From positions 248,001 through 312,000 of the forward strand of contig NZ_QICJ01000003.1 of assembly GCF_003201105.1 (NCBI RefSeq): a stretch of DNA of 64,000 nt. Direction: 5' to 3'. Below the pieces are notes generated by a model that worked only from the letters and a program-made list of their open reading frames with translations, searched no databases and was not told where the DNA came from. Shown in pieces: positions 1 to 64,000 of the stretch. Both the position numbers and the translations under genes were made by a program. Origin of the DNA: Dyella sp. AtDHG13 (GTDB taxonomy: Bacteria > Pseudomonadota > Gammaproteobacteria > Xanthomonadales > Rhodanobacteraceae). Each line of letters begins with the position of its first letter. Position 1 is the stretch's first letter.

Positions 1-736
1 CGTGAATGACGCCTCGGCGCTCAAACAAGCCGAAGTCGGCATCGCCGTCAGCAGCGCGACCGACGTCGCCAAGGGCTCCGCCCAGGTGGTGCTCACGCGG
101 CCGGGCTTGGAGGACATGATCGCCGTCATCAACAGCGGCCGGCGAGTCTACCGAAGGATGTTGACCTGGACGATCACCAAGATCGCGCGGACGATCGAAC
201 TGGCTGTTCTGCTGACCTTCGGCTATATGGCCACAGGCTTCTTCGTAACGTCGCTGGCGTTGATTGCCGTGCTCGTGGTGCTGAACGATGTGGTCACCAT
301 TACGCTCGCCACGGACCGCGCCGGGATCTCGCAGGCACCGGAGCAGTGGAGCATCGGGGCCATTAGCAAGATCGCAGGTATTCTCGCTGCGGGATGGCTG
401 CTCCTTGGCTTCGCCGTCGTTTGGGCTGCGCGGGACCGATGGGCCATGTCGATCCCACAGACCCAGACGTTGATCTTCGTCTACCTCATTTACTCAGCGC
501 AGGCGACGATCTATCTGACACGTGTCCGGGGGCGGTTCTGGTCTTCCATGCCAAGCGCCTGGGTTGCCGCGGCAACGATTGGCAACGCAGTCATCGCGTC
601 ACTGATGGCGTACTTCGGACTGTTGGCGGAGCCGATATCTGGAACCGCCTTGTCCATCCTGTTTCTGCTTGTCGTCGGCGCGATCTTCCTTCTCGACGAA
701 TGCAAGATGATGTTCTTCGGAAGGACGACCCCATAG
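1..736 (+). CDS. P-type ATPase, C-terminal part (cut by window edge)
   Basis: The frame is open at the left edge and starts inside the hinge motif of P-type ATPases (VNDASALKQAEVGIAV, normally GDGVNDAPALK), so only the last ~244 residues are visible. After the hinge come four to six hydrophobic segments ending near residue 235. The hinge followed by this membrane domain resembles the P3A plasma-membrane proton-pump family more than heavy-metal P1B pumps, which have fewer helices here. It lies on the same strand as the fluoride operons but is separated from them by the convergent traI. A role in proton or ion balance during fluoride stress is inferred. The phosphorylation site is outside the window. 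Confidence 0.8.
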   Translation, partial: VNDASALKQAEVGIAVSSATDVAKGSAQVVLTRPGLEDMIAVINSGRRVYRRMLTWTITKIARTIELAVLLTFGYMATGFFVTSLALIAVLVVLNDVVTITLATDRAGISQAPEQWSIGAISKIAGILAAGWLLLGFAVVWAARDRWAMSIPQTQTLIFVYLIYSAQATIYLTRVRGRFWSSMPSAWVAAATIGNAVIASLMAYFGLLAEPISGTALSILFLLVVGAIFLLDECKMMFFGRTTP

Positions 737-773
737 CGTCCCCTCCGGCCCTCACTTGCATGCGCGATGAAAT

Positions 774-2588
774 TCAAGGCGACTTCTCATCGACGCGAAG
801 AAACGGATTGTTGGGCGGAGGCTCCGCGAAGAGGCAGTTCGGAGTCTGCAAAAGGTAGCCATGCAGCCGACGTGATTTGCGCGGACCTGTGACCTCGCAG
901 GTCCAAATGTTCAGACCACTGGCGTGCTTGCGGTGCAATGCCAGCTTCTCGAAGCGCTTTTGAACCCACTGCCAGCCCTCTACGTCATCCTGCTTGGCCA
1001 TTGCCGCCACCTGCGGGTGCTCCTGGGCATACCGCTGGAAGACGCCAGGACTGACCAGGTAGGCGGTATCGGCCACGGTATGCACCAGCGCCTTCGCGTC
1101 ATTGATGATCAGTTTGCGAACCTGGATACCCTCGCGCAGCCAAGTCACGAAATGCTCGCCTGAAGGGGCACCGTGAACGCTTGAGGGTGCTTTGGCGGGC
1201 GAAGCCGTTGACGGCGCCCCTCCTTCTGCCGGCCTCGGCTCGGGCTCGTGATTCGGCGTCGATGCCGGGCCAGTTGCAGTGGATGAAGGCTCCAAGTCCA
1301 ACAGGTCAAGCAACGCGTCGACGCCAGCCGCGATGTTCGTTTCAGCCGGTGGCGTCATGCCCGGCGTATCGATCTCTTGAGCCTGGGCACGCTGCATCTC
1401 GGGGGTGTTGGGCATCGACGGCTGCGGTGCCTGTTCTTGATCTGCATCGACTTGGACACGCCCTGCGAACGGCACCGGCCGATCGGCCAATTCCCAAATC
1501 ATTGCTGGCGGGAGTTTCAAAAAGGTGAAGCTGTGCGTCCAGCCGACTTCGCTCGTCACCGTCGCCTTCCAGATCGCCTTGCCGTCGGGCGTGGGCAAGA
1601 CGATGCCGTGGTCCTGCAGCACGTTGAACACAGCCGTGTTGCTGCTAGGAATGCCATCGATGCCCTGAGACAGCAGATGGGCACGTAGTTTGTCCGAGAC
1701 GGTCTTGCTTACCAGCCAGAGGGCATCCTGGGTCAGCCAGCCGTCCGAGGCTTGTGGCTGGTTCAACTTGAACTCTTCGCGGAGCAGGAAACGCAGCCCG
1801 TCGAGCAGTTTGCGCTGTAGGGCATGTTTCGGAGCGGCCATGGCTTTCGCGGGATCGCCGCCGAGTTCTTGCGCAACTGATGCCTGGTCGGCCCGGGTCA
1901 CCAGTTCGCCAAGGATGCCGGCATGTTCGTACTGCCCAGCCAGCACGTACAGCAACGCGGACCACAGATCGGAATAGCCGCTGAGCCAGTCGAAAATGGC
2001 TGCATCGAGCAGGCGGGCGTACAGCAGGCCGGTGGCCGCACCATGGAGCCGGTATTCCCGGTCCTGCCTGTAGCGGAAGCGATACGCATGCCGCAGCGGG
2101 CCGTGCCATGGGTGCCAGGTCGAGCCATCGGCATACTCGACCTGCAGATCGACCGCGATCTTTCCGATGTCGTGCAGCAGTGCGGCGTAGGCCGTGGCGG
2201 CGGTCCACGCCTCGGCTTGGGCCGCCTGAGTCTCCGGCGCAGCGCCTACCGGCATCAGGTGGGACTGCCGTAGCTTGAGCGCATAGGCCACGATCTCCAG
2301 GCCATGGTCCAGCATGCCGCCCGGATAGGCGTGATGGTGACTTTCCGAAGCGGGAAACTGCTGGACCAGCTCGGCGTAGCGCTCCAGCGGCGAGAGGTAG
2401 AGGGTCGCGAACTGTTTGCGGGACAGGGAGGTGCGCTGCCAGATGTGGTCGAGCAGCCGTTGCCGCCGCGGCGTGGCCAACAGCACCGATGCCCGCTCAG
2501 GAGAGATCAGCCCCGTTCCAGGGGACTGAGACGGTGTGGAGGCCGCCATCGCCGGGGATGACCTTTTTCTTTGGAAGAACGGAAACAT
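774..2588 (-). CDS. traI: MOBH-family ICE relaxase TraI (TIGR03760-like)
   Basis: 604 residues. The N-terminal TraI_2 domain carries the HD-type metal motifs of MOBH relaxases: HHHAYPGGMLDHG at residues 84-96 and LLHDIGK at 137-143. The C-terminal ~110 residues (after a Pro/Ala/Ser-rich linker near 400-480) match the conserved C-terminal domain of ICE TraI proteins (DUF1528). The enzyme nicks oriT and pilots the strand to the TraD coupling protein. I chose the start at MFPFFQRK; an upstream in-frame extension of 48 codons would run through a low-complexity G/C-run region and is less likely. The gene is separated from the T4SS genes by the fluoride cargo and toxin-antitoxin pair, as is common in this ICE family where cargo sits next to traI. 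Confidence 0.92.
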   Translation of the reverse strand: MFPFFQRKRSSPAMAASTPSQSPGTGLISPERASVLLATPRRQRLLDHIWQRTSLSRKQFATLYLSPLERYAELVQQFPASESHHHAYPGGMLDHGLEIVAYALKLRQSHLMPVGAAPETQAAQAEAWTAATAYAALLHDIGKIAVDLQVEYADGSTWHPWHGPLRHAYRFRYRQDREYRLHGAATGLLYARLLDAAIFDWLSGYSDLWSALLYVLAGQYEHAGILGELVTRADQASVAQELGGDPAKAMAAPKHALQRKLLDGLRFLLREEFKLNQPQASDGWLTQDALWLVSKTVSDKLRAHLLSQGIDGIPSSNTAVFNVLQDHGIVLPTPDGKAIWKATVTSEVGWTHSFTFLKLPPAMIWELADRPVPFAGRVQVDADQEQAPQPSMPNTPEMQRAQAQEIDTPGMTPPAETNIAAGVDALLDLLDLEPSSTATGPASTPNHEPEPRPAEGGAPSTASPAKAPSSVHGAPSGEHFVTWLREGIQVRKLIINDAKALVHTVADTAYLVSPGVFQRYAQEHPQVAAMAKQDDVEGWQWVQKRFEKLALHRKHASGLNIWTCEVTGPRKSRRLHGYLLQTPNCLFAEPPPNNPFLRVDEKSP

Positions 2589-2617
2589 GAGATGCCCAGA
2601 GGAATCGGAAGCGGTCG

Positions 2618-2692
2618 AGCCTTTTGGCCTTTTCGGGTAGGGCCTTTCCCCTTGGGTCCATTCCCTTGGCCCTTCACAGCCCTTTGGCCCCG
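2618..2692. repeat. short G/C-run repeats just upstream of traI
   Basis: Between traI and riboswitch 1 the sequence is a string of variants of CCTTTTGGCC / GGGCCTTTCC / CCCTTGGGCC, at least five times in 75 bp, several of them inverted relative to each other. The position directly upstream of the relaxase gene makes this a possible oriT or TraI autoregulatory site. No nick site can be assigned by eye. Confidence 0.35.
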
Positions 2693-2785
2693 ATCGGATA
2701 TACCGCGCCAGTGGCGGCTGCGCTTCGATCAATGCGGCTTGGGCCAGCTCCCATTTGAGGGGGTAAGACTGCTATACTTGGAGCA

Positions 2786-2879
2786 GGGAGATGGCATGCC
2801 TCCGCCCTAGGTGCAACGCCCAGGGAAACCGCCCCTTGGGGCTAATGATGCCTACAGGTCCCGATCGGGGCGCTGTAGG
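2786..2879 (+). promoter_or_regulatory. fluoride riboswitch 1 (crcB motif) with alternative hairpin
   Basis: All hallmark segments of the fluoride aptamer are present in order: GGAGATGGCATGCCTCC (P1 stem-loop), AAACCGCC, then GGGGCTAATGATGCCTAC. The conserved CCTACAG (2851-2857) can instead pair with CTGTAGG (2873-2879) around a GC-rich inner stem, followed by a moderately T-rich stretch, which looks like the fluoride-off terminator. A TGCTATACT extended -10 (2771-2778) lies just upstream. It leads into fluC about 270 bp downstream. Confidence 0.93.
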
Positions 2880-3152
2880 TGCTTGTTTGCCTCGCTCGCC
2901 GATCTGGTGTATTCCACATCAAGGTCGCGCTGATGCGTTTAGAAGCTCTCCCGACGAATCGATGCCAAGCACCCGCCTCGGCCATTGCGCGTCCAGCGCC
3001 GAGGCCGAACCATGCTGTGCGTGGAGGTGCGATGCGCCTGACCGTCACGGTACGCCGGCATCGTGGTCCCAAGGCACGTGTTTCCAGGGAGCAAGCCTCG
3101 CTCTCAAAACCATGCCTCCTGACCAGTGTCCCATCGGCAAAGAAGGAGCAAC

Positions 3153-3545
3153 ATGACTCGTCTTTTATCTGTCATTGCGGTGTTCGGAGGCGGCGGAGTC
3201 GGGTGCTTGCTCCGCTGGTGGCTCGGCGTCTTGCTGAACCCGCTCTTCCCGACCGTCCCCATGGGGACGGTCGCGGTGAACCTGGTCGGAGGAATGCTGA
3301 TCGGTTTGGCCAGTGCATTCTTCACCCACAGTGCCAGCCTTCCACCGGAGTATCGCTTGCTGGTCATCACGGGCTTCATCGGAGGATTGACCACGTTCTC
3401 GACCTTTTCCCTAGAGATCGTCACCCTCATCGGACGCAAAGAGTATTGGTGGGGAATTGGAGCAGCGAGTCTTCATTTGTTCGGATCGCTGCTCATGACC
3501 GCCCTGGGCATCCTCATCGTCAACGCGCTATTCGCTCGACATTGA
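3153..3545 (+). CDS. fluC: fluoride channel FluC (CrcB)
   Basis: 130 residues with four hydrophobic segments, the usual length of a dual-topology Fluc subunit. Family signatures are intact: GGGGVGCLLRW near residues 12-22, GTVAVNL with the pore Asn at 43, and GFIGGLTTFSTFS at 74-86 containing the Phe/Ser/Thr fluoride track. The protein forms dimers in the inner membrane that let cytoplasmic fluoride leak out. The start was chosen for AAGGAG five bases upstream of ATG. The gene is first behind riboswitch 1, with ~270 bp of leader in which I see no other gene; the next gene overlaps its stop codon. Confidence 0.96.
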   Translation: MTRLLSVIAVFGGGGVGCLLRWWLGVLLNPLFPTVPMGTVAVNLVGGMLIGLASAFFTHSASLPPEYRLLVITGFIGGLTTFSTFSLEIVTLIGRKEYWWGIGAASLHLFGSLLMTALGILIVNALFARH

Positions 3546-3925
3546 CCGACCCCATCGCGGCTGGACCGTGCCCCTTTTGTGCTCGCGGCGATGACTTGCT
3601 CGCTAACGAGCATGCGATGGTCCGCCGTGACATCAATCCGGTAGCGTCCGGTCACCTTCTGATCATCACTCGCCGCCACGTCGCGGACTTCTTTGAGGCG
3701 ACTGCCACGGAGCGCGCAAGCCTCATGGCGTTGCTGCTAGAGGCCAAGGCGTGGCTGGCGCGCGAGTATGCGCCCGATGGTTTCAACGTGGGCGTCAACA
3801 TCGGTCTTGCCTCTGGTCAGACCATTCCGCACGTCCACGTGCACCTGATACCGCGGTACCTCGGCGACACGCCGAACCCACGCGGTGGTGTGCGCGGCGT
3901 CATTCCCGACAAGCAAACGTACTGA
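3542..3925 (+). CDS. HIT-family hydrolase
   Basis: 127 residues. The histidine-triad signature HVHVHLIPR lies near residues 100-108, and an N-terminal CPFC pair resembles the zinc site of Fhit/HINT-like proteins. HIT proteins cleave nucleoside phosphoramidates, dinucleoside polyphosphates or nucleotide fluoridates; the last is suggestive in a fluoride operon but not shown. The only sensible start in frame is TTG at 3542, overlapping the fluC stop (TTGA), which implies translational coupling. There is no strong Shine-Dalgarno of its own. It is followed after 15 bp by the DUF190 gene in the same direction. Confidence 0.85.
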   Translation: MTDPIAAGPCPFCARGDDLLANEHAMVRRDINPVASGHLLIITRRHVADFFEATATERASLMALLLEAKAWLAREYAPDGFNVGVNIGLASGQTIPHVHVHLIPRYLGDTPNPRGGVRGVIPDKQTY

Positions 3926-3940
3926 CAAAGGGAGTCATAC

Positions 3941-4291
3941 ATGCAAGGCGTTTACCTCAAGTTTTTCGTGCAAGAGAGCAACAAGCACCACGGAATCCTC
4001 ACCTACGAGTGGTTGCTGGAGCAGGCGAAGGCGATCGGCATCCACGGTGGGACTGCCTTTCGAGCCATTGCCGGATACGGTCGCCATGGTCAGCTGCACG
4101 AGGACCACTTCTTTGAACTGGCAGGCGACCTGCCGGTCGAAGTTGGCTTTGCTTTGACCGAAGCCGACGCGCAGCGCTTGCTGGATCAGCTGTCCACCGA
4201 GAAGCTGACCCTGTTCTACATCAAGGCTCCGATTGAGATCGGCGAAGTGGGTTCGCCTGATGAGCCAGGAGCACCCCAAGAGGCGAAGTAA
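3941..4291 (+). CDS. DUF190 family protein (copy 1)
   Basis: 116 residues with the typical DUF190 pattern: N-terminal YLKFFVQE, WLLEQAKAIGIHGGTAFRAIAGYG at 24-47, and a HEDHFFELAGDLPVEV segment. The family is small, soluble and has a ferredoxin-like fold related to PII proteins; it is repeatedly found beside FluC and cation antiporters. Its molecular job is not established; regulation of a partner transporter is a common guess. A good Shine-Dalgarno (GGGAG) precedes ATG. A second copy (15650-16018) sits behind another fluoride riboswitch and shares the same core motif. Confidence 0.88.
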   Translation: MQGVYLKFFVQESNKHHGILTYEWLLEQAKAIGIHGGTAFRAIAGYGRHGQLHEDHFFELAGDLPVEVGFALTEADAQRLLDQLSTEKLTLFYIKAPIEIGEVGSPDEPGAPQEAK

Positions 4292-4302
4292 GGAGTTTGG
4301 TC

Positions 4303-4707
4303 ATGTTCAACAAGATCCTGGTGGCCTACGACGGAACGCCATCGGCCGAATCGGCGTTTGAACAGGCGGCTCGCCTGGCGAGGGCCGAACGACAGGCACT
4401 GCACGTCGTTGCTGTGGCATGGACGCCGGAAGTCGAAACACGCGTGGCCATGGACATGCAGGTCAAGGAGTTCAAGGCTCTCCTGGAGCAGCTCCGATCT
4501 CGCGAGAGCAACATGGACCTTGATCTGAGAACTGAAGTCGCTGAGGGCAATCCTCACGAGCAAATCGTTCGCGTGGCGAAGCGGCTTGACGCCGATCTGC
4601 TCGTGATTGGCCATCGTCGGCGGGGACTGATGCAGCGACTCGCGGAGACGTCGGTCGCGAAGCGCGTCATCGATCGGGCGCATTGTCCGGTGATGGTCGC
4701 GAACTGA
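4303..4707 (+). CDS. universal stress protein, UspA family (copy 1)
   Basis: 134 residues, one Usp domain. It starts KILVAYDGT and ends with the nucleotide-binding-like segment VIGHRRRGLMQR...AHCPVMVAN; the canonical G-2x-G-9x-G(S/T) loop is imperfect, so ATP binding is uncertain. The start was chosen for AAGGAG nine bases upstream of ATG 4303; TTG at 4297 is in frame but unnecessary. It is fourth gene of the riboswitch 1 operon. A second Usp (13999-14436) belongs to the riboswitch 4 operon, so DUF190 plus Usp is a repeated module of this island. Confidence 0.88.
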   Translation: MFNKILVAYDGTPSAESAFEQAARLARAERQALHVVAVAWTPEVETRVAMDMQVKEFKALLEQLRSRESNMDLDLRTEVAEGNPHEQIVRVAKRLDADLLVIGHRRRGLMQRLAETSVAKRVIDRAHCPVMVAN

Positions 4708-4755
4708 TCGAGCGTGGGCTGGGCCACCTGCATATGGCGGAGGGTTAGATCGAGC

Positions 4756-6096
4756 ATGTTCAACGAACTGCGGGGCCAGGCCGTATCCGATTCGAGCCCT
4801 CAACAGCTTGAAGTGCGTGCGCATGCTTCCCGCCGGTGCTGTCCCGCTTGCGAAGCGGCCAAGTCGAGTTCCGATGCCTACTTCAGCAAGACTTTTGGCG
4901 CGGGAGCCTCTGTCGCCGCGATCAGCGAACTGATCGCGGATGGCCTTGGCTTCTGCAGCCGGCATGGGCAAACGCTCATCAATGACGGGGTGTATGCGAA
5001 GCAGGTCGCCCGCGCCTATTCGGGCGCCATCGCGAAGATCCGCCCGTTGCTTCAGCAGTCGGTGATCGACGAACGATGCCAGCACCTATTCTTCTCGGCA
5101 GGGCACCGTTGCCCGGCTTGTTCGGCCGAGGACGCAGCGGCCGCCAAAGCTCTGTCACTGATTCGCAAGCGATGGCTGGAGACCATGGGGCCTGCCGAAG
5201 ACGTGGATGCACTGTGCTGGTCTCACTTCGAGACGTTCGTTGGGCGATTGGCTATCGAGCCCCGCGGCCAAGCTCTACAGCAACACCTGGATGTTCTGCT
5301 CGCAGCTGGCCGAAGTCTGGAGCGCTCGCCGAGGGGTGCACTGTCCCAGGCGCTGGCGCTTCTAGGCCATTCTTCCTCAGTCTCGGAAAAGTTCTTGCAG
5401 GCCAACGCAGGCACTGCTCCCAAGCCCATGAACGGGTTCCTTGGCGATCCCTATGCCTGTCCGGTGTGCGTGGCCATCGGCGATGCCAGCTCGCATTGGC
5501 TGGAGGGACTTCGCTGGGCTGCGGACGACGTGGCCGCAGGGTGCCTGTGGCTGTTCGCGCCGTGCTGCAAGCGCCATGTATGCGAGGCGGCCCGGCTAGG
5601 GCGCCCGGACCTGGTCGCGCGCGTTGCGTCTTTCGCGCTTTCCGGACTGGCCGAACAGGCAAGGCAGCAAGTGGCCGGCATCGTGCGCGAGCTGGCACTT
5701 GCCGAGCAGCCAAAGCCGGTCTGGTACCGTCCGCGCCGGCGTCGGCGGGAAGCCTCCGCTGCGGGGATACAGCCGGGCAAAAGGTTCATCCTGCGTTGCA
5801 GAGGCTGCGAAGCGGAGGCCATTGCCTTGGAACGCGCATCGGGCACATTTCTCGACCTCATGCGTCACGCGCGTTATCGCGAGCTCCTCGCGCGAGGCCA
5901 TGGCCTGTGTCTGCAACATCTGGCCCACATCCTGCCAGTGGCGCCGCCGGACATCGTGCGTCCATTTCTTGGTCGTTTGCATGCGGCCCACCTGGAAACC
6001 TTGCAGAAGGCCTTGTTGAGCCCCGGTGGTGAAACCGTGTGGCTTGAGGCTGTTCGGCGATTCAAAGGGTGGTCAATGCCCTCGGCTGTTGAGTAG
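4756..6096 (+). CDS. Cys-rich protein with four CxxC...(C/H)xxH modules, function unknown
   Basis: 446 residues. Four times the chain shows a CxxC followed 25-70 residues later by C-x2-H: CPAC...FCSRHG, CPAC...LCWSHF, CPVC...CCKRHV, and CRGC...LCLQHL. This points to four zinc sites in an all-helical repeat, as in DUF6062-like proteins. No catalytic motif is visible. An Arg-rich stretch (RPRRRRRE near residue 335) separates the last module. The first start with support is ATG 4756 (GGAGG 13 bases upstream); the open frame extends 14 codons further. It closes the riboswitch 1 operon and ends ~60 bp before riboswitch 2. Confidence 0.75.
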   Translation: MFNELRGQAVSDSSPQQLEVRAHASRRCCPACEAAKSSSDAYFSKTFGAGASVAAISELIADGLGFCSRHGQTLINDGVYAKQVARAYSGAIAKIRPLLQQSVIDERCQHLFFSAGHRCPACSAEDAAAAKALSLIRKRWLETMGPAEDVDALCWSHFETFVGRLAIEPRGQALQQHLDVLLAAGRSLERSPRGALSQALALLGHSSSVSEKFLQANAGTAPKPMNGFLGDPYACPVCVAIGDASSHWLEGLRWAADDVAAGCLWLFAPCCKRHVCEAARLGRPDLVARVASFALSGLAEQARQQVAGIVRELALAEQPKPVWYRPRRRRREASAAGIQPGKRFILRCRGCEAEAIALERASGTFLDLMRHARYRELLARGHGLCLQHLAHILPVAPPDIVRPFLGRLHAAHLETLQKALLSPGGETVWLEAVRRFKGWSMPSAVE

Positions 6097-6155
6097 CCAG
6101 GCGGCCTAAAGTCCTGCCTGGACGGATCGAATCCGATCAGGGTATAGTGACGGCT

Positions 6156-6244
6156 AGGAGATGGCATTCCTCCACCTTCGATGCTAGTCGAAGGAAACCG
6201 CCAGCCGGCTGATGATGCCTACAGACCCGATTCCGGGTGTGTAG
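6156..6244 (+). promoter_or_regulatory. fluoride riboswitch 2 (crcB motif)
   Basis: The aptamer reads AGGAGATGGCATTCCTCC, GAAACCGCC, GGCTGATGATGCCTACAG, an almost perfect consensus. CTACA (6219-6223) can re-pair with TGTAG (6240-6244), enclosing ACCCG/CGGGT, so the conserved 3' strand is again shared with an alternative hairpin. No clear T-run follows, so the read-out may not be a simple intrinsic terminator. A TATAGT -10 box lies at 6142-6147. It leads the CFA synthase, ZapE, enolase and MutS-like genes. Confidence 0.94.
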
Positions 6245-6408
6245 TGCCGTCATGAGAAAAGTGCTGAGCTGTTGCATCGCCATAAACACCTCCGAGGATT
6301 TCTCCCCGGAAATGTTGACCGGCGCATTTGCAGGCTACTCTGAGCGGTTGCACTGCTACCTGGATCTTCCAACGTACCGACACGTCGGTCAGATTCCAGG
6401 AGGCATGC

Positions 6409-7701
6409 ATGAGTTCATCAATCCCTTCGTCATCCATCGTGGAAGCGCTGCGCCCGCTTGTCGCGGACAGCGGGCTTGCGCTGGGGCTGCAATTTTGGGA
6501 CGGTCGCGTCGAAACGCTCGGCAGCGGTCCGGCCGCAGTCACCTTGCGCATGCCTCATCCGAGCGCAGCGCTCAAGCTCATGCCGCCCGATCTCGGTGTG
6601 CTGGCACGGGCCTACATCCACGGTGACATCGACGTCGAAGGGACGGCCCCGGACATCGTTCGGCTGGCGATCGAGCTGGCGAGTGCCGGGGGCGCACATC
6701 GACGCCTGCTCAGCCGATTCGTTGGCTGGAGACCCTGGCGTCATAGCCCGGCCAGCGACAAGCGGGCCATTGCCCACCACTACGACGTTTCCAACGAGTT
6801 CTATCGGCTGTGGCTCGATCGGCAGATGGTCTATTCCTGCGCCTACTTTCCGAGCGGCTCGGAAACCTTGGAGCAGGCACAGGAAGCCAAGCTCGATCTG
6901 ATCTGCCGCAAGCTGCAGCTCAAGCCAGGCGACCGCTTTCTCGACATCGGATGTGGCTGGGGCGCCTTGCTGCTATGGGCTCACCGGCACTACGGCGTGA
7001 AGGCGACCGGCGTGACCCTCAGCGAGCGGCAGTATCAGCACGTGCGCGAGCGCGTCCGAGAGCTGGGGCTTCAGGACTCCATCGATGTGCGCCTGCAAGA
7101 TTACCGCCACATCCGGGGTCAGGGTGTGTTCGACAAGATCGCGTCGGTGGGCATGTTCGAGCATGTTGGCATCCGCAATCTGCCGGTTTACTTCGGCACC
7201 ATCAATCGGCTGCTGACCGACGATGGCCTGGTGCTGAACCACGGAATCACGAACCGAGCCGGAGACGAAGCCGTGCGCGACGGTGCCGGCGAGTTCATCG
7301 ACCGCTATGTGTTCCCGGACGGCGAACTGCCAACGATGGCGCAAGCGGCCGCGGCGATGGAGTCCCAGCAGCTCGAAGTGTTCGACGTGGAGGGGCTGCG
7401 CCCTCACTATGCGCGCACCCTCTCGCACTGGGTAGAGAGGCTGGATGCGAACCGCAACGATGCCATCGACCTCGTGGGGGACCAGACCTACCGCGTCTGG
7501 CGCGTCTACATGGCCGGCAGTGCGCAGGCATTCGAGCGCGGTTGGATCTCCGTGCATCAGCTCCTGGCCGCCAAGCGTGCGGTGAAAGGGCTGTCGGCCC
7601 AGCGATGGAGCCGCGAGCACATGCTGCCCTCGCCGTCCCCTGTCCTCCATCGGAACCCGGCCAGGGAGACGGCTCCGGAGCGCAGCGAGGCGGACGTATG
7701 A
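6409..7701 (+). CDS. cyclopropane-fatty-acyl-phospholipid synthase family protein
   Basis: 430 residues. An N-terminal ~115-residue domain precedes a class I SAM methyltransferase fold with FLDIGCGWG near 178-186, GVTLSERQ, and SVGMFEHVG. Matching CFA synthases, it retains AIAHHYDVSNEFYRLWLD and YSCAYF just before the SAM motif. The enzyme transfers a methylene from SAM to unsaturated phospholipid acyl chains. The start is set by GGAGG upstream of ATG 6409. It is the first gene behind riboswitch 2. A link between membrane lipid cyclopropanation and HF/proton permeability is an inference. The final codons overlap the next gene (ATGA). Confidence 0.9.
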   Translation: MSSSIPSSSIVEALRPLVADSGLALGLQFWDGRVETLGSGPAAVTLRMPHPSAALKLMPPDLGVLARAYIHGDIDVEGTAPDIVRLAIELASAGGAHRRLLSRFVGWRPWRHSPASDKRAIAHHYDVSNEFYRLWLDRQMVYSCAYFPSGSETLEQAQEAKLDLICRKLQLKPGDRFLDIGCGWGALLLWAHRHYGVKATGVTLSERQYQHVRERVRELGLQDSIDVRLQDYRHIRGQGVFDKIASVGMFEHVGIRNLPVYFGTINRLLTDDGLVLNHGITNRAGDEAVRDGAGEFIDRYVFPDGELPTMAQAAAAMESQQLEVFDVEGLRPHYARTLSHWVERLDANRNDAIDLVGDQTYRVWRVYMAGSAQAFERGWISVHQLLAAKRAVKGLSAQRWSREHMLPSPSPVLHRNPARETAPERSEADV

Positions 7702-8795
7702 ATGTCGCCGAGCACTTCCAGTGGGTTTGCAAGGCGCGTGGCCTCTCGCCGGACGCCGCGCAAATTGCGGCGGTCGGACGCCTGCAGCAAAGTTACGAGG
7801 ATTGGGAAGCCTACGAAGCGATCATCGCGAATCCATTGAAGCGCTTTGTCATTCACCCGGCCACCCCGCAGGGAATCTACATGTGGGGCGGCGTCGGGCG
7901 AGGCAAGACGCTTTTGATGGACTGCTTCTACGAAGTTGCTCCCGTGAAAAAGAAGACTCGGATTCATTTTCACGAGTTCATGCACGACGTACACGGCTCG
8001 CTCGTAGACCTGCAGGGAGAGGCCGAGCCGTTGGATGCGTTGGCACAGCTCCTCGCATCGCGATATCACCTCATTTGCCTGGACGAATTTCATGTGTCGG
8101 ACATTGCCGACGCCATGATTCTTTACCGCCTTCTGCTCAAGCTATTTGAGCATCACGTCCAGATCATCACGACCTCGAACTACCCGCCGGACGACCTCTA
8201 CCGCGATGGTTTGAATCGAGACCGCTTTCTTCCTGCCATTTCGCTATTGAAGGAGCGGCTGCAGGTCATCAACGTCGATGGCGGGATTGACTATCGCGAG
8301 CACATGATGACTCGGTTGAAAACCTACTTCTCGCCGATCGGAGACAGCACAAACGCAGAGCTGGAGCGCATTTTTGAAGCGCTTGCGGAGGCCCCCGACG
8401 ACACCTCGGCATTGAAGGTCGATGGCCGGGAAATAAAGGCCCATAGGCGCGCCAACGACATTGGATGGTTTTCGTTTCAAAGCCTGTGTGAAGGCTTTTA
8501 TTCGCAGAACGACTATCTACAACTTGCCAGTCGCTTCAAAGCCATCATCCTGTCCGAAGTGCCTCAGTTGACGCCTCAAGCTGGCGCTGCCGCTCGCCGA
8601 TTCGTCTGGCTCATCGACGTCCTTTACGACCACAACATCAAATTGATTATGTCGGCGGCTGTTCCACCCAGCCAGCTGTATGAGCAAGGTCCGTTGGCTG
8701 AGGAATTTGCTCGGACCGTCTCAAGAATTGAGGAGATGCAATCGGAATCCTATCTCCACAGCGCCAAACGCCTCGTCAATTTGGCATGGGCGTAA
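7698..8795 (+). CDS. AFG1/ZapE-family ATPase
   Basis: 365 residues. Walker A is GGVGRGKT at 64-71; Walker B is LICLDEFHVSD; the TTSNYPPDDLYRDGLNRDRF stretch is the family signature. ZapE acts at the division site under stress, and the mitochondrial homologue AFG1/LACE1 helps degrade respiratory-complex subunits, so membrane-protein quality control is a plausible role here. The ATG overlaps the stop of the CFA synthase gene, so the two are translationally coupled. The chromosome presumably has its own ZapE; this looks like an accessory, fluoride-induced copy. Confidence 0.9.
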   Translation: MNVAEHFQWVCKARGLSPDAAQIAAVGRLQQSYEDWEAYEAIIANPLKRFVIHPATPQGIYMWGGVGRGKTLLMDCFYEVAPVKKKTRIHFHEFMHDVHGSLVDLQGEAEPLDALAQLLASRYHLICLDEFHVSDIADAMILYRLLLKLFEHHVQIITTSNYPPDDLYRDGLNRDRFLPAISLLKERLQVINVDGGIDYREHMMTRLKTYFSPIGDSTNAELERIFEALAEAPDDTSALKVDGREIKAHRRANDIGWFSFQSLCEGFYSQNDYLQLASRFKAIILSEVPQLTPQAGAAARRFVWLIDVLYDHNIKLIMSAAVPPSQLYEQGPLAEEFARTVSRIEEMQSESYLHSAKRLVNLAWA

Positions 8796-8822
8796 ACCGA
8801 TGAATTGAGACGCCAAACACTT

Positions 8823-10094
8823 ATGCAAAGCCTGCACATCACTGCCATCGATGCAATGGAGATCCTCGACTCCCGCGGCTATCCCACGGTGGAGGCCAGC
8901 GTCGCGTTGTCCAACGGTATGCGATCCACGTCATCGGTACCTTCCGGCACATCCATCGGTGCTCATGAAGCCGTGGAGCTGCGCGATCGCGACCCGCTCC
9001 GATATGCAGGTAGAGGCGTGCAGCAAGCGGTGTCGAACATCCGCGATCTCATTGCACCCGCCTTGTGCGGAATGGACCCAACAGATCAGGAACGCCTGGA
9101 CGAGCGCCTGATCGAATTGGATGGAACTGCAGACAAGGGGCGTCTGGGCGCAAACGCCATGCTTGCGGTTTCGCAGGCATGTGCTCGCGCCGCTGCTCGC
9201 AGTCAACAGTTGCCCCTCTACGCCTATTTGAGCGGCGGACAGGCCACACGCCTGCCAGTGCCGATGGCCAACGTCGTGAATGGCGGAAAGCATGCCGACA
9301 GTGGTCTCGATGTGCAGGAGGTCATGATCGTCCCGCTCGGCGCCCCGAATTTTGCGGAGTCCTTGCGATACGTGGCCGAGACGTTCTACGCCCTGCAACG
9401 GCTGCTGAGCAGCCGTGGCCTCACGGTGGCGGTCGGCGACGAAGGAGGCTTCGCGCCTCTAGTGCGCAGCAATGAGGAGGCGTTCGATTTGGTCATTGAG
9501 GCCATCGAGCGCGCCGGCTACAGGCCCGGGAAAGACATCGCCCTTGCACTCGACGTGGCGGCGAGTTCTTTTCATCAGGACGGCCGCTACAAGCTGTGGC
9601 GCACGGACTATCGCACCAAGACGAGCAGCGAGCTGACCGCAATGTACCGGGCCTGGGTTGCGAAGTACCCGATCGTCTCAATTGAGGACCCGCTGGCCGA
9701 AAGCGACTGGTACGGCTTTCAAGCCCTGACGGCGGAGCTGGGTGAGAGTATCCAGATCGTCGGCGACGACCTCCTTGTGACCAACACCCGCTTCATCGAG
9801 CGCGGTATCGAGGAAAAGGTGTGCAACGCGGCGCTGATCAGGCTCAATCAGATCGGCACGTTGACGGAGGCCGTGAAAGCGATCGAACTGTGCCGGCACG
9901 CGGGGTGGGAGGCCGTGGTCTCACACCGTTCAGGGGAGACGTGCGACAACTTCCTCGCAGACTTCGCTGTCGCGATGGGCAGCAGCCGCATCAAAGCCGG
10001 CTCGATATGCCGCGGCGAGCGGGTCTCCAAGTACAACCGGCTGCTGACAATCGAGCGGGAACTCGGAGCCCGTGCGCGGTTCATCGGTGCATAG
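8823..10094 (+). CDS. enolase paralogue with Lys-to-Arg change at a catalytic position
   Basis: 423 residues, full length. Most enolase active-site residues are visible: Ser41, His157, Glu166, Glu207, the Mg ligands Asp244/Glu288/Asp315, His368-Arg369-Ser370, and Lys391. The exception is Arg340 (AGG at 9840-9842) in AALIRLNQIGTLTEA, where canonical enolases have the catalytic base Lys (yeast Lys345, as in LLLKVNQIGTL). The flexible loop also deviates (SGTSIG for SGASTG), as does DVAASSF for DxAASEF. Fluoride with Mg and phosphate is a classical enolase inhibitor, so a riboswitch-driven spare enolase makes sense, but this variant may be altered in activity. The start at ATG 8823 matches family N-termini; the TTG 18 bases upstream is in frame. 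Confidence 0.92.
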   Translation: MQSLHITAIDAMEILDSRGYPTVEASVALSNGMRSTSSVPSGTSIGAHEAVELRDRDPLRYAGRGVQQAVSNIRDLIAPALCGMDPTDQERLDERLIELDGTADKGRLGANAMLAVSQACARAAARSQQLPLYAYLSGGQATRLPVPMANVVNGGKHADSGLDVQEVMIVPLGAPNFAESLRYVAETFYALQRLLSSRGLTVAVGDEGGFAPLVRSNEEAFDLVIEAIERAGYRPGKDIALALDVAASSFHQDGRYKLWRTDYRTKTSSELTAMYRAWVAKYPIVSIEDPLAESDWYGFQALTAELGESIQIVGDDLLVTNTRFIERGIEEKVCNAALIRLNQIGTLTEAVKAIELCRHAGWEAVVSHRSGETCDNFLADFAVAMGSSRIKAGSICRGERVSKYNRLLTIERELGARARFIGA

Positions 10095-10101
10095 AACAAT
10101 C

Positions 10102-11691
10102 ATGGACGCCACCGCTAGCTCAACTCTTCCACGCGCCCGTGAGGTCGATCGCGGCCTGGACAAGGCAATCCCGTTTGAGAGCATCCTGGGCGAAGGCGCC
10201 AGCGTGCACACGGCGGAGCAGCCAGACTGCTTTCACGACCTCGGCTTGGACCAGATCGTAGAGGCCGTCGTCTCGCCTTGGAAGGACTACGACCTCGGAG
10301 GGTTCTTTCACGCCAGTCTCTCCTCTGAGGACGCCATCGTGTACCGGCAGGAGGTGATGCGTGACCTCGAACAGCCGGACATCATGGCCGCCTTGCGCGG
10401 CTTTACCGATCGCCTCGTGGGCATGCGCCAACAACTGCCCCTGGCGACCAAAAGCTATAACGAACACGAGCGCAACCGCTGGCATCTTGGTGCGGTCCAA
10501 CGCTATGGCGAGGCCATCACGACGTTGAGGCAGGAGTTGACCTCGCTGCTTCTGCGTTCGCGCGGGCTGCGACGCTGGCGCGAGTACATCGAGCGCTACT
10601 CACAGTCCTCGTCCTTCACGCGGTTGATGGAACAGGCGGCATGGTTGGAGCGCGATCTGGCAGCCATCACCTATACCGTCACGATCGAAGGCGCCGACGT
10701 CTCGGTCCGTCGTTATGCCGACGAGCCGGACTACACCGCCGAGATCGAGCAGACATTCGCGAAATTCCGGCGAGGCGCGGTGAAGGACTACCTAGCCAAG
10801 CTGCCCGTCACTGTGGGGCTCAACCACATCGAGGCCCAGGTACTGGATTGCGTCGCCCGGCTGAACCCAGAGGTGTTCGGCGCACTGTCGATATTCCGCC
10901 AAGAGCACCAGGTCTTCGTTGATCCGCAGGTGGAGCGCTTCGACCGTGAGATCCACTTCTACATAGGCTGGCTCGACTTCATCGCCCCATTTAAACGTGC
11001 GGGCCTGGCGTTCGACTATCCCGACGTGTCGAACGCAACGAAGGACATCGAGGTGCACTCGGGCTTCGATCTGGCCCTGGGCCGCCGCCTGCTTGGGGAA
11101 CAGCAGTCCATCGTCTGCAATGACTTCAATCTTCATGGCGAGGAAAGGATGATCGTCATCACCGGCCCGAACCAAGGTGGCAAGACGACCTTCGCGCGCA
11201 TGTTCGGCCAGCTTCACTGGCTCGCCTGTATCGGCTGCTCGGTGCCGGCCGCGCAGGCCCAGCTGTTTCTCTTCGATCGAATGTTCTCTCACTTCGAGCG
11301 CGAAGAAGACATTCGCAATCTGCGCGGCAAGCTGCATGACGATCTGGTGCGCATGCACCACATCCTGGCCCAGACGACGCCGCGCTCGATCGTGGTGATC
11401 AACGAGATTTTTTCGTCGACCACGCTGGAAGACGCCTTGTACCTTGGGGACGAAGTGCTCAAGCGGCTCGCCCTGCTCGACGCCATCACGGTCTGCGTGA
11501 CCTTCCTCGACGAGCTTGCCAGCTTCTCGCCTTCGGTGGTGAGCATGGTTGCCGCGATCGATCCGGTAGACCCGACGGCGCGCAGCTTTAGGCTCGAACG
11601 GCGGCCGGCTGACGGCCTGGCGCATGCCCTGGCCATCGCCGAGAAATACCACGTCACCGGCGACTGGCTGAAGAAACGGATACCGCCATGA
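10102..11691 (+). CDS. MutS-like ATPase, first of a pair
   Basis: 529 residues. The C-terminal ABC-type ATPase domain of MutS is clear: Walker A TGPNQGGKTT near 354-363 and Walker B region VVINEIFSSTTLEDAL near 431. The N-terminal part is a helical MutS core/lever; no mismatch-recognition domain with a Phe-x-Glu is seen, and the protein is about 60 percent of MutS length. It lies eight bases after enolase and overlaps the next gene. MutS-like ATPases are known companions of fluoride riboswitches, but their substrate is not known. I propose a heterodimer with the following protein. Confidence 0.85.
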   Translation: MDATASSTLPRAREVDRGLDKAIPFESILGEGASVHTAEQPDCFHDLGLDQIVEAVVSPWKDYDLGGFFHASLSSEDAIVYRQEVMRDLEQPDIMAALRGFTDRLVGMRQQLPLATKSYNEHERNRWHLGAVQRYGEAITTLRQELTSLLLRSRGLRRWREYIERYSQSSSFTRLMEQAAWLERDLAAITYTVTIEGADVSVRRYADEPDYTAEIEQTFAKFRRGAVKDYLAKLPVTVGLNHIEAQVLDCVARLNPEVFGALSIFRQEHQVFVDPQVERFDREIHFYIGWLDFIAPFKRAGLAFDYPDVSNATKDIEVHSGFDLALGRRLLGEQQSIVCNDFNLHGEERMIVITGPNQGGKTTFARMFGQLHWLACIGCSVPAAQAQLFLFDRMFSHFEREEDIRNLRGKLHDDLVRMHHILAQTTPRSIVVINEIFSSTTLEDALYLGDEVLKRLALLDAITVCVTFLDELASFSPSVVSMVAAIDPVDPTARSFRLERRPADGLAHALAIAEKYHVTGDWLKKRIPP

Positions 11692-13196
11692 AAGCCTTGT
11701 TGATGCACCCGGATCGCGACTTCGACGGCGACCGACCGGTCCCGGTGAATGCCGCTACGCTCTCGCAGGACCTCGAACTGTCCACCTTGTGGACGGCCAT
11801 GGCGGGTGACGACGATTTTCTGCTCGACATCGCGCGCAAGGCGACCTTGCTGGCGCTGGATACTGACGCGGCAACTGTGCGGCATCGCCAACAGGCGCTC
11901 ATGGACGCGCTTGCTCATCCGACCGAACTGCGCGCGCTCTACGCCCTGGCAGTCGAGACGATCGAAGGCCGCAAGAAGCACTGGTTCGGCAGTTTCATGA
12001 ACTACCCGAGCGGTGTTCTCCACAGTTCGGTCGACCTGATGCAGTTCTTGGTCGGCATGCTGCGAAAGCTGCGGACCTTCGCGGAGCGCGAGGGCGCGAC
12101 GTTCGGGTCGCCGGGATTCAGCGCGCTCTTTGCCATGCTGCGGGCCGAATTCGCCGACGACTACCTTGCTACTGTGCAGCGTCACCTGAAGACGTTGAAG
12201 TTCGACGGTGGAGTGCTTATCAGCGCATCGCTCGGACGCGGTAACGAAGGCATCCACCACGTGCTGCGCCTGCCGCCCGAGAAGCGTCCGTTCTGGCAAC
12301 GGTGGCTCCGCAGAGGGCCGCCGGAATTCGGGTTCCACCTGCACGAGCGGGACGAGGCCGGTGCTCGCTTCCTCAGCGAACTTCAGGATCGCGGCGTCAA
12401 CCTGGTGTCCAACGCGCTCGCGCAGTCTTGCGATCACGTCCTGAGCTTCTTCCAGATGCTGCGCACCGAGTTGGCGTTCTACGTGGCCTGCCTCAACCTG
12501 CACGAGAAGCTGGCCGCCGCCCAGGCCCCGTGGTGCTTGCCCGGCATGGCCGAGCCGGGCGCGTTGCAGTTTGCTTGCAAGGACCTTCGCGACGCCTGCT
12601 TGGTTCTCAAGATGGGCGCAGCCGTCGTTGGCAATGCCGTTGAAGCCGAGGGTCGCGGCCTCATCGTCGTGACGGGTGCGAACCAAGGGGGCAAGTCCAG
12701 CTTTCTGCGGGCCTACGGTGTCGCGCAGTTGATGATGCAGGCCGGGATGTTCGTCTGCGCCGAGGCATATGTCGGTGAGCGCTGCACCGGCCTCTTCACG
12801 CACTACAAGCGAGAAGAGGACGCTTCGCTCAAGAGCGGCAAGCTGGACGAGGAGCTGGCGCGGCTGAACGATATTGCCGATGCCATCCGGCCAGGCGGCC
12901 TGTTCCTGTCCAACGAATCCTTCGCCTCAACCAACGAGCGCGAGGGGTCGGAGATCGCACGCCAAACGGTGAGCGCGCTGCGCGAGCGGCGCATCATGGT
13001 CGTCGCCGTCACGCACCTGTTCGACTTTGCGCACCGGCTCGCGGCCGAGCACCGGGCAGATACGTTGTTCCTGCGTGCCGAACGACGAGAGGACGGGTCC
13101 CGCTCCTTCAAGTTGGTCGTAGGTGAGGCGCTATCGACCAGCTTTGGTCAGGATCTCTATGCGCAGGTGTTCGGCACGGCGGCGGTACCAGGCTGA
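11688..13196 (+). CDS. MutS-like ATPase, second of a pair
   Basis: 502 residues. Walker A VTGANQGGKSS near 327-337 and LFLSNESFASTNEREG near 404 mark the MutS-type ATPase domain; HYKREEDASLKSGKLDEEL corresponds to the conserved segment between them. As in its neighbour, the mismatch-binding domain is absent. The ATG overlaps the upstream stop (ATGA). The two proteins share the ATPase layout but differ elsewhere, so this is an old pair rather than a fresh duplication. It ends the riboswitch 2 operon, 35 bp from the end of the convergent ChrB-N gene. Confidence 0.85.
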   Translation: MKALLMHPDRDFDGDRPVPVNAATLSQDLELSTLWTAMAGDDDFLLDIARKATLLALDTDAATVRHRQQALMDALAHPTELRALYALAVETIEGRKKHWFGSFMNYPSGVLHSSVDLMQFLVGMLRKLRTFAEREGATFGSPGFSALFAMLRAEFADDYLATVQRHLKTLKFDGGVLISASLGRGNEGIHHVLRLPPEKRPFWQRWLRRGPPEFGFHLHERDEAGARFLSELQDRGVNLVSNALAQSCDHVLSFFQMLRTELAFYVACLNLHEKLAAAQAPWCLPGMAEPGALQFACKDLRDACLVLKMGAAVVGNAVEAEGRGLIVVTGANQGGKSSFLRAYGVAQLMMQAGMFVCAEAYVGERCTGLFTHYKREEDASLKSGKLDEELARLNDIADAIRPGGLFLSNESFASTNEREGSEIARQTVSALRERRIMVVAVTHLFDFAHRLAAEHRADTLFLRAERREDGSRSFKLVVGEALSTSFGQDLYAQVFGTAAVPG

Positions 13197-13230
13197 CCTA
13201 CCGCTTTTGTGAGGAAAGCGCGGCGGAAGA

Positions 13231-13869
13231 TCACGTCTTCTTCCGAGTCGTTTTGCGAGGGGCCTTCTTGGCCGCGGGCGGCGCATTGACACCGATGCGC
13301 GGATTGCCCTTCAACGGCGCCTTCGAGTTCTGCTCGCGTTCAAAGACCTCGGCCGCATAGGCATCGAGCAACGATTCGCACTCCGCCAGCTGCTTTTCGG
13401 CGGTTTCACGCGCCGGCGCACCGTAGAAATCCAGGGTCTTGATGCGCTCCAGCCAGTTCTTCAGCTTCTTGAGGTCTTCGTCGTTTTCCTTGAGTTCCGC
13501 AAAGGTGTAGTGGTCCGCATCGACTTCCTTCGCGACCTCCTTCTTGTAGTCGGCGCACTTGTCCAGGAATTCCTCATAGTCCTGTTCCCGGTCCTTCTTG
13601 AAGTAGGCGACGACACGCTCCTCCTGCTTGGGGTCAAGCGCCAGCGTCTCGAAGATGACGGCGTCTCCGCCACCACGCTCGATCTCGCTTTGGACCATGC
13701 GTAATTGACGCTGGTGCTCGGTGGTTGCCGGCAGCACGCAGATGCTGTTCTGGATATAGACCGCCCCCAGGCTGCGGATACGCCGCCAGATGGCCACGCG
13801 CACCTTTGACGGTTCACTCGGAACCTTGTAGGTCAGAAGGAGCCAAGCGGACGTCGTCGTTTGCATCAT
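13231..13869 (-). CDS. ChrB N-terminal-domain protein
   Basis: 212 residues. The first ~110 residues (SAWLLLTYKVPSEPSKVR.AIWRRIRSLGAVYIQNS) match the ChrB N-terminal domain found in chromate-operon proteins and stress operons. The rest is charged and helical, and the tail is Lys/Arg/Pro rich (KKAPRKTTRKKT), suggesting nucleic-acid contact. The rhodanese-like C-terminal domain of ChrB is absent. It may be read through from the riboswitch 4 operon, but a 129-bp gap separates it from usp, so it may have its own promoter. Start is one of two adjacent ATGs. Confidence 0.75.
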   Translation of the reverse strand: MMQTTTSAWLLLTYKVPSEPSKVRVAIWRRIRSLGAVYIQNSICVLPATTEHQRQLRMVQSEIERGGGDAVIFETLALDPKQEERVVAYFKKDREQDYEEFLDKCADYKKEVAKEVDADHYTFAELKENDEDLKKLKNWLERIKTLDFYGAPARETAEKQLAECESLLDAYAAEVFEREQNSKAPLKGNPRIGVNAPPAAKKAPRKTTRKKT

Positions 13870-13998
13870 TCACCATGTAGCGACCGTTACACAAAGTTTG
13901 TATGGTACCGGGTTACGGCGTCGGAGGCACGCCCGCGCTACAGCGGTGGAAACGCTCTCGGCGGCACGTGACATGCGGCCGAGGAGCACTGGAAGGCC

Positions 13999-14436
13999 TC
14001 ATGCAGGCGATGGACTGCTCTGCCGCACGATGGTGACCGCGCAGGGCGCGTAGGCCACGACCTGACGCGCAATCGAGCCGATCAGCCAGCGCTCGAACAG
14101 CGTGTGTCCGCGGTGGCCAACGACGATGTGGTCGATGCGGTGCTGCTCCGCATAACGCACCAGTTGCTCTGCGGGATGGCCGACGACGAGCTGGGCTTGT
14201 GCGCTCAGGCCATCGTTGGCTAGGCGCACTCTCAGCGCCGAGAGGACGTGGTGGTAGCGGCGCTGCGCATCCTCGATGGCAGCTTCCGCCTCCACTTCGT
14301 CACCGAACTCCGGGGGGCGTGCCACGACCAGCACGTGTAGTTCGGCGCCGTAGCGCTTTGCCAGGTCGACGGCGAAGCCGTATGCCTGGTCGGCGGATGC
14401 CGACCCGTCATGCCCAAGTAGGATCTTGTGGATCAT
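13999..14436 (-). CDS. universal stress protein, UspA family (copy 2)
   Basis: 145 residues. It begins KILLGHDGS and has the Usp nucleotide loop VVGHRGHTLFERWLIGSIARQVV near residues 108-130, close to the G-x2-G-x9-G(S) pattern. It overlaps the antiporter gene by four bases at its start (ATG/TGA), so the two are translationally coupled. Together with the DUF190 and CPA2 genes it forms the riboswitch 4 operon. It is clearly different in sequence from the Usp at 4303-4707, so these are independent members rather than a local duplication. Confidence 0.88.
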   Translation of the reverse strand: MIHKILLGHDGSASADQAYGFAVDLAKRYGAELHVLVVARPPEFGDEVEAEAAIEDAQRRYHHVLSALRVRLANDGLSAQAQLVVGHPAEQLVRYAEQHRIDHIVVGHRGHTLFERWLIGSIARQVVAYAPCAVTIVRQSSPSPA

Positions 14437-15653
14437 GATGCTCTCCTCACAGGAGCGCCGCTCCCTTCACCGATGGCGGCGGCTTCATCGGGCTGCGCCG
14501 GAACCTTGTCGATCAAGTGGCGCGGCAGGAAGAAGGCGTTGGCGACGAGCGTCGGCACTACGGCGCTCAGGATGACCGTCGCCACCAGGGCCGAATACTG
14601 TGCCTGGGTGATGACGTTGTGCGATAGGCCGAACAGCGCCGCGATCGTGCCGAAGGTCAATCCTGTGGACATGAGCATGGTCGTATAGGCGGCCTCGCCG
14701 CGCGGCGCCTTGTAGGCGCGTGTGACCGGATAGACACCGACGATCTTTGTGACCATCTTGGCGACGAGCAGCACCAGCATCGCCGCAGGCGCTGCCACGA
14801 GTGCGGGGATGGACACCAGCGAACCGGCACGAATGAAATAGAACGGGGTCAGCAAACCAAAGGTCAGCGTGCGCAGGCGCCGGACCAGCACATGGTCCTT
14901 GCCGACGGTGCCCGCCAGCACCATGCCGATCAGGTAAGCAGGCAGCACGGCTTCGCTTTCTGCCCAGGTGGCGAGTGCGCCCATGCCGAATAGGCACAAC
15001 ATCAAAAACTTTGCTTCCAGCTCTGACGGCCGACCACCGAAACGGCGGAAGAACCACGGCGTAATGATGGGCAAAACAATGAAGACGACCACGCCGGCCC
15101 CTAGGAAGATCAGGGTGCGCATGCTGAATGGCGCGAACAGCAGGCCGAGGGCGACGACGGTAGCCAGGTCCGTCACGAAGCAGGCGGCCAGGACCGTCTT
15201 GCCGTAGTTCGTCTGATTGAGTCCGAACTCCAGCATGACCGCGTACACAACGGCGACGGAGGTAGTGGACATCGCGATGCCTGCGAGCCAGCTTGCCTGA
15301 CCCGACCAACCGAGCGCGAACCGGGCAATGGCGGCACAGCCGAGAAATGGCACCAGGAAGCTGATGAAGCCGACAGCGCAGGCCTCCTTCCACTGCCGCT
15401 TGAAGACCACCGGGTCCAATTCCGCGCCGGCCAGAAAGGTCAGCACGATGGCACCGGCCCCGGCGAGGAACTTGAGCCAGGAGGCATCGCCTGCCAGGAT
15501 CGTGCTTCCGAGCAGCGCGCCGATGATCAACTGCGCAATCGTGCCGACGACGATTTCCGAGAGCGCTGTGGCTACCTTCAGCCAGATCGACAACAGTGTG
15601 GCGATCAATGCCAGTCCTAGCCAGAGCGCGGCCTGAGCCCAGATTTCGGTCAT
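14433..15653 (-). CDS. CPA2-type cation:proton antiporter
   Basis: 406 residues, about 11-12 hydrophobic segments. Family features include the first gate region LTFLAGAELDP, MSTTSVAVVYAVM, and FVTDLATV with the conserved core Asp; the classical DD of NhaA is replaced by Thr-Asp as in Kef/CPA2 proteins. No C-terminal TrkA-N/RCK domain is present, so regulation may come from the DUF190 and Usp partners on both sides. It would exchange Na+ or K+ for protons in the inner membrane. Na+/H+ antiporters under fluoride riboswitch control are known from other bacteria. Coupled by overlaps to both neighbours. Confidence 0.9.
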   Translation of the reverse strand: MTEIWAQAALWLGLALIATLLSIWLKVATALSEIVVGTIAQLIIGALLGSTILAGDASWLKFLAGAGAIVLTFLAGAELDPVVFKRQWKEACAVGFISFLVPFLGCAAIARFALGWSGQASWLAGIAMSTTSVAVVYAVMLEFGLNQTNYGKTVLAACFVTDLATVVALGLLFAPFSMRTLIFLGAGVVVFIVLPIITPWFFRRFGGRPSELEAKFLMLCLFGMGALATWAESEAVLPAYLIGMVLAGTVGKDHVLVRRLRTLTFGLLTPFYFIRAGSLVSIPALVAAPAAMLVLLVAKMVTKIVGVYPVTRAYKAPRGEAAYTTMLMSTGLTFGTIAALFGLSHNVITQAQYSALVATVILSAVVPTLVANAFFLPRHLIDKVPAQPDEAAAIGEGSGAPVRRAS

Positions 15654-16018
15654 GGTGAGCCTTCCTTGGGCAACACACCGCCGTTCGTGGGGTCGCCTTG
15701 TTTTGGGTTGATGACGCCGAAAACCGCGGGAATGCGTGCGTAGAACACGCGCACGTTTTCCTTCCGCAGCAGCGCGAGCAGCTGGTCCACCTCGTCGTCG
15801 GTGACGATGAACTCGACCTCCACGGTCAAGGTGCCGGCCAGCTCGAAGAAGTGATCTTCATGAAGGACGTGGTGGCTGCCGAAGCCGGCCATTGCCCGGA
15901 AGGCGGACCCGCCTCGGATGCCCAGCTTGTTCGCCTGTTGCAGGAGCCACTCCCACAGCAGCGTGCGATGGATGCGCTGATCCTCGTGGACGTAGAAGCG
16001 CAGGAAGCAGCCATTCAT
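15650..16018 (-). CDS. DUF190 family protein (copy 2)
   Basis: 122 residues. It has the same pattern as the copy at 3941-4291: LRFYVHEDQ, WLLQQANKLGIRGGSAFRAMAGFG and HEDHFFELAGTLTVEVEF. It is the first gene behind riboswitch 4 and overlaps the antiporter gene by four bases, an arrangement that suggests it acts on the antiporter. A moderate Shine-Dalgarno (GGAG) lies nine bases before ATG. Leader from the riboswitch terminator to this start is ~165 bp and contains no other gene I can support. Confidence 0.88.
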   Translation of the reverse strand: MNGCFLRFYVHEDQRIHRTLLWEWLLQQANKLGIRGGSAFRAMAGFGSHHVLHEDHFFELAGTLTVEVEFIVTDDEVDQLLALLRKENVRVFYARIPAVFGVINPKQGDPTNGGVLPKEGSP

Positions 16019-16185
16019 GGCCGCAGCTCCGGGCAGCCCAGGAATGCGAGCGCACTCCTCGAGCCTGGAGGGGGCTCATCGCTCGCGGTCGCAATCGCGA
16101 GCCCTGGAAAGCGTGACGATTCGTTCACTTCCGGCTCCTTCAGAACATGGAGCGGGTGGGCATTGGTCGAACCGGAAAGAAAAAT

Positions 16186-16262
16186 GCCTACCGCGCTCAC
16201 GTTGAGCTTGGTAGGCATCATCAGCCCTTCGGAGGGCGGTTAGAGGAGGTATGCCATCTCCT
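16186..16262 (-). promoter_or_regulatory. fluoride riboswitch 4 with clear terminator platform
   Basis: On the - strand: AGGAGATGGCATACCTCCT, CTAACCGCCC, GGGCTGATGATGCCTACC. The conserved GCCTACC (16216-16210) is also the 5' arm of a perfect terminator: it pairs with GGTAGGC (16192-16186) around a small AGCTCAACGTGAGC-type inner stem, followed by ATTTTTCTTT. This is a textbook fluoride-off terminator and the clearest expression platform of the four copies in the window. It controls DUF190, CPA2 and Usp. Confidence 0.95.
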
Positions 16263-16310
16263 GTGATCCATTCTAGCGAATACCCCTCGGAGCGGCAACT
16301 TCGGGGCGTG

Positions 16311-17231
16311 TCAAGTCTTGCCCAAGAGCCCTTCGAGGATCTCCGCCTGTTTCGTGAAGTCTTCTGGTCGGCGCTGCCGGAAGGTTTCTAGGTTGCTGAG
16401 CTTCCAGCGCAGAGCGGGTAGTTGCGCCGCATGCTGACAGTGCAGCAAGGACCAGTCGGGTTCCGCTCGCACCAGGCCGGTCAGGAATTGCCGCTGCGCA
16501 GCCGTCAGTCGCTGCGGCAATTCGCTTCGCAACTGCCTGCGTGCTTGCAGGAGCGTGTCCAGCGAGCTGTCCACCTCAGTCATGCCGACAAAGGCCCGCT
16601 CATACTCGGCCGCGACGTCCTTGTCGTTGCCAAATAGCACTTCATGGGGCGGCCTGTTGTGTCCTGCGAGGTACACCACGAAGCACTCGACCATGCCATC
16701 GCTGATGCCTCCCGATTCGTAGAGTTGCCATACGTCGAACAGGTCGCGCGGATGCTGCCGGTCCAGCGCGGCGACCAATTTGCTGGCGTACAACTCGTCT
16801 CTTGCCAGCATCGGCAACTCGAATTCAACGCCGAACAGGTCGCTGCTTCGACTGCTTAGCGGCCGTCGCTCGGTCGGGAGGACGCTACCGCGAAACACGA
16901 CGTTGACCTCCACCTTGACCTGGCTGGAGTCGTTCTCGACGATCAGCTTGGTGTCTCCCAAGTCCTTGGAGCGAACCAGGCGAGTCTGCACACCCAGCGG
17001 TGCGACACGGGTGGCGATGGCCGCCAGCTCCTGATTGATCGCCTGCAGCGCTTCGTCCCGTGGGGTCTGCCAAGGCAGGTACACGACATCGATATCCACC
17101 GACAGCCGCGGCATGTCCTGCACGAATAGGTTGATAGCCGTGCCACCCTTCATGGCGAAGACGTCGCTTGCGAACACGTCTGGCGCGACGGACAGCAGCA
17201 GACGAACCGTGTCGGCGTAGGCTTTATCCAT
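16311..17231 (-). CDS. AbiEii-type nucleotidyltransferase toxin
   Basis: 306 residues. The nucleotidyltransferase signature is at the N-terminus: AMKGGTAINLF near 27-37 followed by LSVDIDVVYLP with the DxD metal pair. This matches AbiEii toxins of type IV toxin-antitoxin / abortive infection systems (COG2253-like). It overlaps the upstream antitoxin gene by eight bases. In an ICE such pairs defend against phage or stabilise the element. No terminator is obvious behind it; riboswitch 4 begins ~50 bp downstream and reads in the same direction. Confidence 0.87.
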   Translation of the reverse strand: MDKAYADTVRLLLSVAPDVFASDVFAMKGGTAINLFVQDMPRLSVDIDVVYLPWQTPRDEALQAINQELAAIATRVAPLGVQTRLVRSKDLGDTKLIVENDSSQVKVEVNVVFRGSVLPTERRPLSSRSSDLFGVEFELPMLARDELYASKLVAALDRQHPRDLFDVWQLYESGGISDGMVECFVVYLAGHNRPPHEVLFGNDKDVAAEYERAFVGMTEVDSSLDTLLQARRQLRSELPQRLTAAQRQFLTGLVRAEPDWSLLHCQHAAQLPALRWKLSNLETFRQRRPEDFTKQAEILEGLLGKT

Positions 17232-17982
17232 GAGGTTTCAGGCTCAACAAGGTTCCGTCGTCCATTCGGCTCATCCAACGTGTTGAACTACCGCTGCGGA
17301 CCGAGTGGTGCGCCAGCAGCGCATCCACGTCCACGAAGTTGGTCTCGCGCGCCCAAGTGAGGAACAAGCGCACTGCCTTCACGCTGGTGCAACAGGACAG
17401 CAGCTGTCCGAGCATGTCCTTGCGAGGGCTGCGCAAGCCGTCGAAGAGATTGCGCGCCTCTTCCAGACTTTGTTTCGTGCCGGCTTCGTAAAGCAGCTCC
17501 AGAACGGCCCGCTCCGAAACCGCCACCTTTAGCTCCTCGGGACTGCCCGGAGGTGTCATCAAGGTCTTGCTGGCCAGTGACGTGTCTGGCCACTCGAACA
17601 GGTGGGCGTGGACGTAGCGGGCTGGAAAGCGGGAGGTGAACCAGGCCGGTAGCGCGTAGCGGCTGTCGCCCCACAGAACGAGGGTGTCCCGGCTGCCCAG
17701 GTTGTGCCTGACGCCCTGCAGCGCCAGGGCACTCTTGCCGCCGACATGCAATCCGGGCACCCGCCGCTGCAGGAACTTGAGTGCCCCGTAGACGCCAAAC
17801 TCGTCATTGGGGAAAGCGTAGACGCCCTGCGCCAAGCGCACGAGCCAGCCCCCGTCGGCATAGTGGGCCGCGAGCTGGGGCGATACCTGAAACCGGCCGA
17901 GGGTGGCCAGATCGAACGGCGCCCCGCGCGGTAGCTCCGCCTGCAGCTTCTTGATTACTTGGTGACGAGATTTTCCATCCAT
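17224..17982 (-). CDS. AbiEi-type antitoxin and transcriptional repressor
   Basis: 252 residues. The N-terminal winged-helix typical of AbiEi is visible (QVIKKLQAELPRGAPFDLATLGRF...GWLVRLAQGVYAFPND), followed by the antitoxin domain. AbiEi binds inverted repeats upstream of its own gene. I chose the start at MDGKSRHQ (17982) because the N-terminal domain begins there; the frame stays open to 18051 (MLFLRLH). The start codon overlaps a TGCTAT-AAAA-ATAGCA inverted repeat, so binding there could block both transcription and initiation. Confidence 0.85.
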   Translation of the reverse strand: MDGKSRHQVIKKLQAELPRGAPFDLATLGRFQVSPQLAAHYADGGWLVRLAQGVYAFPNDEFGVYGALKFLQRRVPGLHVGGKSALALQGVRHNLGSRDTLVLWGDSRYALPAWFTSRFPARYVHAHLFEWPDTSLASKTLMTPPGSPEELKVAVSERAVLELLYEAGTKQSLEEARNLFDGLRSPRKDMLGQLLSCCTSVKAVRLFLTWARETNFVDVDALLAHHSVRSGSSTRWMSRMDDGTLLSLKPHG

Positions 17983-18085
17983 GCTATAAAAATAGCACAA
18001 AATCCAATCAAGCATGTTGCCACCCTGTAGGTGGAGTCGTAAAAATAGCATATGGCTTTACTTTTGAAGCAAAATCTAATCAACA
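17982..18085. promoter_or_regulatory. operator repeats of the AbiE pair
   Basis: A perfect inverted repeat TGCTAT-AAAA-ATAGCA spans 17982-17997 and overlaps the antitoxin start codon. A second related half site (TAAAAATAGCATA) lies at 18040-18052, and each is preceded by a similar AAAATC(C/T)AATCAA tract (about 17999-18010 and 18071-18083). The two-copy layout fits AbiEi negative autoregulation through tandem inverted repeats. Confidence 0.65.
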
Positions 18086-18187
18086 TGACGCCAGGCTACC
18101 CACGCAGCCCGTCTGCGACGAACTCGCGGCGGGGGGCGAGCTAAACCACAGCTCGGGTGGGGTATCCCTGTCGAACGGAGGTGCAAC

Positions 18188-18559
18188 ATGAGTACCAACT
18201 CGCACAACGCACATTGGAGCGGCCGGCTGGGCCGGGCGGCTGGCCGCGCCTGGCGCGGCTACCGACGCCAAGAAACACGTACCGCAGCCGCCCTCAGTGC
18301 TCGTGGAATACCTGCCGCCTTCACGCGCGTCATCTTGTGGGTGGGACAACTCGCAGTCCTCGCCATGCTGCTCTACGCAGCTTTCTGGGTGACTCTGTTG
18401 GTCGCCGTGGTGCTGGTCGTCCTGATCGCAAGAAATCAGGACGACGAGGACGAGGCGTCCAACCCAACGGAATGGCGCTACGGGTCGGCGGGCTACGGCC
18501 TCTACACGTCAGACGAGCACCGCATCGACCCACACGACCCTGAAGACGAACAGCCGTAG
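18188..18559 (+). CDS. DUF3742 family ICE protein
   Basis: 123 residues. Basic N-terminal region (GRLGRAAGRAWRGYRRQE), one long hydrophobic segment near 50-82, and an acidic tail ending in YGSAGYGLYTSDEHRIDPHDPED, which is the conserved signature of DUF3742 proteins at the edge of PFL-type transfer modules. It reads opposite to the T4SS genes and ends seven bases before the end of traG. Function is unknown; a small inner-membrane protein is likely. Confidence 0.8.
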   Translation: MSTNSHNAHWSGRLGRAAGRAWRGYRRQETRTAAALSARGIPAAFTRVILWVGQLAVLAMLLYAAFWVTLLVAVVLVVLIARNQDDEDEASNPTEWRYGSAGYGLYTSDEHRIDPHDPEDEQP

Positions 18560-18565
18560 AAGCAA

Positions 18566-20083
18566 CTATTTCGCGGCCTTGAGCGCAACCCCTGCGCCTT
18601 TGCCTCCCGCTGCTTGAGCATCGCGTGTGCCGGAGGCCAAGCCTTGAATGGCGTTGCCGGCGCGCACCCCCACCCATCCGAGCGCGGTCACCCAGAAGGT
18701 CGGCAGAACGATGAACATCGCCGCCAGCACGAAGTTGAGCAGCATGTCTCCGAAGGCGTTGTTCAGCCCGATCAGCGGGTCGAAGTTGGTGTGGGGCCGG
18801 TTCGCTCCGAAGCCCCAGCCGTAGAGCGCATCCAAGATCGTGCTGTCCAACCAGCGCCCGAGCTGGAACCAGAAGTCCACGAAGAACAACGCGAACTCGA
18901 CGCAGCTCACGGTGATGACGGCTTTGAGCTCGTAGGTGCCGAACAGCAGCACCAGCGGGATGCAGATCACCAGCGCCATCTTCAGCAGCGACAGCACCAT
19001 CGGCAGCGCCTGGCGAACCACGTCCATCGCCGGGAAGAACCCGATCGACCCGACGGCCAGCCCGAGGTCCCCCGCGCCGCGCGTTACGACGTTGGGCAGG
19101 GATTTCTCAATCTGGCCGCCGTAATCCGTGTAGACGGAACCCTGGTTCATCTTCTGCTGCTTCGGCGAAACCACCGCGCGGACCACCGAGTCGTTGACCT
19201 CGTTCTGCGACAGGAAGCCCGCCCAGCGCCCCAGGCGCGTCAACAGATCGGGATCGACCTGAGCCAGCAGGCGCGCGCGCAGCCCGCTGCTGCCGTCCGA
19301 CCACCACTGCCGACACGTCGGGTAGCCCCCTCCGCTGTCCACCTGGGCGAGGCCCGCATCGCGCGTCGCGTCATAAGGCCAGGCCGTGCGCGGCGTGCTC
19401 GAATGGTAGGTGTCGTAGAAGCCTGCATTGCTCTGGAAGTAGCTCGACCCGATCCAGGTGACGTCGTTCATCTGGTCATCCGACAGCGTGGGCCGGTTCA
19501 TGAACAGTTTGGCGCGCGACGGGCCATAGCAGTCATGCACGAAGTCGCCGACCTCCTGCGCGAGCACCGGGTCGTTGATGCGCGTGGCGTCCACGTCCAT
19601 GCGGATCTGCCGTAGGTCTGTCCCGCAGGGAATGGCCGCCACCGCGGCGCCGGTCACGGCCTTGGAGATGGCGTGCATGAAGAACCACCACACCGGCAGC
19701 AGCGCGCTCTGATTGTTCAAAGTCGTGTAGACGTTCGCCCAGCCTGTGTCGGCGGGCTGAGGCACGTTGACCTGGCATTGCGCCGAGCGCGTGGTGTCGA
19801 ACTTGATCGTGCTTAGGTCGACGGGGATGAAGGGGATGCCGGCGAACATGATGACGAAGATCGCCACCCACACGCGGTTCTCGATGCGCATGGACGACAG
19901 CACACCCTTGTTGCCCTCGTCCGCGCCCTCGGCGCGTGCGCGCAGCCACTCGTGGATCACGATGGCGCCGAAGGGCAACGCGAATACCCCCGAGGCCACG
20001 AGGATGTTCCAGATGCCGTTGTTGACCACCCAGCCCACGAGGGTGAGGTAATACTCGAGATAGTCCGTGGTGTAGAGCGTCAT
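18566..20083 (-). CDS. TraG N-terminal-domain mating-pair protein
   Basis: 505 residues. It begins MTLYTTDYLEYYLTLVGWVVNNGIWN, the start of conjugal-transfer TraG-N proteins, with hydrophobic segments near 10-45, 75-95, 345-410 and 430-475 separated by a large Cys-containing periplasmic part (for example IPCGTD, YPTCRQWW). F-type TraG stabilises mating pairs and helps entry exclusion. The start follows GGGGAG eight bases upstream; seven in-frame codons further upstream are less well supported. Last gene of the long - strand transfer operon. Confidence 0.88.
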   Translation of the reverse strand: MTLYTTDYLEYYLTLVGWVVNNGIWNILVASGVFALPFGAIVIHEWLRARAEGADEGNKGVLSSMRIENRVWVAIFVIMFAGIPFIPVDLSTIKFDTTRSAQCQVNVPQPADTGWANVYTTLNNQSALLPVWWFFMHAISKAVTGAAVAAIPCGTDLRQIRMDVDATRINDPVLAQEVGDFVHDCYGPSRAKLFMNRPTLSDDQMNDVTWIGSSYFQSNAGFYDTYHSSTPRTAWPYDATRDAGLAQVDSGGGYPTCRQWWSDGSSGLRARLLAQVDPDLLTRLGRWAGFLSQNEVNDSVVRAVVSPKQQKMNQGSVYTDYGGQIEKSLPNVVTRGAGDLGLAVGSIGFFPAMDVVRQALPMVLSLLKMALVICIPLVLLFGTYELKAVITVSCVEFALFFVDFWFQLGRWLDSTILDALYGWGFGANRPHTNFDPLIGLNNAFGDMLLNFVLAAMFIVLPTFWVTALGWVGVRAGNAIQGLASGTRDAQAAGGKGAGVALKAAK

Positions 20084-20100
20084 GACGTTCTCCCCGTTCT

Positions 20101-20460
20101 TCAATTCGCGCGCAGCAGTTGGCTGGCTTCGAGCAGCACGACCGCGACGACGGCGGCCACCTCCGCGCGTCGCAGGCGCTGGCCGGCCTCGGGCTCTGGC
20201 TCGCGCTCATGCAGGCGAGCACGCATCCACCGCCACCCAACCGCCGTGGCGGCGTACAGCAGCAGCCGCCAGACCAGGAAGTGCAGCGAGTGCGCGCTCA
20301 GCCAGCGCTCCCAGCCCGCGACGCTGCCGACGACGCCGATGCCGATGACGTTGATCGCCACCGCAATGCCTGCGACCAGCAGCGCCCACAGCAGCCCGAG
20401 GCCGACGCGGCGGTTGAACAACCAGGCTGGCCGCAGCCAGCGCCATCCGATGCCGGCCAT
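20101..20460 (-). CDS. small ICE membrane protein between TraG and the TIGR03755 protein
   Basis: 119 residues, starts MAGIGWRWLRPAWLFNRR. Two strong hydrophobic segments (about 22-45 and 58-78) and a weaker one at the C-terminus (102-116). The ATG overlaps the stop region of the upstream gene, so it is coupled to it. Position and size match an unnamed conserved component in PFL-type ICE transfer regions; I do not know its function. Confidence 0.75.
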   Translation of the reverse strand: MAGIGWRWLRPAWLFNRRVGLGLLWALLVAGIAVAINVIGIGVVGSVAGWERWLSAHSLHFLVWRLLLYAATAVGWRWMRARLHEREPEPEAGQRLRRAEVAAVVAVVLLEASQLLRAN

Positions 20461-21863
20461 CAGTGGCTCCGCGGCTTCTGCACTTCCTTGAGCCGGTCGC
20501 GCGTGGTGTCGCCCTCGAAGATGCCCCGCGAGCCGCCGGCCCGCGTGTTGTGGCGCTGGACGATCGCCATCGCGGAGTTGCCCGCGAGTGCGCGCCGCAG
20601 TTCGAGCTCGGTCTTGAGGTTGTTGATCTCCTGCTCCAGCGCGCCGTTCTCCTGATCGACCGCCTTCACGGCGAGGTCGTTGGCCGCGACGTTGGGTTCC
20701 TTCTTGCCGGTCAGCAGCGTGCGCTGCAACAGCAGGGCCTTCTCCAGCACGGACGACAGCGCCGCCTCCGAAGCCAGGCGCTTGCCGAGCAGGTCCTGGT
20801 CGGGCTCGTCGCGCAGCGCCTCGATGACGCCGCGCGTGATCGGCAGCGAGTTGCTGCCGGCCGCTTCCAGGTTCGCCACCGTCGTGGGCTTCGCGCCCGT
20901 CACCAGGTCTTGCAGCGCCTGCAGCTTGGTCTCGTACTCCTCCTGGATGACCGGCGTCAGGCCCACGCCCGGCGTGGTCTGCGTCTTGGTGCAGGACTCG
21001 CAGGTGCGCTGCTCGCGTTCGCCGAGCACGCGCGTCGCAAAGGCGGCGGCATCGTCGGGAGAGCTCCAGGTCTGGCAGGTCAGGCGATTGCCGCAGCTGG
21101 CGCGCGGGATCGACGAGGTATCGCTGACGCTGCGGCTGTTCAGCAGGTTGTAGCCGGCGCGGGTGACGTCGCCCACCACCTTGATCGAGCTCTGGCTCGC
21201 ACCACCCGCGCTGGCGCCCCCGACCCAGGGCACACCGTTGTTGCCCTTGTTGGACTCGGCCTGCTCGACGGAAGCCACGCCGTCGCCGTTCGCGCTGACC
21301 GCATCGCGCATCGCAATGCCTTCGGACAGCTGGTCCCAACTGGTTTGACCGCCGGCCATGTCTGCCATACGGTTGGCGATGGCGCGGCAGGTCATCTTCG
21401 AGCGATCGAAATCCAGCCGTGCCTGCAGCACACCGTTGGTCAGCAGGTTGTAGAGACCCGGATCGGCGCGCTGGATGATCAGCGCCGGCAGCGACGCCAC
21501 CGCGGCCGTGGCGTTCTGAATGACCGACGACATGATGGCCTGGAAGCCATTGGTCAGGCCATTGAGTTGATTCTGGAGCGTCGTCGTGATGCTCATGTTT
21601 CCGCAGATCAGGTTGCTGTTCCACCCGATCCCGACGCCGATGCTCTGCATGTTTCCGGCGCCGCTCATGGAGACGGCGCGGCCACCGCCCACGCTGTAGA
21701 GCACGTCGTCGCCGATCACGCTGCCGCTGACGCTCACGCTGTTCGGGTCGATGCGGGTTTGCGCCCAGGCCACGCCCACGGCTGCTGTGACGGCGCAGCC
21801 GAGCGTGATCGACAGTGCGTGCGGCCTGGCGCGTCGAAGGAAACGGAAAAGAGCTGCTTTCAT
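20460..21863 (-). CDS. ICE transfer protein, TIGR03755 / PFL_4711 family (TraH-like position)
   Basis: 467 residues with a signal peptide ending near AVGVAWAQ (residue ~35). The mature part contains NLICGNMSITTTLQNQLNGLTNGFQ, typical of the family, several Cys residues (CRAIAN, CGNRLTC, CESC) and a C-terminal coiled-coil stretch around residues 400-440. In F-like systems the equivalent position is filled by TraH, a periplasmic pilus-assembly protein; that equivalence is inferred from order (next gene is TraU-like). Confidence 0.87.
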   Translation of the reverse strand: MKAALFRFLRRARPHALSITLGCAVTAAVGVAWAQTRIDPNSVSVSGSVIGDDVLYSVGGGRAVSMSGAGNMQSIGVGIGWNSNLICGNMSITTTLQNQLNGLTNGFQAIMSSVIQNATAAVASLPALIIQRADPGLYNLLTNGVLQARLDFDRSKMTCRAIANRMADMAGGQTSWDQLSEGIAMRDAVSANGDGVASVEQAESNKGNNGVPWVGGASAGGASQSSIKVVGDVTRAGYNLLNSRSVSDTSSIPRASCGNRLTCQTWSSPDDAAAFATRVLGEREQRTCESCTKTQTTPGVGLTPVIQEEYETKLQALQDLVTGAKPTTVANLEAAGSNSLPITRGVIEALRDEPDQDLLGKRLASEAALSSVLEKALLLQRTLLTGKKEPNVAANDLAVKAVDQENGALEQEINNLKTELELRRALAGNSAMAIVQRHNTRAGGSRGIFEGDTTRDRLKEVQKPRSH

Positions 21864-21872
21864 CGGATCACC

Positions 21873-22835
21873 TCACTGGAAATCGACGCTACCGAGGAAC
21901 ACCTGGCCGCGGCGCTGGCAGCAGGCGTAGGGCCGCCACAGCGCGAAGGCGTAGTCGCCCTGCTGGGCCTGCACGTGCACGTTGCTGTTCGGAAAGACCG
22001 CGCACGTGGTCGAGAGCGTTGGGGTCAGCTCTTGCCACTTGCCGGTCGAGGCATCGCTCTCCATCAGCGCACCGGCGGGCCAGTAGCCGTCGCTGGCGGT
22101 GGCGAGCAAGGGCTGGTACACGTGGGGCTGCATGCGGCGGGTCACCACGTCGCCCGCGCGCTGCGCGACCACCGCCCCGCTCTTGTAGTCATCGGTCTGG
22201 TGAAGGAAGCCGCCACGTGCGTAGACGTTGCCCCACAGGTTCAGCGTCGTGCGCGCGCCGATCTCGCGCATGCCGGGAACGAGGGCTTCCGGGTAGACCA
22301 GCTCCGGGATGTTGTAGCGCCAGGCCAGCGTGTCCAGCGTGCTGAGCAGGTACGGCATGAAGGCCGTACCCGCCCCCTGGCAGGTGTAGCCCGACGCGCT
22401 GGCGAACTGGCTGAAGGCGTAGCCACCAGGGTGGCCGATCACGTCCGCGTTCTTGAACTTGGCGAGGTTGTTCTCGTTGTCGTGGTTCGTCGTGCCGTCG
22501 CCGCCTGCCTTCGCCGTGGAGTTGGGCATGCTCATCGCGCGCACCTCGACCCACGGGTTCGCACCCGTGTTCGAGTAGCTCGATACCACGGCATCGGGCA
22601 CGTAGTGCCGCACCTTGGTGGACGTGCGCACCGAGCAGCCGAAGGGCGTGCAGAACAGCCAGTAGCAGATGCCGACGACGCGGTAGGCCAGGCAGTCAGG
22701 CGAGACGGTCGAGGCCACGATCGTGGCGGTGTCCAGCGCGAACGACGATGCGGCACCGGCCAGCAGCACCGAGGCAAGGCCCAGGCGCGCACGGCGCGAG
22801 CAGGCCTGCGGCAACCGCAACGACAGGCGGCTCAT
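21873..22835 (-). CDS. TraU-like ICE protein, TIGR03756 / PFL_4710 family
   Basis: 320 residues with a signal peptide (cleavage near ASSFALD). Cys-rich exported protein: DCLAYRVVGICYWLFCTPFGCSVRTSTKVRHYVPD is the hallmark N-terminal region of TraU-type proteins, and the C-terminus has YACCQRRGQVFLGSVDFQ. TraU works in the periplasm in DNA transfer rather than pilus shaft formation. It overlaps the upstream gene by four bases. The many Cys residues fit the presence of a thioredoxin-fold partner encoded at 24802-25590. Confidence 0.9.
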   Translation of the reverse strand: MSRLSLRLPQACSRRARLGLASVLLAGAASSFALDTATIVASTVSPDCLAYRVVGICYWLFCTPFGCSVRTSTKVRHYVPDAVVSSYSNTGANPWVEVRAMSMPNSTAKAGGDGTTNHDNENNLAKFKNADVIGHPGGYAFSQFASASGYTCQGAGTAFMPYLLSTLDTLAWRYNIPELVYPEALVPGMREIGARTTLNLWGNVYARGGFLHQTDDYKSGAVVAQRAGDVVTRRMQPHVYQPLLATASDGYWPAGALMESDASTGKWQELTPTLSTTCAVFPNSNVHVQAQQGDYAFALWRPYACCQRRGQVFLGSVDFQ

Positions 22836-23287
22836 GGTGTGGACCTCCGGAACGTGTCGATGCGTGCCACGGCGCGGGCCACATCCGCGTCTCCGTAGAC
22901 CACGTAGCGGCGATCGACCACCACGGCCGGCAGCGCGGCGATGCCCAGGCCCCAGGCATCGGTCACGTCCTGGTAGGCGCGAGCGATGCGTCGCTGCAGC
23001 TCGGGGCCGCCGTCGCGCAGACGCTGCTGCACGATGGCGGCGGCGCGCGCTGGATCGGCGGGCAGGTCGGCCGCCAGTTCAGCCTCGATGCGCGCCGGCA
23101 GGTCCAGCTCGACGAGGCGTGCTCCGGCCACGGACTGCACCGGATGGCTGCGGTCGGTCACGACGAGCACGTCTGCGGCCATTGCCACGGCGCTGAACGT
23201 CGTCAGCGCGGTGAGGGCCGCGAGCAGCGCCATGCTCGTGCGAAGGGTTCGCCCCAACCGCGAAGCGATGAAGAAGGGAGCCGTCAT
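22832..23287 (-). CDS. ICE protein, TIGR03757 / PFL_4709 family
   Basis: 151 residues. Signal peptide to about residue 37 (ATTFSAVAMAAD), then DVLVVTDRSHPV and a C-terminal GLGIAALPAVVVDRRYVVYGDADVARAV, resembling the thioredoxin-like TrbC/TraW layout without a CxxC. It is therefore probably a periplasmic assembly factor acting with TraU. I chose ATG 23287 because GAGGA lies nine bases upstream; the open frame extends 25 codons further into a segment without a signal-like start. Confidence 0.83.
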   Translation of the reverse strand: MTAPFFIASRLGRTLRTSMALLAALTALTTFSAVAMAADVLVVTDRSHPVQSVAGARLVELDLPARIEAELAADLPADPARAAAIVQQRLRDGGPELQRRIARAYQDVTDAWGLGIAALPAVVVDRRYVVYGDADVARAVARIDTFRRSTP

Positions 23288-23397
23288 GCCAGGCGTCCTC
23301 GGAGTCGATCGAAGGCTCCATCGAACGCCAACACGAGCCCGGCCGCGACAAACAAAGCGCACGAGCGATGCCCCGCTTTGCCTCGGCCAACGACCAA

Positions 23398-23423
23398 AGA
23401 AAAGCGGGAGCCGAAGCTCCCGC
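23398..23423 (-). terminator. intrinsic terminator after the 23429-24004 gene
   Basis: - strand GCGGGAGC-TTCG-GCTCCCGC followed by TTTTCTTT: an 8-bp perfect stem with a UUCG tetraloop and a T-rich tail. It separates the 191-residue accessory gene from the downstream TIGR03757-TraU-TIGR03755 genes, which therefore may need read-through or their own promoter. Confidence 0.85.
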
Positions 23424-23428
23424 GGGGA

Positions 23429-24004
23429 TCAGTGGATCGCGGCCGCAGCCTGCACGGCGCGCAGCGCGTGCTTGCGCCAGAACGGATCGACGACCCGGCC
23501 GGCCAGGACGCGCGCCTGCAGGCGGAGCCCGGCGGCCGTGCAATGGTTGTCCCAGCCCGCCTCGAAGGCCGCCTCGACGCGGAGGTATTCGACCTGCTTG
23601 GCAACGGCGGCGATGTCGTCGTCGGAGAGGACGGGCTCGCACCAACGGATGGCCGTAGCCCAGACCTGGCCGGCGAGCACCAGACGGCCGAGTTCGTCAT
23701 GCACGAGGACCAGCTCCGGCCGGAAGCCCAGCGCGTCGGAGTCAAAGTTCAGCTCGAACTCGTCGTTGGCCACGCACGCGGCGGCCATCGCCATCGCATC
23801 TTCGATGAGGCCGCGCTGGCCGAGCGCGAGCTTGCAAGGCGCCCACCAGGTGCCGTAGACCGGATCGTCTTCCGGGTACTCGACCTCTCCGCAGCAGGTG
23901 ATGGTGAACTGGCGCCAGAACACGTCTTCACGGATGAAGGTGCCGGCGCGGTAGGGCGTGGCGACGAACGACACGCCTTCGACAACATGGATCTTGGGTT
24001 GCAT
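23429..24004 (-). CDS. conserved ICE hypothetical protein
   Basis: 191 residues, cytoplasmic, acidic. No motif I recognise. It contains VSFVATPYRAGTFIREDVFWRQF and TWWAPCKLALGQRGLIEDAMAMAAA. Start MQPKIHV is preceded by AGGAG at seven bases; 15 upstream in-frame codons were dropped. Its leader carries a hairpin like those of the accessory genes at 40-51 kb, and a terminator follows, so it is an accessory insertion in the T4SS gene order rather than a structural part. Confidence 0.7.
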   Translation of the reverse strand: MQPKIHVVEGVSFVATPYRAGTFIREDVFWRQFTITCCGEVEYPEDDPVYGTWWAPCKLALGQRGLIEDAMAMAAACVANDEFELNFDSDALGFRPELVLVHDELGRLVLAGQVWATAIRWCEPVLSDDDIAAVAKQVEYLRVEAAFEAGWDNHCTAAGLRLQARVLAGRVVDPFWRKHALRAVQAAAAIH

Positions 24005-24112
24005 GGCAAAGCTCCTGGGAAGAAATGCGCAGGCGCCACAGGTCCGCACGGGCCTGGACTACCCGCGCGGGTTGAAGAAGGGAGAGAGTCGGGAACGGAT
24101 CGAGGCCCGCGG

Positions 24113-24607
24113 CTACAGCAGGCCGTGATCGGCGAAGGAGTACGGCGGCCCCTCGCCCACGATGAAGTGATCCAGCACGCGCACGTCGACTAGCGCGAGT
24201 GCAGTCTTGAGCGTTTGCGTGATCGCCTCGTCGGCGCGCGAGGGCTGGGTCACCCCGCTGGGATGCTGGTGGGCAAAGACCAGTGCCGCGGCGTTCAGCG
24301 CCAGCGCGCGCTGGACCACCACCCGCGGATAGATCGAGGCCGTGTCGATCGTGCCTCTGAACAGCGGCTCGAAGGACAGGACACGGTGGCCGCCATCCAT
24401 GAAGATGACGGCGAACATCTCGTTGGGCTCTCCGACGAGCTTCAGGTGCAGGTAGTCGCGCACGGCGGCGGGACCCGACAGGCAGGGACCGGCCTTGAAG
24501 AGACGCTGCTCCAGCAAGGTGATGGCTTGCCGGACGATCCAGTCTTCGTGCTGGGCGGCGATGAGGGACAGTGACTCCGCGCGGGAGTCGGCGACGATGC
24601 AGGACAT
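24113..24607 (-). CDS. RadC-family JAB-domain protein
   Basis: 164 residues. The JAMM/JAB metal-site motif of RadC is present: [21 protein letters not shown] near residues 110-130, with the upstream Glu in the [12 protein letters not shown] region, and [12 protein letters not shown] and plasmid RadC copies are common and their role is unknown; chromosomal RadC is no longer regarded as a repair nuclease. The start has GGAGG seven bases upstream. Upstream lies one copy of the three-hairpin leader module (24764-24831) plus a hairpin at 24636-24659. Confidence 0.9.
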
Positions 24608-24635
24608 AGCGAACCTCCAAGGGGTGAAGTTGGGA

Positions 24636-24659
24636 GGTCCCGGCCCCGGGGGGTGGACC
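24636..24659 (-). promoter_or_regulatory. leader hairpin before radC
   Basis: - strand GGTCC-(ACCCCCCGGGGCCG)-GGACC, with CCCC/GGGG nested inside, ending about 30 bases before the start codon. It belongs to the recurring leader type described at 42879, 43287, 44507, 48061, 48691 and 49827. Confidence 0.5.
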
Positions 24660-24763
24660 CTCCGGGACGAGATGAAGAAGCACGAGCGAGAACAAGCGGC
24701 ATCCACCACCGCGGGCGCGGTGGTTGTTCGCAGCCAGGGATGCAAAGCGAACGGGGCGATCAG

Positions 24764-24831
24764 CGCGGACGCATCCGCGGCGTAGCCTTGAAGATCGTCG
24801 GCTACCTGGGCATGTCGCCGGGGGACTCGGC
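24764..24831 (-). repeat. three-hairpin leader module, copy 1
   Basis: Read on the - strand: hairpin A GCCG/CGGC, invariant GACATGCCCAG, hairpin B GTAGCC/GGCTAC with TTCAA in the loop, and hairpin C CGCGGA/TCCGCG. The same layout recurs at 45303, 48818 and 50791 with different but still complementary stems. This copy overlaps the last codons of the thioredoxin-fold gene and lies ~160 bp upstream of the radC start. Confidence 0.7.
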
Positions 24832-25590
24832 AGGCATTTCCTTCGATGGGGCGGCGTCGGCGCCCCCCGCGGCTACTAGGTCGATGGCCGACAGCAAGGC
24901 GTCACCTTCGACAGGTCCGCGCAAGAGCAGCGTCTTATCGGACTGGCGGTCTTGCAGGCGCAACGTGGGTGTGGCGGCAATCTGCTGCTGGGCGGCTTCG
25001 GCGGCCTGCGCGCGGATCGCCGCGTCGGCCGCCGCGCCGTCCACGCACTGCTGCGCGGCTGGCGTGAGGCCGGGATAACGCAAGCCTTCGGGGAGGCCCT
25101 GGCCGTCGCCGCGGGTGTGGGCGTAGACCCATTCGACGGCCTGCCAGAACGCCGCCTGGCCGCCGTGCAGGCCGACGCATTCGACCAGGCGGGCCTCGGT
25201 GGACGCCGCTGGTTCGTGCATCGCCAGCGGCAGGTGGTGCCACTGCCAAGCCACGTCGGGATGCGCGTCGATCCAGCGCTTGAGCACCGTGAAGTACGCG
25301 CGGCAGAACGGGCATTCAAGGTCGGCGTATTCGATGACCGTGAAACGCGCATCCGAGCGGCCGTAGCGCCAGGGCGGGCCGGCCGGCATCGGCGCGGCTG
25401 GCCGCGCGTTGAGCAGCGTATCGGGCTTGACCCCGCCGAGCATCCCGACGGGCAGCGTCGTCGCAGCGGGGTCGGCGCTGGGCGAAGTATCCGGACGCAG
25501 CATCGCCCAGACCACGACGACGATGAGCAGCGCCAATGCCGCGAGCCCGGCCAGGACGACGCGGGAACGATCGAGACGAGGCCAGCGCAT
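24802..25590 (-). CDS. DsbA/DsbG-like thioredoxin-fold protein of the transfer module
   Basis: 262 residues. N-terminal membrane anchor (about 10-31), then a thioredoxin fold with the redox pair CPFC at 93-96 ([18 protein letters not shown]) and a cis-Pro segment AATPTLRLQ near 208. It would act in the periplasm on Cys-rich T4SS proteins such as the TraU-like and TIGR03755 proteins. Twelve bases separate it from the upstream traC gene, so they are co-transcribed. The stop codon lies inside the leader module of the next gene. Confidence 0.88.
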
Positions 25591-25601
25591 GTCGATCTCC
25601 T

Positions 25602-28514
25602 TCAGGTCAGCGCATCGAGCGCCAAAGGCTCGATGCCGCGGGCGCGGTCGATCTTCTCGGCCACCTTGAAGGCCGCATCCAGTTCGCCGATGCCGTGCTG
25701 GCGCATCAACTGGAAGCGCTCGGCCTTCTCCTCCGGCTCGGTTTGCGCGAGCGCAAGGTACAGGCTGGGTGGCACCGCGCGGAACAGCACTTCCATGCTT
25801 TTGGAAAGGATCACGCCCTCGCTGAAACTGCCGGCCTGCTTGCGCGCCGAGAGCATCAAGGCCTTCTGCGCCGGGTTCAGCTCGCGGAAGCGCGCGATCT
25901 TCTCGACCTCATCGGGCGGCATGGACAGGCAAATCCACCACTCGATCATGTTCAGCATCGGCTCGGCCGCCTTGGGCAGGTCGTCGATGTTCTGCGTCGC
26001 CAGCCAGTACCACGCGCCGAGCTTGCGCCACATCTTGGTGATCTTGACGACGTAGGGCGCAAGCAGCGGGTTCTTGGTGATGATGTGGCCTTCGTCCGTG
26101 ACGTTGATGATCGGCCGGCCCAGGAACTGGTCGCGCTCGGCGATGTTGTTGACCGTGTTGATGAGGCTGATGTACGCGATCGACAACTGCGCGTTGTAGC
26201 CCTCGCGCGCGAAGGTCGCCAGGTCGACGATGGTGATGTCGGCCTCGGGCCAGGGCGTGCCGGGCCGATCGAACATCTGGCCGTCCACGCCCTGGCAGAA
26301 CATATCCATGGCATCGGCCATTTCCAGCAGTCGCGCGCGACGCGCTTCCGGCAGCGTGGCGTCGCGGGCGCGCTCGCGCAGCGCATCGCGCACGTCGCGC
26401 GTGAGCACGGTGCGCTTCTCGCTGACGCAGCGCTGGGCTGCGTCGAGGATGCACTGGCGGATCAGACTGCGGTCGGCACGCGTCATGCGCGCTTCTTCCT
26501 TGTCTTCGCCGCCGGTGATCATCAGGCGCGCGGTGATTTCCAGTTCACCCAGCACGTCGCGCTGCTCGTCCGCGTCCGCAGCCTGAGCCTTCTCGTCGCG
26601 GTCCTCGTCCAGGTCGTCGGCGTCGAGTGTCTGCACCTGGCTCGGTGTCTCGACGAGGCGATGCGCATCGGCGAACGGCGCGAGGCTTACGCCCGCGCCG
26701 GGCGCGAGCTTGACACGATGCACCTTCAGGCCCAGGCGTGCGGCGAAGTCGCCGAACAGGCCGAAGCTGTTGCCGGCTTCCACGATGAACATGCGCGGCC
26801 GGTAGATCGCCGTGACCTGGTTCAGGATGTTGTTCAGCGTGGCCGACTTGCCCGAGCCGGTGGGGCCGAACAGGAACAGGTGTGCGTTCATCTGCCGGTC
26901 GAGGCGGTTCAGCGGATCGAAGGTGATCGGCCCCCCGCCGCGGTTGAAGAACGTGATGCCCGGATGGCCCGTGCCCTGGCTGCGGCCCCACACAGGCGCG
27001 AGGTTCGCGGCATGCTGCGCGAACATCAGTTGCGTGTACCACTGCCGTTTGTCGAGTGCGGGGTCGAACACGCAGGGCAGCCAGCGCAGGTAGCTGTTGA
27101 GCGGCGCCACCTCGTCTTCCTCGCGCACCGGCTGCAGGCCGGCGTTGAGCATGACGTTGACCAGTTGCAGGCCGCGTGCATCGAGCTCGTCGAGGTCGCG
27201 GCCGCGCAGGTAGAACGCCAGCGCGCCGCGATAGAGCTTGTGCGCCGAGCCGATCAGGCCGCGCGCCTGCTGCACGTCTTGGCGAGTCTGCTCCGAAGCC
27301 AGCGTCTCGCCGACCGACTTCCGGGCCAGGTGGTTCAGGTGCGCTTCGAGCACGTCCTGCGGCGTGGCGACGACCGTGAGGCAGAGGATGGTGTCCTCGG
27401 GCATCTGGTCGAACAGGGCATTGACCGCATCGCCACCCTTGCGCGTCTCGCCGGTGAGGTGGCCGGTCGCTGGCGGCATGCGCAGCCGATCCATCACGAC
27501 GACCCGGTGCGGCATGCCGTCGAAGGACCAGGTGCCACTGTCCACGTCGGAGCGCGGCCGGCCGAAGAACAGGCGCTGCGCGAAGTCGCCGCCCGCCAGT
27601 TCTACCTCAGCGTCGCTCCCGCCTGCTTCCGCTTCATCGGGATAGCGCGTGAGCGCATAGAAGCGCTCGCGGTCCTCGGCGCCGGGTCCGAGCAGCGTCG
27701 GATGCGGGTTGAACCAGCGCAGTAGCCAGTCGTGGACGTCGGCTGCGGCCAGGCGCCTGGCCTTCACGCCCGCGTTCGCCAGGCCGCCGGCGAGCCGGTC
27801 GCAGATCGTGGCGAGGGCCTGCTCCGGGGACTGGCCGCGGCGGGCTGTTGCAGCGTTGGGCGAGCGCCGGTAGACCACCATGCGTACACGCCGCACTTGG
27901 CCGCGCCACGGCAGACGCGTGACCGTCGTGTCCTCGAACAGGCCTCCGGGCTTGGCGATGGCGCGCAGGTGGTGCGCGAAAAACTTCAGATAGAACTCGG
28001 TGAAGGCACTCCCCTGCGCGCGCGGGCGCACGTAGTCCCCCAGGGTGCGCAGGTAGTGGTCCCAGGTCGATTCGTCCTGGGCGTAGAGCTGCACAATCCA
28101 GGGGTGGTCATCCAGCTCGTCGAACGAATCCTGCAGCGCGTTCTCCAGTGCATCGCGTGCCCGCCACAGCCAGGCCATCTCGCGGCCTTCGGTGCCTACC
28201 GGCGCCAGCTCGAAAAAAGCCGCCACGGACTGACCGTCTTCGAGCAGCATGCTCTTGGAGCCGGGCAGGTATTCGACCCAGGGCAGCAGGTCTGCGAACG
28301 CGGGCGCGACGTCGTAGAGCCGCTGGTGGTCGGCCTCGGTCGCTGTGCCGTGCGGCCGCGCGCGACCCGGCTCGGGAATGCCGGCGTCGGCCAGCCTCTC
28401 TACGTGTCGCTCCCAGGCGTCGCAGTCGTCGCGATCCTCGTCGGGGGCTTCCACCGGCAGGGTCGAGACGAAATCAGGCGACACCGCCTTGCGCGGCCAT
28501 GGCAACCAGGCCAT
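25602..28514 (-). CDS. traC: VirB4/TraC-type conjugation ATPase (TIGR03744)
   Basis: 970 residues, full length for the PFL_4706 family. Walker A GPTGSGKSAT near residue 550, Walker B region INVTDEGHII near 803, and ATQNIDDLP downstream. It powers pilus assembly and substrate transfer at the inner membrane. The start MAWLPWPRK overlaps the upstream lipoprotein stop (ATGA-type overlap), so expression is coupled. Residues 620-660 contain an acidic, Asp-rich insertion (DADDLDEDRDEKAQAADADE). Confidence 0.95.
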   Translation of the reverse strand: MAWLPWPRKAVSPDFVSTLPVEAPDEDRDDCDAWERHVERLADAGIPEPGRARPHGTATEADHQRLYDVAPAFADLLPWVEYLPGSKSMLLEDGQSVAAFFELAPVGTEGREMAWLWRARDALENALQDSFDELDDHPWIVQLYAQDESTWDHYLRTLGDYVRPRAQGSAFTEFYLKFFAHHLRAIAKPGGLFEDTTVTRLPWRGQVRRVRMVVYRRSPNAATARRGQSPEQALATICDRLAGGLANAGVKARRLAAADVHDWLLRWFNPHPTLLGPGAEDRERFYALTRYPDEAEAGGSDAEVELAGGDFAQRLFFGRPRSDVDSGTWSFDGMPHRVVVMDRLRMPPATGHLTGETRKGGDAVNALFDQMPEDTILCLTVVATPQDVLEAHLNHLARKSVGETLASEQTRQDVQQARGLIGSAHKLYRGALAFYLRGRDLDELDARGLQLVNVMLNAGLQPVREEDEVAPLNSYLRWLPCVFDPALDKRQWYTQLMFAQHAANLAPVWGRSQGTGHPGITFFNRGGGPITFDPLNRLDRQMNAHLFLFGPTGSGKSATLNNILNQVTAIYRPRMFIVEAGNSFGLFGDFAARLGLKVHRVKLAPGAGVSLAPFADAHRLVETPSQVQTLDADDLDEDRDEKAQAADADEQRDVLGELEITARLMITGGEDKEEARMTRADRSLIRQCILDAAQRCVSEKRTVLTRDVRDALRERARDATLPEARRARLLEMADAMDMFCQGVDGQMFDRPGTPWPEADITIVDLATFAREGYNAQLSIAYISLINTVNNIAERDQFLGRPIINVTDEGHIITKNPLLAPYVVKITKMWRKLGAWYWLATQNIDDLPKAAEPMLNMIEWWICLSMPPDEVEKIARFRELNPAQKALMLSARKQAGSFSEGVILSKSMEVLFRAVPPSLYLALAQTEPEEKAERFQLMRQHGIGELDAAFKVAEKIDRARGIEPLALDALT

Positions 28515-28963
28515 CAGTAGTCCTCCAGCCGCTCGCCCGGCATTGCGTACTGCACGCGCTGGTACAGCGGGAAAACGGTGCTGTAGCCTGGAACCGGCAC
28601 GGGATCGGTGCCGGCCAGGTGCGGGAACACGTACATGACGAGATCGGGATTGGGCAGACGCCGGAACTGGCGGTAAATCTCGTTGCTCGCCGTGCGCGTG
28701 TACGCGGCGTTGCCCGCGGGCGTCGCACGGGTGTCGGCGTCGGTCAGCGGGCGCCGCAGGCTTTGGCGCGCATCGAGCAGCTGGCGTGCGGCCTGCCCGC
28801 CGACCGCGCCGCCTGCGCTACTGCCGCCGCCCGTCTCCTGCTGCCAGATGTCAAACATCGTGCTGTCGCCATGGGGCAGCAGTTTTTCCTTGCTCGTCGC
28901 GCAGCCACCCAGCACTGCGATGGTGAGCACGGTCGCCACAGCTTCAATCCAGATCCGACGCAT
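28514..28963 (-). CDS. ICE transfer lipoprotein (TIGR03751)
   Basis: 149 residues with a clear lipobox: hydrophobic leader then VLGGC, Cys at residue 21. The mature part contains LPHGDSTMFDIWQQETGG, the family signature. It probably fills the VirB7/TraV role at the outer-membrane core. It overlaps the TraB-like gene upstream by ~20 bases and the traC gene downstream by one base, so the cluster is tightly coupled. Confidence 0.9.
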   Translation of the reverse strand: MRRIWIEAVATVLTIAVLGGCATSKEKLLPHGDSTMFDIWQQETGGGSSAGGAVGGQAARQLLDARQSLRRPLTDADTRATPAGNAAYTRTASNEIYRQFRRLPNPDLVMYVFPHLAGTDPVPVPGYSTVFPLYQRVQYAMPGERLEDY

Positions 28964-30452
28964 GGGTGCCTCCGAGGGTGTGATTGACCCGGCGCCCCTT
29001 GGCGTCGTAGTCGATGAGAAGCGGACGCTCCAGGTGCACGGCGACCTTGGCGCCGGGCTGCACATACACCGCGGCGAAGGCCTGGCCGTAGAGCTTGTTG
29101 ACCCACTGCGACATCTCCTGCACGCCACCCGCCAGGATGCGGCCCATGGCCTCGTTGCCGCTGATGCCGACGGTGCCGAGCGAACCGTTGCTGTTGGCGA
29201 CTACGGCCACGCTGCCGTTGTCGGACTTGATGAGCGACGCCGCGCCGGCCCCCGCAGCGGTGATCAGTGCCTGGCTGCCCAGGTATTGCTGCGCATTGCT
29301 GCGCCGCTCGCCGCTGACGCAGGGGATGCCATAGGGATCGCTGATCCAGCCCAGGCCGCCTTGCGTGGAGCCGGTGCTGCCACCGCCGTTGCTGCCGCTG
29401 TTCGTGCCGCCACCGGTTTGACTGCCGTCCTGCCCGAGCTTGCTGTCGTCGGGCATGGTGCGGACGGTGCCATCGTTGAAGACGAACGTGACGGAGCGGA
29501 TGTTTCCGCGCACGCACGAGAGCGTCCAGTCACCCGAGGCCGTGCCGCTGACCACGGCGCCGGCCACGTCGGGAATGTCGATGCCGTTGGCCGTGAGGTT
29601 GTCGGGGCCGATCAGCACCTTGAACGGAAAGGCGTCGTGCACCGTGCCGTCGACCGGCACGCGGCCGATCAGCGCGGTCATGGCGATCGAGCCCATGAGG
29701 GTCGCATTCGTGGGTACCGTGTAGACCGGCCGGGTCGAGCTGCGCACCGCGCCTGCCGCCTGCGTACCGGCATCCGCCACGGTGTCGGCGGCATTCGACA
29801 GGGTTTTCTGCGCCGGGCCGAAGCTGGTGGGAAAGCTCGGGCTGCTGGCCGCGCTGCCGTTCTTGGCCTGCGGCTTCGCGTCATCCGGTTCCACCCAGCG
29901 TGTGCCTGCCGTGCCACTGGTGCTGCCGCGATTGCCCGCGCCCTGGCCACTACCGAAGTTCTTGCCGTCGCCGTCTTCCAGACCGAGACCCACGGGCAGA
30001 TCGGCCTGACTGCTCTTGCTGGAGAGTCCGTCGAGGCGCTTTTGCAGATCTTGCAGCAGGCCCTGGGTCTGCTGGCGGTCGTTGGCCACCTGGTCGCGGT
30101 CTTGCTGGATGCGACCGCGCTCGCCGTCCAGCGCGGTCTGGATGCGCTGATCGATCGCGCTCTCGCGGGCGCGCATGCGCTCGTTCTCGGTCTTCTGGTT
30201 CTTGTTGTCGGTGAGCGCGGTCTGCAGCTCGTTGCGCAGTTGCTTGACCTGAGCGACCAGAGTGGCGACGGTATCGCGGGGCGTATCGCCCTCGATGCCG
30301 AGTGCCTTCATCTCCTCGGGCGTGAGCTGGGTGGCGGCACCGGCCGGCGCGGGCTTGCCACTGCGATCACCCGAGAACAGCTTGATGCCGGCGAACAGCA
30401 GGAGCAGCGCCATCGGGATCAGCAGCCACTTCAGGAGCGGATTACTTTTCAT
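28944..30452 (-). CDS. TraB/VirB10-like protein (TIGR03752 / PFL_4705 family)
   Basis: 502 residues. One N-terminal membrane helix (about 8-27), a coiled coil around 70-150 (LVAQVKQLRNELQTALTDNKNQKTENERM), then a VirB10/TraB-like beta domain from about 240. The layout, an inner-membrane anchor plus a periplasmic domain reaching the outer membrane, is that of the energy-sensing T4SS scaffold. The start was set at MKSNPLLKWLLIP, which overlaps the TraK-like gene by 11 bases. Confidence 0.9.
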   Translation of the reverse strand: MKSNPLLKWLLIPMALLLLFAGIKLFSGDRSGKPAPAGAATQLTPEEMKALGIEGDTPRDTVATLVAQVKQLRNELQTALTDNKNQKTENERMRARESAIDQRIQTALDGERGRIQQDRDQVANDRQQTQGLLQDLQKRLDGLSSKSSQADLPVGLGLEDGDGKNFGSGQGAGNRGSTSGTAGTRWVEPDDAKPQAKNGSAASSPSFPTSFGPAQKTLSNAADTVADAGTQAAGAVRSSTRPVYTVPTNATLMGSIAMTALIGRVPVDGTVHDAFPFKVLIGPDNLTANGIDIPDVAGAVVSGTASGDWTLSCVRGNIRSVTFVFNDGTVRTMPDDSKLGQDGSQTGGGTNSGSNGGGSTGSTQGGLGWISDPYGIPCVSGERRSNAQQYLGSQALITAAGAGAASLIKSDNGSVAVVANSNGSLGTVGISGNEAMGRILAGGVQEMSQWVNKLYGQAFAAVYVQPGAKVAVHLERPLLIDYDAKGRRVNHTLGGTHASDLD

Positions 30453-31380
30453 CGCCGGCTCCTTGCGCTGCGCGGGGTGCACCGGCGGCACCTGCCGCAC
30501 CGGCGGCGGGCAGGTTCACGGTAGCGTCGATGCGGCTGATCTTGGGCAACAGCGAATCGGCCAGGCCGTGCCCGCGAGTGACGAGGTAGACGACCGTCGT
30601 GTCGGTCGATTGCCCGGCCGGTCCCAGGCTCGCATGCTGGAAGGTGGCCGCCACGAAGTCGCCCTGCAGGGCACGCGGGTCGAGTTCCAGCGCGCGGGCC
30701 GTGGTGTTGACGAGGCCCACCGCCGTCACCCACTGGTCTTCGAGCCGCCAGGCGGCCAGCGCGCGGGCGCGCACCGGCAGCGTCGGCAGCAGCGTGTCCA
30801 GCGCGAGCTCGCGGCGCAGGTTCACGCGAGCGATGCCGGCGACAGGCTCAACGGTGCGCAGCGGCGCGTACAGGTTCTGCGCGGCGTAGCGCGTGAGCAC
30901 GACGGCCACCGGCGTCTCGCGCCGGCGGGCGCGGGACGCAGCGTTGTCGGGTGACTCCTCGTCATCGGTCTTGGCGACCGAGGCGGCTTGCTCGCCGTAG
31001 CGCACGGCCGCTGTCTCGCCGTCGACGATGCGCACCGGCTCCAGCGCAGCCTGGCCCGCCTTGGCCGGCTCTGCGGCGATGTCGAGCAGGATCAGCGCGC
31101 CAGAATCCACGTCCTGCAGTTGCAGCCGCGTGGGCGGGATCGGCTGGGTCGCGCGCAGGTAGATCGCACCGCCCGCGCTCTGCACGCGCAGGCTCTCGCC
31201 TACCGAAGGCGGCACGCCGACGCGCACGTTGCGGTCGATGAAGACCACGCGTTCCTGGTTCACCACCAGCGGCACCGCGAGCGGCAAGCGCTCCCAGCGC
31301 AGGATTTCGACGGCGCGCGCGGGCGCGAACGCAAGAAACAAGAGGATGCCGGCCAGGGCCGGCAGCACGGTGCGCTTCAT
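30442..31380 (-). CDS. TraK/VirB9-like secreted protein (TIGR03749 / PFL_4704 family)
   Basis: 312 residues with a signal peptide (LFLAFAPARAVE, cleavage near residue 23). The mature N-terminus VEILRWERLPLAVPLVVNQERVVFIDRNVRVGVP is typical of this family and of TraK. It should be a periplasmic/outer-membrane core component with the TraB-like protein and the lipoprotein. It overlaps the VirB8-like gene upstream by four bases. Confidence 0.9.
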   Translation of the reverse strand: MKRTVLPALAGILLFLAFAPARAVEILRWERLPLAVPLVVNQERVVFIDRNVRVGVPPSVGESLRVQSAGGAIYLRATQPIPPTRLQLQDVDSGALILLDIAAEPAKAGQAALEPVRIVDGETAAVRYGEQAASVAKTDDEESPDNAASRARRRETPVAVVLTRYAAQNLYAPLRTVEPVAGIARVNLRRELALDTLLPTLPVRARALAAWRLEDQWVTAVGLVNTTARALELDPRALQGDFVAATFQHASLGPAGQSTDTTVVYLVTRGHGLADSLLPKISRIDATVNLPAAGAAGAAGAPRAAQGAGDEK

Positions 31381-32153
31381 GGGGTGTCTCCCTGCGAGGC
31401 GGATGCGGGATTGCCGGGATTGGTGGGGGTGGCGAAGTTGGCCGGATTGGCGGCACCGCCAGACTTGGCCGGCACCATCGGCAGCGCGGTCGATGGATTG
31501 GCCGGCGAAGCGGCCGGTGCCGTCGTCGGCGCCTCGATGCGCTGCGGCGCGTTCGCGTAGCAGTCCAGGGCCAAGCCGAACGGGTTGTGCTCCGGGTCGA
31601 TGTCCATGCGCACGACCTTGAGCGCGTAGCGCACCAGCGCGCGCTTGACCTGTTCCGAGCCGAGGTATTCGTCAGCGCTCACGTCCAGCGTGACGATCCA
31701 GTCGCGCGTTGACAGCACCTGCACACGCGTGGTCGGGTCGTCGCCATAGCCGCGCCCCGGAATCTCATAGATGCCGCGAACCCGCTGCCTCAGCTCGCCA
31801 TTGCCGCGCCGGTACTCGTAGTCCTGCTGCAGGAAAGCCCGGCAGCTCGGCGTGAGGTAGGGCGACAAGGAGCGCAAATTGCGCGGGTAATCCTCCTCGC
31901 CATTGGTCGGCCAGCGCTGCACCTGCTGCCAGATGTAGAACGAGAAGGCATAGACGCTTTCGGGCGGCACCTCCCACCACGGGCGCGTGCTGCCTGAGCG
32001 CAGGTCCGGGGGCACGTGGATGGTCAGGCGCTTGGGTGCGTTCCACCAGCCCATGCCCAGGAGCAGCGCGATGACCAGCAGCGCGACGGCGCCCTGGCGC
32101 AAGGTGCGGACGTGGGCCTGCAGGTGCACCACCTCGTTCTTGAAACGACTCAT
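31377..32153 (-). CDS. VirB8/TraE-like inner-membrane protein (TIGR03746 / PFL_4703 family)
   Basis: 258 residues. One membrane helix near 20-40 (AVALLVIALLLGMGWW), then the periplasmic domain with PPDLRSGSTRPWWEVPPESVYAFSFYIWQQVQRWP. The C-terminal 45 residues are low-complexity Ala/Pro/Asn. ATG 32153 was chosen; the same frame stays open 115 codons upstream but that part is antisense-like and overlaps the preceding gene in another frame. Confidence 0.9.
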   Translation of the reverse strand: MSRFKNEVVHLQAHVRTLRQGAVALLVIALLLGMGWWNAPKRLTIHVPPDLRSGSTRPWWEVPPESVYAFSFYIWQQVQRWPTNGEEDYPRNLRSLSPYLTPSCRAFLQQDYEYRRGNGELRQRVRGIYEIPGRGYGDDPTTRVQVLSTRDWIVTLDVSADEYLGSEQVKRALVRYALKVVRMDIDPEHNPFGLALDCYANAPQRIEAPTTAPAASPANPSTALPMVPAKSGGAANPANFATPTNPGNPASASQGDTP

Positions 32154-32626
32154 GCGGCACCCCGCGAAGAACGCTGGATCAGTCGAAACGCAGGAGATCG
32201 CCGGTTGGTCAGTAGGCGCCGCGTGCTCCACCAGCCCGAGCGGGTGATGAGCTGGCCGCCGCCCACATGCGCGGCCAGCGCCGGGTAGCGCAGCGCGAGC
32301 CGCCATTGCAGTTGCCGGTACAGCCAAGTGTCGGGGCGCCCGCGCTTGTAGCGGCGCAGCAGGCCGCCTCCCACGAAGACGCCGACGCCGATGCCCAGGA
32401 CGATCAACGTGGGCACCATGGCGATGCTGCGCGTGAGCCAGGCCAGCGGCAGGCCGGCCATGAAGCCGGCTGCCGCCGACAGGCCGGCGCAGACCCACAG
32501 CTCGTCGGCGGTGAGCCCGCGCACGACCACCGGATCGCGGTTGAGGCGATGCGGCAGGAAGCTCACGAGCCCATCGCGCGGGCCGCCGTGGGCAGCGTCC
32601 TGCAGGCTTTCGGCATGGCCGGCCAT
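32150..32626 (-). CDS. TraL/VirB3-like ICE membrane protein (TIGR03750)
   Basis: 158 residues. LPHRLNRDPVVVRGLTADELW precedes two hydrophobic segments (about 45-65 and 68-88), then RRYKRGRPDTWLYRQLQWRL, the conserved C-terminal signature shared with TraL-type proteins. It helps anchor the pilus assembly machine to the inner membrane. It overlaps the VirB8-like start by four bases and follows the pilin-like gene by ten bases. Confidence 0.9.
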   Translation of the reverse strand: MAGHAESLQDAAHGGPRDGLVSFLPHRLNRDPVVVRGLTADELWVCAGLSAAAGFMAGLPLAWLTRSIAMVPTLIVLGIGVGVFVGGGLLRRYKRGRPDTWLYRQLQWRLALRYPALAAHVGGGQLITRSGWWSTRRLLTNRRSPAFRLIQRSSRGAA

Positions 32627-32636
32627 CGCGGTGCGC

Positions 32637-33068
32637 TTACAGGACGCCGGTGGCCTTGGTCAGCAGCCAGATGCCGACCACGAGCAGGATGGCGCCGACG
32701 GCGACCGTCAGGCCGAACTGCCCCCAAGTCGCGCGGCCGGTATGGATCTCCGAGTACCGCGTGTAGGCGTGGTAGCAGACCCCGATGAACATCGAGGCCA
32801 CGACCAAGAGCGACACCAGGACGACAATGTCATAGCCATAGTTTTGGAGCGTCTGCATGATGCCGCTGCCCGTGCCGCGCGACGGGTCTTCCATCGTGGG
32901 AAGGCCCGCGGCACGAGACGGCCGCGGCGCGGCGAGTGCGGCGAGCGCGGCCAGCGGCGCGAGAGCAGCAGCGCGGCGCGAGAGCAACGACGATGCCGGC
33001 GCGGAAGCGGCCGCGACATCGGATGTCACAGCGGAGGTGCCGGGTGCAACGGAAGAAGACGTGTTCAT
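32637..33068 (-). CDS. putative pilin-like ICE membrane protein (TIGR03745)
   Basis: 143 residues. A long signal-like N-terminus ending AAPRPSRAAG (residue ~54) is followed by two hydrophobic helices (about 80-98 and 120-140) joined by a short polar loop, the layout of VirB2/TraA pilins. The order pilin-TraL-VirB8-TraK-TraB agrees with that assignment. The N-terminal Ala/Ser-rich stretch is longer than in most pilins. Confidence 0.87.
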   Translation of the reverse strand: MNTSSSVAPGTSAVTSDVAAASAPASSLLSRRAAALAPLAALAALAAPRPSRAAGLPTMEDPSRGTGSGIMQTLQNYGYDIVVLVSLLVVASMFIGVCYHAYTRYSEIHTGRATWGQFGLTVAVGAILLVVGIWLLTKATGVL

Positions 33069-33090
33069 GGCGGAATACCTTTCGTGGTGG

Positions 33091-33330
33091 TCAGGACAGG
33101 AGGAAGAAGCCCAGCACCAGGTACATCGCGACGAAGCGCACGATGACGCCGAGAAACTGGCGTTGGGAAAGACGCCGATCGGCCCAGCCGACGTAGGCGG
33201 TACGCATCGCCCACACGCCCCACAGCAGGAGGACGGCGAAGACGAAGCCCAGGGCGACGGTGGAGACGGTCGAAGGCGTGAAGCCGCCGTTAGCCTGGAA
33301 GGCCGCGACCTGATCGGCGGATGGCGTCAT
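33091..33330 (-). CDS. small ICE membrane protein (TIGR03758 / PFL_4700 family)
   Basis: 79 residues with two hydrophobic segments (about 22-42 and 58-77). It starts MTPSADQVAAFQANGGFTPS, the usual family N-terminus. It overlaps the RAQPRD gene by four bases. Two small two-helix proteins side by side resemble a major plus a minor pilin, but the role of this one is not established. Confidence 0.85.
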   Translation of the reverse strand: MTPSADQVAAFQANGGFTPSTVSTVALGFVFAVLLLWGVWAMRTAYVGWADRRLSQRQFLGVIVRFVAMYLVLGFFLLS

Positions 33331-33746
33331 GGCGCCTCCTTGCCGTCCGTGTCGCGGCTGCGCGTGTAGTCGCTGGCCAGCGGCACAGGGTCGCGGGGCT
33401 GGGCGCGTTGCGGCACGAGGTAGTCCTGCACGCCGGCACGCACGCGCTGCACGTCCTCGCGCAGGCGGGCGTAGTCGAAGTGGTAGCGGGTGCGCTCTTG
33501 CGGCGCCGTTGCGGCGGCGTGCGCGGCGAGGCGATCGAGCAGATCAAGTTGTCGAGCCAGCCCGGCAAGTGCCTCGCGCTCGGTGCTGCCATCTCCCGTG
33601 CTCGGTGTGATCGCCGCGCTCGACACGACGGCCGTGTTCGCAGTCGTGGGTGCGTCCGCCGCAAAGGCTTGCACCGTCCCGAGGCAGACGCACAGCAGCA
33701 CGGCGCCGGGACGCAGGATGCGCATGAGACTGCGGGAAGTGTTCAT
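33327..33746 (-). CDS. RAQPRD-family ICE protein
   Basis: 139 residues, signal peptide ending TVQAFAAD. The family-defining string RAQPRDPVPLASDY is present near residues 115-128, preceded by the helical AGLARQLDLLDRL region. A periplasmic accessory protein of unknown role. The start is MNTSRSLMRIL; 21 upstream codons in frame lack support. A 123-bp gap without a recognisable gene separates it from the upstream TIGR03747 gene. Confidence 0.88.
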   Translation of the reverse strand: MNTSRSLMRILRPGAVLLCVCLGTVQAFAADAPTTANTAVVSSAAITPSTGDGSTEREALAGLARQLDLLDRLAAHAAATAPQERTRYHFDYARLREDVQRVRAGVQDYLVPQRAQPRDPVPLASDYTRSRDTDGKEAP

Positions 33747-33869
33747 GAAGCCGTTCTCCGGGGATGCGGATGGCTTCATGCTCGGATCGCGGCCCTTCCA
33801 GCGCCGCAATCAATCGGCATCGGGCGGCGACCGCTTTACGGCGCTGGGCGCCAATTCGGCAACAGCGCG

Positions 33870-34619
33870 CTAGAGGTACTTCTTGAACGTGGCCGACGCG
33901 ACGTCCACCGCAACACCGAGCAGCGCGGCGCTGGGCAGCAGGATCAGCAGCGGATGCACGCTGACCGGCAGCGCCAGGTACGTGACCCAGGGCAGCACGG
34001 CCAGCGGCATCAGCGTGGCCCGCGCGCGGTGGTAGAGGAACCCGGATTCGCGCCCGGCGCCGAAGCGGCGCACGTCGCGGCGCACCAGGCCATCGACGAA
34101 GCCAACAAAGGCGGTCATCAGGAACAGCGGCAGCGTCAAGGTCAGCACCAGCAGCCGCACGAGGAACACGAGCACCGTGTAGGCGGACGCGATCAGGTAG
34201 CTCTCGACGTGGACGTAGACCTGGCCGAGGTAGTAGCGAAAGTCGTGGGCCGTGTTGCCGGCGCCCGCGCGCGACTGCGCGGCCGCGTCGCGTATCCAGT
34301 CGAGCAGGCCGCTCTTGACGAACATCCAGTCGTAGGCGTGCTCGATGAGCCAGCGTGCGCTGCGCCCCGGCTCCTGCACGAGCGCGCTGCGCGCGAAGTG
34401 CTCCGACACGTGGGCGAGCTCGTCGTGGAGCATGGCCTGCGCGTGATGCCAGCCCTGCTCGGGCCAGAAGAAGTGCATGCCGATGCACTCGATGACGATG
34501 CACAGCAGCAGCGAGCCGCACAGCACGCCGAAGAAGCGGAACGGCAGCGTGACCAGACCGGCGATCAGCCCCTGCTGGCGAACCTGCTGGCGCTGCGCGG
34601 CAACGGCGGGGTCGTTCAT
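33870..34619 (-). CDS. ICE membrane protein (TIGR03747 / PFL_4697 family)
   Basis: 249 residues with four hydrophobic regions (about 22-48, 140-170, 205-218, 220-240). Family features include FWPEQGWHHAQAMLHDEL and VHVESYLIASAYTVLVFLVRLL. It overlaps the traD stop (ATGA), so it is made together with the coupling protein; it may assist TraD in the inner membrane. Confidence 0.87.
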   Translation of the reverse strand: MNDPAVAAQRQQVRQQGLIAGLVTLPFRFFGVLCGSLLLCIVIECIGMHFFWPEQGWHHAQAMLHDELAHVSEHFARSALVQEPGRSARWLIEHAYDWMFVKSGLLDWIRDAAAQSRAGAGNTAHDFRYYLGQVYVHVESYLIASAYTVLVFLVRLLVLTLTLPLFLMTAFVGFVDGLVRRDVRRFGAGRESGFLYHRARATLMPLAVLPWVTYLALPVSVHPLLILLPSAALLGVAVDVASATFKKYL

Positions 34620-36775
34620 GCCTCGGCCTCCGCAGTCTCGGCGGCCATGCGCTTGAAGTCATCCACCAGGTCGGCCGGCAGCGCGCTGTCCTGCAGCCCG
34701 GGCAGGCCCTGGTTCTCCCACCAGTCGCCGGCCTCGACGTAGTGCTGACGCATGTAGCCGGCCAACTCCTGCAGATCCTTGGGCATGACCTCGTCGGGAT
34801 CGGCCGCCGGCAACGGCATGCGCACCTTCCAGAGGGTGCCGCCTTCGAGAAGCGCAAAGCACTGGCCCTTCGGCAGCGCGACGACGTGGGCCGGCTCGAT
34901 CAGCGGCACGCTGGTCGACGTAATGCGGTCCTGCGTGTTCGACGTGAACGCCGTGGGGCCGGTCGGGTCGGAACTGTCAGTGGCACCGCTCATCAGCGAG
35001 GTGGCGTAGACCTCGACCTTGGGCAGTTGCCGCGTGAGCAGTTCGGCGGTGGCGGTCTCGCGCACGCGCAGCATGAACAGGTTGTTGAAGTTCCCGATGA
35101 CTTGACCCGCCTTCGCGCGATTGCCGATGCGCGCCTCGATGTCGGAGAGCGTCTGCGTATAGGCCGTGACCTGGACACCCGCACCCCCGCCCTTGTTGAT
35201 CATGGGGATGAACTCGTCGCCCATGAGCTCGTTGAATTCGTCCGCGTGGACATTGATCGGCACCTTGGTGCCTGCCGCCGCGCCCGGCAGGCCGTCGTCA
35301 ATGCCGAACTTGTAGATGTGCCCCGCGACCGAGACGAGATCGCTGAACATCGAGTTGCCGACCGCGGCGGCGACTTCTGCATCCGACAGCGCATCGAGGC
35401 CAACGTAGACCACCGCGCGTTTGCGGATGATCTGCATCCAGTCGAAGATCGGGCGTGGATCGTTCAGGTCCGCATAGTCCGGGGCGAGCAGCTGCGCGAT
35501 CTTGCCCGTCGTGAGCTTTTCCAGCAGCGGCAGCAGCGACGCAACGATCTTGTCGAAGTAGGTGCGGTCGTAGCGCACGGCGCTGCGCAGGCCATCGAGC
35601 ACCGGGTCGTAGACGCGCACCTGGGAGAGGTACTGCTCCAGCGCCACCACGCGCTTCTCGCGCCCGATCATGTTGCGCGGTGTGTTCTTGTCGTTCAGCT
35701 TGGCCTCGAGTTGCACGATCACGTCCCAGGCCTTGGGATCGTTCTTGGCGAAGAAGTGCTGCGCATACTCGATGAACAGCGCGTCGATGTTGATGACGTG
35801 GCGCTGGATCAGCAGGTAGTCGGGGCGCTGTCCCAGCTCCACCAGCGCGCGGGCTATGATGTTCACGAAGCGCCAGGCGAATTCGCGGAACGCGGCGCTG
35901 TTGCCTTCGCCGGAGAGCTGGCCGGCGATGCGGGTGGCGACTTCGCTGATGCGGCCGAAGCGACCCACGGCGTTGTAACGGGCCGAGATGTCCGGCCAGC
36001 CCAGGTGGAAGACGTAGAACTCGCCTTCGCGCCCGGCGCGCTTGGCCTCCACGTACATGCGCTTCAAGAGGTCGGCGTCGCCCTTCGGGTCGAAGACGAT
36101 GACCACCTCGTGCTGGCCGCCCACCTTGCGGCGGATGTCCTGCGTGATCAACAACTCGGCCAGCCGCGTCTTGCCCACGCGCGTGGTGCCCAGCACGAGA
36201 GAGTGGCCGACCCGCTCGCCCAGGGGCAAGGTGACGTCCACCTCGTTTGGTTCGATACCGTGCAGCCGCGGCAGGCCACCGAGCGGCGGCAGCGGCCGCA
36301 CCGGGTTGAGCGGGCTGTCCCAGGCGAGCGCCTTTGCCATCCGCGACAGCGGGTACGGCGCGAACTCCAGCCGCTCCTCCAAGCGCCGTGCTGTCCGGTA
36401 GCTCAACGTCGGCTCGACGTAGCGGCGGAACTCGGGCCGGTAGGTTTGCATCAGCCGATGTGTGTGGCGTTGGTCCCAGCGGAAGCCCCGCCCGACGAAC
36501 AGCCGCTGCTGGCTGACCGGCACGTCGCGGCTGGTCATCACGTAGCGCGGCAAGCGCCGGATGTTGCGTCGGTAGCGCAGGATCACCCAGGCATCCCACC
36601 ATCGGATGGCGCCGAAGGCGAGGAACGCGAGCGCGCTACCCGAGCCGAGCAGCGGACTCAGCGCGATCGACCACGGGGCCACCAGGCACAAAAGCGCGGC
36701 GCCGGCGCAGACCGCCACGGTGTATAGCTCCACCGCGGGCCGCAGCAAGACCTCGACCGAATGGGGCTGGGCCAT
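34616..36775 (-). CDS. traD: type IV coupling protein TraD (TIGR03743)
   Basis: 719 residues. Two N-terminal membrane helices (about 15-35 and 40-60) precede the ATPase domain with Walker A LGTTRVGKTRL near 190-200 and Walker B VIVFDPKGDADLL near 225-238. It docks the TraI-DNA complex to the T4SS. The C-terminal half has the SGATDSSDPTGPTAFTSNTQ region typical of the SXT/PFL TraD group. Reading order TIGR03765, traD, TIGR03747 is normal for PFL-type ICEs. Confidence 0.94.
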   Translation of the reverse strand: MAQPHSVEVLLRPAVELYTVAVCAGAALLCLVAPWSIALSPLLGSGSALAFLAFGAIRWWDAWVILRYRRNIRRLPRYVMTSRDVPVSQQRLFVGRGFRWDQRHTHRLMQTYRPEFRRYVEPTLSYRTARRLEERLEFAPYPLSRMAKALAWDSPLNPVRPLPPLGGLPRLHGIEPNEVDVTLPLGERVGHSLVLGTTRVGKTRLAELLITQDIRRKVGGQHEVVIVFDPKGDADLLKRMYVEAKRAGREGEFYVFHLGWPDISARYNAVGRFGRISEVATRIAGQLSGEGNSAAFREFAWRFVNIIARALVELGQRPDYLLIQRHVINIDALFIEYAQHFFAKNDPKAWDVIVQLEAKLNDKNTPRNMIGREKRVVALEQYLSQVRVYDPVLDGLRSAVRYDRTYFDKIVASLLPLLEKLTTGKIAQLLAPDYADLNDPRPIFDWMQIIRKRAVVYVGLDALSDAEVAAAVGNSMFSDLVSVAGHIYKFGIDDGLPGAAAGTKVPINVHADEFNELMGDEFIPMINKGGGAGVQVTAYTQTLSDIEARIGNRAKAGQVIGNFNNLFMLRVRETATAELLTRQLPKVEVYATSLMSGATDSSDPTGPTAFTSNTQDRITSTSVPLIEPAHVVALPKGQCFALLEGGTLWKVRMPLPAADPDEVMPKDLQELAGYMRQHYVEAGDWWENQGLPGLQDSALPADLVDDFKRMAAETAEAEA

Positions 36776-36800
36776 GGCGGACGCTGCACCGGACGACCCG

Positions 36801-37361
36801 TCACGGCTCGATGCCGGTGGCGGTGATCAGTACCGGGTAGTGCTGCAGACCCAGGCGCTGCGCCAGGTCATCGCCCGACACCGGCGAGAGCATCAGGCCG
36901 GGCGCGAGCCGGCGTAACGCTGCCAGCGCTTCAGGGGTTGAGACGTTGACCACCATTCCTACGGCGTGCAGGTCCGTCAGCACGGCCTGACGTTGGCGCA
37001 GCCAGGCCCGCGAACGGTCGTCGTCGCCAACCAGGAACAGCGGCTTCAGGCCCGGTGCGCGGATGACGCGGCGCCGCTCGTCACCCGGCGTCAGCCGCGC
37101 CGAACGCACCGGTAGCATGGCCGCTTCGGTGTCGGTAGGGTCGTTCACGCGGGGCGCCGGCACGCCTGCAGCCGGTGGCGTCGGTCCCGCGTCCTGTGGG
37201 TTGAGGGCCTGGTAGTACGGCAGGGCCGAGACGCCGCCGCGGTCTTCTACGACGATCAGCGGCGCGGACGTTGGGGCGTTGGTCTGGGCCAGCGCGGCGG
37301 TCGCGGGCAACAGCGCCAGGGTGGTGGCGAACAGAGGGAAGGCGAACAGGGTGCGCTTCAT
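36801..37361 (-). CDS. ICE protein, TIGR03765 / PFL_4695 family
   Basis: 186 residues, signal peptide ending ATAALAQ. The mature part has LIVVEDRGGVSALPYYQAL and the C-terminal MLSPVSGDDLAQRLGLQHYPVLITATGIEP, diagnostic for this family. Exported, function unknown. It overlaps the lytic transglycosylase gene by four bases. Confidence 0.88.
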   Translation of the reverse strand: MKRTLFAFPLFATTLALLPATAALAQTNAPTSAPLIVVEDRGGVSALPYYQALNPQDAGPTPPAAGVPAPRVNDPTDTEAAMLPVRSARLTPGDERRRVIRAPGLKPLFLVGDDDRSRAWLRQRQAVLTDLHAVGMVVNVSTPEALAALRRLAPGLMLSPVSGDDLAQRLGLQHYPVLITATGIEP

Positions 37362-37984
37362 GGCTTGCTCCGGGACGAGATACGCGAGGTGTTCAGCGCC
37401 GTGCCCAATGCCGTGCGCGGCCCCAGCACGCGGGTGAGGTGCTGGCGGACGCTGTGGCGATAGCGGGCGGCAGGCTCGCCACCCGCTGGTCGGTGGTAGC
37501 GGCCGATGGCAACCATCCAGTCCTCGCCCGCTTCGTGCTGCTCGCGCAGGATGTCGGCGGCGACGGCGAGGTTGCGATACGGGTCGAGCAGGTCGCAGGG
37601 CTGCGCGTAGCGCTGCGCATGAAAGCCGAGGTTCACTTGCCCGAGGCCGGCGTCGATGCGGCTGGCGGACGTGCGTGCCAAGGCCCTGCGAATGCCCGCG
37701 CAGGCCTCGGCCTTCGTCGCGTAGCGTTGGGCCTGGCCGGCGACGTTGAGCGTCCACGGCCAGGGAATCAGGCGTCCATGCAGGCGTGCGCCACTTTCCT
37801 GCAGCGCCACGGCGTACAGCACCGGCGGCGGGATACCCGCCTGCGCAGCAGCCAGTTGGTAGGCTGGGGGAGGAATTTCCTGCGCCGTGGCATTCGAGAC
37901 GAGGAAGAAGCAAAGGGACGCGGCGACGCACGCGGCGTTCGCCAGCCGTGCCGCAGGGCTCATTGCGTTTACTGGCGTTGCCAT
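37358..37984 (-). CDS. lytic transglycosylase of the transfer module
   Basis: 208 residues, signal peptide (LCFFLVSNATAQE). SLT domain with the catalytic Glu in VLYAVALQESGAR and the GLGQVNLGFHAQR motif. It opens the peptidoglycan for pilus assembly, like VirB1. ATG 37984 and ATG 37963 are both possible; neither has a strong Shine-Dalgarno, and the first overlaps the upstream gene by 16 bases. Confidence 0.9.
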   Translation of the reverse strand: MATPVNAMSPAARLANAACVAASLCFFLVSNATAQEIPPPAYQLAAAQAGIPPPVLYAVALQESGARLHGRLIPWPWTLNVAGQAQRYATKAEACAGIRRALARTSASRIDAGLGQVNLGFHAQRYAQPCDLLDPYRNLAVAADILREQHEAGEDWMVAIGRYHRPAGGEPAARYRHSVRQHLTRVLGPRTALGTALNTSRISSRSKP

Positions 37985-38700
37985 TGGCCATTCACTTCGC
38001 GCACAACGGCCGGTAGCTCGCCGGGCACGCCCAACGACAGCCATCGCCCGGCATCGTGGTTGATCGTGATGGTGCGTGCGCGCACGCGAGCCGGATCGAC
38101 GCCGGCCTGCGTCGCCCATTGACGGATGCGCGTGTCATCCTGACGGCTGCCGACCATGTAGAGATCGAAGGAGGTGCCTGCGGCCTGCAGCTGGCGCACG
38201 CGCTGATCGCAGGTCGGGCAGTCGGCCTTGACGAATACGGCCAACCGTCCAGAACCCTTGTTCCCCGCGCTGGGTGCCTGGGCGCCAGGCAGATTCACAC
38301 GCTGCTGACCGGGAAATAGGCGTTGCCACGCCGCGTCGTATGCGCGTTGGTAGGCCAGCTCCTTGCTCACGCGCCGCGACTCGGCCTGCACCTGCAGTTC
38401 GGCATAGCGGTTGCGTTCCTCGTCGCTGCGGGCCTCGATGCCGAGCGCGGTCAATGGATCAAGGCTCGGGGAGTAGATGCCAAGCGGTCCCTGCATCACC
38501 TGCCGATAGCGAGTCCATTCCTCCGGCCGCAAACCCCAATCGCGCGCCAGGCGCTCGTCGAGCCCTGCGTCGGTAGCGTTCTGCATCTGGCTCGGCGTCA
38601 TGCGCGGTGTCGCCACGGGTACGGACTGCGCGAATCCGTCCCCAGCCGCGACGATGAAGGCCACAGCAATGCCAATCGCCTGCGCAAGACCTCGGTTCAT
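37969..38700 (-). CDS. ICE protein, TIGR03759 / PFL_4693 family
   Basis: 243 residues, signal peptide ending AAGDGFAQ. WGLRPEEWTRYRQVMQGPLGIYSPSLDPLTALG is the family signature. The C-terminal half is thioredoxin-like with CPTC (AVFVKADCPTCDQRV), suggesting another periplasmic redox factor besides the protein at 24802-25590. It is nine bases after the coiled-coil protein gene. Confidence 0.88.
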   Translation of the reverse strand: MNRGLAQAIGIAVAFIVAAGDGFAQSVPVATPRMTPSQMQNATDAGLDERLARDWGLRPEEWTRYRQVMQGPLGIYSPSLDPLTALGIEARSDEERNRYAELQVQAESRRVSKELAYQRAYDAAWQRLFPGQQRVNLPGAQAPSAGNKGSGRLAVFVKADCPTCDQRVRQLQAAGTSFDLYMVGSRQDDTRIRQWATQAGVDPARVRARTITINHDAGRWLSLGVPGELPAVVREVNGQWQRQ

Positions 38701-38709
38701 GGAAGGCCC

Positions 38710-39357
38710 CTACGGCAGCGCGATTCGCGCAATTTGGCCGTCGACCCGGAAGACGGCAGTTCGACCCTCGATCGTCTGCAACTGCCAGGCACCCAGCGAC
38801 TCGCCTTCCCGCAACAGCCGTAGATCGGCCAATGCCGGCATGCCGGGCAATGCGATCGACACGAAGCGCTCGCCGCCGCGCAGTTCCAGGCCGATCACGC
38901 TGAACGGCGGTTCGAGCACCTTGGCCTTGACGGGTTCGACCGGCTTGCGCACTGCCGCCGCGATCGGGGGAGTCTTCTTCAGCCTCGCTTCGAGGCTGTC
39001 AACGCGCGCCTGTAGTGCTTGTACGTCTTCGCGGTGGGAGTCGCTTTCCTGCGCTTGTTCCAGATGAGCCAACCGCTCCTCAAGCGTGTGGCGGGAAGCC
39101 TCGAAGTCCGCCTGGGTCATAGGCTTGGGCTGGCGACTGGACGCCTGGGCTTGTCGTTCAAGATCGCCAACACGGGCTGCGAGCGCTTGCGCCTGCGCGT
39201 CGTGCTCGTGCGCCTGGCTTTGTTCGGTGAGGCGCGACAAGCCCACACTGTTGACGACAGCGATGACGCTGACGAACGCCAGCCAGACGGCCACTGCGAT
39301 CTTCAGCCAGGGCGGCCGTGGAGCACCATCGGCTGGTGAATGCTGCGGCAGGCTCAT
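38710..39357 (-). CDS. ICE coiled-coil membrane protein, function unknown
   Basis: 215 residues. One membrane helix (about 18-38), a coiled coil (about 45-130) rich in Gln/Glu/Ala heptads, then a compact beta-like C-terminal domain starting EPPFSVIGLELRGGERFVSIA. Single-anchor, periplasm-facing topology is likely. It overlaps the PilL-like gene by four bases. A conserved position in PFL-type modules, but I do not know a function. Confidence 0.75.
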   Translation of the reverse strand: MSLPQHSPADGAPRPPWLKIAVAVWLAFVSVIAVVNSVGLSRLTEQSQAHEHDAQAQALAARVGDLERQAQASSRQPKPMTQADFEASRHTLEERLAHLEQAQESDSHREDVQALQARVDSLEARLKKTPPIAAAVRKPVEPVKAKVLEPPFSVIGLELRGGERFVSIALPGMPALADLRLLREGESLGAWQLQTIEGRTAVFRVDGQIARIALP

Positions 39358-39971
39358 GGCTGTCCCTCCTCGGTGGTGGCTTGGCCGGTGTGGCCTGAGT
39401 CAGCCGGGATACTCGCTGCACGCCGTGCTGCGTCGGGGGTGTTGGTATCGGTCGCCGCATCGCGCGTAAAACACACTCGGCGTGCGCCGTCATCGACCGA
39501 CAGGTCCCATGCAGGCCCAGCAAGCGTCAGCAGAGCGTCACGCAGCATCAGCGGCCCCAACCGCAGATGTGCCGCGGGAAGCGGTAGCGCGTACAAGGCC
39601 GCGGCATCCTCGGTGTCGCACAGTCGATATCCCGAGCGCCGCAGCACATGACCCATTGCGTCGCCCACGGTGGCATCGAGGCCCGGGGGAATCACCACCT
39701 CTACGACCTGCCGCAGCAGGTCGCGCTGGGCGGGCTCCGGTACCAACTCGATCAGCGTGTACCGACCGTAGCGAACCGTTGGAATCTGCTCCGCAAGCGC
39801 GGCAGGACGAGTGGCGGGTTCCGCGACGGAAACCGTAGCGCCGGGAGCGGCTGCTGGCGGTTGGGCCGCATCGCGCGACTGCACCGTGGCTGCGCAGCCG
39901 GCGATCAACGCAGCGCTGATCAGCACAGCGGGCGCGGCCAGGTGGCGGAATGGAATGGCGGACAGTCGCAT
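39354..39971 (-). CDS. PilL-like N-terminal lipoprotein (TIGR03748)
   Basis: 205 residues with a lipobox (ALIAGC, Cys near 25). TVRYGRYTLIELVPEPAQRDLLRQVVEVVIPPGLDATVGDAMGHVLRRSGYRLC is the TIGR03748/PilL signature, an outer-membrane secretin-associated type. Only the first part of PilL is present and no other type IV pilus genes follow, as is usual when this protein heads the transfer region. It is the first gene of the T4SS block. Confidence 0.87.
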   Translation of the reverse strand: MRLSAIPFRHLAAPAVLISAALIAGCAATVQSRDAAQPPAAAPGATVSVAEPATRPAALAEQIPTVRYGRYTLIELVPEPAQRDLLRQVVEVVIPPGLDATVGDAMGHVLRRSGYRLCDTEDAAALYALPLPAAHLRLGPLMLRDALLTLAGPAWDLSVDDGARRVCFTRDAATDTNTPDAARRAASIPADSGHTGQATTEEGQP

Positions 39972-40125
39972 TGGGTCGGCTCCCCGAGAGATGGAGCCAT
40001 CACCTTCGCCGCTGCGGTCGCGGCCAGCAGCAAACAAAGGGAATTGAGCGCTACCGGATTGCGCCCCGGTGCCACCCATGTGCAGCCCGGCCGGGGATTG
40101 GGCCAGTCATGCTAGAGTTCAGGCA

Positions 40126-40204
40126 AGGAGATGGCATTCCTCCTCAAACCGCTTCCTCCCGGAAGCTGATGATGCCTACGCAACCCCAAGGCTGGGGACG
40201 TAGG
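40126..40204 (+). promoter_or_regulatory. fluoride riboswitch 3 (crcB motif)
   Basis: AAGGAGATGGCATTCCTCCT, CAAACCGC, GGAAGCTGATGATGCCTACG. The conserved CCTACG (40175-40180) can re-pair with CGTAGG (40199-40204) around a CAACCCCAAGGCTGGGG stem. A TGCTAGAGT extended -10 lies at 40110-40118. It is more than 20 kb from the fluoride island, at the border between the T4SS and the accessory genes. Confidence 0.93.
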
Positions 40205-40214
40205 CGCTCGCCCG

Positions 40215-40239
40215 ACCAGCCTCTTTGAAGAGGACTGGT
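40215..40239 (+). promoter_or_regulatory. Shine-Dalgarno-sequestering hairpin behind riboswitch 3
   Basis: ACCAGCCTCT (40215-40224), loop TTGA, AGAGG-A-CTGGT (40229-40239): a 10-bp stem with one bulge ending one base before ATG 40241 and burying the AGAGGA ribosome binding site. It suggests that this riboswitch acts on translation as well as, or instead of, termination. Confidence 0.6.
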
Positions 40240-40240
40240 A

Positions 40241-40516
40241 ATGCGAGAACCGACCGCGCCCAAGGGCGACGCACCGAGCATCGAACGGCGCGCTCTCAAT
40301 CGGAGCATCTTCTACCTGACGATTGCCAATGTGGGGCAATTGCTCCTTTGGTGGCTACTGGCGCAGGACTACGCGCAGCAGAAGGCCGAGTCAGTTTCAT
40401 CTCCTGGATTTAGCCTGCAGCTCATAGCAGCTGGCGTCGTGTCGCTTCTCATTTGGGTTGGACTGATCGTCACCGCGTTCCGCAGGATGGCACTCTGGAA
40501 ACGGCATGGCCAATAG
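40241..40516 (+). CDS. small two-helix membrane protein controlled by a fluoride riboswitch
   Basis: 91 residues. A basic N-terminus (IERRALNRS), helix one near 23-41 (IFYLTIANVGQLLLWWLL), a short loop, helix two near 58-80, and a basic C-terminus (RRMALWKRHGQ), so both ends are probably cytoplasmic. I recognise no family. It stands alone on the + strand between the PilL-like gene (divergent) and the helicase gene (convergent), directly behind riboswitch 3. It is too short and lacks the motifs for FluC or EriC; a fluoride-stress protein of new type is possible. Confidence 0.8.
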   Translation: MREPTAPKGDAPSIERRALNRSIFYLTIANVGQLLLWWLLAQDYAQQKAESVSSPGFSLQLIAAGVVSLLIWVGLIVTAFRRMALWKRHGQ

Positions 40517-40540
40517 GCCACCCGATCCAGTGCTGACGCG

Positions 40541-40563
40541 AAAAAAACGGCCCCGAAGGGCCG
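40541..40563 (-). terminator. terminator after the helicase gene
   Basis: - strand CGGCCC-TTC-GGGGCCG followed by TTTTTTT. Strong intrinsic terminator between the convergent 91-residue protein gene and the helicase gene. Confidence 0.88.
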
Positions 40564-40576
40564 CTGAGTTCTGCGC

Positions 40577-42859
40577 TCAATGCACCAGCTGACGGGCCAA
40601 GGCGATTTCCACGGAGTCTCCATCCTGATTCAGGACGTCGAGCCCCGATTCCGGTACGTCGCCCGAGGTGCTTTGCGACACCATGATCTTCCTGGCCATC
40701 AGTCCCAGGCAGGTCATCTGCGAGGAGTTGGCGTAGCCCAGATAGATCACGCGAACCGGCTGCTTCTGCCCGATGCGCCACGAGCGTCGCGCGGCCTGCT
40801 GCAGGGAATACACGTTGTAGCCCGACTGGAGAAACACGATGGTCGGGAACTCCAACAGGTCGAGCCCCGTCTTGACCAGTTCCGGGTTGGTGACCAGCAC
40901 GTCGATGCCGCGATCCAGCTGCTCGGCGATCCAGTCCTCACGGCGGGAGGCATCCACGCTTGCGCGCAGCACCGCCACCTTGAAGCCTTCCTGCTCCAGC
41001 AGCACTTTCAAACGCGACGTGGTGTCGCGCGTGCCGGTGTAGACCGAATAGACCAGGGTCTTGCGACCCGCTGCCTTCTCCTGCCGGCAGATCTCGATCA
41101 GCTCGCGCTCCTTGGGCATCACCTCCAGCTCGTTGCACTGAGCGGGAACGAACGTCAAGATGGCACGCGTGCGGGGATGCGTCACCGTCTCCGACCGGAA
41201 GCAGCAGTCCGGCCAGGCCAGCAGCACGTTAAGGACCACACCGAGCAGCGTCGTGTCGCGCTTGGCGAGCGCCTGCTTCAGCTCCGAGGTCAGCCGTCCC
41301 GACAAGTCGCGGTAGGCCGCGGCTTGCGCCGTGTCCATCGCCACCTCGCGGAACTCCTCGTCATACGCCGGCAGCACGTTGCCGCCGATGTCCTTGAGCT
41401 TGAGGAAGACCGTGAACGGCAGGACGCAACGCAGCACGCCCTTCGGGCCGAAGCCCGGCGCCTTGACCGTGCGCACCGAGACCTTGGTGCCCTTGGCCGT
41501 CTTGTGCGCCGTGCCGGTGCTCTCGGAATAGATGTCCTTGAGCACCCCGTGGTCGCGCATGAACGCCATGGCCGCCGAGGTCATGCTGCCGCTCTTGGTG
41601 GGTCGATAGCCGTCTTCGATCATCCGCCCAGGCAGGGCTCGGAACAGCAGGTGGAACAGGTCGTCGCCGTAACCACCCATGAGGGTGCCCGTGAGCAGCA
41701 AGGTCTTGCGCGACTTCGCTGCGAGCACGCCCATGGCCTGTCCTTGCGCGCTACCGCCGTTCTTATATTCATGCGCCTCGTCGGCGATAAGCAGGTCGAA
41801 CGTGCCTTGCGGCAGGTAGCGTTTGATGAACTCGGACGGCTGGTATCCGCCCTCGCCGAAACCGAACTCCATATTCGCCATCGCCCGCTCCATCCGGGTC
41901 GCCTGGCGGTCGGAAAAGACCAGCTCGCCGTTGCCGTCCATGAGGTTGATGAACTCATGCACGTTGTCCCCGAGCATCGAGGCCAGGAAGCCATCACCGA
42001 AACGCTTCATCAGCTTCTGCGCGGTGACCTCGCCGATGGTGGGGATGCGCTTCAGGGCCTTGAGTACGGCCGAGGACTGGTCACTGGCGGACAGGCCTCG
42101 CGGTCGGATCAACGTCCACAGCGGCGCGGCGCAATGGCTGCACTTGCGGCGGAACTCCTCGGCTTGGAGCTCGACCGGGTTGATCGGCTCGCCGTCGAGG
42201 TCGGTGATGACCTGGCCGCAGTCCGGGCACGCCGCCACGTCGCCGTGCAGCGTGCGCCGCTGATTAAACACCGGCATCCAGTGAAAGCCCATGCGCATGC
42301 GCACGCGCCCGAGGACGAAGAACTCCTGGCTCGGAGAGGGAACACCCAACTGCTCGCGCAGCTTGATCAACTTGACCAGCGTGTCCGGGCCATTGAGCAC
42401 CCAGACCTTGGCGCCAGCCACCGTCTCCTGGATCTCCCGCCGCCACTTGTAGACCAGGTGGGGAGGCGACAGCACCAGGGTGCGGCGGTAGCCTTCGGCG
42501 TGCAGCACGGCGGCGGTGGCAATGCCGACCGTCGTCTTGCCGCAGCCCATTTCGCCGTTGACGATCGCGGCGCGCTCGCCGCGGTCGGCCAGCAACTCGG
42601 TCACAGCGTGGACGACTTCGGCCTGCGCCTGGAACAGCTTGCGCTTGAGGCTCGCCAGTACGACCTGGCGGTGCGGTCGGGCCTGGCCGGTGTAGACCGG
42701 CGGGTTCGCGCGGTTGAGGGAGTCGAGCAGTTCGTCGCCGAACTCGGACACGAAGTCCTGAAGGCTGAGCGTGAGAGAAGAATCCGCCGCTTCCAGCAGG
42801 TCGCCCTGGACGGGTTCGCTGCCTGCGGCGTCGGTGGTGGGGACAGTATCGAGGGACAT
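40577..42859 (-). CDS. SNF2/DEAD-type helicase-like ATPase
   Basis: 760 residues. Motif I NGEMGCGKTT near 102-111, motif II ADEAHEYKNG near 355, and the C-terminal helicase lobe ending in motif VI LQQAARRSWRIGQKQPVRV, typical of SNF2-like enzymes. A zinc ribbon (CPDCGQ...CSHCA) is inserted near residues 205-245. A conserved accessory gene of clc-type ICEs, next to a DNA-methyltransferase-like gene. Start MSLDTVPT is preceded by GGAG. The leader contains an 8-bp hairpin GGGGCATG/CATGCCCC. Confidence 0.87.
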   Translation of the reverse strand: MSLDTVPTTDAAGSEPVQGDLLEAADSSLTLSLQDFVSEFGDELLDSLNRANPPVYTGQARPHRQVVLASLKRKLFQAQAEVVHAVTELLADRGERAAIVNGEMGCGKTTVGIATAAVLHAEGYRRTLVLSPPHLVYKWRREIQETVAGAKVWVLNGPDTLVKLIKLREQLGVPSPSQEFFVLGRVRMRMGFHWMPVFNQRRTLHGDVAACPDCGQVITDLDGEPINPVELQAEEFRRKCSHCAAPLWTLIRPRGLSASDQSSAVLKALKRIPTIGEVTAQKLMKRFGDGFLASMLGDNVHEFINLMDGNGELVFSDRQATRMERAMANMEFGFGEGGYQPSEFIKRYLPQGTFDLLIADEAHEYKNGGSAQGQAMGVLAAKSRKTLLLTGTLMGGYGDDLFHLLFRALPGRMIEDGYRPTKSGSMTSAAMAFMRDHGVLKDIYSESTGTAHKTAKGTKVSVRTVKAPGFGPKGVLRCVLPFTVFLKLKDIGGNVLPAYDEEFREVAMDTAQAAAYRDLSGRLTSELKQALAKRDTTLLGVVLNVLLAWPDCCFRSETVTHPRTRAILTFVPAQCNELEVMPKERELIEICRQEKAAGRKTLVYSVYTGTRDTTSRLKVLLEQEGFKVAVLRASVDASRREDWIAEQLDRGIDVLVTNPELVKTGLDLLEFPTIVFLQSGYNVYSLQQAARRSWRIGQKQPVRVIYLGYANSSQMTCLGLMARKIMVSQSTSGDVPESGLDVLNQDGDSVEIALARQLVH

Positions 42860-42878
42860 GGTAATGCTCCAAAGAAAT

Positions 42879-42917
42879 GGGGCATGCACCTCCCCCTGCG
42901 GGGCGATGACATGCCCC
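42879..42917 (-). promoter_or_regulatory. leader hairpin before the helicase gene
   Basis: - strand GGGGCATG ... CATGCCCC (8 bp) enclosing CCCC-GCA-GGGG, then ATTTCTTTGGAG and the start codon. The pyrimidine tract makes it look like a terminator placed directly before a ribosome binding site, i.e. a possible attenuator. Confidence 0.55.
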
Positions 42918-42954
42918 GGGTGGGAAGAACGGCGCGAGGCCGCGTGAATGAAGA

Positions 42955-43260
42955 TCAGTATTCGCTGGGCAACAGCAGCGTGGTCACGCTGCGATCCCAT
43001 TCGGTGATGATCCACAGCTTCAGGTCAGGCGCGACCTGGTAGGACGAGAACAACCGATCCTCGCCAGAGCGCAACGCAGCGTCGTTCTGACGCCGGTCGC
43101 TCTCGTCGAGATCGCCCCAATCGCCCCCGAGGTGGCGGCGCAGGTAGGGGACCGGGTTGAGCCGGCCTTGTCGCGCCAGCGCATCGACGCCGATGGTCAT
43201 GACGACCTGCCCGGGGGCAAAGCGCGTCTGCGAGACAGGGGTAAGAACAGCGAGTGCCAT
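42955..43260 (-). CDS. conserved ICE hypothetical protein
   Basis: 101 residues, soluble, acidic. It contains PGQVVMTIGVDALARQGRLNP and HLGGDWGDLDESDRRQND...LFSSYQV...KLWIITEWDRSVTTLLLPSEY, a pattern seen in small plasmid/ICE proteins of unknown function. The start follows AAGGAG. It lies between helicase and methyltransferase genes; its leader also has a nested hairpin. Confidence 0.75.
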   Translation of the reverse strand: MALAVLTPVSQTRFAPGQVVMTIGVDALARQGRLNPVPYLRRHLGGDWGDLDESDRRQNDAALRSGEDRLFSSYQVAPDLKLWIITEWDRSVTTLLLPSEY

Positions 43261-43286
43261 GGTGTGCTCCTTCGAGAAATGAAAGA

Positions 43287-43317
43287 GGCCACGGCACCCC
43301 AGCGGGGTGACATGGCC
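43287..43317 (-). promoter_or_regulatory. leader hairpin before the 101-residue protein gene
   Basis: - strand GGCCA-TGT-CACCCC-GCT-GGGGTG-CCG-TGGCC: two nested perfect stems, then TCTTTCATTTC and the Shine-Dalgarno. Same layout as at 42879. Confidence 0.55.
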
Positions 43318-43362
43318 CCGGTGGGTGAATGAAAGCGACGGCAAGCCGTCAGGGAACAACGA

Positions 43363-44475
43363 TCAGCGGATGGTCAACACCTCGCCTCGTGTCGCGGAGC
43401 CCGGTGTCATGTCCCAGGCGCGGATCACCGGCACGAACTTGTCGGTCAGGATGCGGGTCTCGGCCACGGAGCCGTCGTCGCGTTCGGTGAACTCCGTCTG
43501 CAACGTCTTCTCCTTGTGGGTGTCGCCCTTGACGACGAGCAGGCGCCCGGTCTTCGACTTCACCACACCCGAGATCGCGCCCGCGGCCAAGGCCAGGGCG
43601 AGATGCCAGTGCGACAAGGCACGCGCCGGTGGCCGCAGCAACTGCTGTGCGGCGCCCAGGTGCGCATCGACCATCGGCCAGAGCCCTTGCAGCCGGCCGA
43701 CTTCATCGGCGAACTGCTCGGGCTCCATCGTCACGCGATAGAAGTGCTCGGGCTCGGCCGGGCCTGAAGGCACGGTGTACGGCAGGAACGGCCATTCGGT
43801 TGGCAGTTCCTCGGCTTCGGCGTCGCCTTGCCCGACCTGCAGCAGCAGACCGCGCACGGCTTTGACCGACTCCGATGCCTGGTCGCGCTGGCGAACCCGG
43901 CGGCCGAAGATCACGACCTGCCGAAACTGCTTGTCCACCGCCTGGTAGATGCGCAGTTCGGCGAAGTGCCGCGTGAGCCATCCGACCAGCTCCGCATCGA
44001 GCACGTAGCTCGGCAGGATGAACACCAGCACGCCGCCGTATTGCAGCAGCGGCAGCGTCCGTTGGTAGAACAGCTTTTCCAGCCTGGCGCGGCCCTGGCC
44101 CTGGTAGCCGATGTTGCCATCGGCGTTCTTGGCGAGATCGCCATACGGCGGGTTGAGCCACAGCAGGCCGAAGGACTGGCGCGTGATGAGCGTGTCCATC
44201 AGGTCCGCGTGCAGGCAGTGATCGACCAGGCCACGGGCATGGCGTGCCCGCTCCGCGTCGAACTCCACGGCGAACGCCTTGACCTGCTCACGCCCGAGGG
44301 CATGCGCAGCTTCGGCGATCGCCACGCCTTCGCCGGCGCAGGGGTCGAGGATGCACATCGGCCCGTTGTCAGCGGCCGCCAGTGCGGCGAGTGCTCTTTC
44401 GAGCGTGGGCTCGTCGGTCGGGAAGTACCCGTTCTTGACGAAGTTGCGGGCAAGCCGCGGGAACATGAGTGCCAT
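43363..44475 (-). CDS. DUF6094-type methyltransferase-like protein
   Basis: 370 residues. SAM-binding motif ILDPCAGEGVAIAEA near 41-55 and the NPPY catalytic motif (LLWLNPPYGDLA near 103) identify an N6-adenine/amino type Rossmann methyltransferase. The target-recognition part is unlike restriction-modification enzymes. Possible roles are protection of ICE DNA from host restriction or RNA/DNA modification. Start MALMFPRLARNF has AGGAG upstream. A leader hairpin GGACATGC/GCATGTCC precedes it. Confidence 0.82.
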   Translation of the reverse strand: MALMFPRLARNFVKNGYFPTDEPTLERALAALAAADNGPMCILDPCAGEGVAIAEAAHALGREQVKAFAVEFDAERARHARGLVDHCLHADLMDTLITRQSFGLLWLNPPYGDLAKNADGNIGYQGQGRARLEKLFYQRTLPLLQYGGVLVFILPSYVLDAELVGWLTRHFAELRIYQAVDKQFRQVVIFGRRVRQRDQASESVKAVRGLLLQVGQGDAEAEELPTEWPFLPYTVPSGPAEPEHFYRVTMEPEQFADEVGRLQGLWPMVDAHLGAAQQLLRPPARALSHWHLALALAAGAISGVVKSKTGRLLVVKGDTHKEKTLQTEFTERDDGSVAETRILTDKFVPVIRAWDMTPGSATRGEVLTIR

Positions 44476-44506
44476 GGATTTCTCCTGGTTGGGAATGAAG
44501 GAAGAT

Positions 44507-44528
44507 GGACATGCGCGCGTGCATGTCC
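44507..44528 (-). promoter_or_regulatory. leader hairpin before the methyltransferase gene
   Basis: Perfect 8-bp stem GGACATGC-ACGCGC-GCATGTCC on the - strand, followed by ATCTTCCTTCATTCCC and the Shine-Dalgarno AGGAG. Confidence 0.55.
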
Positions 44529-44540
44529 GGTGTGACGACT

Positions 44541-45197
44541 TCAGGCCACCGCTTCGAGCAGGTGCGGGCGGTGGGTCCGGTTCGCGGCCTCGCCGGTGGT
44601 GAGCACGTCCTGGCGGATCAAGCCGCCCAGCGCCTGGGTCAGCGCCGGCACGTCGATGGCGAGTCGGTGACCTTCCAGCGGCCCGAGGGCGAACGGAAGG
44701 CGGCTCAGCATCGAGCGGCTGTGCAGCAGCTCCAGCACGAGGTCGCGCCAGTGATCGAGCAGCGGCAGCGGGCAGGTGTCCTGCACCAGCGTCCACAGCC
44801 GATCGAGCCGGTGAGCGGCATCGCGTGGCAGCAAGGCCAGCGCGCTCGCGTTGGCCTTGTCGGGCCTGACGCAGCGTCGGTCGAACAGCCACAGGTTGGT
44901 CAGCGATCCGAACAAGGTGCGCCGGTAGGCGCGGGTGCTGCGCTTCTCCAGGTTCTCGACGTTGCCGACGAAGACCGGGATGACGCCGCCCTGCGCGTTG
45001 ACGATGTGGAACTGGTCCAGCCCCTGTTCGTCGCGCCCGAGGGTCAGGCGCGCCAGGAACTGCTGGACGGCGGTGTCGCGCGCCCAGATGGAGAGGAAGA
45101 CGAGATTGCCGTTCTCGTCACCGACGCAGCCGTCGGCCATGAGGTCGGGGCATTCGTCGATGCGGTACAGCGGTTTGGGAACATTGGGTACGGGCAT
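44541..45197 (-). CDS. conserved ICE hypothetical protein
   Basis: 218 residues. It begins MPVPNVPKPLYRIDECPDLMADGCVGDENGN; it also has RRTLFGSLTNLWLFDRRCV and a helical C-terminal half (RLDRLWTLVQDTCPLPLLDHWRDLVLELL). No known motif. Start is set by GAGGA upstream. About 100 bp upstream lies copy 2 of the three-hairpin leader module, so the transcript probably has a ~170-nt structured leader. Confidence 0.72.
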   Translation of the reverse strand: MPVPNVPKPLYRIDECPDLMADGCVGDENGNLVFLSIWARDTAVQQFLARLTLGRDEQGLDQFHIVNAQGGVIPVFVGNVENLEKRSTRAYRRTLFGSLTNLWLFDRRCVRPDKANASALALLPRDAAHRLDRLWTLVQDTCPLPLLDHWRDLVLELLHSRSMLSRLPFALGPLEGHRLAIDVPALTQALGGLIRQDVLTTGEAANRTHRPHLLEAVA

Positions 45198-45302
45198 GGT
45201 GATGTCCTCGATGAAGAAGGAGGCAGCACCGCCTGCATGGGCAGTGATTGCCCCATGGGGTGGAAAGGAACGTGGTGAACGTCTCGGCGAGAAGAACAAC
45301 CA

Positions 45303-45368
45303 GTGCGTCACGACGCACCGTAGCCTTGAAGGTCTGGGCTACCTGGGCATGTTGTCGGCATCGCCGAC
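45303..45368 (-). repeat. three-hairpin leader module, copy 2
   Basis: - strand order: hairpin A GTCGGC/GCCGAC, invariant AACATGCCCAG, hairpin B GTAGCC/GGCTAC with CTTCAA in the loop, hairpin C GTGCGT/ACGCAC. 106 bp upstream of the 218-residue protein start. All three stems differ in sequence from other copies but remain complementary. Confidence 0.72.
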
Positions 45369-45466
45369 GGACATGGGCGCAGCCTGATTGATGGGCGACC
45401 ACGCAGCGAGCGCAAAACGGCAGTGCGCCGTCTCCCTATTCGCAGGCAACCCGCGTCCTGAAATAG

Positions 45467-45496
45467 AAAAGCCGCCCCGGAGCGAACCGAGGCGGC
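45467..45496 (-). terminator. second terminator behind the DUF932 gene
   Basis: - strand GCCGCC-(TCGGTTCGCTCCGG)-GGCGGC followed by TTTT. It lies ~190 bp after the DUF932 stop and just upstream of the leader of the next gene. Confidence 0.75.
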
Positions 45497-45634
45497 GAAA
45501 TGGACTGCTTGGCTTCAGGGAGGAAAAAGCCAGGTTGGTGCAGCCAGAGTGAGATTGTCCGGGACCCCGTTGCTTGCCGCGCTAGGGAAGCCACTACTGA
45601 CAGTCCCGCGCGCCGGTGGCATTCGGCGCCCAAG

Positions 45635-45669
45635 AAAAAGCGGACCATGCTCTTGCGAGCAGGTCCGCT
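45635..45669 (-). terminator. terminator after the DUF932 gene
   Basis: - strand AGCGGACC-(TGCTCGCAAGAGCA)-TGGTCCGCT with an inner GCTC/GAGC stem and TTTTTC tail, 15 bp beyond the stop codon. Confidence 0.88.
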
Positions 45670-45683
45670 GGAGTTCAGGCCGT

Positions 45684-46511
45684 TCAAGCCTTCAGTTGCC
45701 GCAGGCCGTCAGCCAGCAGCCAAAGCGCCCGGTTGAGCCGCACGTTCTGGTCGATGCCTTGGACGGGCCGCGTGCTTTGCTGGCGCCCGTTCGCGGCACG
45801 GCCGCTCAGGCCACCCTTGACCAGGTTCTCCTGAACCCGATTGAAGACCGACCACAAATCCGGTCGGTTGTCGTCGAAGCGACGCGGCCGCAGGATCTGG
45901 TTCTCCGTGATCGGCAGCGCTTTGCCCGAGTCGTCGTACTTGAGCGTCAGCGCCGAGCGGGCGAAGATTTCAGCCTCGCCTTCATCGAGCGTGATGGCGC
46001 GCATGCTGTCGCGAGAATCCTGCACTTGGCCGAAGCCGTGCAGCACCTCGAAGGCGCCTTCGATGACGTGATCGGTCACGTTGCCCTTGTGCGGCACGCG
46101 CACGTCGGCCACCGTGTCGCCACAGACCAAGCCGTTCTGGCAGACGAATCTGAACATCCCCGCAAGCATCTGGTACGAACTGCTGCCGTCGTGCGAGTTG
46201 AGCAGGATGATCTCGTTGGCCTCCGCGCCATTGATCTGGCTGGCATGCCGAAGGCGCAGCATGTGCTTGGTGAACTCACGCCGGTCTTCATGGCGCACTC
46301 GGGTCTGGCACACCATGAACGGTTGGAACCCTTCCTTGCGAAGCTCGGTGAGCACCGCGGCGGTCGGTATGTAGCTGTAGCGCTGGGAGCGGCTTTCGTG
46401 CGGGTTCTCCGCGAAGATGGACGGGGCGACGGTGCGAATCTGGTCATCCGACAGCGGATGATTGGAACGCAGCACCGGCGAACGAGGGGTGAAGCGGGAT
46501 GCGAGTTGCAT
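45684..46511 (-). CDS. DUF932 / phage-plasmid-type TIGR03299-like protein
   Basis: 275 residues. TAAVLTELRKEGFQPFMVCQTRVR and ANEIILLNSHDGSSSYQMLAGMFRFVCQNGLVCG are the conserved DUF932 core, and VIEGAFEVL follows. The family is common on plasmids and ICEs; the function is unknown, though recombination or anti-restriction roles have been suggested for relatives. Start MQLASRF has AAGGAG upstream. A strong terminator follows the gene, and another lies in front of it, so it is probably a single-gene transcript. Confidence 0.88.
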   Translation of the reverse strand: MQLASRFTPRSPVLRSNHPLSDDQIRTVAPSIFAENPHESRSQRYSYIPTAAVLTELRKEGFQPFMVCQTRVRHEDRREFTKHMLRLRHASQINGAEANEIILLNSHDGSSSYQMLAGMFRFVCQNGLVCGDTVADVRVPHKGNVTDHVIEGAFEVLHGFGQVQDSRDSMRAITLDEGEAEIFARSALTLKYDDSGKALPITENQILRPRRFDDNRPDLWSVFNRVQENLVKGGLSGRAANGRQQSTRPVQGIDQNVRLNRALWLLADGLRQLKA

Positions 46512-46582
46512 GACGATCTCCTTGGAGGAAAGAGCAATGGGCATCGACGGGCGGGCCGCCGATGCGCACAATTGCGGGGACG

Positions 46583-46609
46583 AAAAAAATGGCCCTGGGA
46601 TACAGGGCC
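46583..46609 (-). terminator. terminator between the 86-residue gene and DUF932
   Basis: - strand GGCCCTG-TATCC-CAGGGCC followed by ATTTTTTT. It ends upstream transcripts (46658-46918) or, if read from an upstream promoter, would attenuate DUF932. Confidence 0.85.
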
Positions 46610-46657
46610 GGACGGGCGGCTAACGAAGAGGAATGCAGGCCTGGGTAGGCCTGTGGT

Positions 46658-46918
46658 TCAGTCCGGCTCGAACTGCCGGCTGTGTGGGTTGAAGCGCAGC
46701 GCCTGCGCACCCGTGCGGACCGGCGTGAAGCCTTCCAGGTAGATGCGGCCCAGGTACAGGTCGCGATAGGTCAGTGCCTGCCGCGCCTGCACCTCCGTGA
46801 GGCCGCTGGCGACGAAGTGCTCCAGCAGCTCGTCGTCGGAGGACACGTCGTTGTTCGACAACTGGTCTTCGACGAAGGCAAGCAGAGAGACCGAGAGCGA
46901 TGACAGGATGGTGTCCAT
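46658..46918 (-). CDS. small conserved ICE protein
   Basis: 86 residues, acidic, helical. SVSLLAFVEDQLSNNDVSSDDELLEHFVASGLTEVQARQALTYRDLYL suggests a helical bundle of the kind seen in small regulators. No DNA-binding motif is clear. It lies eight bases after the 131-residue gene and is co-transcribed with it; the terminator at 46583 follows. Confidence 0.72.
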   Translation of the reverse strand: MDTILSSLSVSLLAFVEDQLSNNDVSSDDELLEHFVASGLTEVQARQALTYRDLYLGRIYLEGFTPVRTGAQALRFNPHSRQFEPD

Positions 46919-46925
46919 ATGAACC

Positions 46926-47321
46926 TCACCCTGCCGTCGGTTTCTCGGCGCCACCCATTGCACCGAGCCCTGCGTGGTAGCTGTGCACCCTTGCGCGCCA
47001 GGTGGCGCATTGCTCCGGCGCCGTCGCGAGAAAGCGCAGCGGGCACGAGTAGTAGTAGGGATGCTCGGCTTCGACGAGGGACTTGTAGCCCCACTCGTTG
47101 CCCGAGGCCTCCAGCAGGTCGCAGTAGATGATGCAGACCGACTCGCCGGCCGCGAGGCCTCTCAAGCCTGGCTGCTTGGCGGTGATGCGCACCACGCTCC
47201 ACAGCACGTCGTCGATCAGCGCGTGGTCGATGACTTCGCGGCGCCCGTGATCGGTGTCCTCGGTTGCGGTCAGCTCGCGGATCAGTTGATCGCGCGAGGT
47301 GCGGACATAGGTCCAGCCCAT
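46926..47321 (-). CDS. DUF6927-like conserved ICE protein
   Basis: 131 residues. It starts MGWTYVRTSRDQLIRELTATED and contains HALIDDVLWSVVRIT and VCIIYCDLLEASGNEWGYKSLVEAEHPYYYSCPLRFLA, a pattern of small proteins carried by plasmids and ICEs. No catalytic motif. Its Shine-Dalgarno is AGGAG. The leader (47346-47375) has a hairpin around CCCCCGGCGGGG. Confidence 0.75.
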   Translation of the reverse strand: MGWTYVRTSRDQLIRELTATEDTDHGRREVIDHALIDDVLWSVVRITAKQPGLRGLAAGESVCIIYCDLLEASGNEWGYKSLVEAEHPYYYSCPLRFLATAPEQCATWRARVHSYHAGLGAMGGAEKPTAG

Positions 47322-47422
47322 GGGATTTCTCCTGTGACAAGGGCCGGAGTTCCGCCCCGCCGGGGGAAGAACCCCGGCGGGTGGTGGAATGCCGCTTGCG
47401 CGGCGGTGGATCAGGCGACTGG

Positions 47423-48034
47423 TCAGGCGGTAGCGAGGTGCCAGTCCTGGGACAGCGGAGCGAACTCGTAGCCCAGCTCGCCGAGGCGGTCGCGCTGCTG
47501 ACGCAGGACGCGGCGATCCACGGTGGCATCGAGCTTGACGGTCTCGCCCAGCGGCCAGAGCGTGCCGAACAGCGCTGCGTCGTCCGCATCGGCAGATGCC
47601 GCGGGTGACGTGGCGGCCGGTTCGCTGCCGAACGGCGTGGTATCGACGAGGGGATCGCGCGACTTGCGGGCCTTGCCTCGGGCGGGTGCCTTCGGCGCGG
47701 CGGGCGCAGGGGCCGGCGTTTCCTCATCGAGCGGATCGACTTCCTGCGGACTCAGCCGGCGGGCGTCGTCGCGGCTCAGGGCGTCGATGTTGGACAGCGT
47801 CATCCCGCCCAGGTGGGCGCGGATTTCGATGACCATGCGACCGTTGGCGTTGTACGTGGACGGACGGATTTCCGCGATGATGAAATCGCCCTCGTACTTG
47901 CCTTCGGTGTACTGGTCCAGCTCGGCGTTCTTCACGACGAACTCGCCGATCGAGGTCGCCAGGCGGCCGACATTGAAGTCGCCGTTCCTGCCGTGGATGG
48001 TCTTGATGGCCAATTGGCCGGGGATGGTGATCAT
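47423..48034 (-). CDS. DUF3275 family protein
   Basis: 203 residues. The N-terminal ~80 residues (MITIPGQLAIKTIHGRNGDFNVGRL...GDFIIAEIRPSTYNANGRMVIEIRAHL) form the DUF3275 domain; a disordered Ala/Pro-rich linker (about 100-150) leads to a C-terminal segment FGTLWPLGETVKLDATVDRRVLRQQRDRL. Found beside DUF3577 in PFL/SPI-7-type ICEs, as here. Possibly an OB-like nucleic-acid-binding protein; function not known. Confidence 0.87.
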   Translation of the reverse strand: MITIPGQLAIKTIHGRNGDFNVGRLATSIGEFVVKNAELDQYTEGKYEGDFIIAEIRPSTYNANGRMVIEIRAHLGGMTLSNIDALSRDDARRLSPQEVDPLDEETPAPAPAAPKAPARGKARKSRDPLVDTTPFGSEPAATSPAASADADDAALFGTLWPLGETVKLDATVDRRVLRQQRDRLGELGYEFAPLSQDWHLATA

Positions 48035-48060
48035 GAAGGTCTCCCGCTGACGAAAGAGAC

Positions 48061-48083
48061 AAGGCCCCGTGGGGTGGGGCCTT
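48061..48083 (-). terminator. hairpin between DUF3577 and DUF3275
   Basis: - strand AAGGCCCC-ACCCCAC-GGGGCCTT, then GTCTCTTTCG. An 8-bp perfect stem five bases beyond the DUF3577 stop and ~26 bases before the DUF3275 start, so it may act as terminator for one and attenuator for the other. Confidence 0.65.
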
Positions 48084-48088
48084 GCGGA

Positions 48089-48661
48089 TCAGAACGACTC
48101 GGCAACGGCCAATGCGGGGGCATCGGCAGCGGCTTCGTCGGCAGCTTCGGCAGCGGGCTGGGTGGCCTGCGGTGCAGCGGCTTGGCGAGCAGCGGGCGCT
48201 TCGGTCGTCGCGGGGAGATCCGGGGTGCGCGCTTCACCATCCTGGCGATCGTCGGTTTCGGTCGTCTTGGGCTCGGCCTTGTAGACGAGCTTGCCATCGA
48301 CCTTGATCCAGCTGATGAACAGCAGGCGGGCCTTGAAGCTCACCCCCTGTTCGCCGGCACGCTTGCCCTTGGAATAGGTGAAGGTGTCGGCCCACAGGTC
48401 GCCGAGGCGAAAGCCGATCATCACCTTCTTCTCGGCATCGACGGCCTCGATGCAACGGCGCACCAGGTGCTGCGCTTCGGAGCCCGAGACGCGCGTGTCG
48501 AAACGGACGTAGGACACGTCGTCGCTGGGACCGTTGAGCGCCGCGATGTCGCAGGCCAGGAAGGCGTCGCCTTTCTTGGGCTTCACTTCGCGGATGCGAT
48601 TGAGATACCCGAGGCCCGTGATGTGCAGGTCGAAGTAGGACTTGTCGGTGGAACTGGTCAT
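48089..48661 (-). CDS. DUF3577 family protein (STY4534-like)
   Basis: 190 residues. SYFDLHITGLGYLNRIREVKPKKGDAFLACDIAALNG is the DUF3577 signature, and YVRFDTRVSGSEAQHLVRRC follows; the last ~60 residues are an Ala/Pro-rich tail ending ALAVAESF, reminiscent of SSB-like proteins with a conserved acidic-Phe tip. A nucleic-acid-binding role is a guess. The long leader (421 bp to the previous gene) holds a hairpin (48691-48718) and copy 3 of the three-hairpin module. Confidence 0.87.
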   Translation of the reverse strand: MTSSTDKSYFDLHITGLGYLNRIREVKPKKGDAFLACDIAALNGPSDDVSYVRFDTRVSGSEAQHLVRRCIEAVDAEKKVMIGFRLGDLWADTFTYSKGKRAGEQGVSFKARLLFISWIKVDGKLVYKAEPKTTETDDRQDGEARTPDLPATTEAPAARQAAAPQATQPAAEAADEAAADAPALAVAESF

Positions 48662-48690
48662 GGTGAATCTCCTGAGAAAAGAAGCGGAGA

Positions 48691-48718
48691 CACACCCGAC
48701 CCAGGCGGGGAAGGTGTG
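48691..48718 (-). promoter_or_regulatory. leader hairpin before DUF3577
   Basis: - strand CACACC-(TTCCCCGCCTGGGTCG)-GGTGTG, with CCC/GGG nested, followed by TCTCCGCTTCTTTTCTC and AGGAG. Same layout as at 43287. Confidence 0.55.
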
Positions 48719-48817
48719 GAACCCCCGCGTGGGTTGAAGGAACAGCTTGGTGGCATCACCATCGGTCGGAACCGATGGACGTTCGCGCAAGGATGCCGGT
48801 GCGAACTGGTCGATCAA

Positions 48818-48886
48818 CGCGGTCGAAAACCGCGCCCTAGCCTTGAAGATCGAGGCTAGCTGGGCATGCTGCTGACGGGTGTCAGC
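48818..48886 (-). repeat. three-hairpin leader module, copy 3
   Basis: - strand order: hairpin A GCTGAC/GTCAGC, AGCATGCCCAG, hairpin B TAGCCT/AGGCTA with TTCAA in the loop, hairpin C CGCGGT/ACCGCG. 157 bp upstream of the DUF3577 start. The ~200 bp between this module and the upstream terminator contain no gene. Confidence 0.72.
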
Positions 48887-49055
48887 GGAACATGGGGTAA
48901 GCGTGGCGTCGGCATCGCGCGAGCGCGAGCGGCAATGGGCATCGGCGCCTTCCCGCATTGGCGGGGCGTCTGTTGTGCTTGCGGCCGTGCAGGCGGTTCC
49001 GGTTCTCCCACCGCTGCTTCGGCAGCGCGCGGCGACTGCGATTCACCAAATGAAA

Positions 49056-49075
49056 GAGCCCCCCGAACGGGGCTC
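49056..49075 (-). terminator. terminator after the DUF5983-like gene
   Basis: - strand GAGCC-CCGTTCGGGG-GGCTC followed by TTTCATTT, nine bases past the stop codon at 49084. Confidence 0.75.
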
Positions 49076-49083
49076 AGGAAGGG

Positions 49084-49797
49084 TCATTCATCGAACACGG
49101 GCAGTCCGTCGAGCACCGGCGCATCGGCGTCGAACACCAGCATGCGCACGTCGGCGAGCGCCGCCAGGCGCAGCACCTCGACCAGGCAATCGGGCATGCC
49201 CTTGCGGCGGTGTTCCCGATCCAGCCGCTTGGCGGTCGTGCCTTCGACCTTTCGCAGGTTCGCATCCGTCCAGGGCGTGGCGATCAGCTTCACGCCGATC
49301 GCCTGGCTGTATGGAATGCGGAAGGCGATGAACATGAACGTCGTCGGCGTCGCGATGTCCGCCAGCTCGGCGAGGAAATGCCAGGCGGCTTCGGTGATGT
49401 GGCCGCTGCTGATCTCCCAGCACCGGCTGTAGTGCCCGGTGTCGAAGCGCAGACGCCGAACCACTTCGCGCGCAGCCTCGTCCGAATAGGTATCGGCCAC
49501 GTGCAGCGGCTTGCTGTTTTCTTCGGCCATGACGGCGTAGACCACGGTGCGTGCGATGCCGTGGCTTCGGCATTGCGCGTCCAGCTCCGGCGGCACGTCC
49601 TGGCCCTCGGTGATGAGGGCGAAGTCGTCGCAGAAGATGCACGGATAGCGCACGACCTGGCTGTCCGGCAAATGCGACTGCGAGGCGTGCAGCGGCTGGT
49701 AGGTCAGTGGGCAGTCGTCGTCATAAGAGATGGCGATCAGCCGCTCGACCGACAGGCCGTCATAGCCACGGACGAAAGGATTGTTGGAGTGGGACAT
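49084..49797 (-). CDS. DUF5983-like ICE protein
   Basis: 237 residues. MSHSNNPFVRGYDGLSVERLIAISYDDDCPLTYQPLHASQSHLPDSQVVRYPCIFCDD includes a possible metal site (CIFC), and EEDRFDTGHYSRCWEIS-type segments (FDTGHYSRCWEISSGHITE) follow near residue 120. No enzyme motif recognised. It has its own terminator and a leader hairpin (49827-49846), so it is a single-gene transcript. Confidence 0.72.
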   Translation of the reverse strand: MSHSNNPFVRGYDGLSVERLIAISYDDDCPLTYQPLHASQSHLPDSQVVRYPCIFCDDFALITEGQDVPPELDAQCRSHGIARTVVYAVMAEENSKPLHVADTYSDEAAREVVRRLRFDTGHYSRCWEISSGHITEAAWHFLAELADIATPTTFMFIAFRIPYSQAIGVKLIATPWTDANLRKVEGTTAKRLDREHRRKGMPDCLVEVLRLAALADVRMLVFDADAPVLDGLPVFDE

Positions 49798-49826
49798 GGG
49801 ATTTCTCCGGCAGAGGATGGCCGAGG

Positions 49827-49846
49827 CAATCCCCTGCCGGGAATTG
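49827..49846 (-). promoter_or_regulatory. leader hairpin before the DUF5983-like gene
   Basis: - strand CAATTCCC-GGCA-GGGGATTG (one G-T pair), about 30 bases before the start codon. Member of the recurring leader family. Confidence 0.5.
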
Positions 49847-49910
49847 AACCCCAGCGAGTGGATGAAATGGGAGCCAGGCGGCTGGCGCCCAGGAAGGACA
49901 GGTCTGAAAG

Positions 49911-49950
49911 AAAACGAGGGACATGGCGCCTTGCAGCGCGCATGTCCCTC
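49911..49950 (-). terminator. terminator after the 130-residue gene
   Basis: - strand GAGGGACATG-(CGCGCTGCAAGGCGC)-CATGTCCCTC with an inner GCGC/GCGC pairing, followed by GTTTTCTTT. Confidence 0.87.
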
Positions 49951-49990
49951 ACGGGGTGGAAAAGCAGTTCGGTGGCAGGCCGGGGTCGGC

Positions 49991-50383
49991 TCACCAGCCG
50001 TTGTAGTTCAGCGTCAGATCCGCGATGACCTGGCGCCGTTCCAGATCGAGGCCGCCCAGGTCGGACAGGCCCTCGAAGCCGCAACGCTTGAGCATCGCGC
50101 CTCCCTCGCGGGAGTTGTAGAAGCTCACCATCGCGGACAGGAACATCCGCTGGCCGCTGCTCAGCACGCCGAGGGCGTCGTTGAGCAGCAGCAGGTTGGG
50201 CCGCAGATCCCACTTGGACTTGGCGCGCTGCAAGCCTTCGCGGGTGCCGTCGCCGAACCATTCGGCACCGGCGATCTCCGCACCGCGCTTCCAGGCCTCG
50301 AAGAAAGCTTGGGGCGCACGGCTGAAATGCGCGTCTTCACGCGCGAGCTGGTCGTACAGCTCCTGACGCAATGGCAGGTTCAT
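49991..50383 (-). CDS. conserved ICE hypothetical protein
   Basis: 130 residues, helical, soluble. It contains LRQELYDQLAREDAHFSRAPQAFFEAWKRGAEIAGAEWFGDGTREGLQRAKSKWDLRPNLLLLNDALGVLSSGQRMFLSAMVSFYN. No known motif. The start has AGGAG upstream. It is 25 bp after the 82-residue gene and shares its transcript; a strong terminator follows. Confidence 0.72.
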   Translation of the reverse strand: MNLPLRQELYDQLAREDAHFSRAPQAFFEAWKRGAEIAGAEWFGDGTREGLQRAKSKWDLRPNLLLLNDALGVLSSGQRMFLSAMVSFYNSREGGAMLKRCGFEGLSDLGGLDLERRQVIADLTLNYNGW

Positions 50384-50408
50384 GAGTAAGCTCCTGGGGG
50401 AAGGGAAA

Positions 50409-50657
50409 TCAGGGGTGGCTGCGCTGCGTCCAGGCGTCAGTGGCCAGGGCGCGCTGCGCGGCTTCGGGGCTCGGGAAATACTCGACGGACTCCCGTGAAA
50501 CCGGGCCTTCGTCGTCGTGCGTGCCGATGTAGTGGCCGGCCGCGCTGCGCAGGACTTGCAGCGGCAGGCGCTTGCCCGTGTAGGCCAGCGCCAGTGCGCC
50601 GCTGCGCACCGATGCCGCGGAAGATGCGGCGGAAGATGCGGCGGAAGGTTCAGACAT
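50409..50657 (-). CDS. small conserved ICE protein
   Basis: 82 residues. A Ser/Ala-rich N-terminus (SAASSAASSAASV) precedes LALAYTGKRLPLQVLRSAAGHYIGTHDDEGPVSRESVEYFPSPEAAQRAL, which looks like a small beta-alpha domain of plasmid proteins. It is the first gene of a two-gene unit with 49991-50383. The leader contains copy 4 of the three-hairpin module and an ATCCCC-A-GGGGAT palindrome at 50689-50701. Confidence 0.7.
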   Translation of the reverse strand: MSEPSAASSAASSAASVRSGALALAYTGKRLPLQVLRSAAGHYIGTHDDEGPVSRESVEYFPSPEAAQRALATDAWTQRSHP

Positions 50658-50790
50658 GACGTGCTCCTTGAAGGATCGAGGAGCGCGCATCCCCAGGGGA
50701 TCGGCTTCCCCTCGGGTGGTTGAGAAAATGCACCGTCGCCGAAAACGACGAGCGTCCGCGGTGGTCGGTGCGAGGCGGACGGGTTTGGTC

Positions 50791-50858
50791 AGCGCGGCGA
50801 GCCGCGCTGCAGCCTTGAAGACCGAAGCTGCCAGGGCATGGTGCTGACGACCGTCAGC
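50791..50858 (-). repeat. three-hairpin leader module, copy 4
   Basis: - strand order: hairpin A GCTGAC/GTCAGC, ACCATGCCCTG, hairpin B GCAGC/GCTGC with CTTCAAG in the loop, hairpin C AGCGCGGC/GCCGCGCT. 134 bp upstream of the 82-residue protein start. Hairpin C is the longest of the four copies. Confidence 0.7.
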
Positions 50859-51438
50859 AGCGCAGGGCACGAGGATGGACTCGCGGCATCGCGCCGTCGC
50901 CCGGGAAATGGAACCGCCCGACGTCCGCTTTGGAGACGGGCACGACCAAGGCGCCGATGACCCGAAGGCCATCGGCGGAAGAGTAAGAAAACCACCTGTG
51001 GGCTGCTGCAGGCCAGGCCGTCGTCAAAGCCATTCGCTGCGTCAGCATTCGCACCCGGCCCGTTTCGTGGCTGGGGCCGGAAACCTCTGGCACACATCCG
51101 CGCACAAAGGGAGCCCGTTGTTCCGCCGGCGGGCACCGGCACCGAATACCGTGGACCGGAGCGGTCTCCTGACGGCTCGCGCCATGCTCAGGCTCGGGGC
51201 CCAAGCACAAGCAAGACGTCAGGGGACCGCTCGCGATCGACGCAAGCACATCGACCATGGCGGGCGCGTGGAGCGCGACCCGCAGAGCAAAGACCTTCCA
51301 TCCCGCTGCCCGGCATCGGCCGGAGGGGATGTGCGCACCGTTGCAGAAGGGAATGCGCGCTGGGGTGTGTCCCGTGGGCGCGGGACGTTTGCCTCGCCGC
51401 CAGTGAAGCGGCCGGCGCGGCAGAGGGAATCGCAGGCG
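50859..51438. other. 580-bp stretch without a supported gene
   Basis: Several open frames cross this GC-rich stretch on both strands, but none has a Shine-Dalgarno, recognisable motif or consistent codon use. It separates topB from the accessory genes and could hold the promoter for the 50657 transcript. I see nothing else. Confidence 0.5.
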
Positions 51439-53448
51439 TCAGGGCGTCTTGGCGGTGGACCGCTTGCGCGGCGCACCACGCTTGCCCGGCGAAGACTCGA
51501 CCGGCAGCGTGCCCTTGCAGTCCGGGTACTTGGAACAGGACCAGAACGCACCGCTCTTGCCGCTGCGCTGGCGCATCGGCGCCGCGCATTGCGGGCAGGC
51601 CGGCGACGGCGGCAGCTTCATGGCGAGCGTCGCACCACGGTACTGCTGCACGAGCTGCGTGACCCAGGAGGATTGCTTCTCGATGAACGTGTCCAGCGTC
51701 AGCGTGCCGGCTTCGATCATGTCCAGCGCCTGCTCCCACACCGCCGTCGTGCCCGGATCGGCAATGGCCGGCGGCACGGTGTCGATCAGCGTGAAAGCCG
51801 CGTCGGAAGCGCGGATGGCACGCCCCTTCTTGACCAGGTAGCCGCGGGCCAGGAGCCCGCCGATGACGTTGGCGCGCGTGGCCTCGGTGCCGATGCCCGT
51901 CGTGTCCTTGAGCTTCTGCTTCAGGCGCGGGTCGGTGACCAGCTTGGCGACGCCCTTCATGGCCTTGACCAGTTCGCCCTGCGTGTAGGGCTTGGGCGGC
52001 AGCGTCTTCAACGCCTTCAGGTCCACCGCGCCGACTTGGCAGGCCAGGCCGGCCTGCAATGCGGGCAGCACCTGGCTGCGCTGTGCGTCCTCGCCGTCAC
52101 CATCGGGTTCCGGCTCTGCCAGCACCTGGCGCCAGCCGGCAGCGACGATCTGCTTGCCAACGGCCGCCAGCGATTGCCCGCCGCATGCGAGCTGCGCCAC
52201 CGTCCGGTCGAACTCGTGATGCGGGAGGAACTGCGCCAGGTAATGCGCGCGGATCAGGCGGTAGACGTCCAGCTCTTTCTCGTTCATCGCGGAGAGGTTG
52301 GCGGGCTCCAGCGTCGGGATGATGCCGTGGTGCGCCGTCACCTTGCCGTCGTTCCAGGCGCGCGAGCGCTGGCTGCGGTCCAGGCGGTCGATGAGCGGGC
52401 GCAGGCTGGGATCGGTGGCGAGCACCGCATTGAGCACGGCCGGCACCTCGGCCAGCATGCTCTCCGGCAGGTAGCCCGAGTCGGAGCGAGGATAGGTCGT
52501 GGCCTTGTGGGTCTCGTACAGGGCCTGGGCGATGTCCAGGGATTCCTGCACATCCAGTCCCAACTGCTTGGAACAGACTTCTTGCAGCGTGCCCAGGTCG
52601 AACGGCAGCGGCGGGCCTTCGCGCATGCGCTCTGTCTCCACCGACAGCACCTGCGCCTGGCCGGCACTGCGGATGCGCTCGGCGGCCTGCTGCGCCACCG
52701 GCTGCTGCAAGCAGCGGCCGGCGTCGTCCGTGCATCCAGGCGGCGGCGTCCAGCTCGCCATGAAGCGCTGGCCCGCATGCGACAGGACCACCTCGACGGC
52801 CCAGAACGGCACGGACACGAAGCGCGCGATCTCGCGGTCGCGCTCGACTACCAGGCGCAGCGTCGGCGTCTGCACGCGCCCGACAGACAGCACGCCGCGG
52901 TAGCCGGCTTGCCGCCCGAGCACGGTGAACAGCCGGCTCAAGTTCATGCCGATCAGCCAGTCAGCCCGGCTGCGCGCCAGGGCCGAGTAGTACAGCGGCA
53001 GCGTCTCGCCAGAAGGCTTCAGCGCGCCCAGCGCCTTGCGAATGCTCGCGTCATTGAGCGCCGACAGCCACAGCCGCTGGATCGGCCCGCGGTAGCCGCA
53101 CAGCTCCACGATCTCGCGGGCGATCATCTCGCCTTCGCGGTCGGCGTCGGTGGCGATCACCAGTTCGCTCGCCTTGGCGAGCAGCTGCTGCACGGTCTTG
53201 AACTGCGCAGCGGTCTTGGGCTTGACCTCGACGCGCCAGCGCTCGGGAAGAATGGGAAGCTGGTCGATGGACCAGCGCTTGAACTGCTCGCCGTAGGCTT
53301 CTGGCGGCGCTGCTTCGATCAGGTGTCCGATGCACCAGGTCACGACGGTGCCGGAGCCGCTGTAGCAGCCATTGCCTCGTTGGCTGGCGCCCAGCACGCG
53401 GGCGATGTCCTTGCCTTGGGACGGCTTCTCGCACAGGAACACGCGCAT
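51439..53448 (-). CDS. topB: DNA topoisomerase III
   Basis: 669 residues. TOPRIM motif VIATDADREGE at 97-107, active-site region THKATTYPRSDSGYLP with the catalytic Tyr near 320, and a C-terminal zinc ribbon CPQCAAPMRQRSGKSGAFWSCSKYPDCKG near 618-645. ICE-borne TopB-type enzymes decatenate and relax single-stranded intermediates during replication and transfer. It is in the core block with ssb and the rep gene, as in ICEclc. A 19-bp palindrome lies 178 bp upstream. Confidence 0.95.
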   Translation of the reverse strand: MRVFLCEKPSQGKDIARVLGASQRGNGCYSGSGTVVTWCIGHLIEAAPPEAYGEQFKRWSIDQLPILPERWRVEVKPKTAAQFKTVQQLLAKASELVIATDADREGEMIAREIVELCGYRGPIQRLWLSALNDASIRKALGALKPSGETLPLYYSALARSRADWLIGMNLSRLFTVLGRQAGYRGVLSVGRVQTPTLRLVVERDREIARFVSVPFWAVEVVLSHAGQRFMASWTPPPGCTDDAGRCLQQPVAQQAAERIRSAGQAQVLSVETERMREGPPLPFDLGTLQEVCSKQLGLDVQESLDIAQALYETHKATTYPRSDSGYLPESMLAEVPAVLNAVLATDPSLRPLIDRLDRSQRSRAWNDGKVTAHHGIIPTLEPANLSAMNEKELDVYRLIRAHYLAQFLPHHEFDRTVAQLACGGQSLAAVGKQIVAAGWRQVLAEPEPDGDGEDAQRSQVLPALQAGLACQVGAVDLKALKTLPPKPYTQGELVKAMKGVAKLVTDPRLKQKLKDTTGIGTEATRANVIGGLLARGYLVKKGRAIRASDAAFTLIDTVPPAIADPGTTAVWEQALDMIEAGTLTLDTFIEKQSSWVTQLVQQYRGATLAMKLPPSPACPQCAAPMRQRSGKSGAFWSCSKYPDCKGTLPVESSPGKRGAPRKRSTAKTP

Positions 53449-53625
53449 GAAGCCTCCTCTGGAATGTGCGGTTCATCGAATGGCCCCAGCTTGGCGGGGC
53501 CGGCAGATGCCGGCAGCAAGAAAGCCGATTGGCGCAGCCCCCGCTTTGTCCACAAGTCGTCGGCGGCTGGCGCAGCGGGAGGCTCGTATCGGGAGAGCGA
53601 CTGGAACTCGGTGGACGACCTTGGC

Positions 53626-53644
53626 GCTATCCCCTGGGGATAGC
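53626..53644. promoter_or_regulatory. 19-bp palindrome upstream of topB
   Basis: GCTATCCCCTGGGGATAGC, followed by TCGCT. The same palindrome with A in the centre and the same flank occurs at 55599-55617 upstream of the inrR-like gene. Candidate activator site shared by two ICE core promoters. Confidence 0.65.
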
Positions 53645-53698
53645 TCGCTGGTGCATGGCGGGCGTCTGAGGGTTGCTACAGCCGCCCCCTTGCGGGAA

Positions 53699-54145
53699 TC
53701 AGGCCTTGGCCTTGGTTTCCTTCGGCGGCTTTGTCCCCTTGGCCTCCTTGGGCGGCGGTACGGTCGCCTCGGAGTCCAGCGTCCGCGCGCTGAGGGTCAC
53801 GGCCTGGATGCGGTACGGCAGGATACCGACGCGCCGTGCTTCGATCTTGAAGGTCGTGCGCTCGTTGTCGTCGGCGTCCTCCCACTCGTCCTTGATCGTC
53901 CGGCCCTCGACCAGCACGCGCATGCCCTTCTGGTACAGCGTCTTCCAGTGGTCGGCCTCGCGGTGCCACAGTTCGACCGGCGCCCAGAAGCCGCCGCGAT
54001 CCTCGAAGCCATCCTTGGTGGGAATGGGGTTGTCGAAGTAGACGTTCAGCCGCAGCAACCGGCGCGGCTCGTCGTTGCCGTTCGGAAACTCGCGGTAGTC
54101 CGGCGCAGAACCGATGTTGCCCTCGCCGACGAAGTGCGTGCTCAT
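53699..54145 (-). CDS. ssb: single-stranded DNA-binding protein
   Basis: 148 residues. MSTHFVGEGNIGSAPDYREFPNG...LRLNVYFDNP and FWAPVELWHREADHW...YQKGMRVLVEGRTIKDEWEDADDNERTTFKIEARRVGILP form an OB-fold SSB domain; the ICE type lacks the standard acidic DDDIPF tail and ends in a Lys/Pro-rich tail. It protects transferred or replicating ICE DNA. It overlaps the DUF3158 gene by four bases. In ICEclc ssb lies in the inrR transcript, as here. Confidence 0.92.
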   Translation of the reverse strand: MSTHFVGEGNIGSAPDYREFPNGNDEPRRLLRLNVYFDNPIPTKDGFEDRGGFWAPVELWHREADHWKTLYQKGMRVLVEGRTIKDEWEDADDNERTTFKIEARRVGILPYRIQAVTLSARTLDSEATVPPPKEAKGTKPPKETKAKA

Positions 54146-54687
54146 GGTGACTCCTTGGTGGTGGGTGAAGTGGTGGTGGACGCGGCACGTCCCTGGACCC
54201 GCCGCAGGTAGACCGCCTCGGCTGCGGCCATCTTGTTGGCGCAGTCCACGGCTTGGCGGGCAAGGGTGTGGGCGAGGCTGATCTGCATGTTCAGCACGAT
54301 GCGCTGCAGCTCGATCGCGTACAGGTCGTCGATCAGCGAGGCCGGCGTCGTCGGGCGCGCAAGCAGCGATTCCCACAGCGCCACACCCATGCTGGAACGG
54401 TCGAGGTTGCGCCAGCGCAGAAAGGTCGTGCCTGCGCCAGTGGCCTGCTGGGCCAGTTGCACGTCCAGCCGGCTGAAGGGAAAGGCGCGCGCCTGCGGGA
54501 GGATGCGCTGCTGCGCCAGCGCGATCACGTCGTCGCGTAGCGCGGTGCATTGGCTGGCCCAGGTCTCCAGACTCCCCTTACCTTTAAAGGGCTTCAAAAG
54601 GCCTTTTAGGTAGGCCGCGTGTTCCAGCCGCTGGAAGTCTGCCTGTTCCAAAGGCGCGAAGCGCAGCGATGACGTGGATGCGGTCAT
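54142..54687 (-). CDS. DUF3158 family ICE protein
   Basis: 181 residues. FAPLEQADFQRLEHAAYLKGLLKPFKGKGSLETWASQC is the DUF3158 signature, followed by FLRWRNLDRSSMGVALWESLL. Function unknown; always between the inrR-like gene and ssb in this ICE family. Overlaps both neighbours by four bases, so the three genes are one translationally coupled unit. Confidence 0.87.
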   Translation of the reverse strand: MTASTSSLRFAPLEQADFQRLEHAAYLKGLLKPFKGKGSLETWASQCTALRDDVIALAQQRILPQARAFPFSRLDVQLAQQATGAGTTFLRWRNLDRSSMGVALWESLLARPTTPASLIDDLYAIELQRIVLNMQISLAHTLARQAVDCANKMAAAEAVYLRRVQGRAASTTTSPTTKESP

Positions 54688-55478
54688 TCAGTGGCGTCCT
54701 CGCCGCGAGCACTATCGGCTGCGCCATCCTTCGATGCCGTGTCGGTGCTGGTGTCGGCGTCGGCGTTGGTGTGAGCGGCCGGCGTGCCGGCGCGGTTGCC
54801 CCGCCGCGCGATCGGTGGCGCAAAGCGCGAGCGGCGCGTGCCTTCGAGCACGTCCTGCGGCAGCTCGCCGAACTTCTCCAACGCCGTGCGCGCTACCGCG
54901 TTTTTGGAAGCAAAGTCGTCGCGCGTCGCACCGGAATAGCGGTACTGCTGTGCCAGCGAGAAAAGGGAGCGCAGCGCATGCGCGCCATCGTTGAGCCAGC
55001 GCTCCAGTGTGCTGCGGTCGATCAGCGCCGTGTGGTGGGCCAGGATCAGCCGCCGCGCCAAGTCGTCGTAGTCGGCCAGCAGGTAGACCGCCATGAACCC
55101 GAGCTGGGCGTTCACGAACAGCGGCAGCTTCACCGGCTGCACGTTCATGTTCTCGCCCAGCGACAGCGCCGCGGGCACGTCCGCGAGGGCCTGGTCCACC
55201 TGCTCGCGCAGTCCCTTCAACGCGGCCTTCGTCTGCTCCAGCTTGTCCTCGATGCGCATCATCCACCAGTCGCTGTACGGGTCGTCCTGCTCGGAGCCCC
55301 GTTTCATCTTGTTCATGACGCTGATGTAGGCGTTCAAGCCGATGATGCCGGGGCGTCCTTCGGCCGGCGCGCGGCCATGCCAGATGCGGGAAGCGTGGTG
55401 GGTGTGCAGCGTCAGCGACATCGTGCTGCGCAGCGACCCGAGATTGAGTTGCAGCGGTTCAGAGCGTTCGGTGGCCAT
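54684..55478 (-). CDS. InrR-like protein (TIGR03761 / PFL_4669 family)
   Basis: 264 residues. GSLRSTMSLTLHTHHASRIWHGR and GIIGLNAYISVMNKMKRGSEQDDPYSDWWMMRIEDKL match the TIGR03761 family. In ICEclc the homologue InrR raises integrase expression in the transfer-competent subpopulation. The start was set at MATERSEPLQ; the open frame extends 126 codons upstream across the preceding intergenic region and gene end. A 19-bp palindrome is 121 bp upstream. Confidence 0.88.
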   Translation of the reverse strand: MATERSEPLQLNLGSLRSTMSLTLHTHHASRIWHGRAPAEGRPGIIGLNAYISVMNKMKRGSEQDDPYSDWWMMRIEDKLEQTKAALKGLREQVDQALADVPAALSLGENMNVQPVKLPLFVNAQLGFMAVYLLADYDDLARRLILAHHTALIDRSTLERWLNDGAHALRSLFSLAQQYRYSGATRDDFASKNAVARTALEKFGELPQDVLEGTRRSRFAPPIARRGNRAGTPAAHTNADADTSTDTASKDGAADSARGEDATE

Positions 55479-55598
55479 GGGTGACGACTCGCGGTAAGGG
55501 AACGAGCCGTCAGCATTCGCATTGGCTGGAAGGGCGTCAGTCAACAAACCGCATCCACGTTGCGCCCGGTTTGCAATGCTGGAAGGCTGTCTGTGCCG

Positions 55599-55617
55599 GC
55601 TATCCCCAGGGGATAGC
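55599..55617. promoter_or_regulatory. 19-bp palindrome upstream of the inrR-like gene
   Basis: GCTATCCCCAGGGGATAGC, followed by TCGCT, in the gap between the rep-like gene end and inrR. Twin of the site at 53626-53644. The inrR promoter is a target of the BisDC activator in ICEclc, so this is a candidate BisDC-type site (inference). Confidence 0.65.
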
Positions 55618-55621
55618 TCGC

Positions 55622-56833
55622 TCACGGCCGCCGCAGGCTCGACCGAATCTTGTCCAGGTAGGCGCGCGCCACTGCGGGATCGGCCGGCCGCGATTCGGCT
55701 GGTGATGGCGCTGGTGATGGCGGCGGTGTCGCGGCCTGCGCCGCGCCTCTTTCGCCGGCCCACGCCTTGAACTCGCCGCGGATCGCCTTCTGGATGATGC
55801 CGAACAGGTAGCCGGCCGGGTTGCGGACCGCGCTGTTGCGGCAGCGCGCGTCCCATTCGCCCAGCACTGCCTGCCGCTGCGACTCGTCCACCTGCTGCAA
55901 GGCGACCAACGCGCCGCTCTGCTGCTCGTCCTTCAAGGCCAGGAAGCGCTGGGGCAGGCGCAAGCTGTCTTCCAAGCCTCGTGCGCGCGGTACTGTACGT
56001 ACTTCACTATGACTTTGAATACGTACTGTACGGTCCTGCTTCGGATTCCGAAGAGAGCCGTCTGGCGCGGGTTTCAGCCCTGCTTCGGAATCCGAAGACG
56101 GCGCATCGGCATTCCGAAGAAGGGCCGGCGAGCCTTCTTCGGATTCGTGATCCACAGCCTCTTGTGGATAACTCCCCGCCGCGCACTCGCCCGTCGCCAT
56201 GCGCTGTGCCAGCACCTGCAAGCGCGTCGGCAGCGTGCGGCCGCTGAGCATCGGGTCTTCGGCGATTTCCTTGAGCGTCTGCACGCCGACGATCTGCACC
56301 GCCTTCGCCGCGTGCGTGAGCGCCTGGTTGACGAGGCCCAAGTAGTCGGGGTCGAGCTGCATCGCTTCAAACGGCGTGAGCGGCTCGTCGTGCAGCACGT
56401 AGAGGTTGCCGAGAATGCGGCCGGTCTTGGGGTCGCGGCGCCGCCGCACCAGCGATAGCCAGCGCGTAAGTCGCAGCAGCGTCAGTGCCCGCGCCACGGT
56501 CTCGTGCGAGGCCTGCGCGGCGCAGGGCATCGACGCCAAGTACGGCCGGAGCTGGTCGTAGGTCGGGAAGGCCGTCACGCCATCGTCGTTGAGCTGCAGG
56601 CGGAACACCTGCCAGGCGTTGCGCTCCAGCGGCGTCAGGCGCCGGTCCAGGAACAGCCGGCGCGGCACGCTCTCATGCCGGTTGCCGCTGTAGAGAAAGG
56701 CGTCAGCCTGTGGAGCAGCGCCTCTGGCCGGTGCCGCCGGTCCAGGGGCCGGGGCCAGTTTCTGGAGCGCATCGTCGAACAGGGCCGACAGCGCCACCGG
56801 ACCCTCGCGCCGTGGTGCGCTGTCCGTCGTCAT
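55622..56833 (-). CDS. STY4528-type ICE replication-associated protein
   Basis: 403 residues. The N-terminal domain has RRLFLDRRLTPLERNAWQVFRLQLNDDGVTAFPTYDQLRPYLASMPC, a winged-helix typical of replication initiators and of the STY4528 family; residues 230-285 form a low-complexity linker; the C-terminal part has NPAGYLFGIIQKAIRGEFKAWAG. The linker-coding DNA carries iteron-like palindromes (55990-56146). Probably involved in ICE replication after excision. It follows the DUF2857 gene by four bases. Confidence 0.82.
   Translation of the reverse strand: MTTDSAPRREGPVALSALFDDALQKLAPAPGPAAPARGAAPQADAFLYSGNRHESVPRRLFLDRRLTPLERNAWQVFRLQLNDDGVTAFPTYDQLRPYLASMPCAAQASHETVARALTLLRLTRWLSLVRRRRDPKTGRILGNLYVLHDEPLTPFEAMQLDPDYLGLVNQALTHAAKAVQIVGVQTLKEIAEDPMLSGRTLPTRLQVLAQRMATGECAAGSYPQEAVDHESEEGSPALLRNADAPSSDSEAGLKPAPDGSLRNPKQDRTVRIQSHSEVRTVPRARGLEDSLRLPQRFLALKDEQQSGALVALQQVDESQRQAVLGEWDARCRNSAVRNPAGYLFGIIQKAIRGEFKAWAGERGAAQAATPPPSPAPSPAESRPADPAVARAYLDKIRSSLRRP
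55990..56146. repeat. iteron-like repeats inside the rep-like gene
   Basis: GTACTGTACG occurs twice as a direct repeat (55990-55999 and 56023-56032). Two perfect 15-bp palindromes CTTCGGA-N-TCCGAAG follow (56039-56053 and 56083-56097), 44 bp apart, then an inverted pair CCGAAGAAGG / CCTTCTTCGG (56114-56123 and 56133-56142). All lie in the stretch coding the low-complexity linker. Confidence 0.65.
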
Positions 56834-56837
56834 GGCC

Positions 56838-57398
56838 TTACACCAGCCCCTGGTCGATCCAGTTCCGTATCGCCGCCCAGATGACCGACATGGGCAGGCT
56901 CATGGTCTCGGCCAGGTCCATGCTCAACGTGAGCATCGCCACCTCGTCGTGCAGCGCGATGTCGCGCTGCGCGACGGCGGCCTTCCAGTGCTCCCATAAG
57001 GCCACGTCCTGCGCTTCGTCCAGCACGGGGTGGCGGCCCTTGCGTTTGGGCAGGCCCAGGATGTCCCGGCGCAGCGCCACCTCCTGGTGCGTCAGGCCGA
57101 AGAACTTGCTGACCATCTCCGTGCTCGCGCCCAGACGCAGCATGCGGTCCACCGTGGCGATCTCCTGCTCGACGTCGTGCACCTGACTCAGCAGCCGCTT
57201 GAGCACTTCGCGGTTCACCGACACCGAGCACCACGACACAGTGGCATTGACCAGGACGGAGACGAGGGCCGGATGCTTCAGCGCGTCCAGTTCTTCCTCG
57301 CCGAACCCCATGAGCTTGCAGCGTCGCAATTGCCCGTTGCGCAGGTCGTGCAGCGCCTGCGCGATCACGGCCTGGTTGAGCGGGTGCGGTGCCGACAT
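56838..57398 (-). CDS. DUF2857 protein, BisC-like (FlhC-related) regulator
   Basis: 186 residues. LRNGQLRRCKLMGFGEEELDALKHPALVSVLVNATVSWCSVSVNREVLKRLL and LGASTEMVSKFFGLTHQEVALRRDILGLP (a helix-turn-helix near 95-125) are DUF2857 features. In ICEclc the equivalent gene product BisC, together with BisD, forms the activator that locks in transfer competence. Gene order (bisD-like parB upstream) is the same. It starts 16 bp after the parB stop. Confidence 0.85.
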   Translation of the reverse strand: MSAPHPLNQAVIAQALHDLRNGQLRRCKLMGFGEEELDALKHPALVSVLVNATVSWCSVSVNREVLKRLLSQVHDVEQEIATVDRMLRLGASTEMVSKFFGLTHQEVALRRDILGLPKRKGRHPVLDEAQDVALWEHWKAAVAQRDIALHDEVAMLTLSMDLAETMSLPMSVIWAAIRNWIDQGLV

Positions 57399-57413
57399 GG
57401 TGGGCTGCTCCGC

Positions 57414-59054
57414 TCAGGCGCCGTGATCCGATGCGCCGGCCGGCGCATCGGTTTCCAGATCCAGCAGCCGGCGCGCGAGGCGCAGCAACCGGAACAACTT
57501 GACCAGCCCCGCATCGCTTAGGCGCGCGGACGTGCTGCCGTGGCCGTGCAGCAGTGGCCCCAGGTCGTCGGCCAGCCGTGTGCGATCCAGCCCGGTGGCC
57601 GGCAAAGACGCTGCGCTCAGCGCATGCAGCAGGGTCAGCACGGCCTGCGCGAACGCCGGCAGGCTGCGCCCCTCGCTGCCAACCACGCAGACGAAGCCGA
57701 TGCCGCTGTCGCGCGGCTCGACCTGATCGGCCACCGCAGCCTCGTCGGCGATTTCGCGGGCGAACTGCGCGATGTGCACGCGCAGGCGATCCGGCGCGTC
57801 CAGGCCGGGCTCGATGAACCACACATCCGAAATCGGGTACAGCCCGCCCGCCTGCACCGGCACCGCTTGAAGGACGTTGGCCGCGAAGTCGGGCAGCTTG
57901 TCGCCCATCTGGTCGGCGACCATGCGCTGGATGGATTGCAGCCGGTCGGTCGTCGGCGCGGGCGACACGATGTGCGCCTGCAGGCGTTCGTCATCCTTCT
58001 CTTCGCGCGGCGCCGTAGCTTGGGGCAGAGACGGCGTGGCAGCGGGCGTGACCGCAATGCTGGCCGGCGACGCTGGCATCTGCGGTCTCGGTGCAGCAGT
58101 CACAGCGGGCGGCGCCGACATCGCTAATGCAGGCGGGCTCACCGGCGCCGGCTCGCTGGTCAATGCCCGCTGCCGGCTCTCGCTGTCGTCGATCTCCAAG
58201 GACAGCGTGTCGTAGTCCACCGCCAGCAGCTCGGCCATCTGGCCCACCAGTTCGTCCTGCACGCGCTGCGGCGCGAAGTCGTCCGGCTGGGCGTCGAACT
58301 GCGACAGCACGTCCTGGAACAGCGAAGCGAAGTCCATCGACACGTCGCGCGACGAGCCCCGCCGCTCCCAGGTGCGCTCGCAGGCCTTGCGCAGCACGGC
58401 CAGCCGCTCCACCTGGTGCCGGCCCAGGCCGCCATAGAGCAGCGTGGGGATCGCCGGCAGCAGGTAGCGCACGGCATCACCCATCCTGCTGATGTGCGAC
58501 TGCTGCACCGGGAAGCCATCGGCCGCCAGGCGCCGCGCGAGTTCCGACTGCGACAGCGCCTGCCCGGTCTCCTGCTCGTAGAACTCGCGTGCCTTCTCGA
58601 CGCCCAGGGCGCGTTCGATGAAGGTCAGGCCGCCGCGCAGTTCGTTCTCGGCCAGGTGGCCGGTGAGCAGGACCAGCTCGCCACGCTCGGGCCACGGGCG
58701 GAACAGGCAAGCGATGCGGAAGAAGCGTTCTTCCTTGGTCTCGGCCCACAGCTCTCGCAATATCGCCAGCCGCGTGTTGCCGCCGTTGCGGATGATGTAG
58801 TGCGGCTCGCCCGGCCGCCGTGTGATCGCGGGCGGCGCGTCCAAGCCGCGTTCGCGAATGGAGGCCTTGATGTCTTCATAGACCGGGTTGCGCGTCACGC
58901 GCGGGTCGTGGTCGTAGGGGCGCAGTTGATCCAGCGTGACGACCATCGGCGTGTCGGCGATCGGGTCGGTCAGCGCGGCAGCCGTTGGCCCGCTGCGCTC
59001 GAAGCCCGAGGCCAGCAGCTTGGCGGCCATGTCCTGCGGCGTGAGGTCAGCCAT
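57414..59054 (-). CDS. ParB-domain protein, BisD-like
   Basis: 546 residues. ParB N-terminal domain: VTLDQLRPYDHDPRVTRNPVYEDIKASIRERGLDAPPAITRRPGE with IIRNGGNTRLAILREL (normally GERRxRA), then an HTH region LSQSELARRLAADGFPVQQSHISRMGDAV near 170-200. A disordered Ala/Pro linker (about 330-400) and a C-terminal domain follow. In ICEclc the homologue is BisD, partner of BisC. Start overlaps shi by eight bases. Longer than plasmid ParB because of the extra C-terminal domain. Confidence 0.9.
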   Translation of the reverse strand: MADLTPQDMAAKLLASGFERSGPTAAALTDPIADTPMVVTLDQLRPYDHDPRVTRNPVYEDIKASIRERGLDAPPAITRRPGEPHYIIRNGGNTRLAILRELWAETKEERFFRIACLFRPWPERGELVLLTGHLAENELRGGLTFIERALGVEKAREFYEQETGQALSQSELARRLAADGFPVQQSHISRMGDAVRYLLPAIPTLLYGGLGRHQVERLAVLRKACERTWERRGSSRDVSMDFASLFQDVLSQFDAQPDDFAPQRVQDELVGQMAELLAVDYDTLSLEIDDSESRQRALTSEPAPVSPPALAMSAPPAVTAAPRPQMPASPASIAVTPAATPSLPQATAPREEKDDERLQAHIVSPAPTTDRLQSIQRMVADQMGDKLPDFAANVLQAVPVQAGGLYPISDVWFIEPGLDAPDRLRVHIAQFAREIADEAAVADQVEPRDSGIGFVCVVGSEGRSLPAFAQAVLTLLHALSAASLPATGLDRTRLADDLGPLLHGHGSTSARLSDAGLVKLFRLLRLARRLLDLETDAPAGASDHGA

Positions 59055-59307
59055 GGCCGTCCTCCGGTGTGGATGCGGACGCGGCGGCCTGCGCTTCTCG
59101 GCCGGCGCGCCGAAGCTGTGCGCGGGCGTTGAGCCCGGCGCGGTGATCGCTTGTCGTGGAGCTGGTGTAGATCGCCGCGCAGCCTGTCTTGGTGAACTTG
59201 AGGTGGCCGCCCGGCGTGCGCTTGACGTGCCAGCCTTCACCCAGCGCAAACTCGATGAGCGCGCGCAGCCGCTTGTGCCCGCGGGCGAGGTCATGGGCGC
59301 TCGCCAT
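59047..59307 (-). CDS. Shi-like small protein with HicA-type fold
   Basis: 86 residues. ALGEGWHVKRTPGGHLKFTKTGCAAIYTSSTTSDHRAGLNARAQLRRA resembles the HicA dsRBD-like fold, where GGxHxxF holds the catalytic His. In ICEclc the gene at this place, shi, together with parA impairs division of transfer-competent cells. No HicB antitoxin is adjacent. It overlaps parA and parB at its two ends. Confidence 0.8.
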   Translation of the reverse strand: MASAHDLARGHKRLRALIEFALGEGWHVKRTPGGHLKFTKTGCAAIYTSSTTSDHRAGLNARAQLRRAGREAQAAASASTPEDGHG

Positions 59308-60169
59308 GGCTTGCGCTCCCTGCTGTGGCTTGCGCATCGGGCCGGCCGGTCACGAGTGCGAAGCGTTCCTGCCACTGCGGGAACAGCTCGCTGGCCAGCG
59401 TGCGCATGGTCTGCAACGCGGTCGGCGCGACGCGGCCCGCCGGCTGGCGGAACTCCACGCGATGCACCGGCAAGCCTCTCGTCGCCGCACGCGGGTAGGC
59501 CTCGATCGCCGGCACGTCGGTATCGAGCACGCGCACGCCGGCATGGTCCTGGAACACCTGCCGCAGCGTCTGCTGGATCAGCCGGGCGTTCGACGACACC
59601 GGGGGCAGCCGGTTGATGAGCAGGTACAGCGGCGGCGGCTCGATGCCGAGATGCCGGTACGGTGCGATGTCCTCGATCAACTGCAAGGTGCCGCGCCGCA
59701 GCTCCCGCGCCGCCAGGATCTCCGGCGTCACTGGCGACAGCGCCAGGTCCGAGGCCAGCACCGCCATCTCCAACATGACGGAGCGCGCGCCCTGCGTGTC
59801 GATCAGCACCAGGTCGTACAGCGGCGCCAGCGCCGGCAGCAGGTGGCGCAGCCGGAGGCGCCCGTCCGGCGCATGCAGCAGCAACGTGTTCAGCTCGCCG
59901 CGGTCGTCGTTCGACAGCACCAGGTCCAGGCCGGCGACGGCCGTGCGCGACACCAGTTGCTCGATGCGCCGCTCCGCGAACGCCAGCATCTCGTAGATGC
60001 CGGCCGGCGCGCGCAGCGCCAGCGTGAAGTAGCTCGACAGCGTGGGCTGCACGTCCAGGTCCAGCAGCAGCACGCGCAGCCCTGCGTCGGCCGCGAAGCC
60101 GCCCAGGTTGGCCGCGGTCGTGGTCTTGCCCACGCCGCCCTTGGTCGAAATGATGCTCACCACCTTCAT
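59291..60169 (-). CDS. parA: ParA-family ATPase
   Basis: 292 residues. Deviant Walker A ISTKGGVGKTTTAAN at 6-20, LDLDVQPTLSSYF, and Walker B YDLVLIDTQGARS near 120. Partition ATPase of the ICE decision module, acting with Shi and the ParB/BisD protein. ATG 60169 was chosen for AGGAGA six bases upstream; an in-frame ATG eight codons earlier lacks one. 38 bp after the alpA stop. Confidence 0.94.
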   Translation of the reverse strand: MKVVSIISTKGGVGKTTTAANLGGFAADAGLRVLLLDLDVQPTLSSYFTLALRAPAGIYEMLAFAERRIEQLVSRTAVAGLDLVLSNDDRGELNTLLLHAPDGRLRLRHLLPALAPLYDLVLIDTQGARSVMLEMAVLASDLALSPVTPEILAARELRRGTLQLIEDIAPYRHLGIEPPPLYLLINRLPPVSSNARLIQQTLRQVFQDHAGVRVLDTDVPAIEAYPRAATRGLPVHRVEFRQPAGRVAPTALQTMRTLASELFPQWQERFALVTGRPDAQATAGSASHGERP

Positions 60170-60207
60170 GGCGCTCTCCTCGTTGGTTGACATGGACGAG
60201 AAGAGGC

Positions 60208-60426
60208 TCAGGCGCGCTCTTTAAGGCGCTCAGCGATCCACTGTTCGATTTCCACCGAATCCCAGCCCACGGCGCGCACGCCCAGGCGCAATGCCTTCGG
60301 GAACCGGCCTTCTTTCATCAAGCTGTAGATGTGGGCCCGCTTGAAGCCGGTTTTCGCCTCTACTTCGGCACGTCGCAAGATGCGATGCTCAGGCTGTGCC
60401 GTAGGGACGGTTGTCTGCGAAGACAT
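60208..60426 (-). CDS. alpA: AlpA-family regulator
   Basis: 72 residues. ILRRAEVEAKTGFKRAHIYSLMKEGRFPKALRLGVRAVGWDSVEIEQWIAERL is a MerR-like winged HTH of AlpA type. ATG 60426 has AAGGAG seven bases upstream (a GTG nine bases earlier is in frame). First gene of the alpA-parA-shi-bisDC operon, whose promoter is the BisR target in ICEclc. Two CTGCA-N2-TGCAG palindromes lie upstream. Confidence 0.92.
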   Translation of the reverse strand: MSSQTTVPTAQPEHRILRRAEVEAKTGFKRAHIYSLMKEGRFPKALRLGVRAVGWDSVEIEQWIAERLKERA

Positions 60427-60503
60427 GGTGGACACTCCTTGGCGCTTAGCAGCGGTTGCAATGGAAGTTCCACGTATTCAATAGCGTCCGATTCGGGATT
60501 GCA

Positions 60504-60536
60504 CTGCAATTGCAGAGGGGCAGCCTGCATCTGCAG
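60504..60536. promoter_or_regulatory. pair of CTGCA-N2-TGCAG operators upstream of alpA
   Basis: CTGCA-AT-TGCAG at 60504-60515 and CTGCA-TC-TGCAG at 60525-60536, start-to-start distance 21 bp (two helical turns), 78 bp upstream of alpA ATG. Candidate binding sites for BisR or AlpA. Confidence 0.7.
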
Positions 60537-60545
60537 TCCGGAGTT

Positions 60546-61295
60546 CTAAGACGATAGATGGCGCTTGGCGGCCGCAAATTTGGACCACAGCGTTCGCTCG
60601 CTCATTCCGGATCGGCCGCCGAAATGCGCAGTGAGTGCGCTGATAACCGCCTCCAGCGTCTCAAACGAGGAATATGGAATTCCGCTCGGCGACTTTCCCA
60701 GAAGAAGCGTCAGCAGACCTCCCACGATATTCAGATAGGTGCCTTCGCTTCTGGCGCCGAGATTCAATGTTTGCTTGTCTTCGGTCATGCGCGCTTCGTA
60801 TGCGGTACTGAGCGCATGGAACTCTGCTTGAAGTGCATCCCACGCCTTGAGACGATCTGCCAGTTGCACCTTCAACGCTTCTCGGTCGGCGAGTAGCGCT
60901 TGTACGGCATCGATGCTGATCGCGGGATGAAGGTGCCGCTCGAAGGCATCGAACAGAAAGCCGGGGCGCTGGTCTGGATAGAAACGAATCATCCAGGCCT
61001 TCAGGTCGACGTGGCGTACCGTGAGATCCGGGTCATGAAGCACGGACGGGTCATCGCATGTGATACCGCGCCGGCCATAGCGGAGATCGCCGTTGACCAA
61101 CGCGTCTTGTATCCGATCGGCGTTTAAGCGCAGCAGCGACCAATTTGGAATCTCCGCGCGATCGGGCAGCGCTCCGCCGCTCGTCAGATCGAGGATGCGT
61201 CGCTCGAATCGAGACAGGCCGGACCAATGTATGGCTGCCTCAATGGGGTGATATGCGACCTTGGTGCGGGAGCCCGAAGCGCGTGCCTTGTCCAT
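60546..61295 (-). CDS. BisR-like ICE activator
   Basis: 249 residues, close to the reported size of ICEclc BisR, and in the same place directly upstream of alpA. No standard domain is obvious: the N-terminal part (FERRILDLTSGGALPDRAEIPNWSLLRLNADRIQDAL) is followed by a coiled-coil stretch near 140-190 and GGLLTLLLGKSPSGIPYSSFETLEAVISALTAHFGGRSGMSERTLWSKFAAA. Start MDKARASG has GGAGGAGG upstream; the frame is open 55 codons further. Name is by position and size only. Confidence 0.7.
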   Translation of the reverse strand: MDKARASGSRTKVAYHPIEAAIHWSGLSRFERRILDLTSGGALPDRAEIPNWSLLRLNADRIQDALVNGDLRYGRRGITCDDPSVLHDPDLTVRHVDLKAWMIRFYPDQRPGFLFDAFERHLHPAISIDAVQALLADREALKVQLADRLKAWDALQAEFHALSTAYEARMTEDKQTLNLGARSEGTYLNIVGGLLTLLLGKSPSGIPYSSFETLEAVISALTAHFGGRSGMSERTLWSKFAAAKRHLSS

Positions 61296-62022
61296 GTGCA
61301 AAAACCTCCTCCCCAACCGACGCCAACTCAGGACATTTCTTTTCCTCAAAGGAAGAACGCGCGGCGCTGGAAGCGACGCAGACTTAGGCCGACCGATAGG
61401 CTGTAACAGAGGGGGCGACCTGCTCACGCAAATCGACATTCGGTGGTCGCGAATGCGCAACCGATCCGTCGTTGCCCCTCTCCCAATCCGGGCAGCATTT
61501 GCTTATGCTGGGAACACAGAGTGCCTGGCCAGCGAGAAAACTGATGGAGAGCAGTTTTTAGGCAGGGACAAGAATTGCGAAAGACGAATTTGATCTGCCT
61601 GTTCCGCTGGCCGCAACGAGAGCCGCTCTGACCGTTCGCGTCTGAGCTGAATCACCGCAGGGTTCGGGGGTTGCGTGGGCGGTTTCGCGAGGGCGGTAGG
61701 GCGCATAGAGTCGCCTTCAGACCTTCGGCGTCTGCTGTCAGATGAAAAAAACATCTGGGCTTCGAGCGCGCGACAGCTCATCCGCAACAGAACAGCCCCG
61801 CTGCGCAGTGCGCGCACGGTGGGCTGCGTGCTCTTGGCCACGGCCTGCCACGCCTTGGCGACACCGCCCGCGCGTGGTAGCTTTCAGTAGATCATCCTGG
61901 CCCTCGGTGGACGTGCCACGTGCCTTTCGACGGCAAGTGTGCGAAAATTAGTCCACAAAGTAGTCCACGCACGTGGACGAAACCTGACAAATTCGTTGTA
62001 AATCAACGAGTTAGAGGGCGGA
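61296..62022. other. ICE right-end stretch without a supported gene
   Basis: Lower GC than the rest of the element, several short overlapping frames without Shine-Dalgarno. Near its end GTCCAC occurs twice in TAGTCCAC (61949-61956, 61961-61968) and once inverted (61973-61978), and CGTTG-TAAAT-CAACG (61994-62008) is a perfect inverted repeat. These look like integrase/excisionase arm sites. Confidence 0.5.
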
Positions 62023-62027
62023 TTCTG

Positions 62028-62045
62028 TTCCCTTCACCCGCTCCA
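62028..62045. other. attR: tRNA-Gly 3'-end sequence
   Basis: TTCCCTTCACCCGCTCCA equals the 3' end of a bacterial tRNA-Gly (T-arm strand, acceptor strand CACCCGC, discriminator and CCA). No upstream tRNA sequence precedes it, so this is the target-site duplicate at the end of an ICE of the tRNA-Gly-integrating clc type. The intact tRNA and integrase should lie left of the window. Confidence 0.85.
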
Positions 62046-62101
62046 ATTTGCTCCCGACCCCACCCGAGCTCCTAGACGAATCCCTGCGGCGTGCGCTGAT
62101 C

Positions 62102-62557
62102 ATGGCGGATGTGACTACCCTCGGCTGGCGGGAGCGGCTGTCATTGCCGATGCTCGGCGTTCCCCTGCTCAAGGCCAAGCTCGATACCGGCGCGCGCAGC
62201 AGTTCGCTGCACGTGGACACGCTGGAAAGTTTCGAGCGCGCGGGCGATACCTGGCTGCGTTTTTCCGTCACCGTCGGCGGCCGCCATCGCGTGGCGGTCA
62301 CCTGCGAAACCCTGGCACTCGATCGTCGCGCCGTCACCGACACGGGCGGGCGGCGCACGGTGCGCTGGTTCATCCGCACCGACGTGGTGCTCGCCGGCGA
62401 GCGTTTCGCGGTCGACATCAATCTGACCGACAGGCGGCATATGCTGTTTCCCATGCTGCTCGGACGCAGCGCATTGCACGGGCGGTTCGTGGTGGATCCC
62501 GCGCTTTCCTATACACAGCCCCGGCTCGTCAGGGCGGGCACAACGGGTGTTTCATGA
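62102..62557 (+). CDS. RimB-like retropepsin / ATP-dependent zinc protease family protein
   Basis: 151 residues. [30 protein letters not shown] has the DTGA(R)S aspartic-protease-like motif at about residues 24-29, and [20 protein letters not shown] is the conserved end. Family PF05618, often next to rimK and processing glutamylated S6. The ATG lies 57 bp after attR; TTG 62048 is in frame. It overlaps rimK by four bases (ATGA). First chromosomal gene right of the ICE. Confidence 0.88.
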
Positions 62558-63471
62558 AGATCGCCATTCTTTCGCGCAACACCCGGCTGTATTCGACCCA
62601 GCGACTGGTCGACGTGGCCCGCGAGCGCGGTCACGTGGTGCGCGTGCTCGACCCGCTGCGCTGCTACGTGCGCATCGCGCCGGGCAACATGTCCATCCGT
62701 TACAAGGGCAAGGCGGTCAAGGGCATCGACGCGGTGATCCCGCGCATCGGCGTCACCAGCACCTTCTACGGCACGGCGGTGCTGCGGCAGCTGGAAATGA
62801 TGGGGGTGTACACGCCCAATTCCTCCGATGCCGTGCTCAGCGCGCGCGACAAGCTGCGTTCGCTGCAGATCCTGGCGGCCAAGGGGCTGGACATGCCGGC
62901 GACGGTGTTCGGCGACAATCCGGACGACACCGCCGACGTGCTGGCGATGCTGGGAGAGCCGCCGCACGTCATCAAGCTCAACGAGGGCAGCCAGGGCACG
63001 GGCGTGGTGCTGGCGGAAAAACGCAGCGCCTCGCAGAGCGTCATCGAGGCCTTCCGCGGGCTTTACGCCAACTTCCTCGTGCAGGAGTTCATCGCGGAGG
63101 CCAAGGGCACCGACCTGCGTTGCTTCGTGGTCGGCAAGAAAGTGGTCGCGGCCATGCAGCGCGAAGCCGTGCCGGGCGAATTCCGCGCCAACATCCATCG
63201 CGGCGCCACGGCCCAGGCGGCGACGCTCAGTGCCGAGGAACGCCGCATCGCCGTGCAGGCAGCGGCGGCGCTGGGCCTGGGCGTGGCCGGCGTGGACATG
63301 CTGCGCTCCAAGCGCGGGCCGCTCATCCTCGAGGTCAACGCATCGCCCGGGCTGGAAGGCATCGAGGCGTCCACCGGCGTGGACGTGGCCGGGGCGATCA
63401 TTCAGTTTCTTGAGGCGGAAGCGGGCACGTCCGTGCAGGTGCCGACACGGCGCCGCTCCCAGCGCGCTTAG
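62554..63471 (+). CDS. rimK: RimK, ribosomal protein S6 glutamate ligase
   Basis: 305 residues. ATP-grasp fold: [18 protein letters not shown] at the start, [18 protein letters not shown] near 137-155 (nucleotide loop), [21 protein letters not shown] and the Mg-binding [15 protein letters not shown] near 263-278. It adds glutamate residues to the C-terminus of ribosomal protein S6. Translationally coupled to the rimB-like gene. Its native promoter probably lay upstream of the ICE insertion. Confidence 0.95.
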
Positions 63472-63570
63472 GCCCTTTGGCACTTTGACCGCCGCTTCCG
63501 GCGGGCTCTACCATCGGAAGTTCCTGCAGGGCGCGTCCCGAGGGGGGATGCCGCAGGGTGGAGGAACTCA

Positions 63571-64000
63571 ATGAAGCGCAAGTACTGGCTGCCGGTCTCG
63601 GTGGCGATGATGCTCGTGTTGCAGGTGGCGTCGGTTCACGCAAAGGAAACCAAGCCTGACGTCAAGGCCAATACCAAGGACGAATTCGCCGCGGTAGCCG
63701 ATCGCGTCCGTCAGCAGATGGCTCCCGGCGGGCGGTTCGAATCCGTGAAGAAGGGCGACCAGGAGACGGTCAACCGCGACCTGGGCTCCATGCAGTCGCT
63801 TTACGACAAGTTCGGCACGGTCGACGCGATGGATCAGGCGTCCAAGGTGCAGCTCTACAACAACCAGTCCGAGGTCAATGCGATCCTCACGCACAACGAC
63901 GCGGATCGTGAAGTGTGTGAGCAGATTAAGCCGATGGGGTCGAACATCCCCAAGACGGTGTGCAAGACCCAGCGGCAGATCAACGAAGAGAACAGCCAGT
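63571..64000 (+). CDS. secreted small protein, cut by window end
   Basis: 143 residues are visible and the frame is open at the edge. Signal peptide MKRKYWLPVSVAMMLVLQVASVHAKE, then a charged helical protein (DEFAAVADRVRQQMAPGGRFESVKKGDQETVNRDLGSMQSLYDKFG) with two Cys (REVCEQI, KTVCKTQ). The Shine-Dalgarno GGAGGAA precedes ATG. It resembles conserved periplasmic proteins of unknown function in Xanthomonadaceae; that is a recollection, not a search result. Confidence 0.75.
   Translation, partial: MKRKYWLPVSVAMMLVLQVASVHAKETKPDVKANTKDEFAAVADRVRQQMAPGGRFESVKKGDQETVNRDLGSMQSLYDKFGTVDAMDQASKVQLYNNQSEVNAILTHNDADREVCEQIKPMGSNIPKTVCKTQRQINEENSQ

Follow-up and report, generated by a model that had tools for sequence, protein, structure and literature searches.

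Four copies of one structured module lie on the minus strand of the 64,000-nucleotide stretch of DNA analysed here (the window), among ICEclc/PFGI-type conjugative element genes that include TraD, a TIGR03744 ATPase, ParB, SSB and topoisomerase III. What is this module, does it work as RNA or as DNA, and what could it do for the genes behind it? An earlier note on this DNA had placed the copies at 24764, 45303, 48818 and 50791, and all four were found there, each with the invariant CATGCCC(A/T)G and with TTCAA in the loop of hairpin B. As that note also described, the stems differ in sequence and still pair in every copy; in copies 1 and 4, cmscan flags some pairs of hairpin A as non-standard.

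The module is a radC RNA

The module had been taken for an element not known before, and comparison with Rfam overturned this view. In a cmscan of the whole window against Rfam 15 (4227 families), all four modules matched RF01754 ("radC RNA") over its full length (model 1-149), with 83.4-118.4 bits against a gathering score of 40 bits and with E-values of 5.4e-22, 8.8e-21, 1.4e-19 and 4.8e-14. These four were the only RF01754 copies found in the genome in a search at E 0.001. Given this match to a motif catalogued in 2010, the four-copy module is not new; the window adds further members to a catalogued RNA family, whose structure is refined here. In passages of their paper, Weinberg et al. (2010) describe the radC motif as certainly RNA and probably cis-regulatory, with ambiguous riboswitch status (PMC2864571). 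Our literature search found no published function for radC RNA. STAXI (RF01728) had no match at gathering within the window, and at the modules, scanning the window and the ICEclc stretches described below with the full library gave, apart from radC RNA, just one weak sub-threshold eukaryotic match. A core pattern with fixed loop length gave 0 matches in the window because the true loop length differs from that in the pattern, and CATGCCCNG alone was at chance level (8 matches; 17 of 100 shuffles had as many or more).

Copy 1 (24699..24848, minus strand; 113.1 bits, model 1-149) is of the full type with both pseudoknots and precedes radC (24113..24607, minus strand), which encodes 164 aa with a RadC-like JAB domain (PF04002, E 1.6e-38); matches of this gene to NF000642 and TIGR00608 fall under the cut-off. 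The 5' part of copy 1 overlaps the 3' end of an upstream DsbA-like ORF, whose stop codon is at 24804-24802. Copy 2 (45241..45385, minus strand; 83.4 bits) combines hairpins A, B and C with the loop pairing but has no a/b pseudoknot half (as aligned with classes 2 and 3), and precedes a 218-aa gene (44541..45197, minus strand). Copy 3 (48753..48904, minus strand; 118.4 bits), again of the full type, precedes the gene for a 190-aa DUF3577 / STY4534-family ICE replication protein (48089..48661, minus strand; NF040584, 199.7 bits; PF12101). Copy 4 (50730..50876, minus strand; 107.8 bits), also of the full type, precedes an 82-aa gene (50409..50657, minus strand). Neither the 218-aa nor the 82-aa gene has an NCBIfam or Pfam match. 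The spacing of 105-160 bp from module to gene proved accurate, as the start codons lie 106-157 nt beyond hairpin C (24764 to 24607, 45303 to 45197, 48818 to 48661 and 50791 to 50657). The unit size of 66-69 nt was too small; the element spans about 150 nt, with a pseudoknotted 3' half in copies 1, 3 and 4.

Upstream of copies 2 and 3 are terminator-like hairpins with T-rich tails (45496-45471 and 49075-49056, minus strand), and new transcription units may therefore start there.

The window also carries four fluoride riboswitches (RF01734, 44.9-56.3 bits), at 2778-2861 (+), 6148-6228 (+), 16270-16205 (-) and 40118-40185 (+). The first three surround an apparent fluoride-stress cargo block, with enolase, two MutS-domain proteins, an Na/H exchanger, Usp, DUF190, a HIT protein, an AFG1 ATPase and CMAS, with a TraI_2 gene (774-2732) on one side and the conjugation genes, which begin at 20460, on the other (ORF starts uncurated). 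The fourth is found within the ICE core before a 91-aa ORF that has no Pfam match; its strand is opposite to that of the conjugation genes.

Interleaved helices covary

Four copies alone are an unsafe basis for covariation, and it was judged on an enlarged sample. Alignment A2 contains 64 distinct full-type modules, including three window copies; A3 leaves out most DUF3577-class modules, because strand b of that class, described below, is shifted by one column in A2. The covariation that the earlier note had read from its stems holds in this larger set, with two-sided changes at 30 of the 42 named pairs in A2 against a shuffle mean of 12.7 and with 0 of 500 shuffles as high. The named structure is paired in 86.4 percent of A2 cells, compared with 80.7 percent in shuffles and 25-43 percent with partners slid. 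Five measures of structure, taken in A2 and in A3, were each reached by 0 of 500 shuffles.

The inner part of hairpin A, hairpin B and hairpin C are paired in 98.2, 99.0 and 90.7 percent of A2 cells, with two-sided changes at 3, 6 and 6 of 6 pairs, respectively; the columns of hairpin D are misplaced in A2 (34.4 percent paired), which makes its pair count there meaningless. Beyond these hairpins, the 5' part of the hairpin-B loop pairs with a strand 3' of hairpin C. This loop pairing is found in 94.9 percent of A2 cells, with two-sided changes at 4 of 4 pairs, and in 89.0 percent of A3 cells; in copy 3 it joins 48853-48848 to 48815-48810 (pseudoknot 1, 48810..48853, minus strand). In the 3' half, strand b lies between a and a', and its partner b' lies beyond hairpin D, so that a/a' and b/b' interleave and form pseudoknots. 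The second pseudoknot of copy 3 (48752..48806, minus strand) pairs a at 48806-48801 with a' at 48786-48781, and b at 48797-48792 with b' at 48757-48752. The a/a' helix is 100 percent paired in both alignments and includes one pair that in A2 shows changes on both sides in 26 of 64 cells; b/b' is 99.5 percent paired in A3, and in A2, with its one-column shift in the DUF3577 class, the figure is 76.9 percent.

A further test counted parsimony co-changes on a FastTree tree of A2. Among 9009 column pairs, 5 were Bonferroni-significant (line at 5.6e-6), and 4 of them fall in the structure, three in hairpin B and one in b/b'. No single a/a' or loop pair passed Bonferroni; the best reached 1e-5 and 5e-5 for a/a' and 3e-4 for the loop. 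The fifth significant pair, A2 columns 80-117, lies outside the proposed structure.

The 270-aa and 218-aa classes (2 and 3, including copy 2) lack the a/b half and keep the loop pairing in 92.7 percent of cells, with little covariation (two-sided changes in 1 of 4 pairs). In this subset, 2 of the five whole-structure measures are not above shuffles (66 and 485 of 500 as high).

Read on the sense strand, G-U cells outnumber A-C cells by 84 to 21 in A2 (counted without the hairpin D and b/b' helices) and by 71 to 20 in A3, although by column pairs the difference is only 17 to 13 and 19 to 13.

One orientation, many genes

Alignment found 501 DUF3577 relatives in named genomes, and the best 80 of these 501 loci were searched with an nhmmer model built from 55 unique modules. 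All 80 loci carried the module, with 224 matches in total, and 224 of 224 lay sense to the DUF3577 gene; in 79 of these best 80 of 501 loci a module stood directly upstream of DUF3577, the exception being locus L066. All loci together gave 306 module records and 212 unique modules. An assigned start was available for 200 of the 212 unique modules, which fall into 13 downstream-gene clusters, 4 of them single copies; the other 12 have no start. The distance from module start to start codon was 207-232 nt in the 82-aa class (43 copies), 181-192 nt in the 270-aa class (36), 185-189 nt in the 218-aa class (17) and 222-242 nt in the radC class (9); it was wider in the DUF3577 class, 233-394 nt (70 copies).

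Sense orientation and covariation support the RNA half of the earlier suggestion of a conserved RNA or cruciform. The cruciform half is disfavoured because the covarying helices interleave, G-U cells exceed A-C cells and all 224 matches are in sense.

RF01754 was found in 6 of 398 sampled phylum genomes, in 7 of 13 genomes of the genus of G356 and in 8 of 233 of the window's own family (each count including the own genome or centre); the two large genome searches used stricter filters, under which weak matches are lost. The STY4534 family was matched at E 0.001 in 9 of the 233 own-family genomes, over its cut-off in 4, and all 8 own-family genomes with RF01754 are among these nine. The ninth match is partial, covering model positions 35-123 in a 93-aa open frame. 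Five plasmid records matched the leader of copy 3, two of them over at least 80 percent of its length.

The sequences upstream of the module differ between classes

All 21 unique copies of classes 5-8, which come from Pseudomonadaceae elements, have TTGAC 25-27 nt before the module start. Inspection by eye adds a -10-like sequence at the edge of the module, and the two are spaced as in a promoter. Classes 0-3 have a different upstream block, searched with a pattern assembled by eye and present in 40/70, 34/43, 33/36 and 16/17 copies, respectively, against 0/21 in classes 5-8. This block is a candidate activator site, possibly the published 27-bp motif discussed below. It resembles CAATGCGG...TGCCGATTnCC, is conserved upstream of modules in ICEclc-type elements and is seen in the window at about 45.4, 48.95 and 50.9 kb.

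Class 4, the class before radC, has neither upstream context. Instead, all 9 of its copies contain the 3' end of an upstream ORF that encodes a known domain; in the window, the ORF ending inside the copy 1 module encodes a DsbA-like thioredoxin protein. We used the ORF overlap of class 4 only, since chance long ORFs are common in GC-rich DNA (35 of 70 copies in class 0). Placement within coding sequence and behind unrelated promoters is not what one expects of an operator or promoter element. The varied promoter-like contexts, together with the overlap with an upstream reading frame, thus argue for an RNA rather than an operator.

A predicted hairpin over the Shine-Dalgarno sequence

RNA folding of the last 95 nt of each leader in the window gave two hairpins, E and F, in 4 of 4 copies, and the Shine-Dalgarno sequence was fully paired in all four, whether these 95 nt or the whole leader was folded. 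The predicted hairpin F covers GGAGG in copy 1 (24611..24640, minus strand; 95-nt fold), GAGG in copy 2 (45189..45237, minus strand), GGAG in copy 3 (48656..48701, minus strand) and AGGAG in copy 4 (50656..50690, minus strand), and in copies 2, 3 and 4 it also takes in part of the start codon.

The best start-site stem had a mean score of 19.3 at 79 non-redundant module genes and 15.1 at 198 control starts, which were script-picked, uncurated ORFs (P 1.4e-13). Stems at 68 of the 79 module genes lay above the control median, but only 14 of 79 lay above the control 95th percentile. In the ensemble, Shine-Dalgarno pairing rose modestly, from 0.73 in controls to 0.82 at module genes, and exceeded 0.8 in 30 of 79 module genes and 60 of 198 controls. 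An earlier stem test on 140 non-redundant pairs gave 19.4, compared with 14.1 when partners were shuffled and 15.2 when they came from another class, with 69 of the 140 pairs above the 95th percentile of shuffles. In the DUF3577 class (class 0), an anti-Shine-Dalgarno strand with a loop of 11-20 nt is kept in 23 of 25 leaders.

Modules and promoters on ICEclc

ICEclc was located among 398 Pseudomonadaceae genomes by means of the inrR promoter as given in passages of PMC2892462. Genome G768 holds two identical copies of this promoter, in which the T sits 25 nt ahead of the start codon, in agreement with the publication, and is presumably P. knackmussii; a third, unrelated match lay in G921. In our calibration the inrR start given in the literature and three ORF names are off by 188, and because of this difference positions are given by ORF.

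Five RF01754 matches lie on the 60-kb core of ICEclc, before ORF81655, ORF84835, ORF88400, the RadC ORF and an ORF near 89247. The end of the RadC ORF, at 58416, is 16 from the name ORF58432, which makes this assignment likely, if inexact. There was no RF01754 match in 18 kb at the int end or in 8 kb beyond the core; the search covered the core and these two stretches, which leave a gap of about 21 kb between them. Beside a tRNA close to the end of ICEclc in G768 there is an sX8 sRNA (RF02227, 98.3 bits; L144:666-747, minus strand).

Eight bistable ICEclc promoters with a common 27-bp motif are described in passages of PMC9286271. The published motif-to-start distance of 152 bp had made it look likely that the radC core was this motif. 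RF01754 modules were found at three of the eight promoters, 81655, 88400 and, by the likely assignment, 58432, and none at the other five, whose regions all lay inside the searched stretches. With modules at 3/8 of its places and two further modules elsewhere, the 27-bp motif is a different thing from the radC core, as judged by position alone, and we rejected their identity.

The two modules elsewhere stand at 84835 and near 89247, where the same paper, in the passages concerned, reports RNA-seq coverage that rises upstream and cloned fragments without subpopulation activity; it offers transcript processing or too-small fragments as explanations (PMC9286271). This combination leaves room for a processing role.

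The earlier note held that transcripts starting downstream of the module would speak against it, and on this point the published evidence is mixed. According to passages of PMC2892462, primer extension gave a weak product about 250 bp ahead of where ORF81655 starts, and 5'-RACE upstream of 58432, 81655 and 88400 gave no specific product. The ORF81655 module begins 235 nt before its start codon, and the primer-extension product fits a transcript start at the 5' edge of the module. As described in part of PMC9286271, deleting the module-led regions ORF81655-75419 and ORF88400-84388 had no measurable effect on the transfer of ICEclc to an isogenic recipient.

A probable translational leader and its alternatives

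Taken together, the evidence makes it very probable that radC RNA acts at the RNA level. We favour a fuller model, to which we give a probability of roughly 0.57 from sequence comparison, in which radC RNA is the transcribed leader of ICE genes and acts in cis at the RNA level with translational control. The suggestion of a cis-regulatory RNA of ICE genes thus gains support and is extended by the sense hits, the 13 gene clusters and the covarying pseudoknot. Comparison of sequences demonstrates family membership, interleaved covarying helices, sense orientation, association with many genes and the anti-Shine-Dalgarno strand of the DUF3577 class.

We infer that radC RNA is transcribed in this host. 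Its compact 5' domain consists of hairpins A, B and C and the hairpin-B loop pairing, to which most clusters add the second pseudoknotted domain, and the 3' hairpin that follows could pair with the Shine-Dalgarno sequence. This start-site hairpin, predicted by folding, probably regulates translation. The 5' domain would most likely sense a signal (a protein, an RNA or a small molecule), and the two domains of the leader would presumably communicate such that ribosome access to the start site is altered. One RNA type could in this way co-tune several ICE genes beneath the level of the transcriptional switch. A more specific version, in which a double-pseudoknot translational switch governs a dedicated ICE regulon of 13 clusters beneath an ICEclc-type bistable switch, is doubtful at present. 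If true, it could for example hold recipient-establishment genes silent in the donor until a transfer-linked signal releases them. Any part in recipient establishment, hinted at by the neighbours RadC, SSB and DUF932, is speculation.

The alternative that carries most weight, though we think it rather unlikely, is a stability or processing element, whose structured 5' end would protect or mark the cleaved end of an ICE transcript with no translational control. It would suit the modules at ICEclc ORF84835 and near ORF89247, where the part of PMC9286271 concerned describes rising coverage without fragment activity, and also the class 4 module, sitting within the end of an upstream ORF. However, it does not account for start-site stems that exceed controls or for the conserved anti-Shine-Dalgarno strand of class 0, and the full-library scans report radC alone at the modules, bar the weak eukaryotic match noted above. 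Transcription attenuation is very improbable. A T-rich stretch comes after a hairpin in copy 4, with terminator-like matches at 50751-50731, and other class-1 copies look similar, but rows of class 0 and class 4 inspected by eye have no comparable U-run after the module.

Readings in which the element acts as DNA are about as improbable as attenuation. A double-stranded operator or promoter element, such as a BisDC-responsive ICEclc promoter motif, draws on the radC modules at three of the eight bistable promoters with the 27-bp motif; against it, five motif promoters have no module, while the modules at 84835 and near 89247 go without bistable activity (from the promoter passages of PMC9286271), and neither the interleaved covarying helices nor the three different upstream contexts suit an operator. 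The other DNA reading is a single-stranded or cruciform element. A Frpo-like ssDNA promoter, for example, would express establishment genes as the ICE enters in single-stranded form. Strong inverted repeats in one orientation throughout and the neighbours RadC, SSB, DUF932 and topoisomerase would agree with such an element, and the G-U excess alone does not exclude ssDNA. Nevertheless, the TTGAC box of the Pseudomonas copies has ordinary promoter spacing and ends at the module edge, and the relevant passages of PMC9286271 concern ICEclc transcription measured in cells that carry the element. We retain the translational leader as the best explanation.

With a defined structure and a start-site hairpin that can be tested, the function of radC RNA and the post-transcriptional control of conjugative elements become accessible to a reporter experiment. 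ICEclc, with its five copies, has a laboratory system in Pseudomonas putida.

Comparison with known systems

The modules share with radC RNA RF01754 their sequence, hairpins A-D and the position upstream of proteobacterial genes, including radC. They differ from the RF01754 model as printed by cmscan, which is without pseudoknots and ends before the start-codon hairpin; cmscan cannot print pseudoknots. Passages of the 2010 paper say that its authors sought extra pairs by mutual information (PMC2864571), and part of the CaCoFold paper places radC/RF01754 among families with additional covarying pairs (PMC7657543); the original radC RNA alignment may already hold the pseudoknots. The ICEclc transfer-competence promoters, with their 27-bp motif and BisDC, belong to the same element family and adjoin a radC module in three of eight cases, but the other five are without one, and modules also lie at two places away from these promoters. 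STAXI RF01728 is likewise a repeated structured motif near DNA-manipulation and mobile-element genes (from passages of PMC2864571), and differs in having no gathering-level match in the window.

Translational riboswitches and leader autoregulators have the layout predicted here, a conserved folded domain with a hairpin over the Shine-Dalgarno sequence behind it. The radC leaders differ from them in that one RNA type stands before many unrelated genes.
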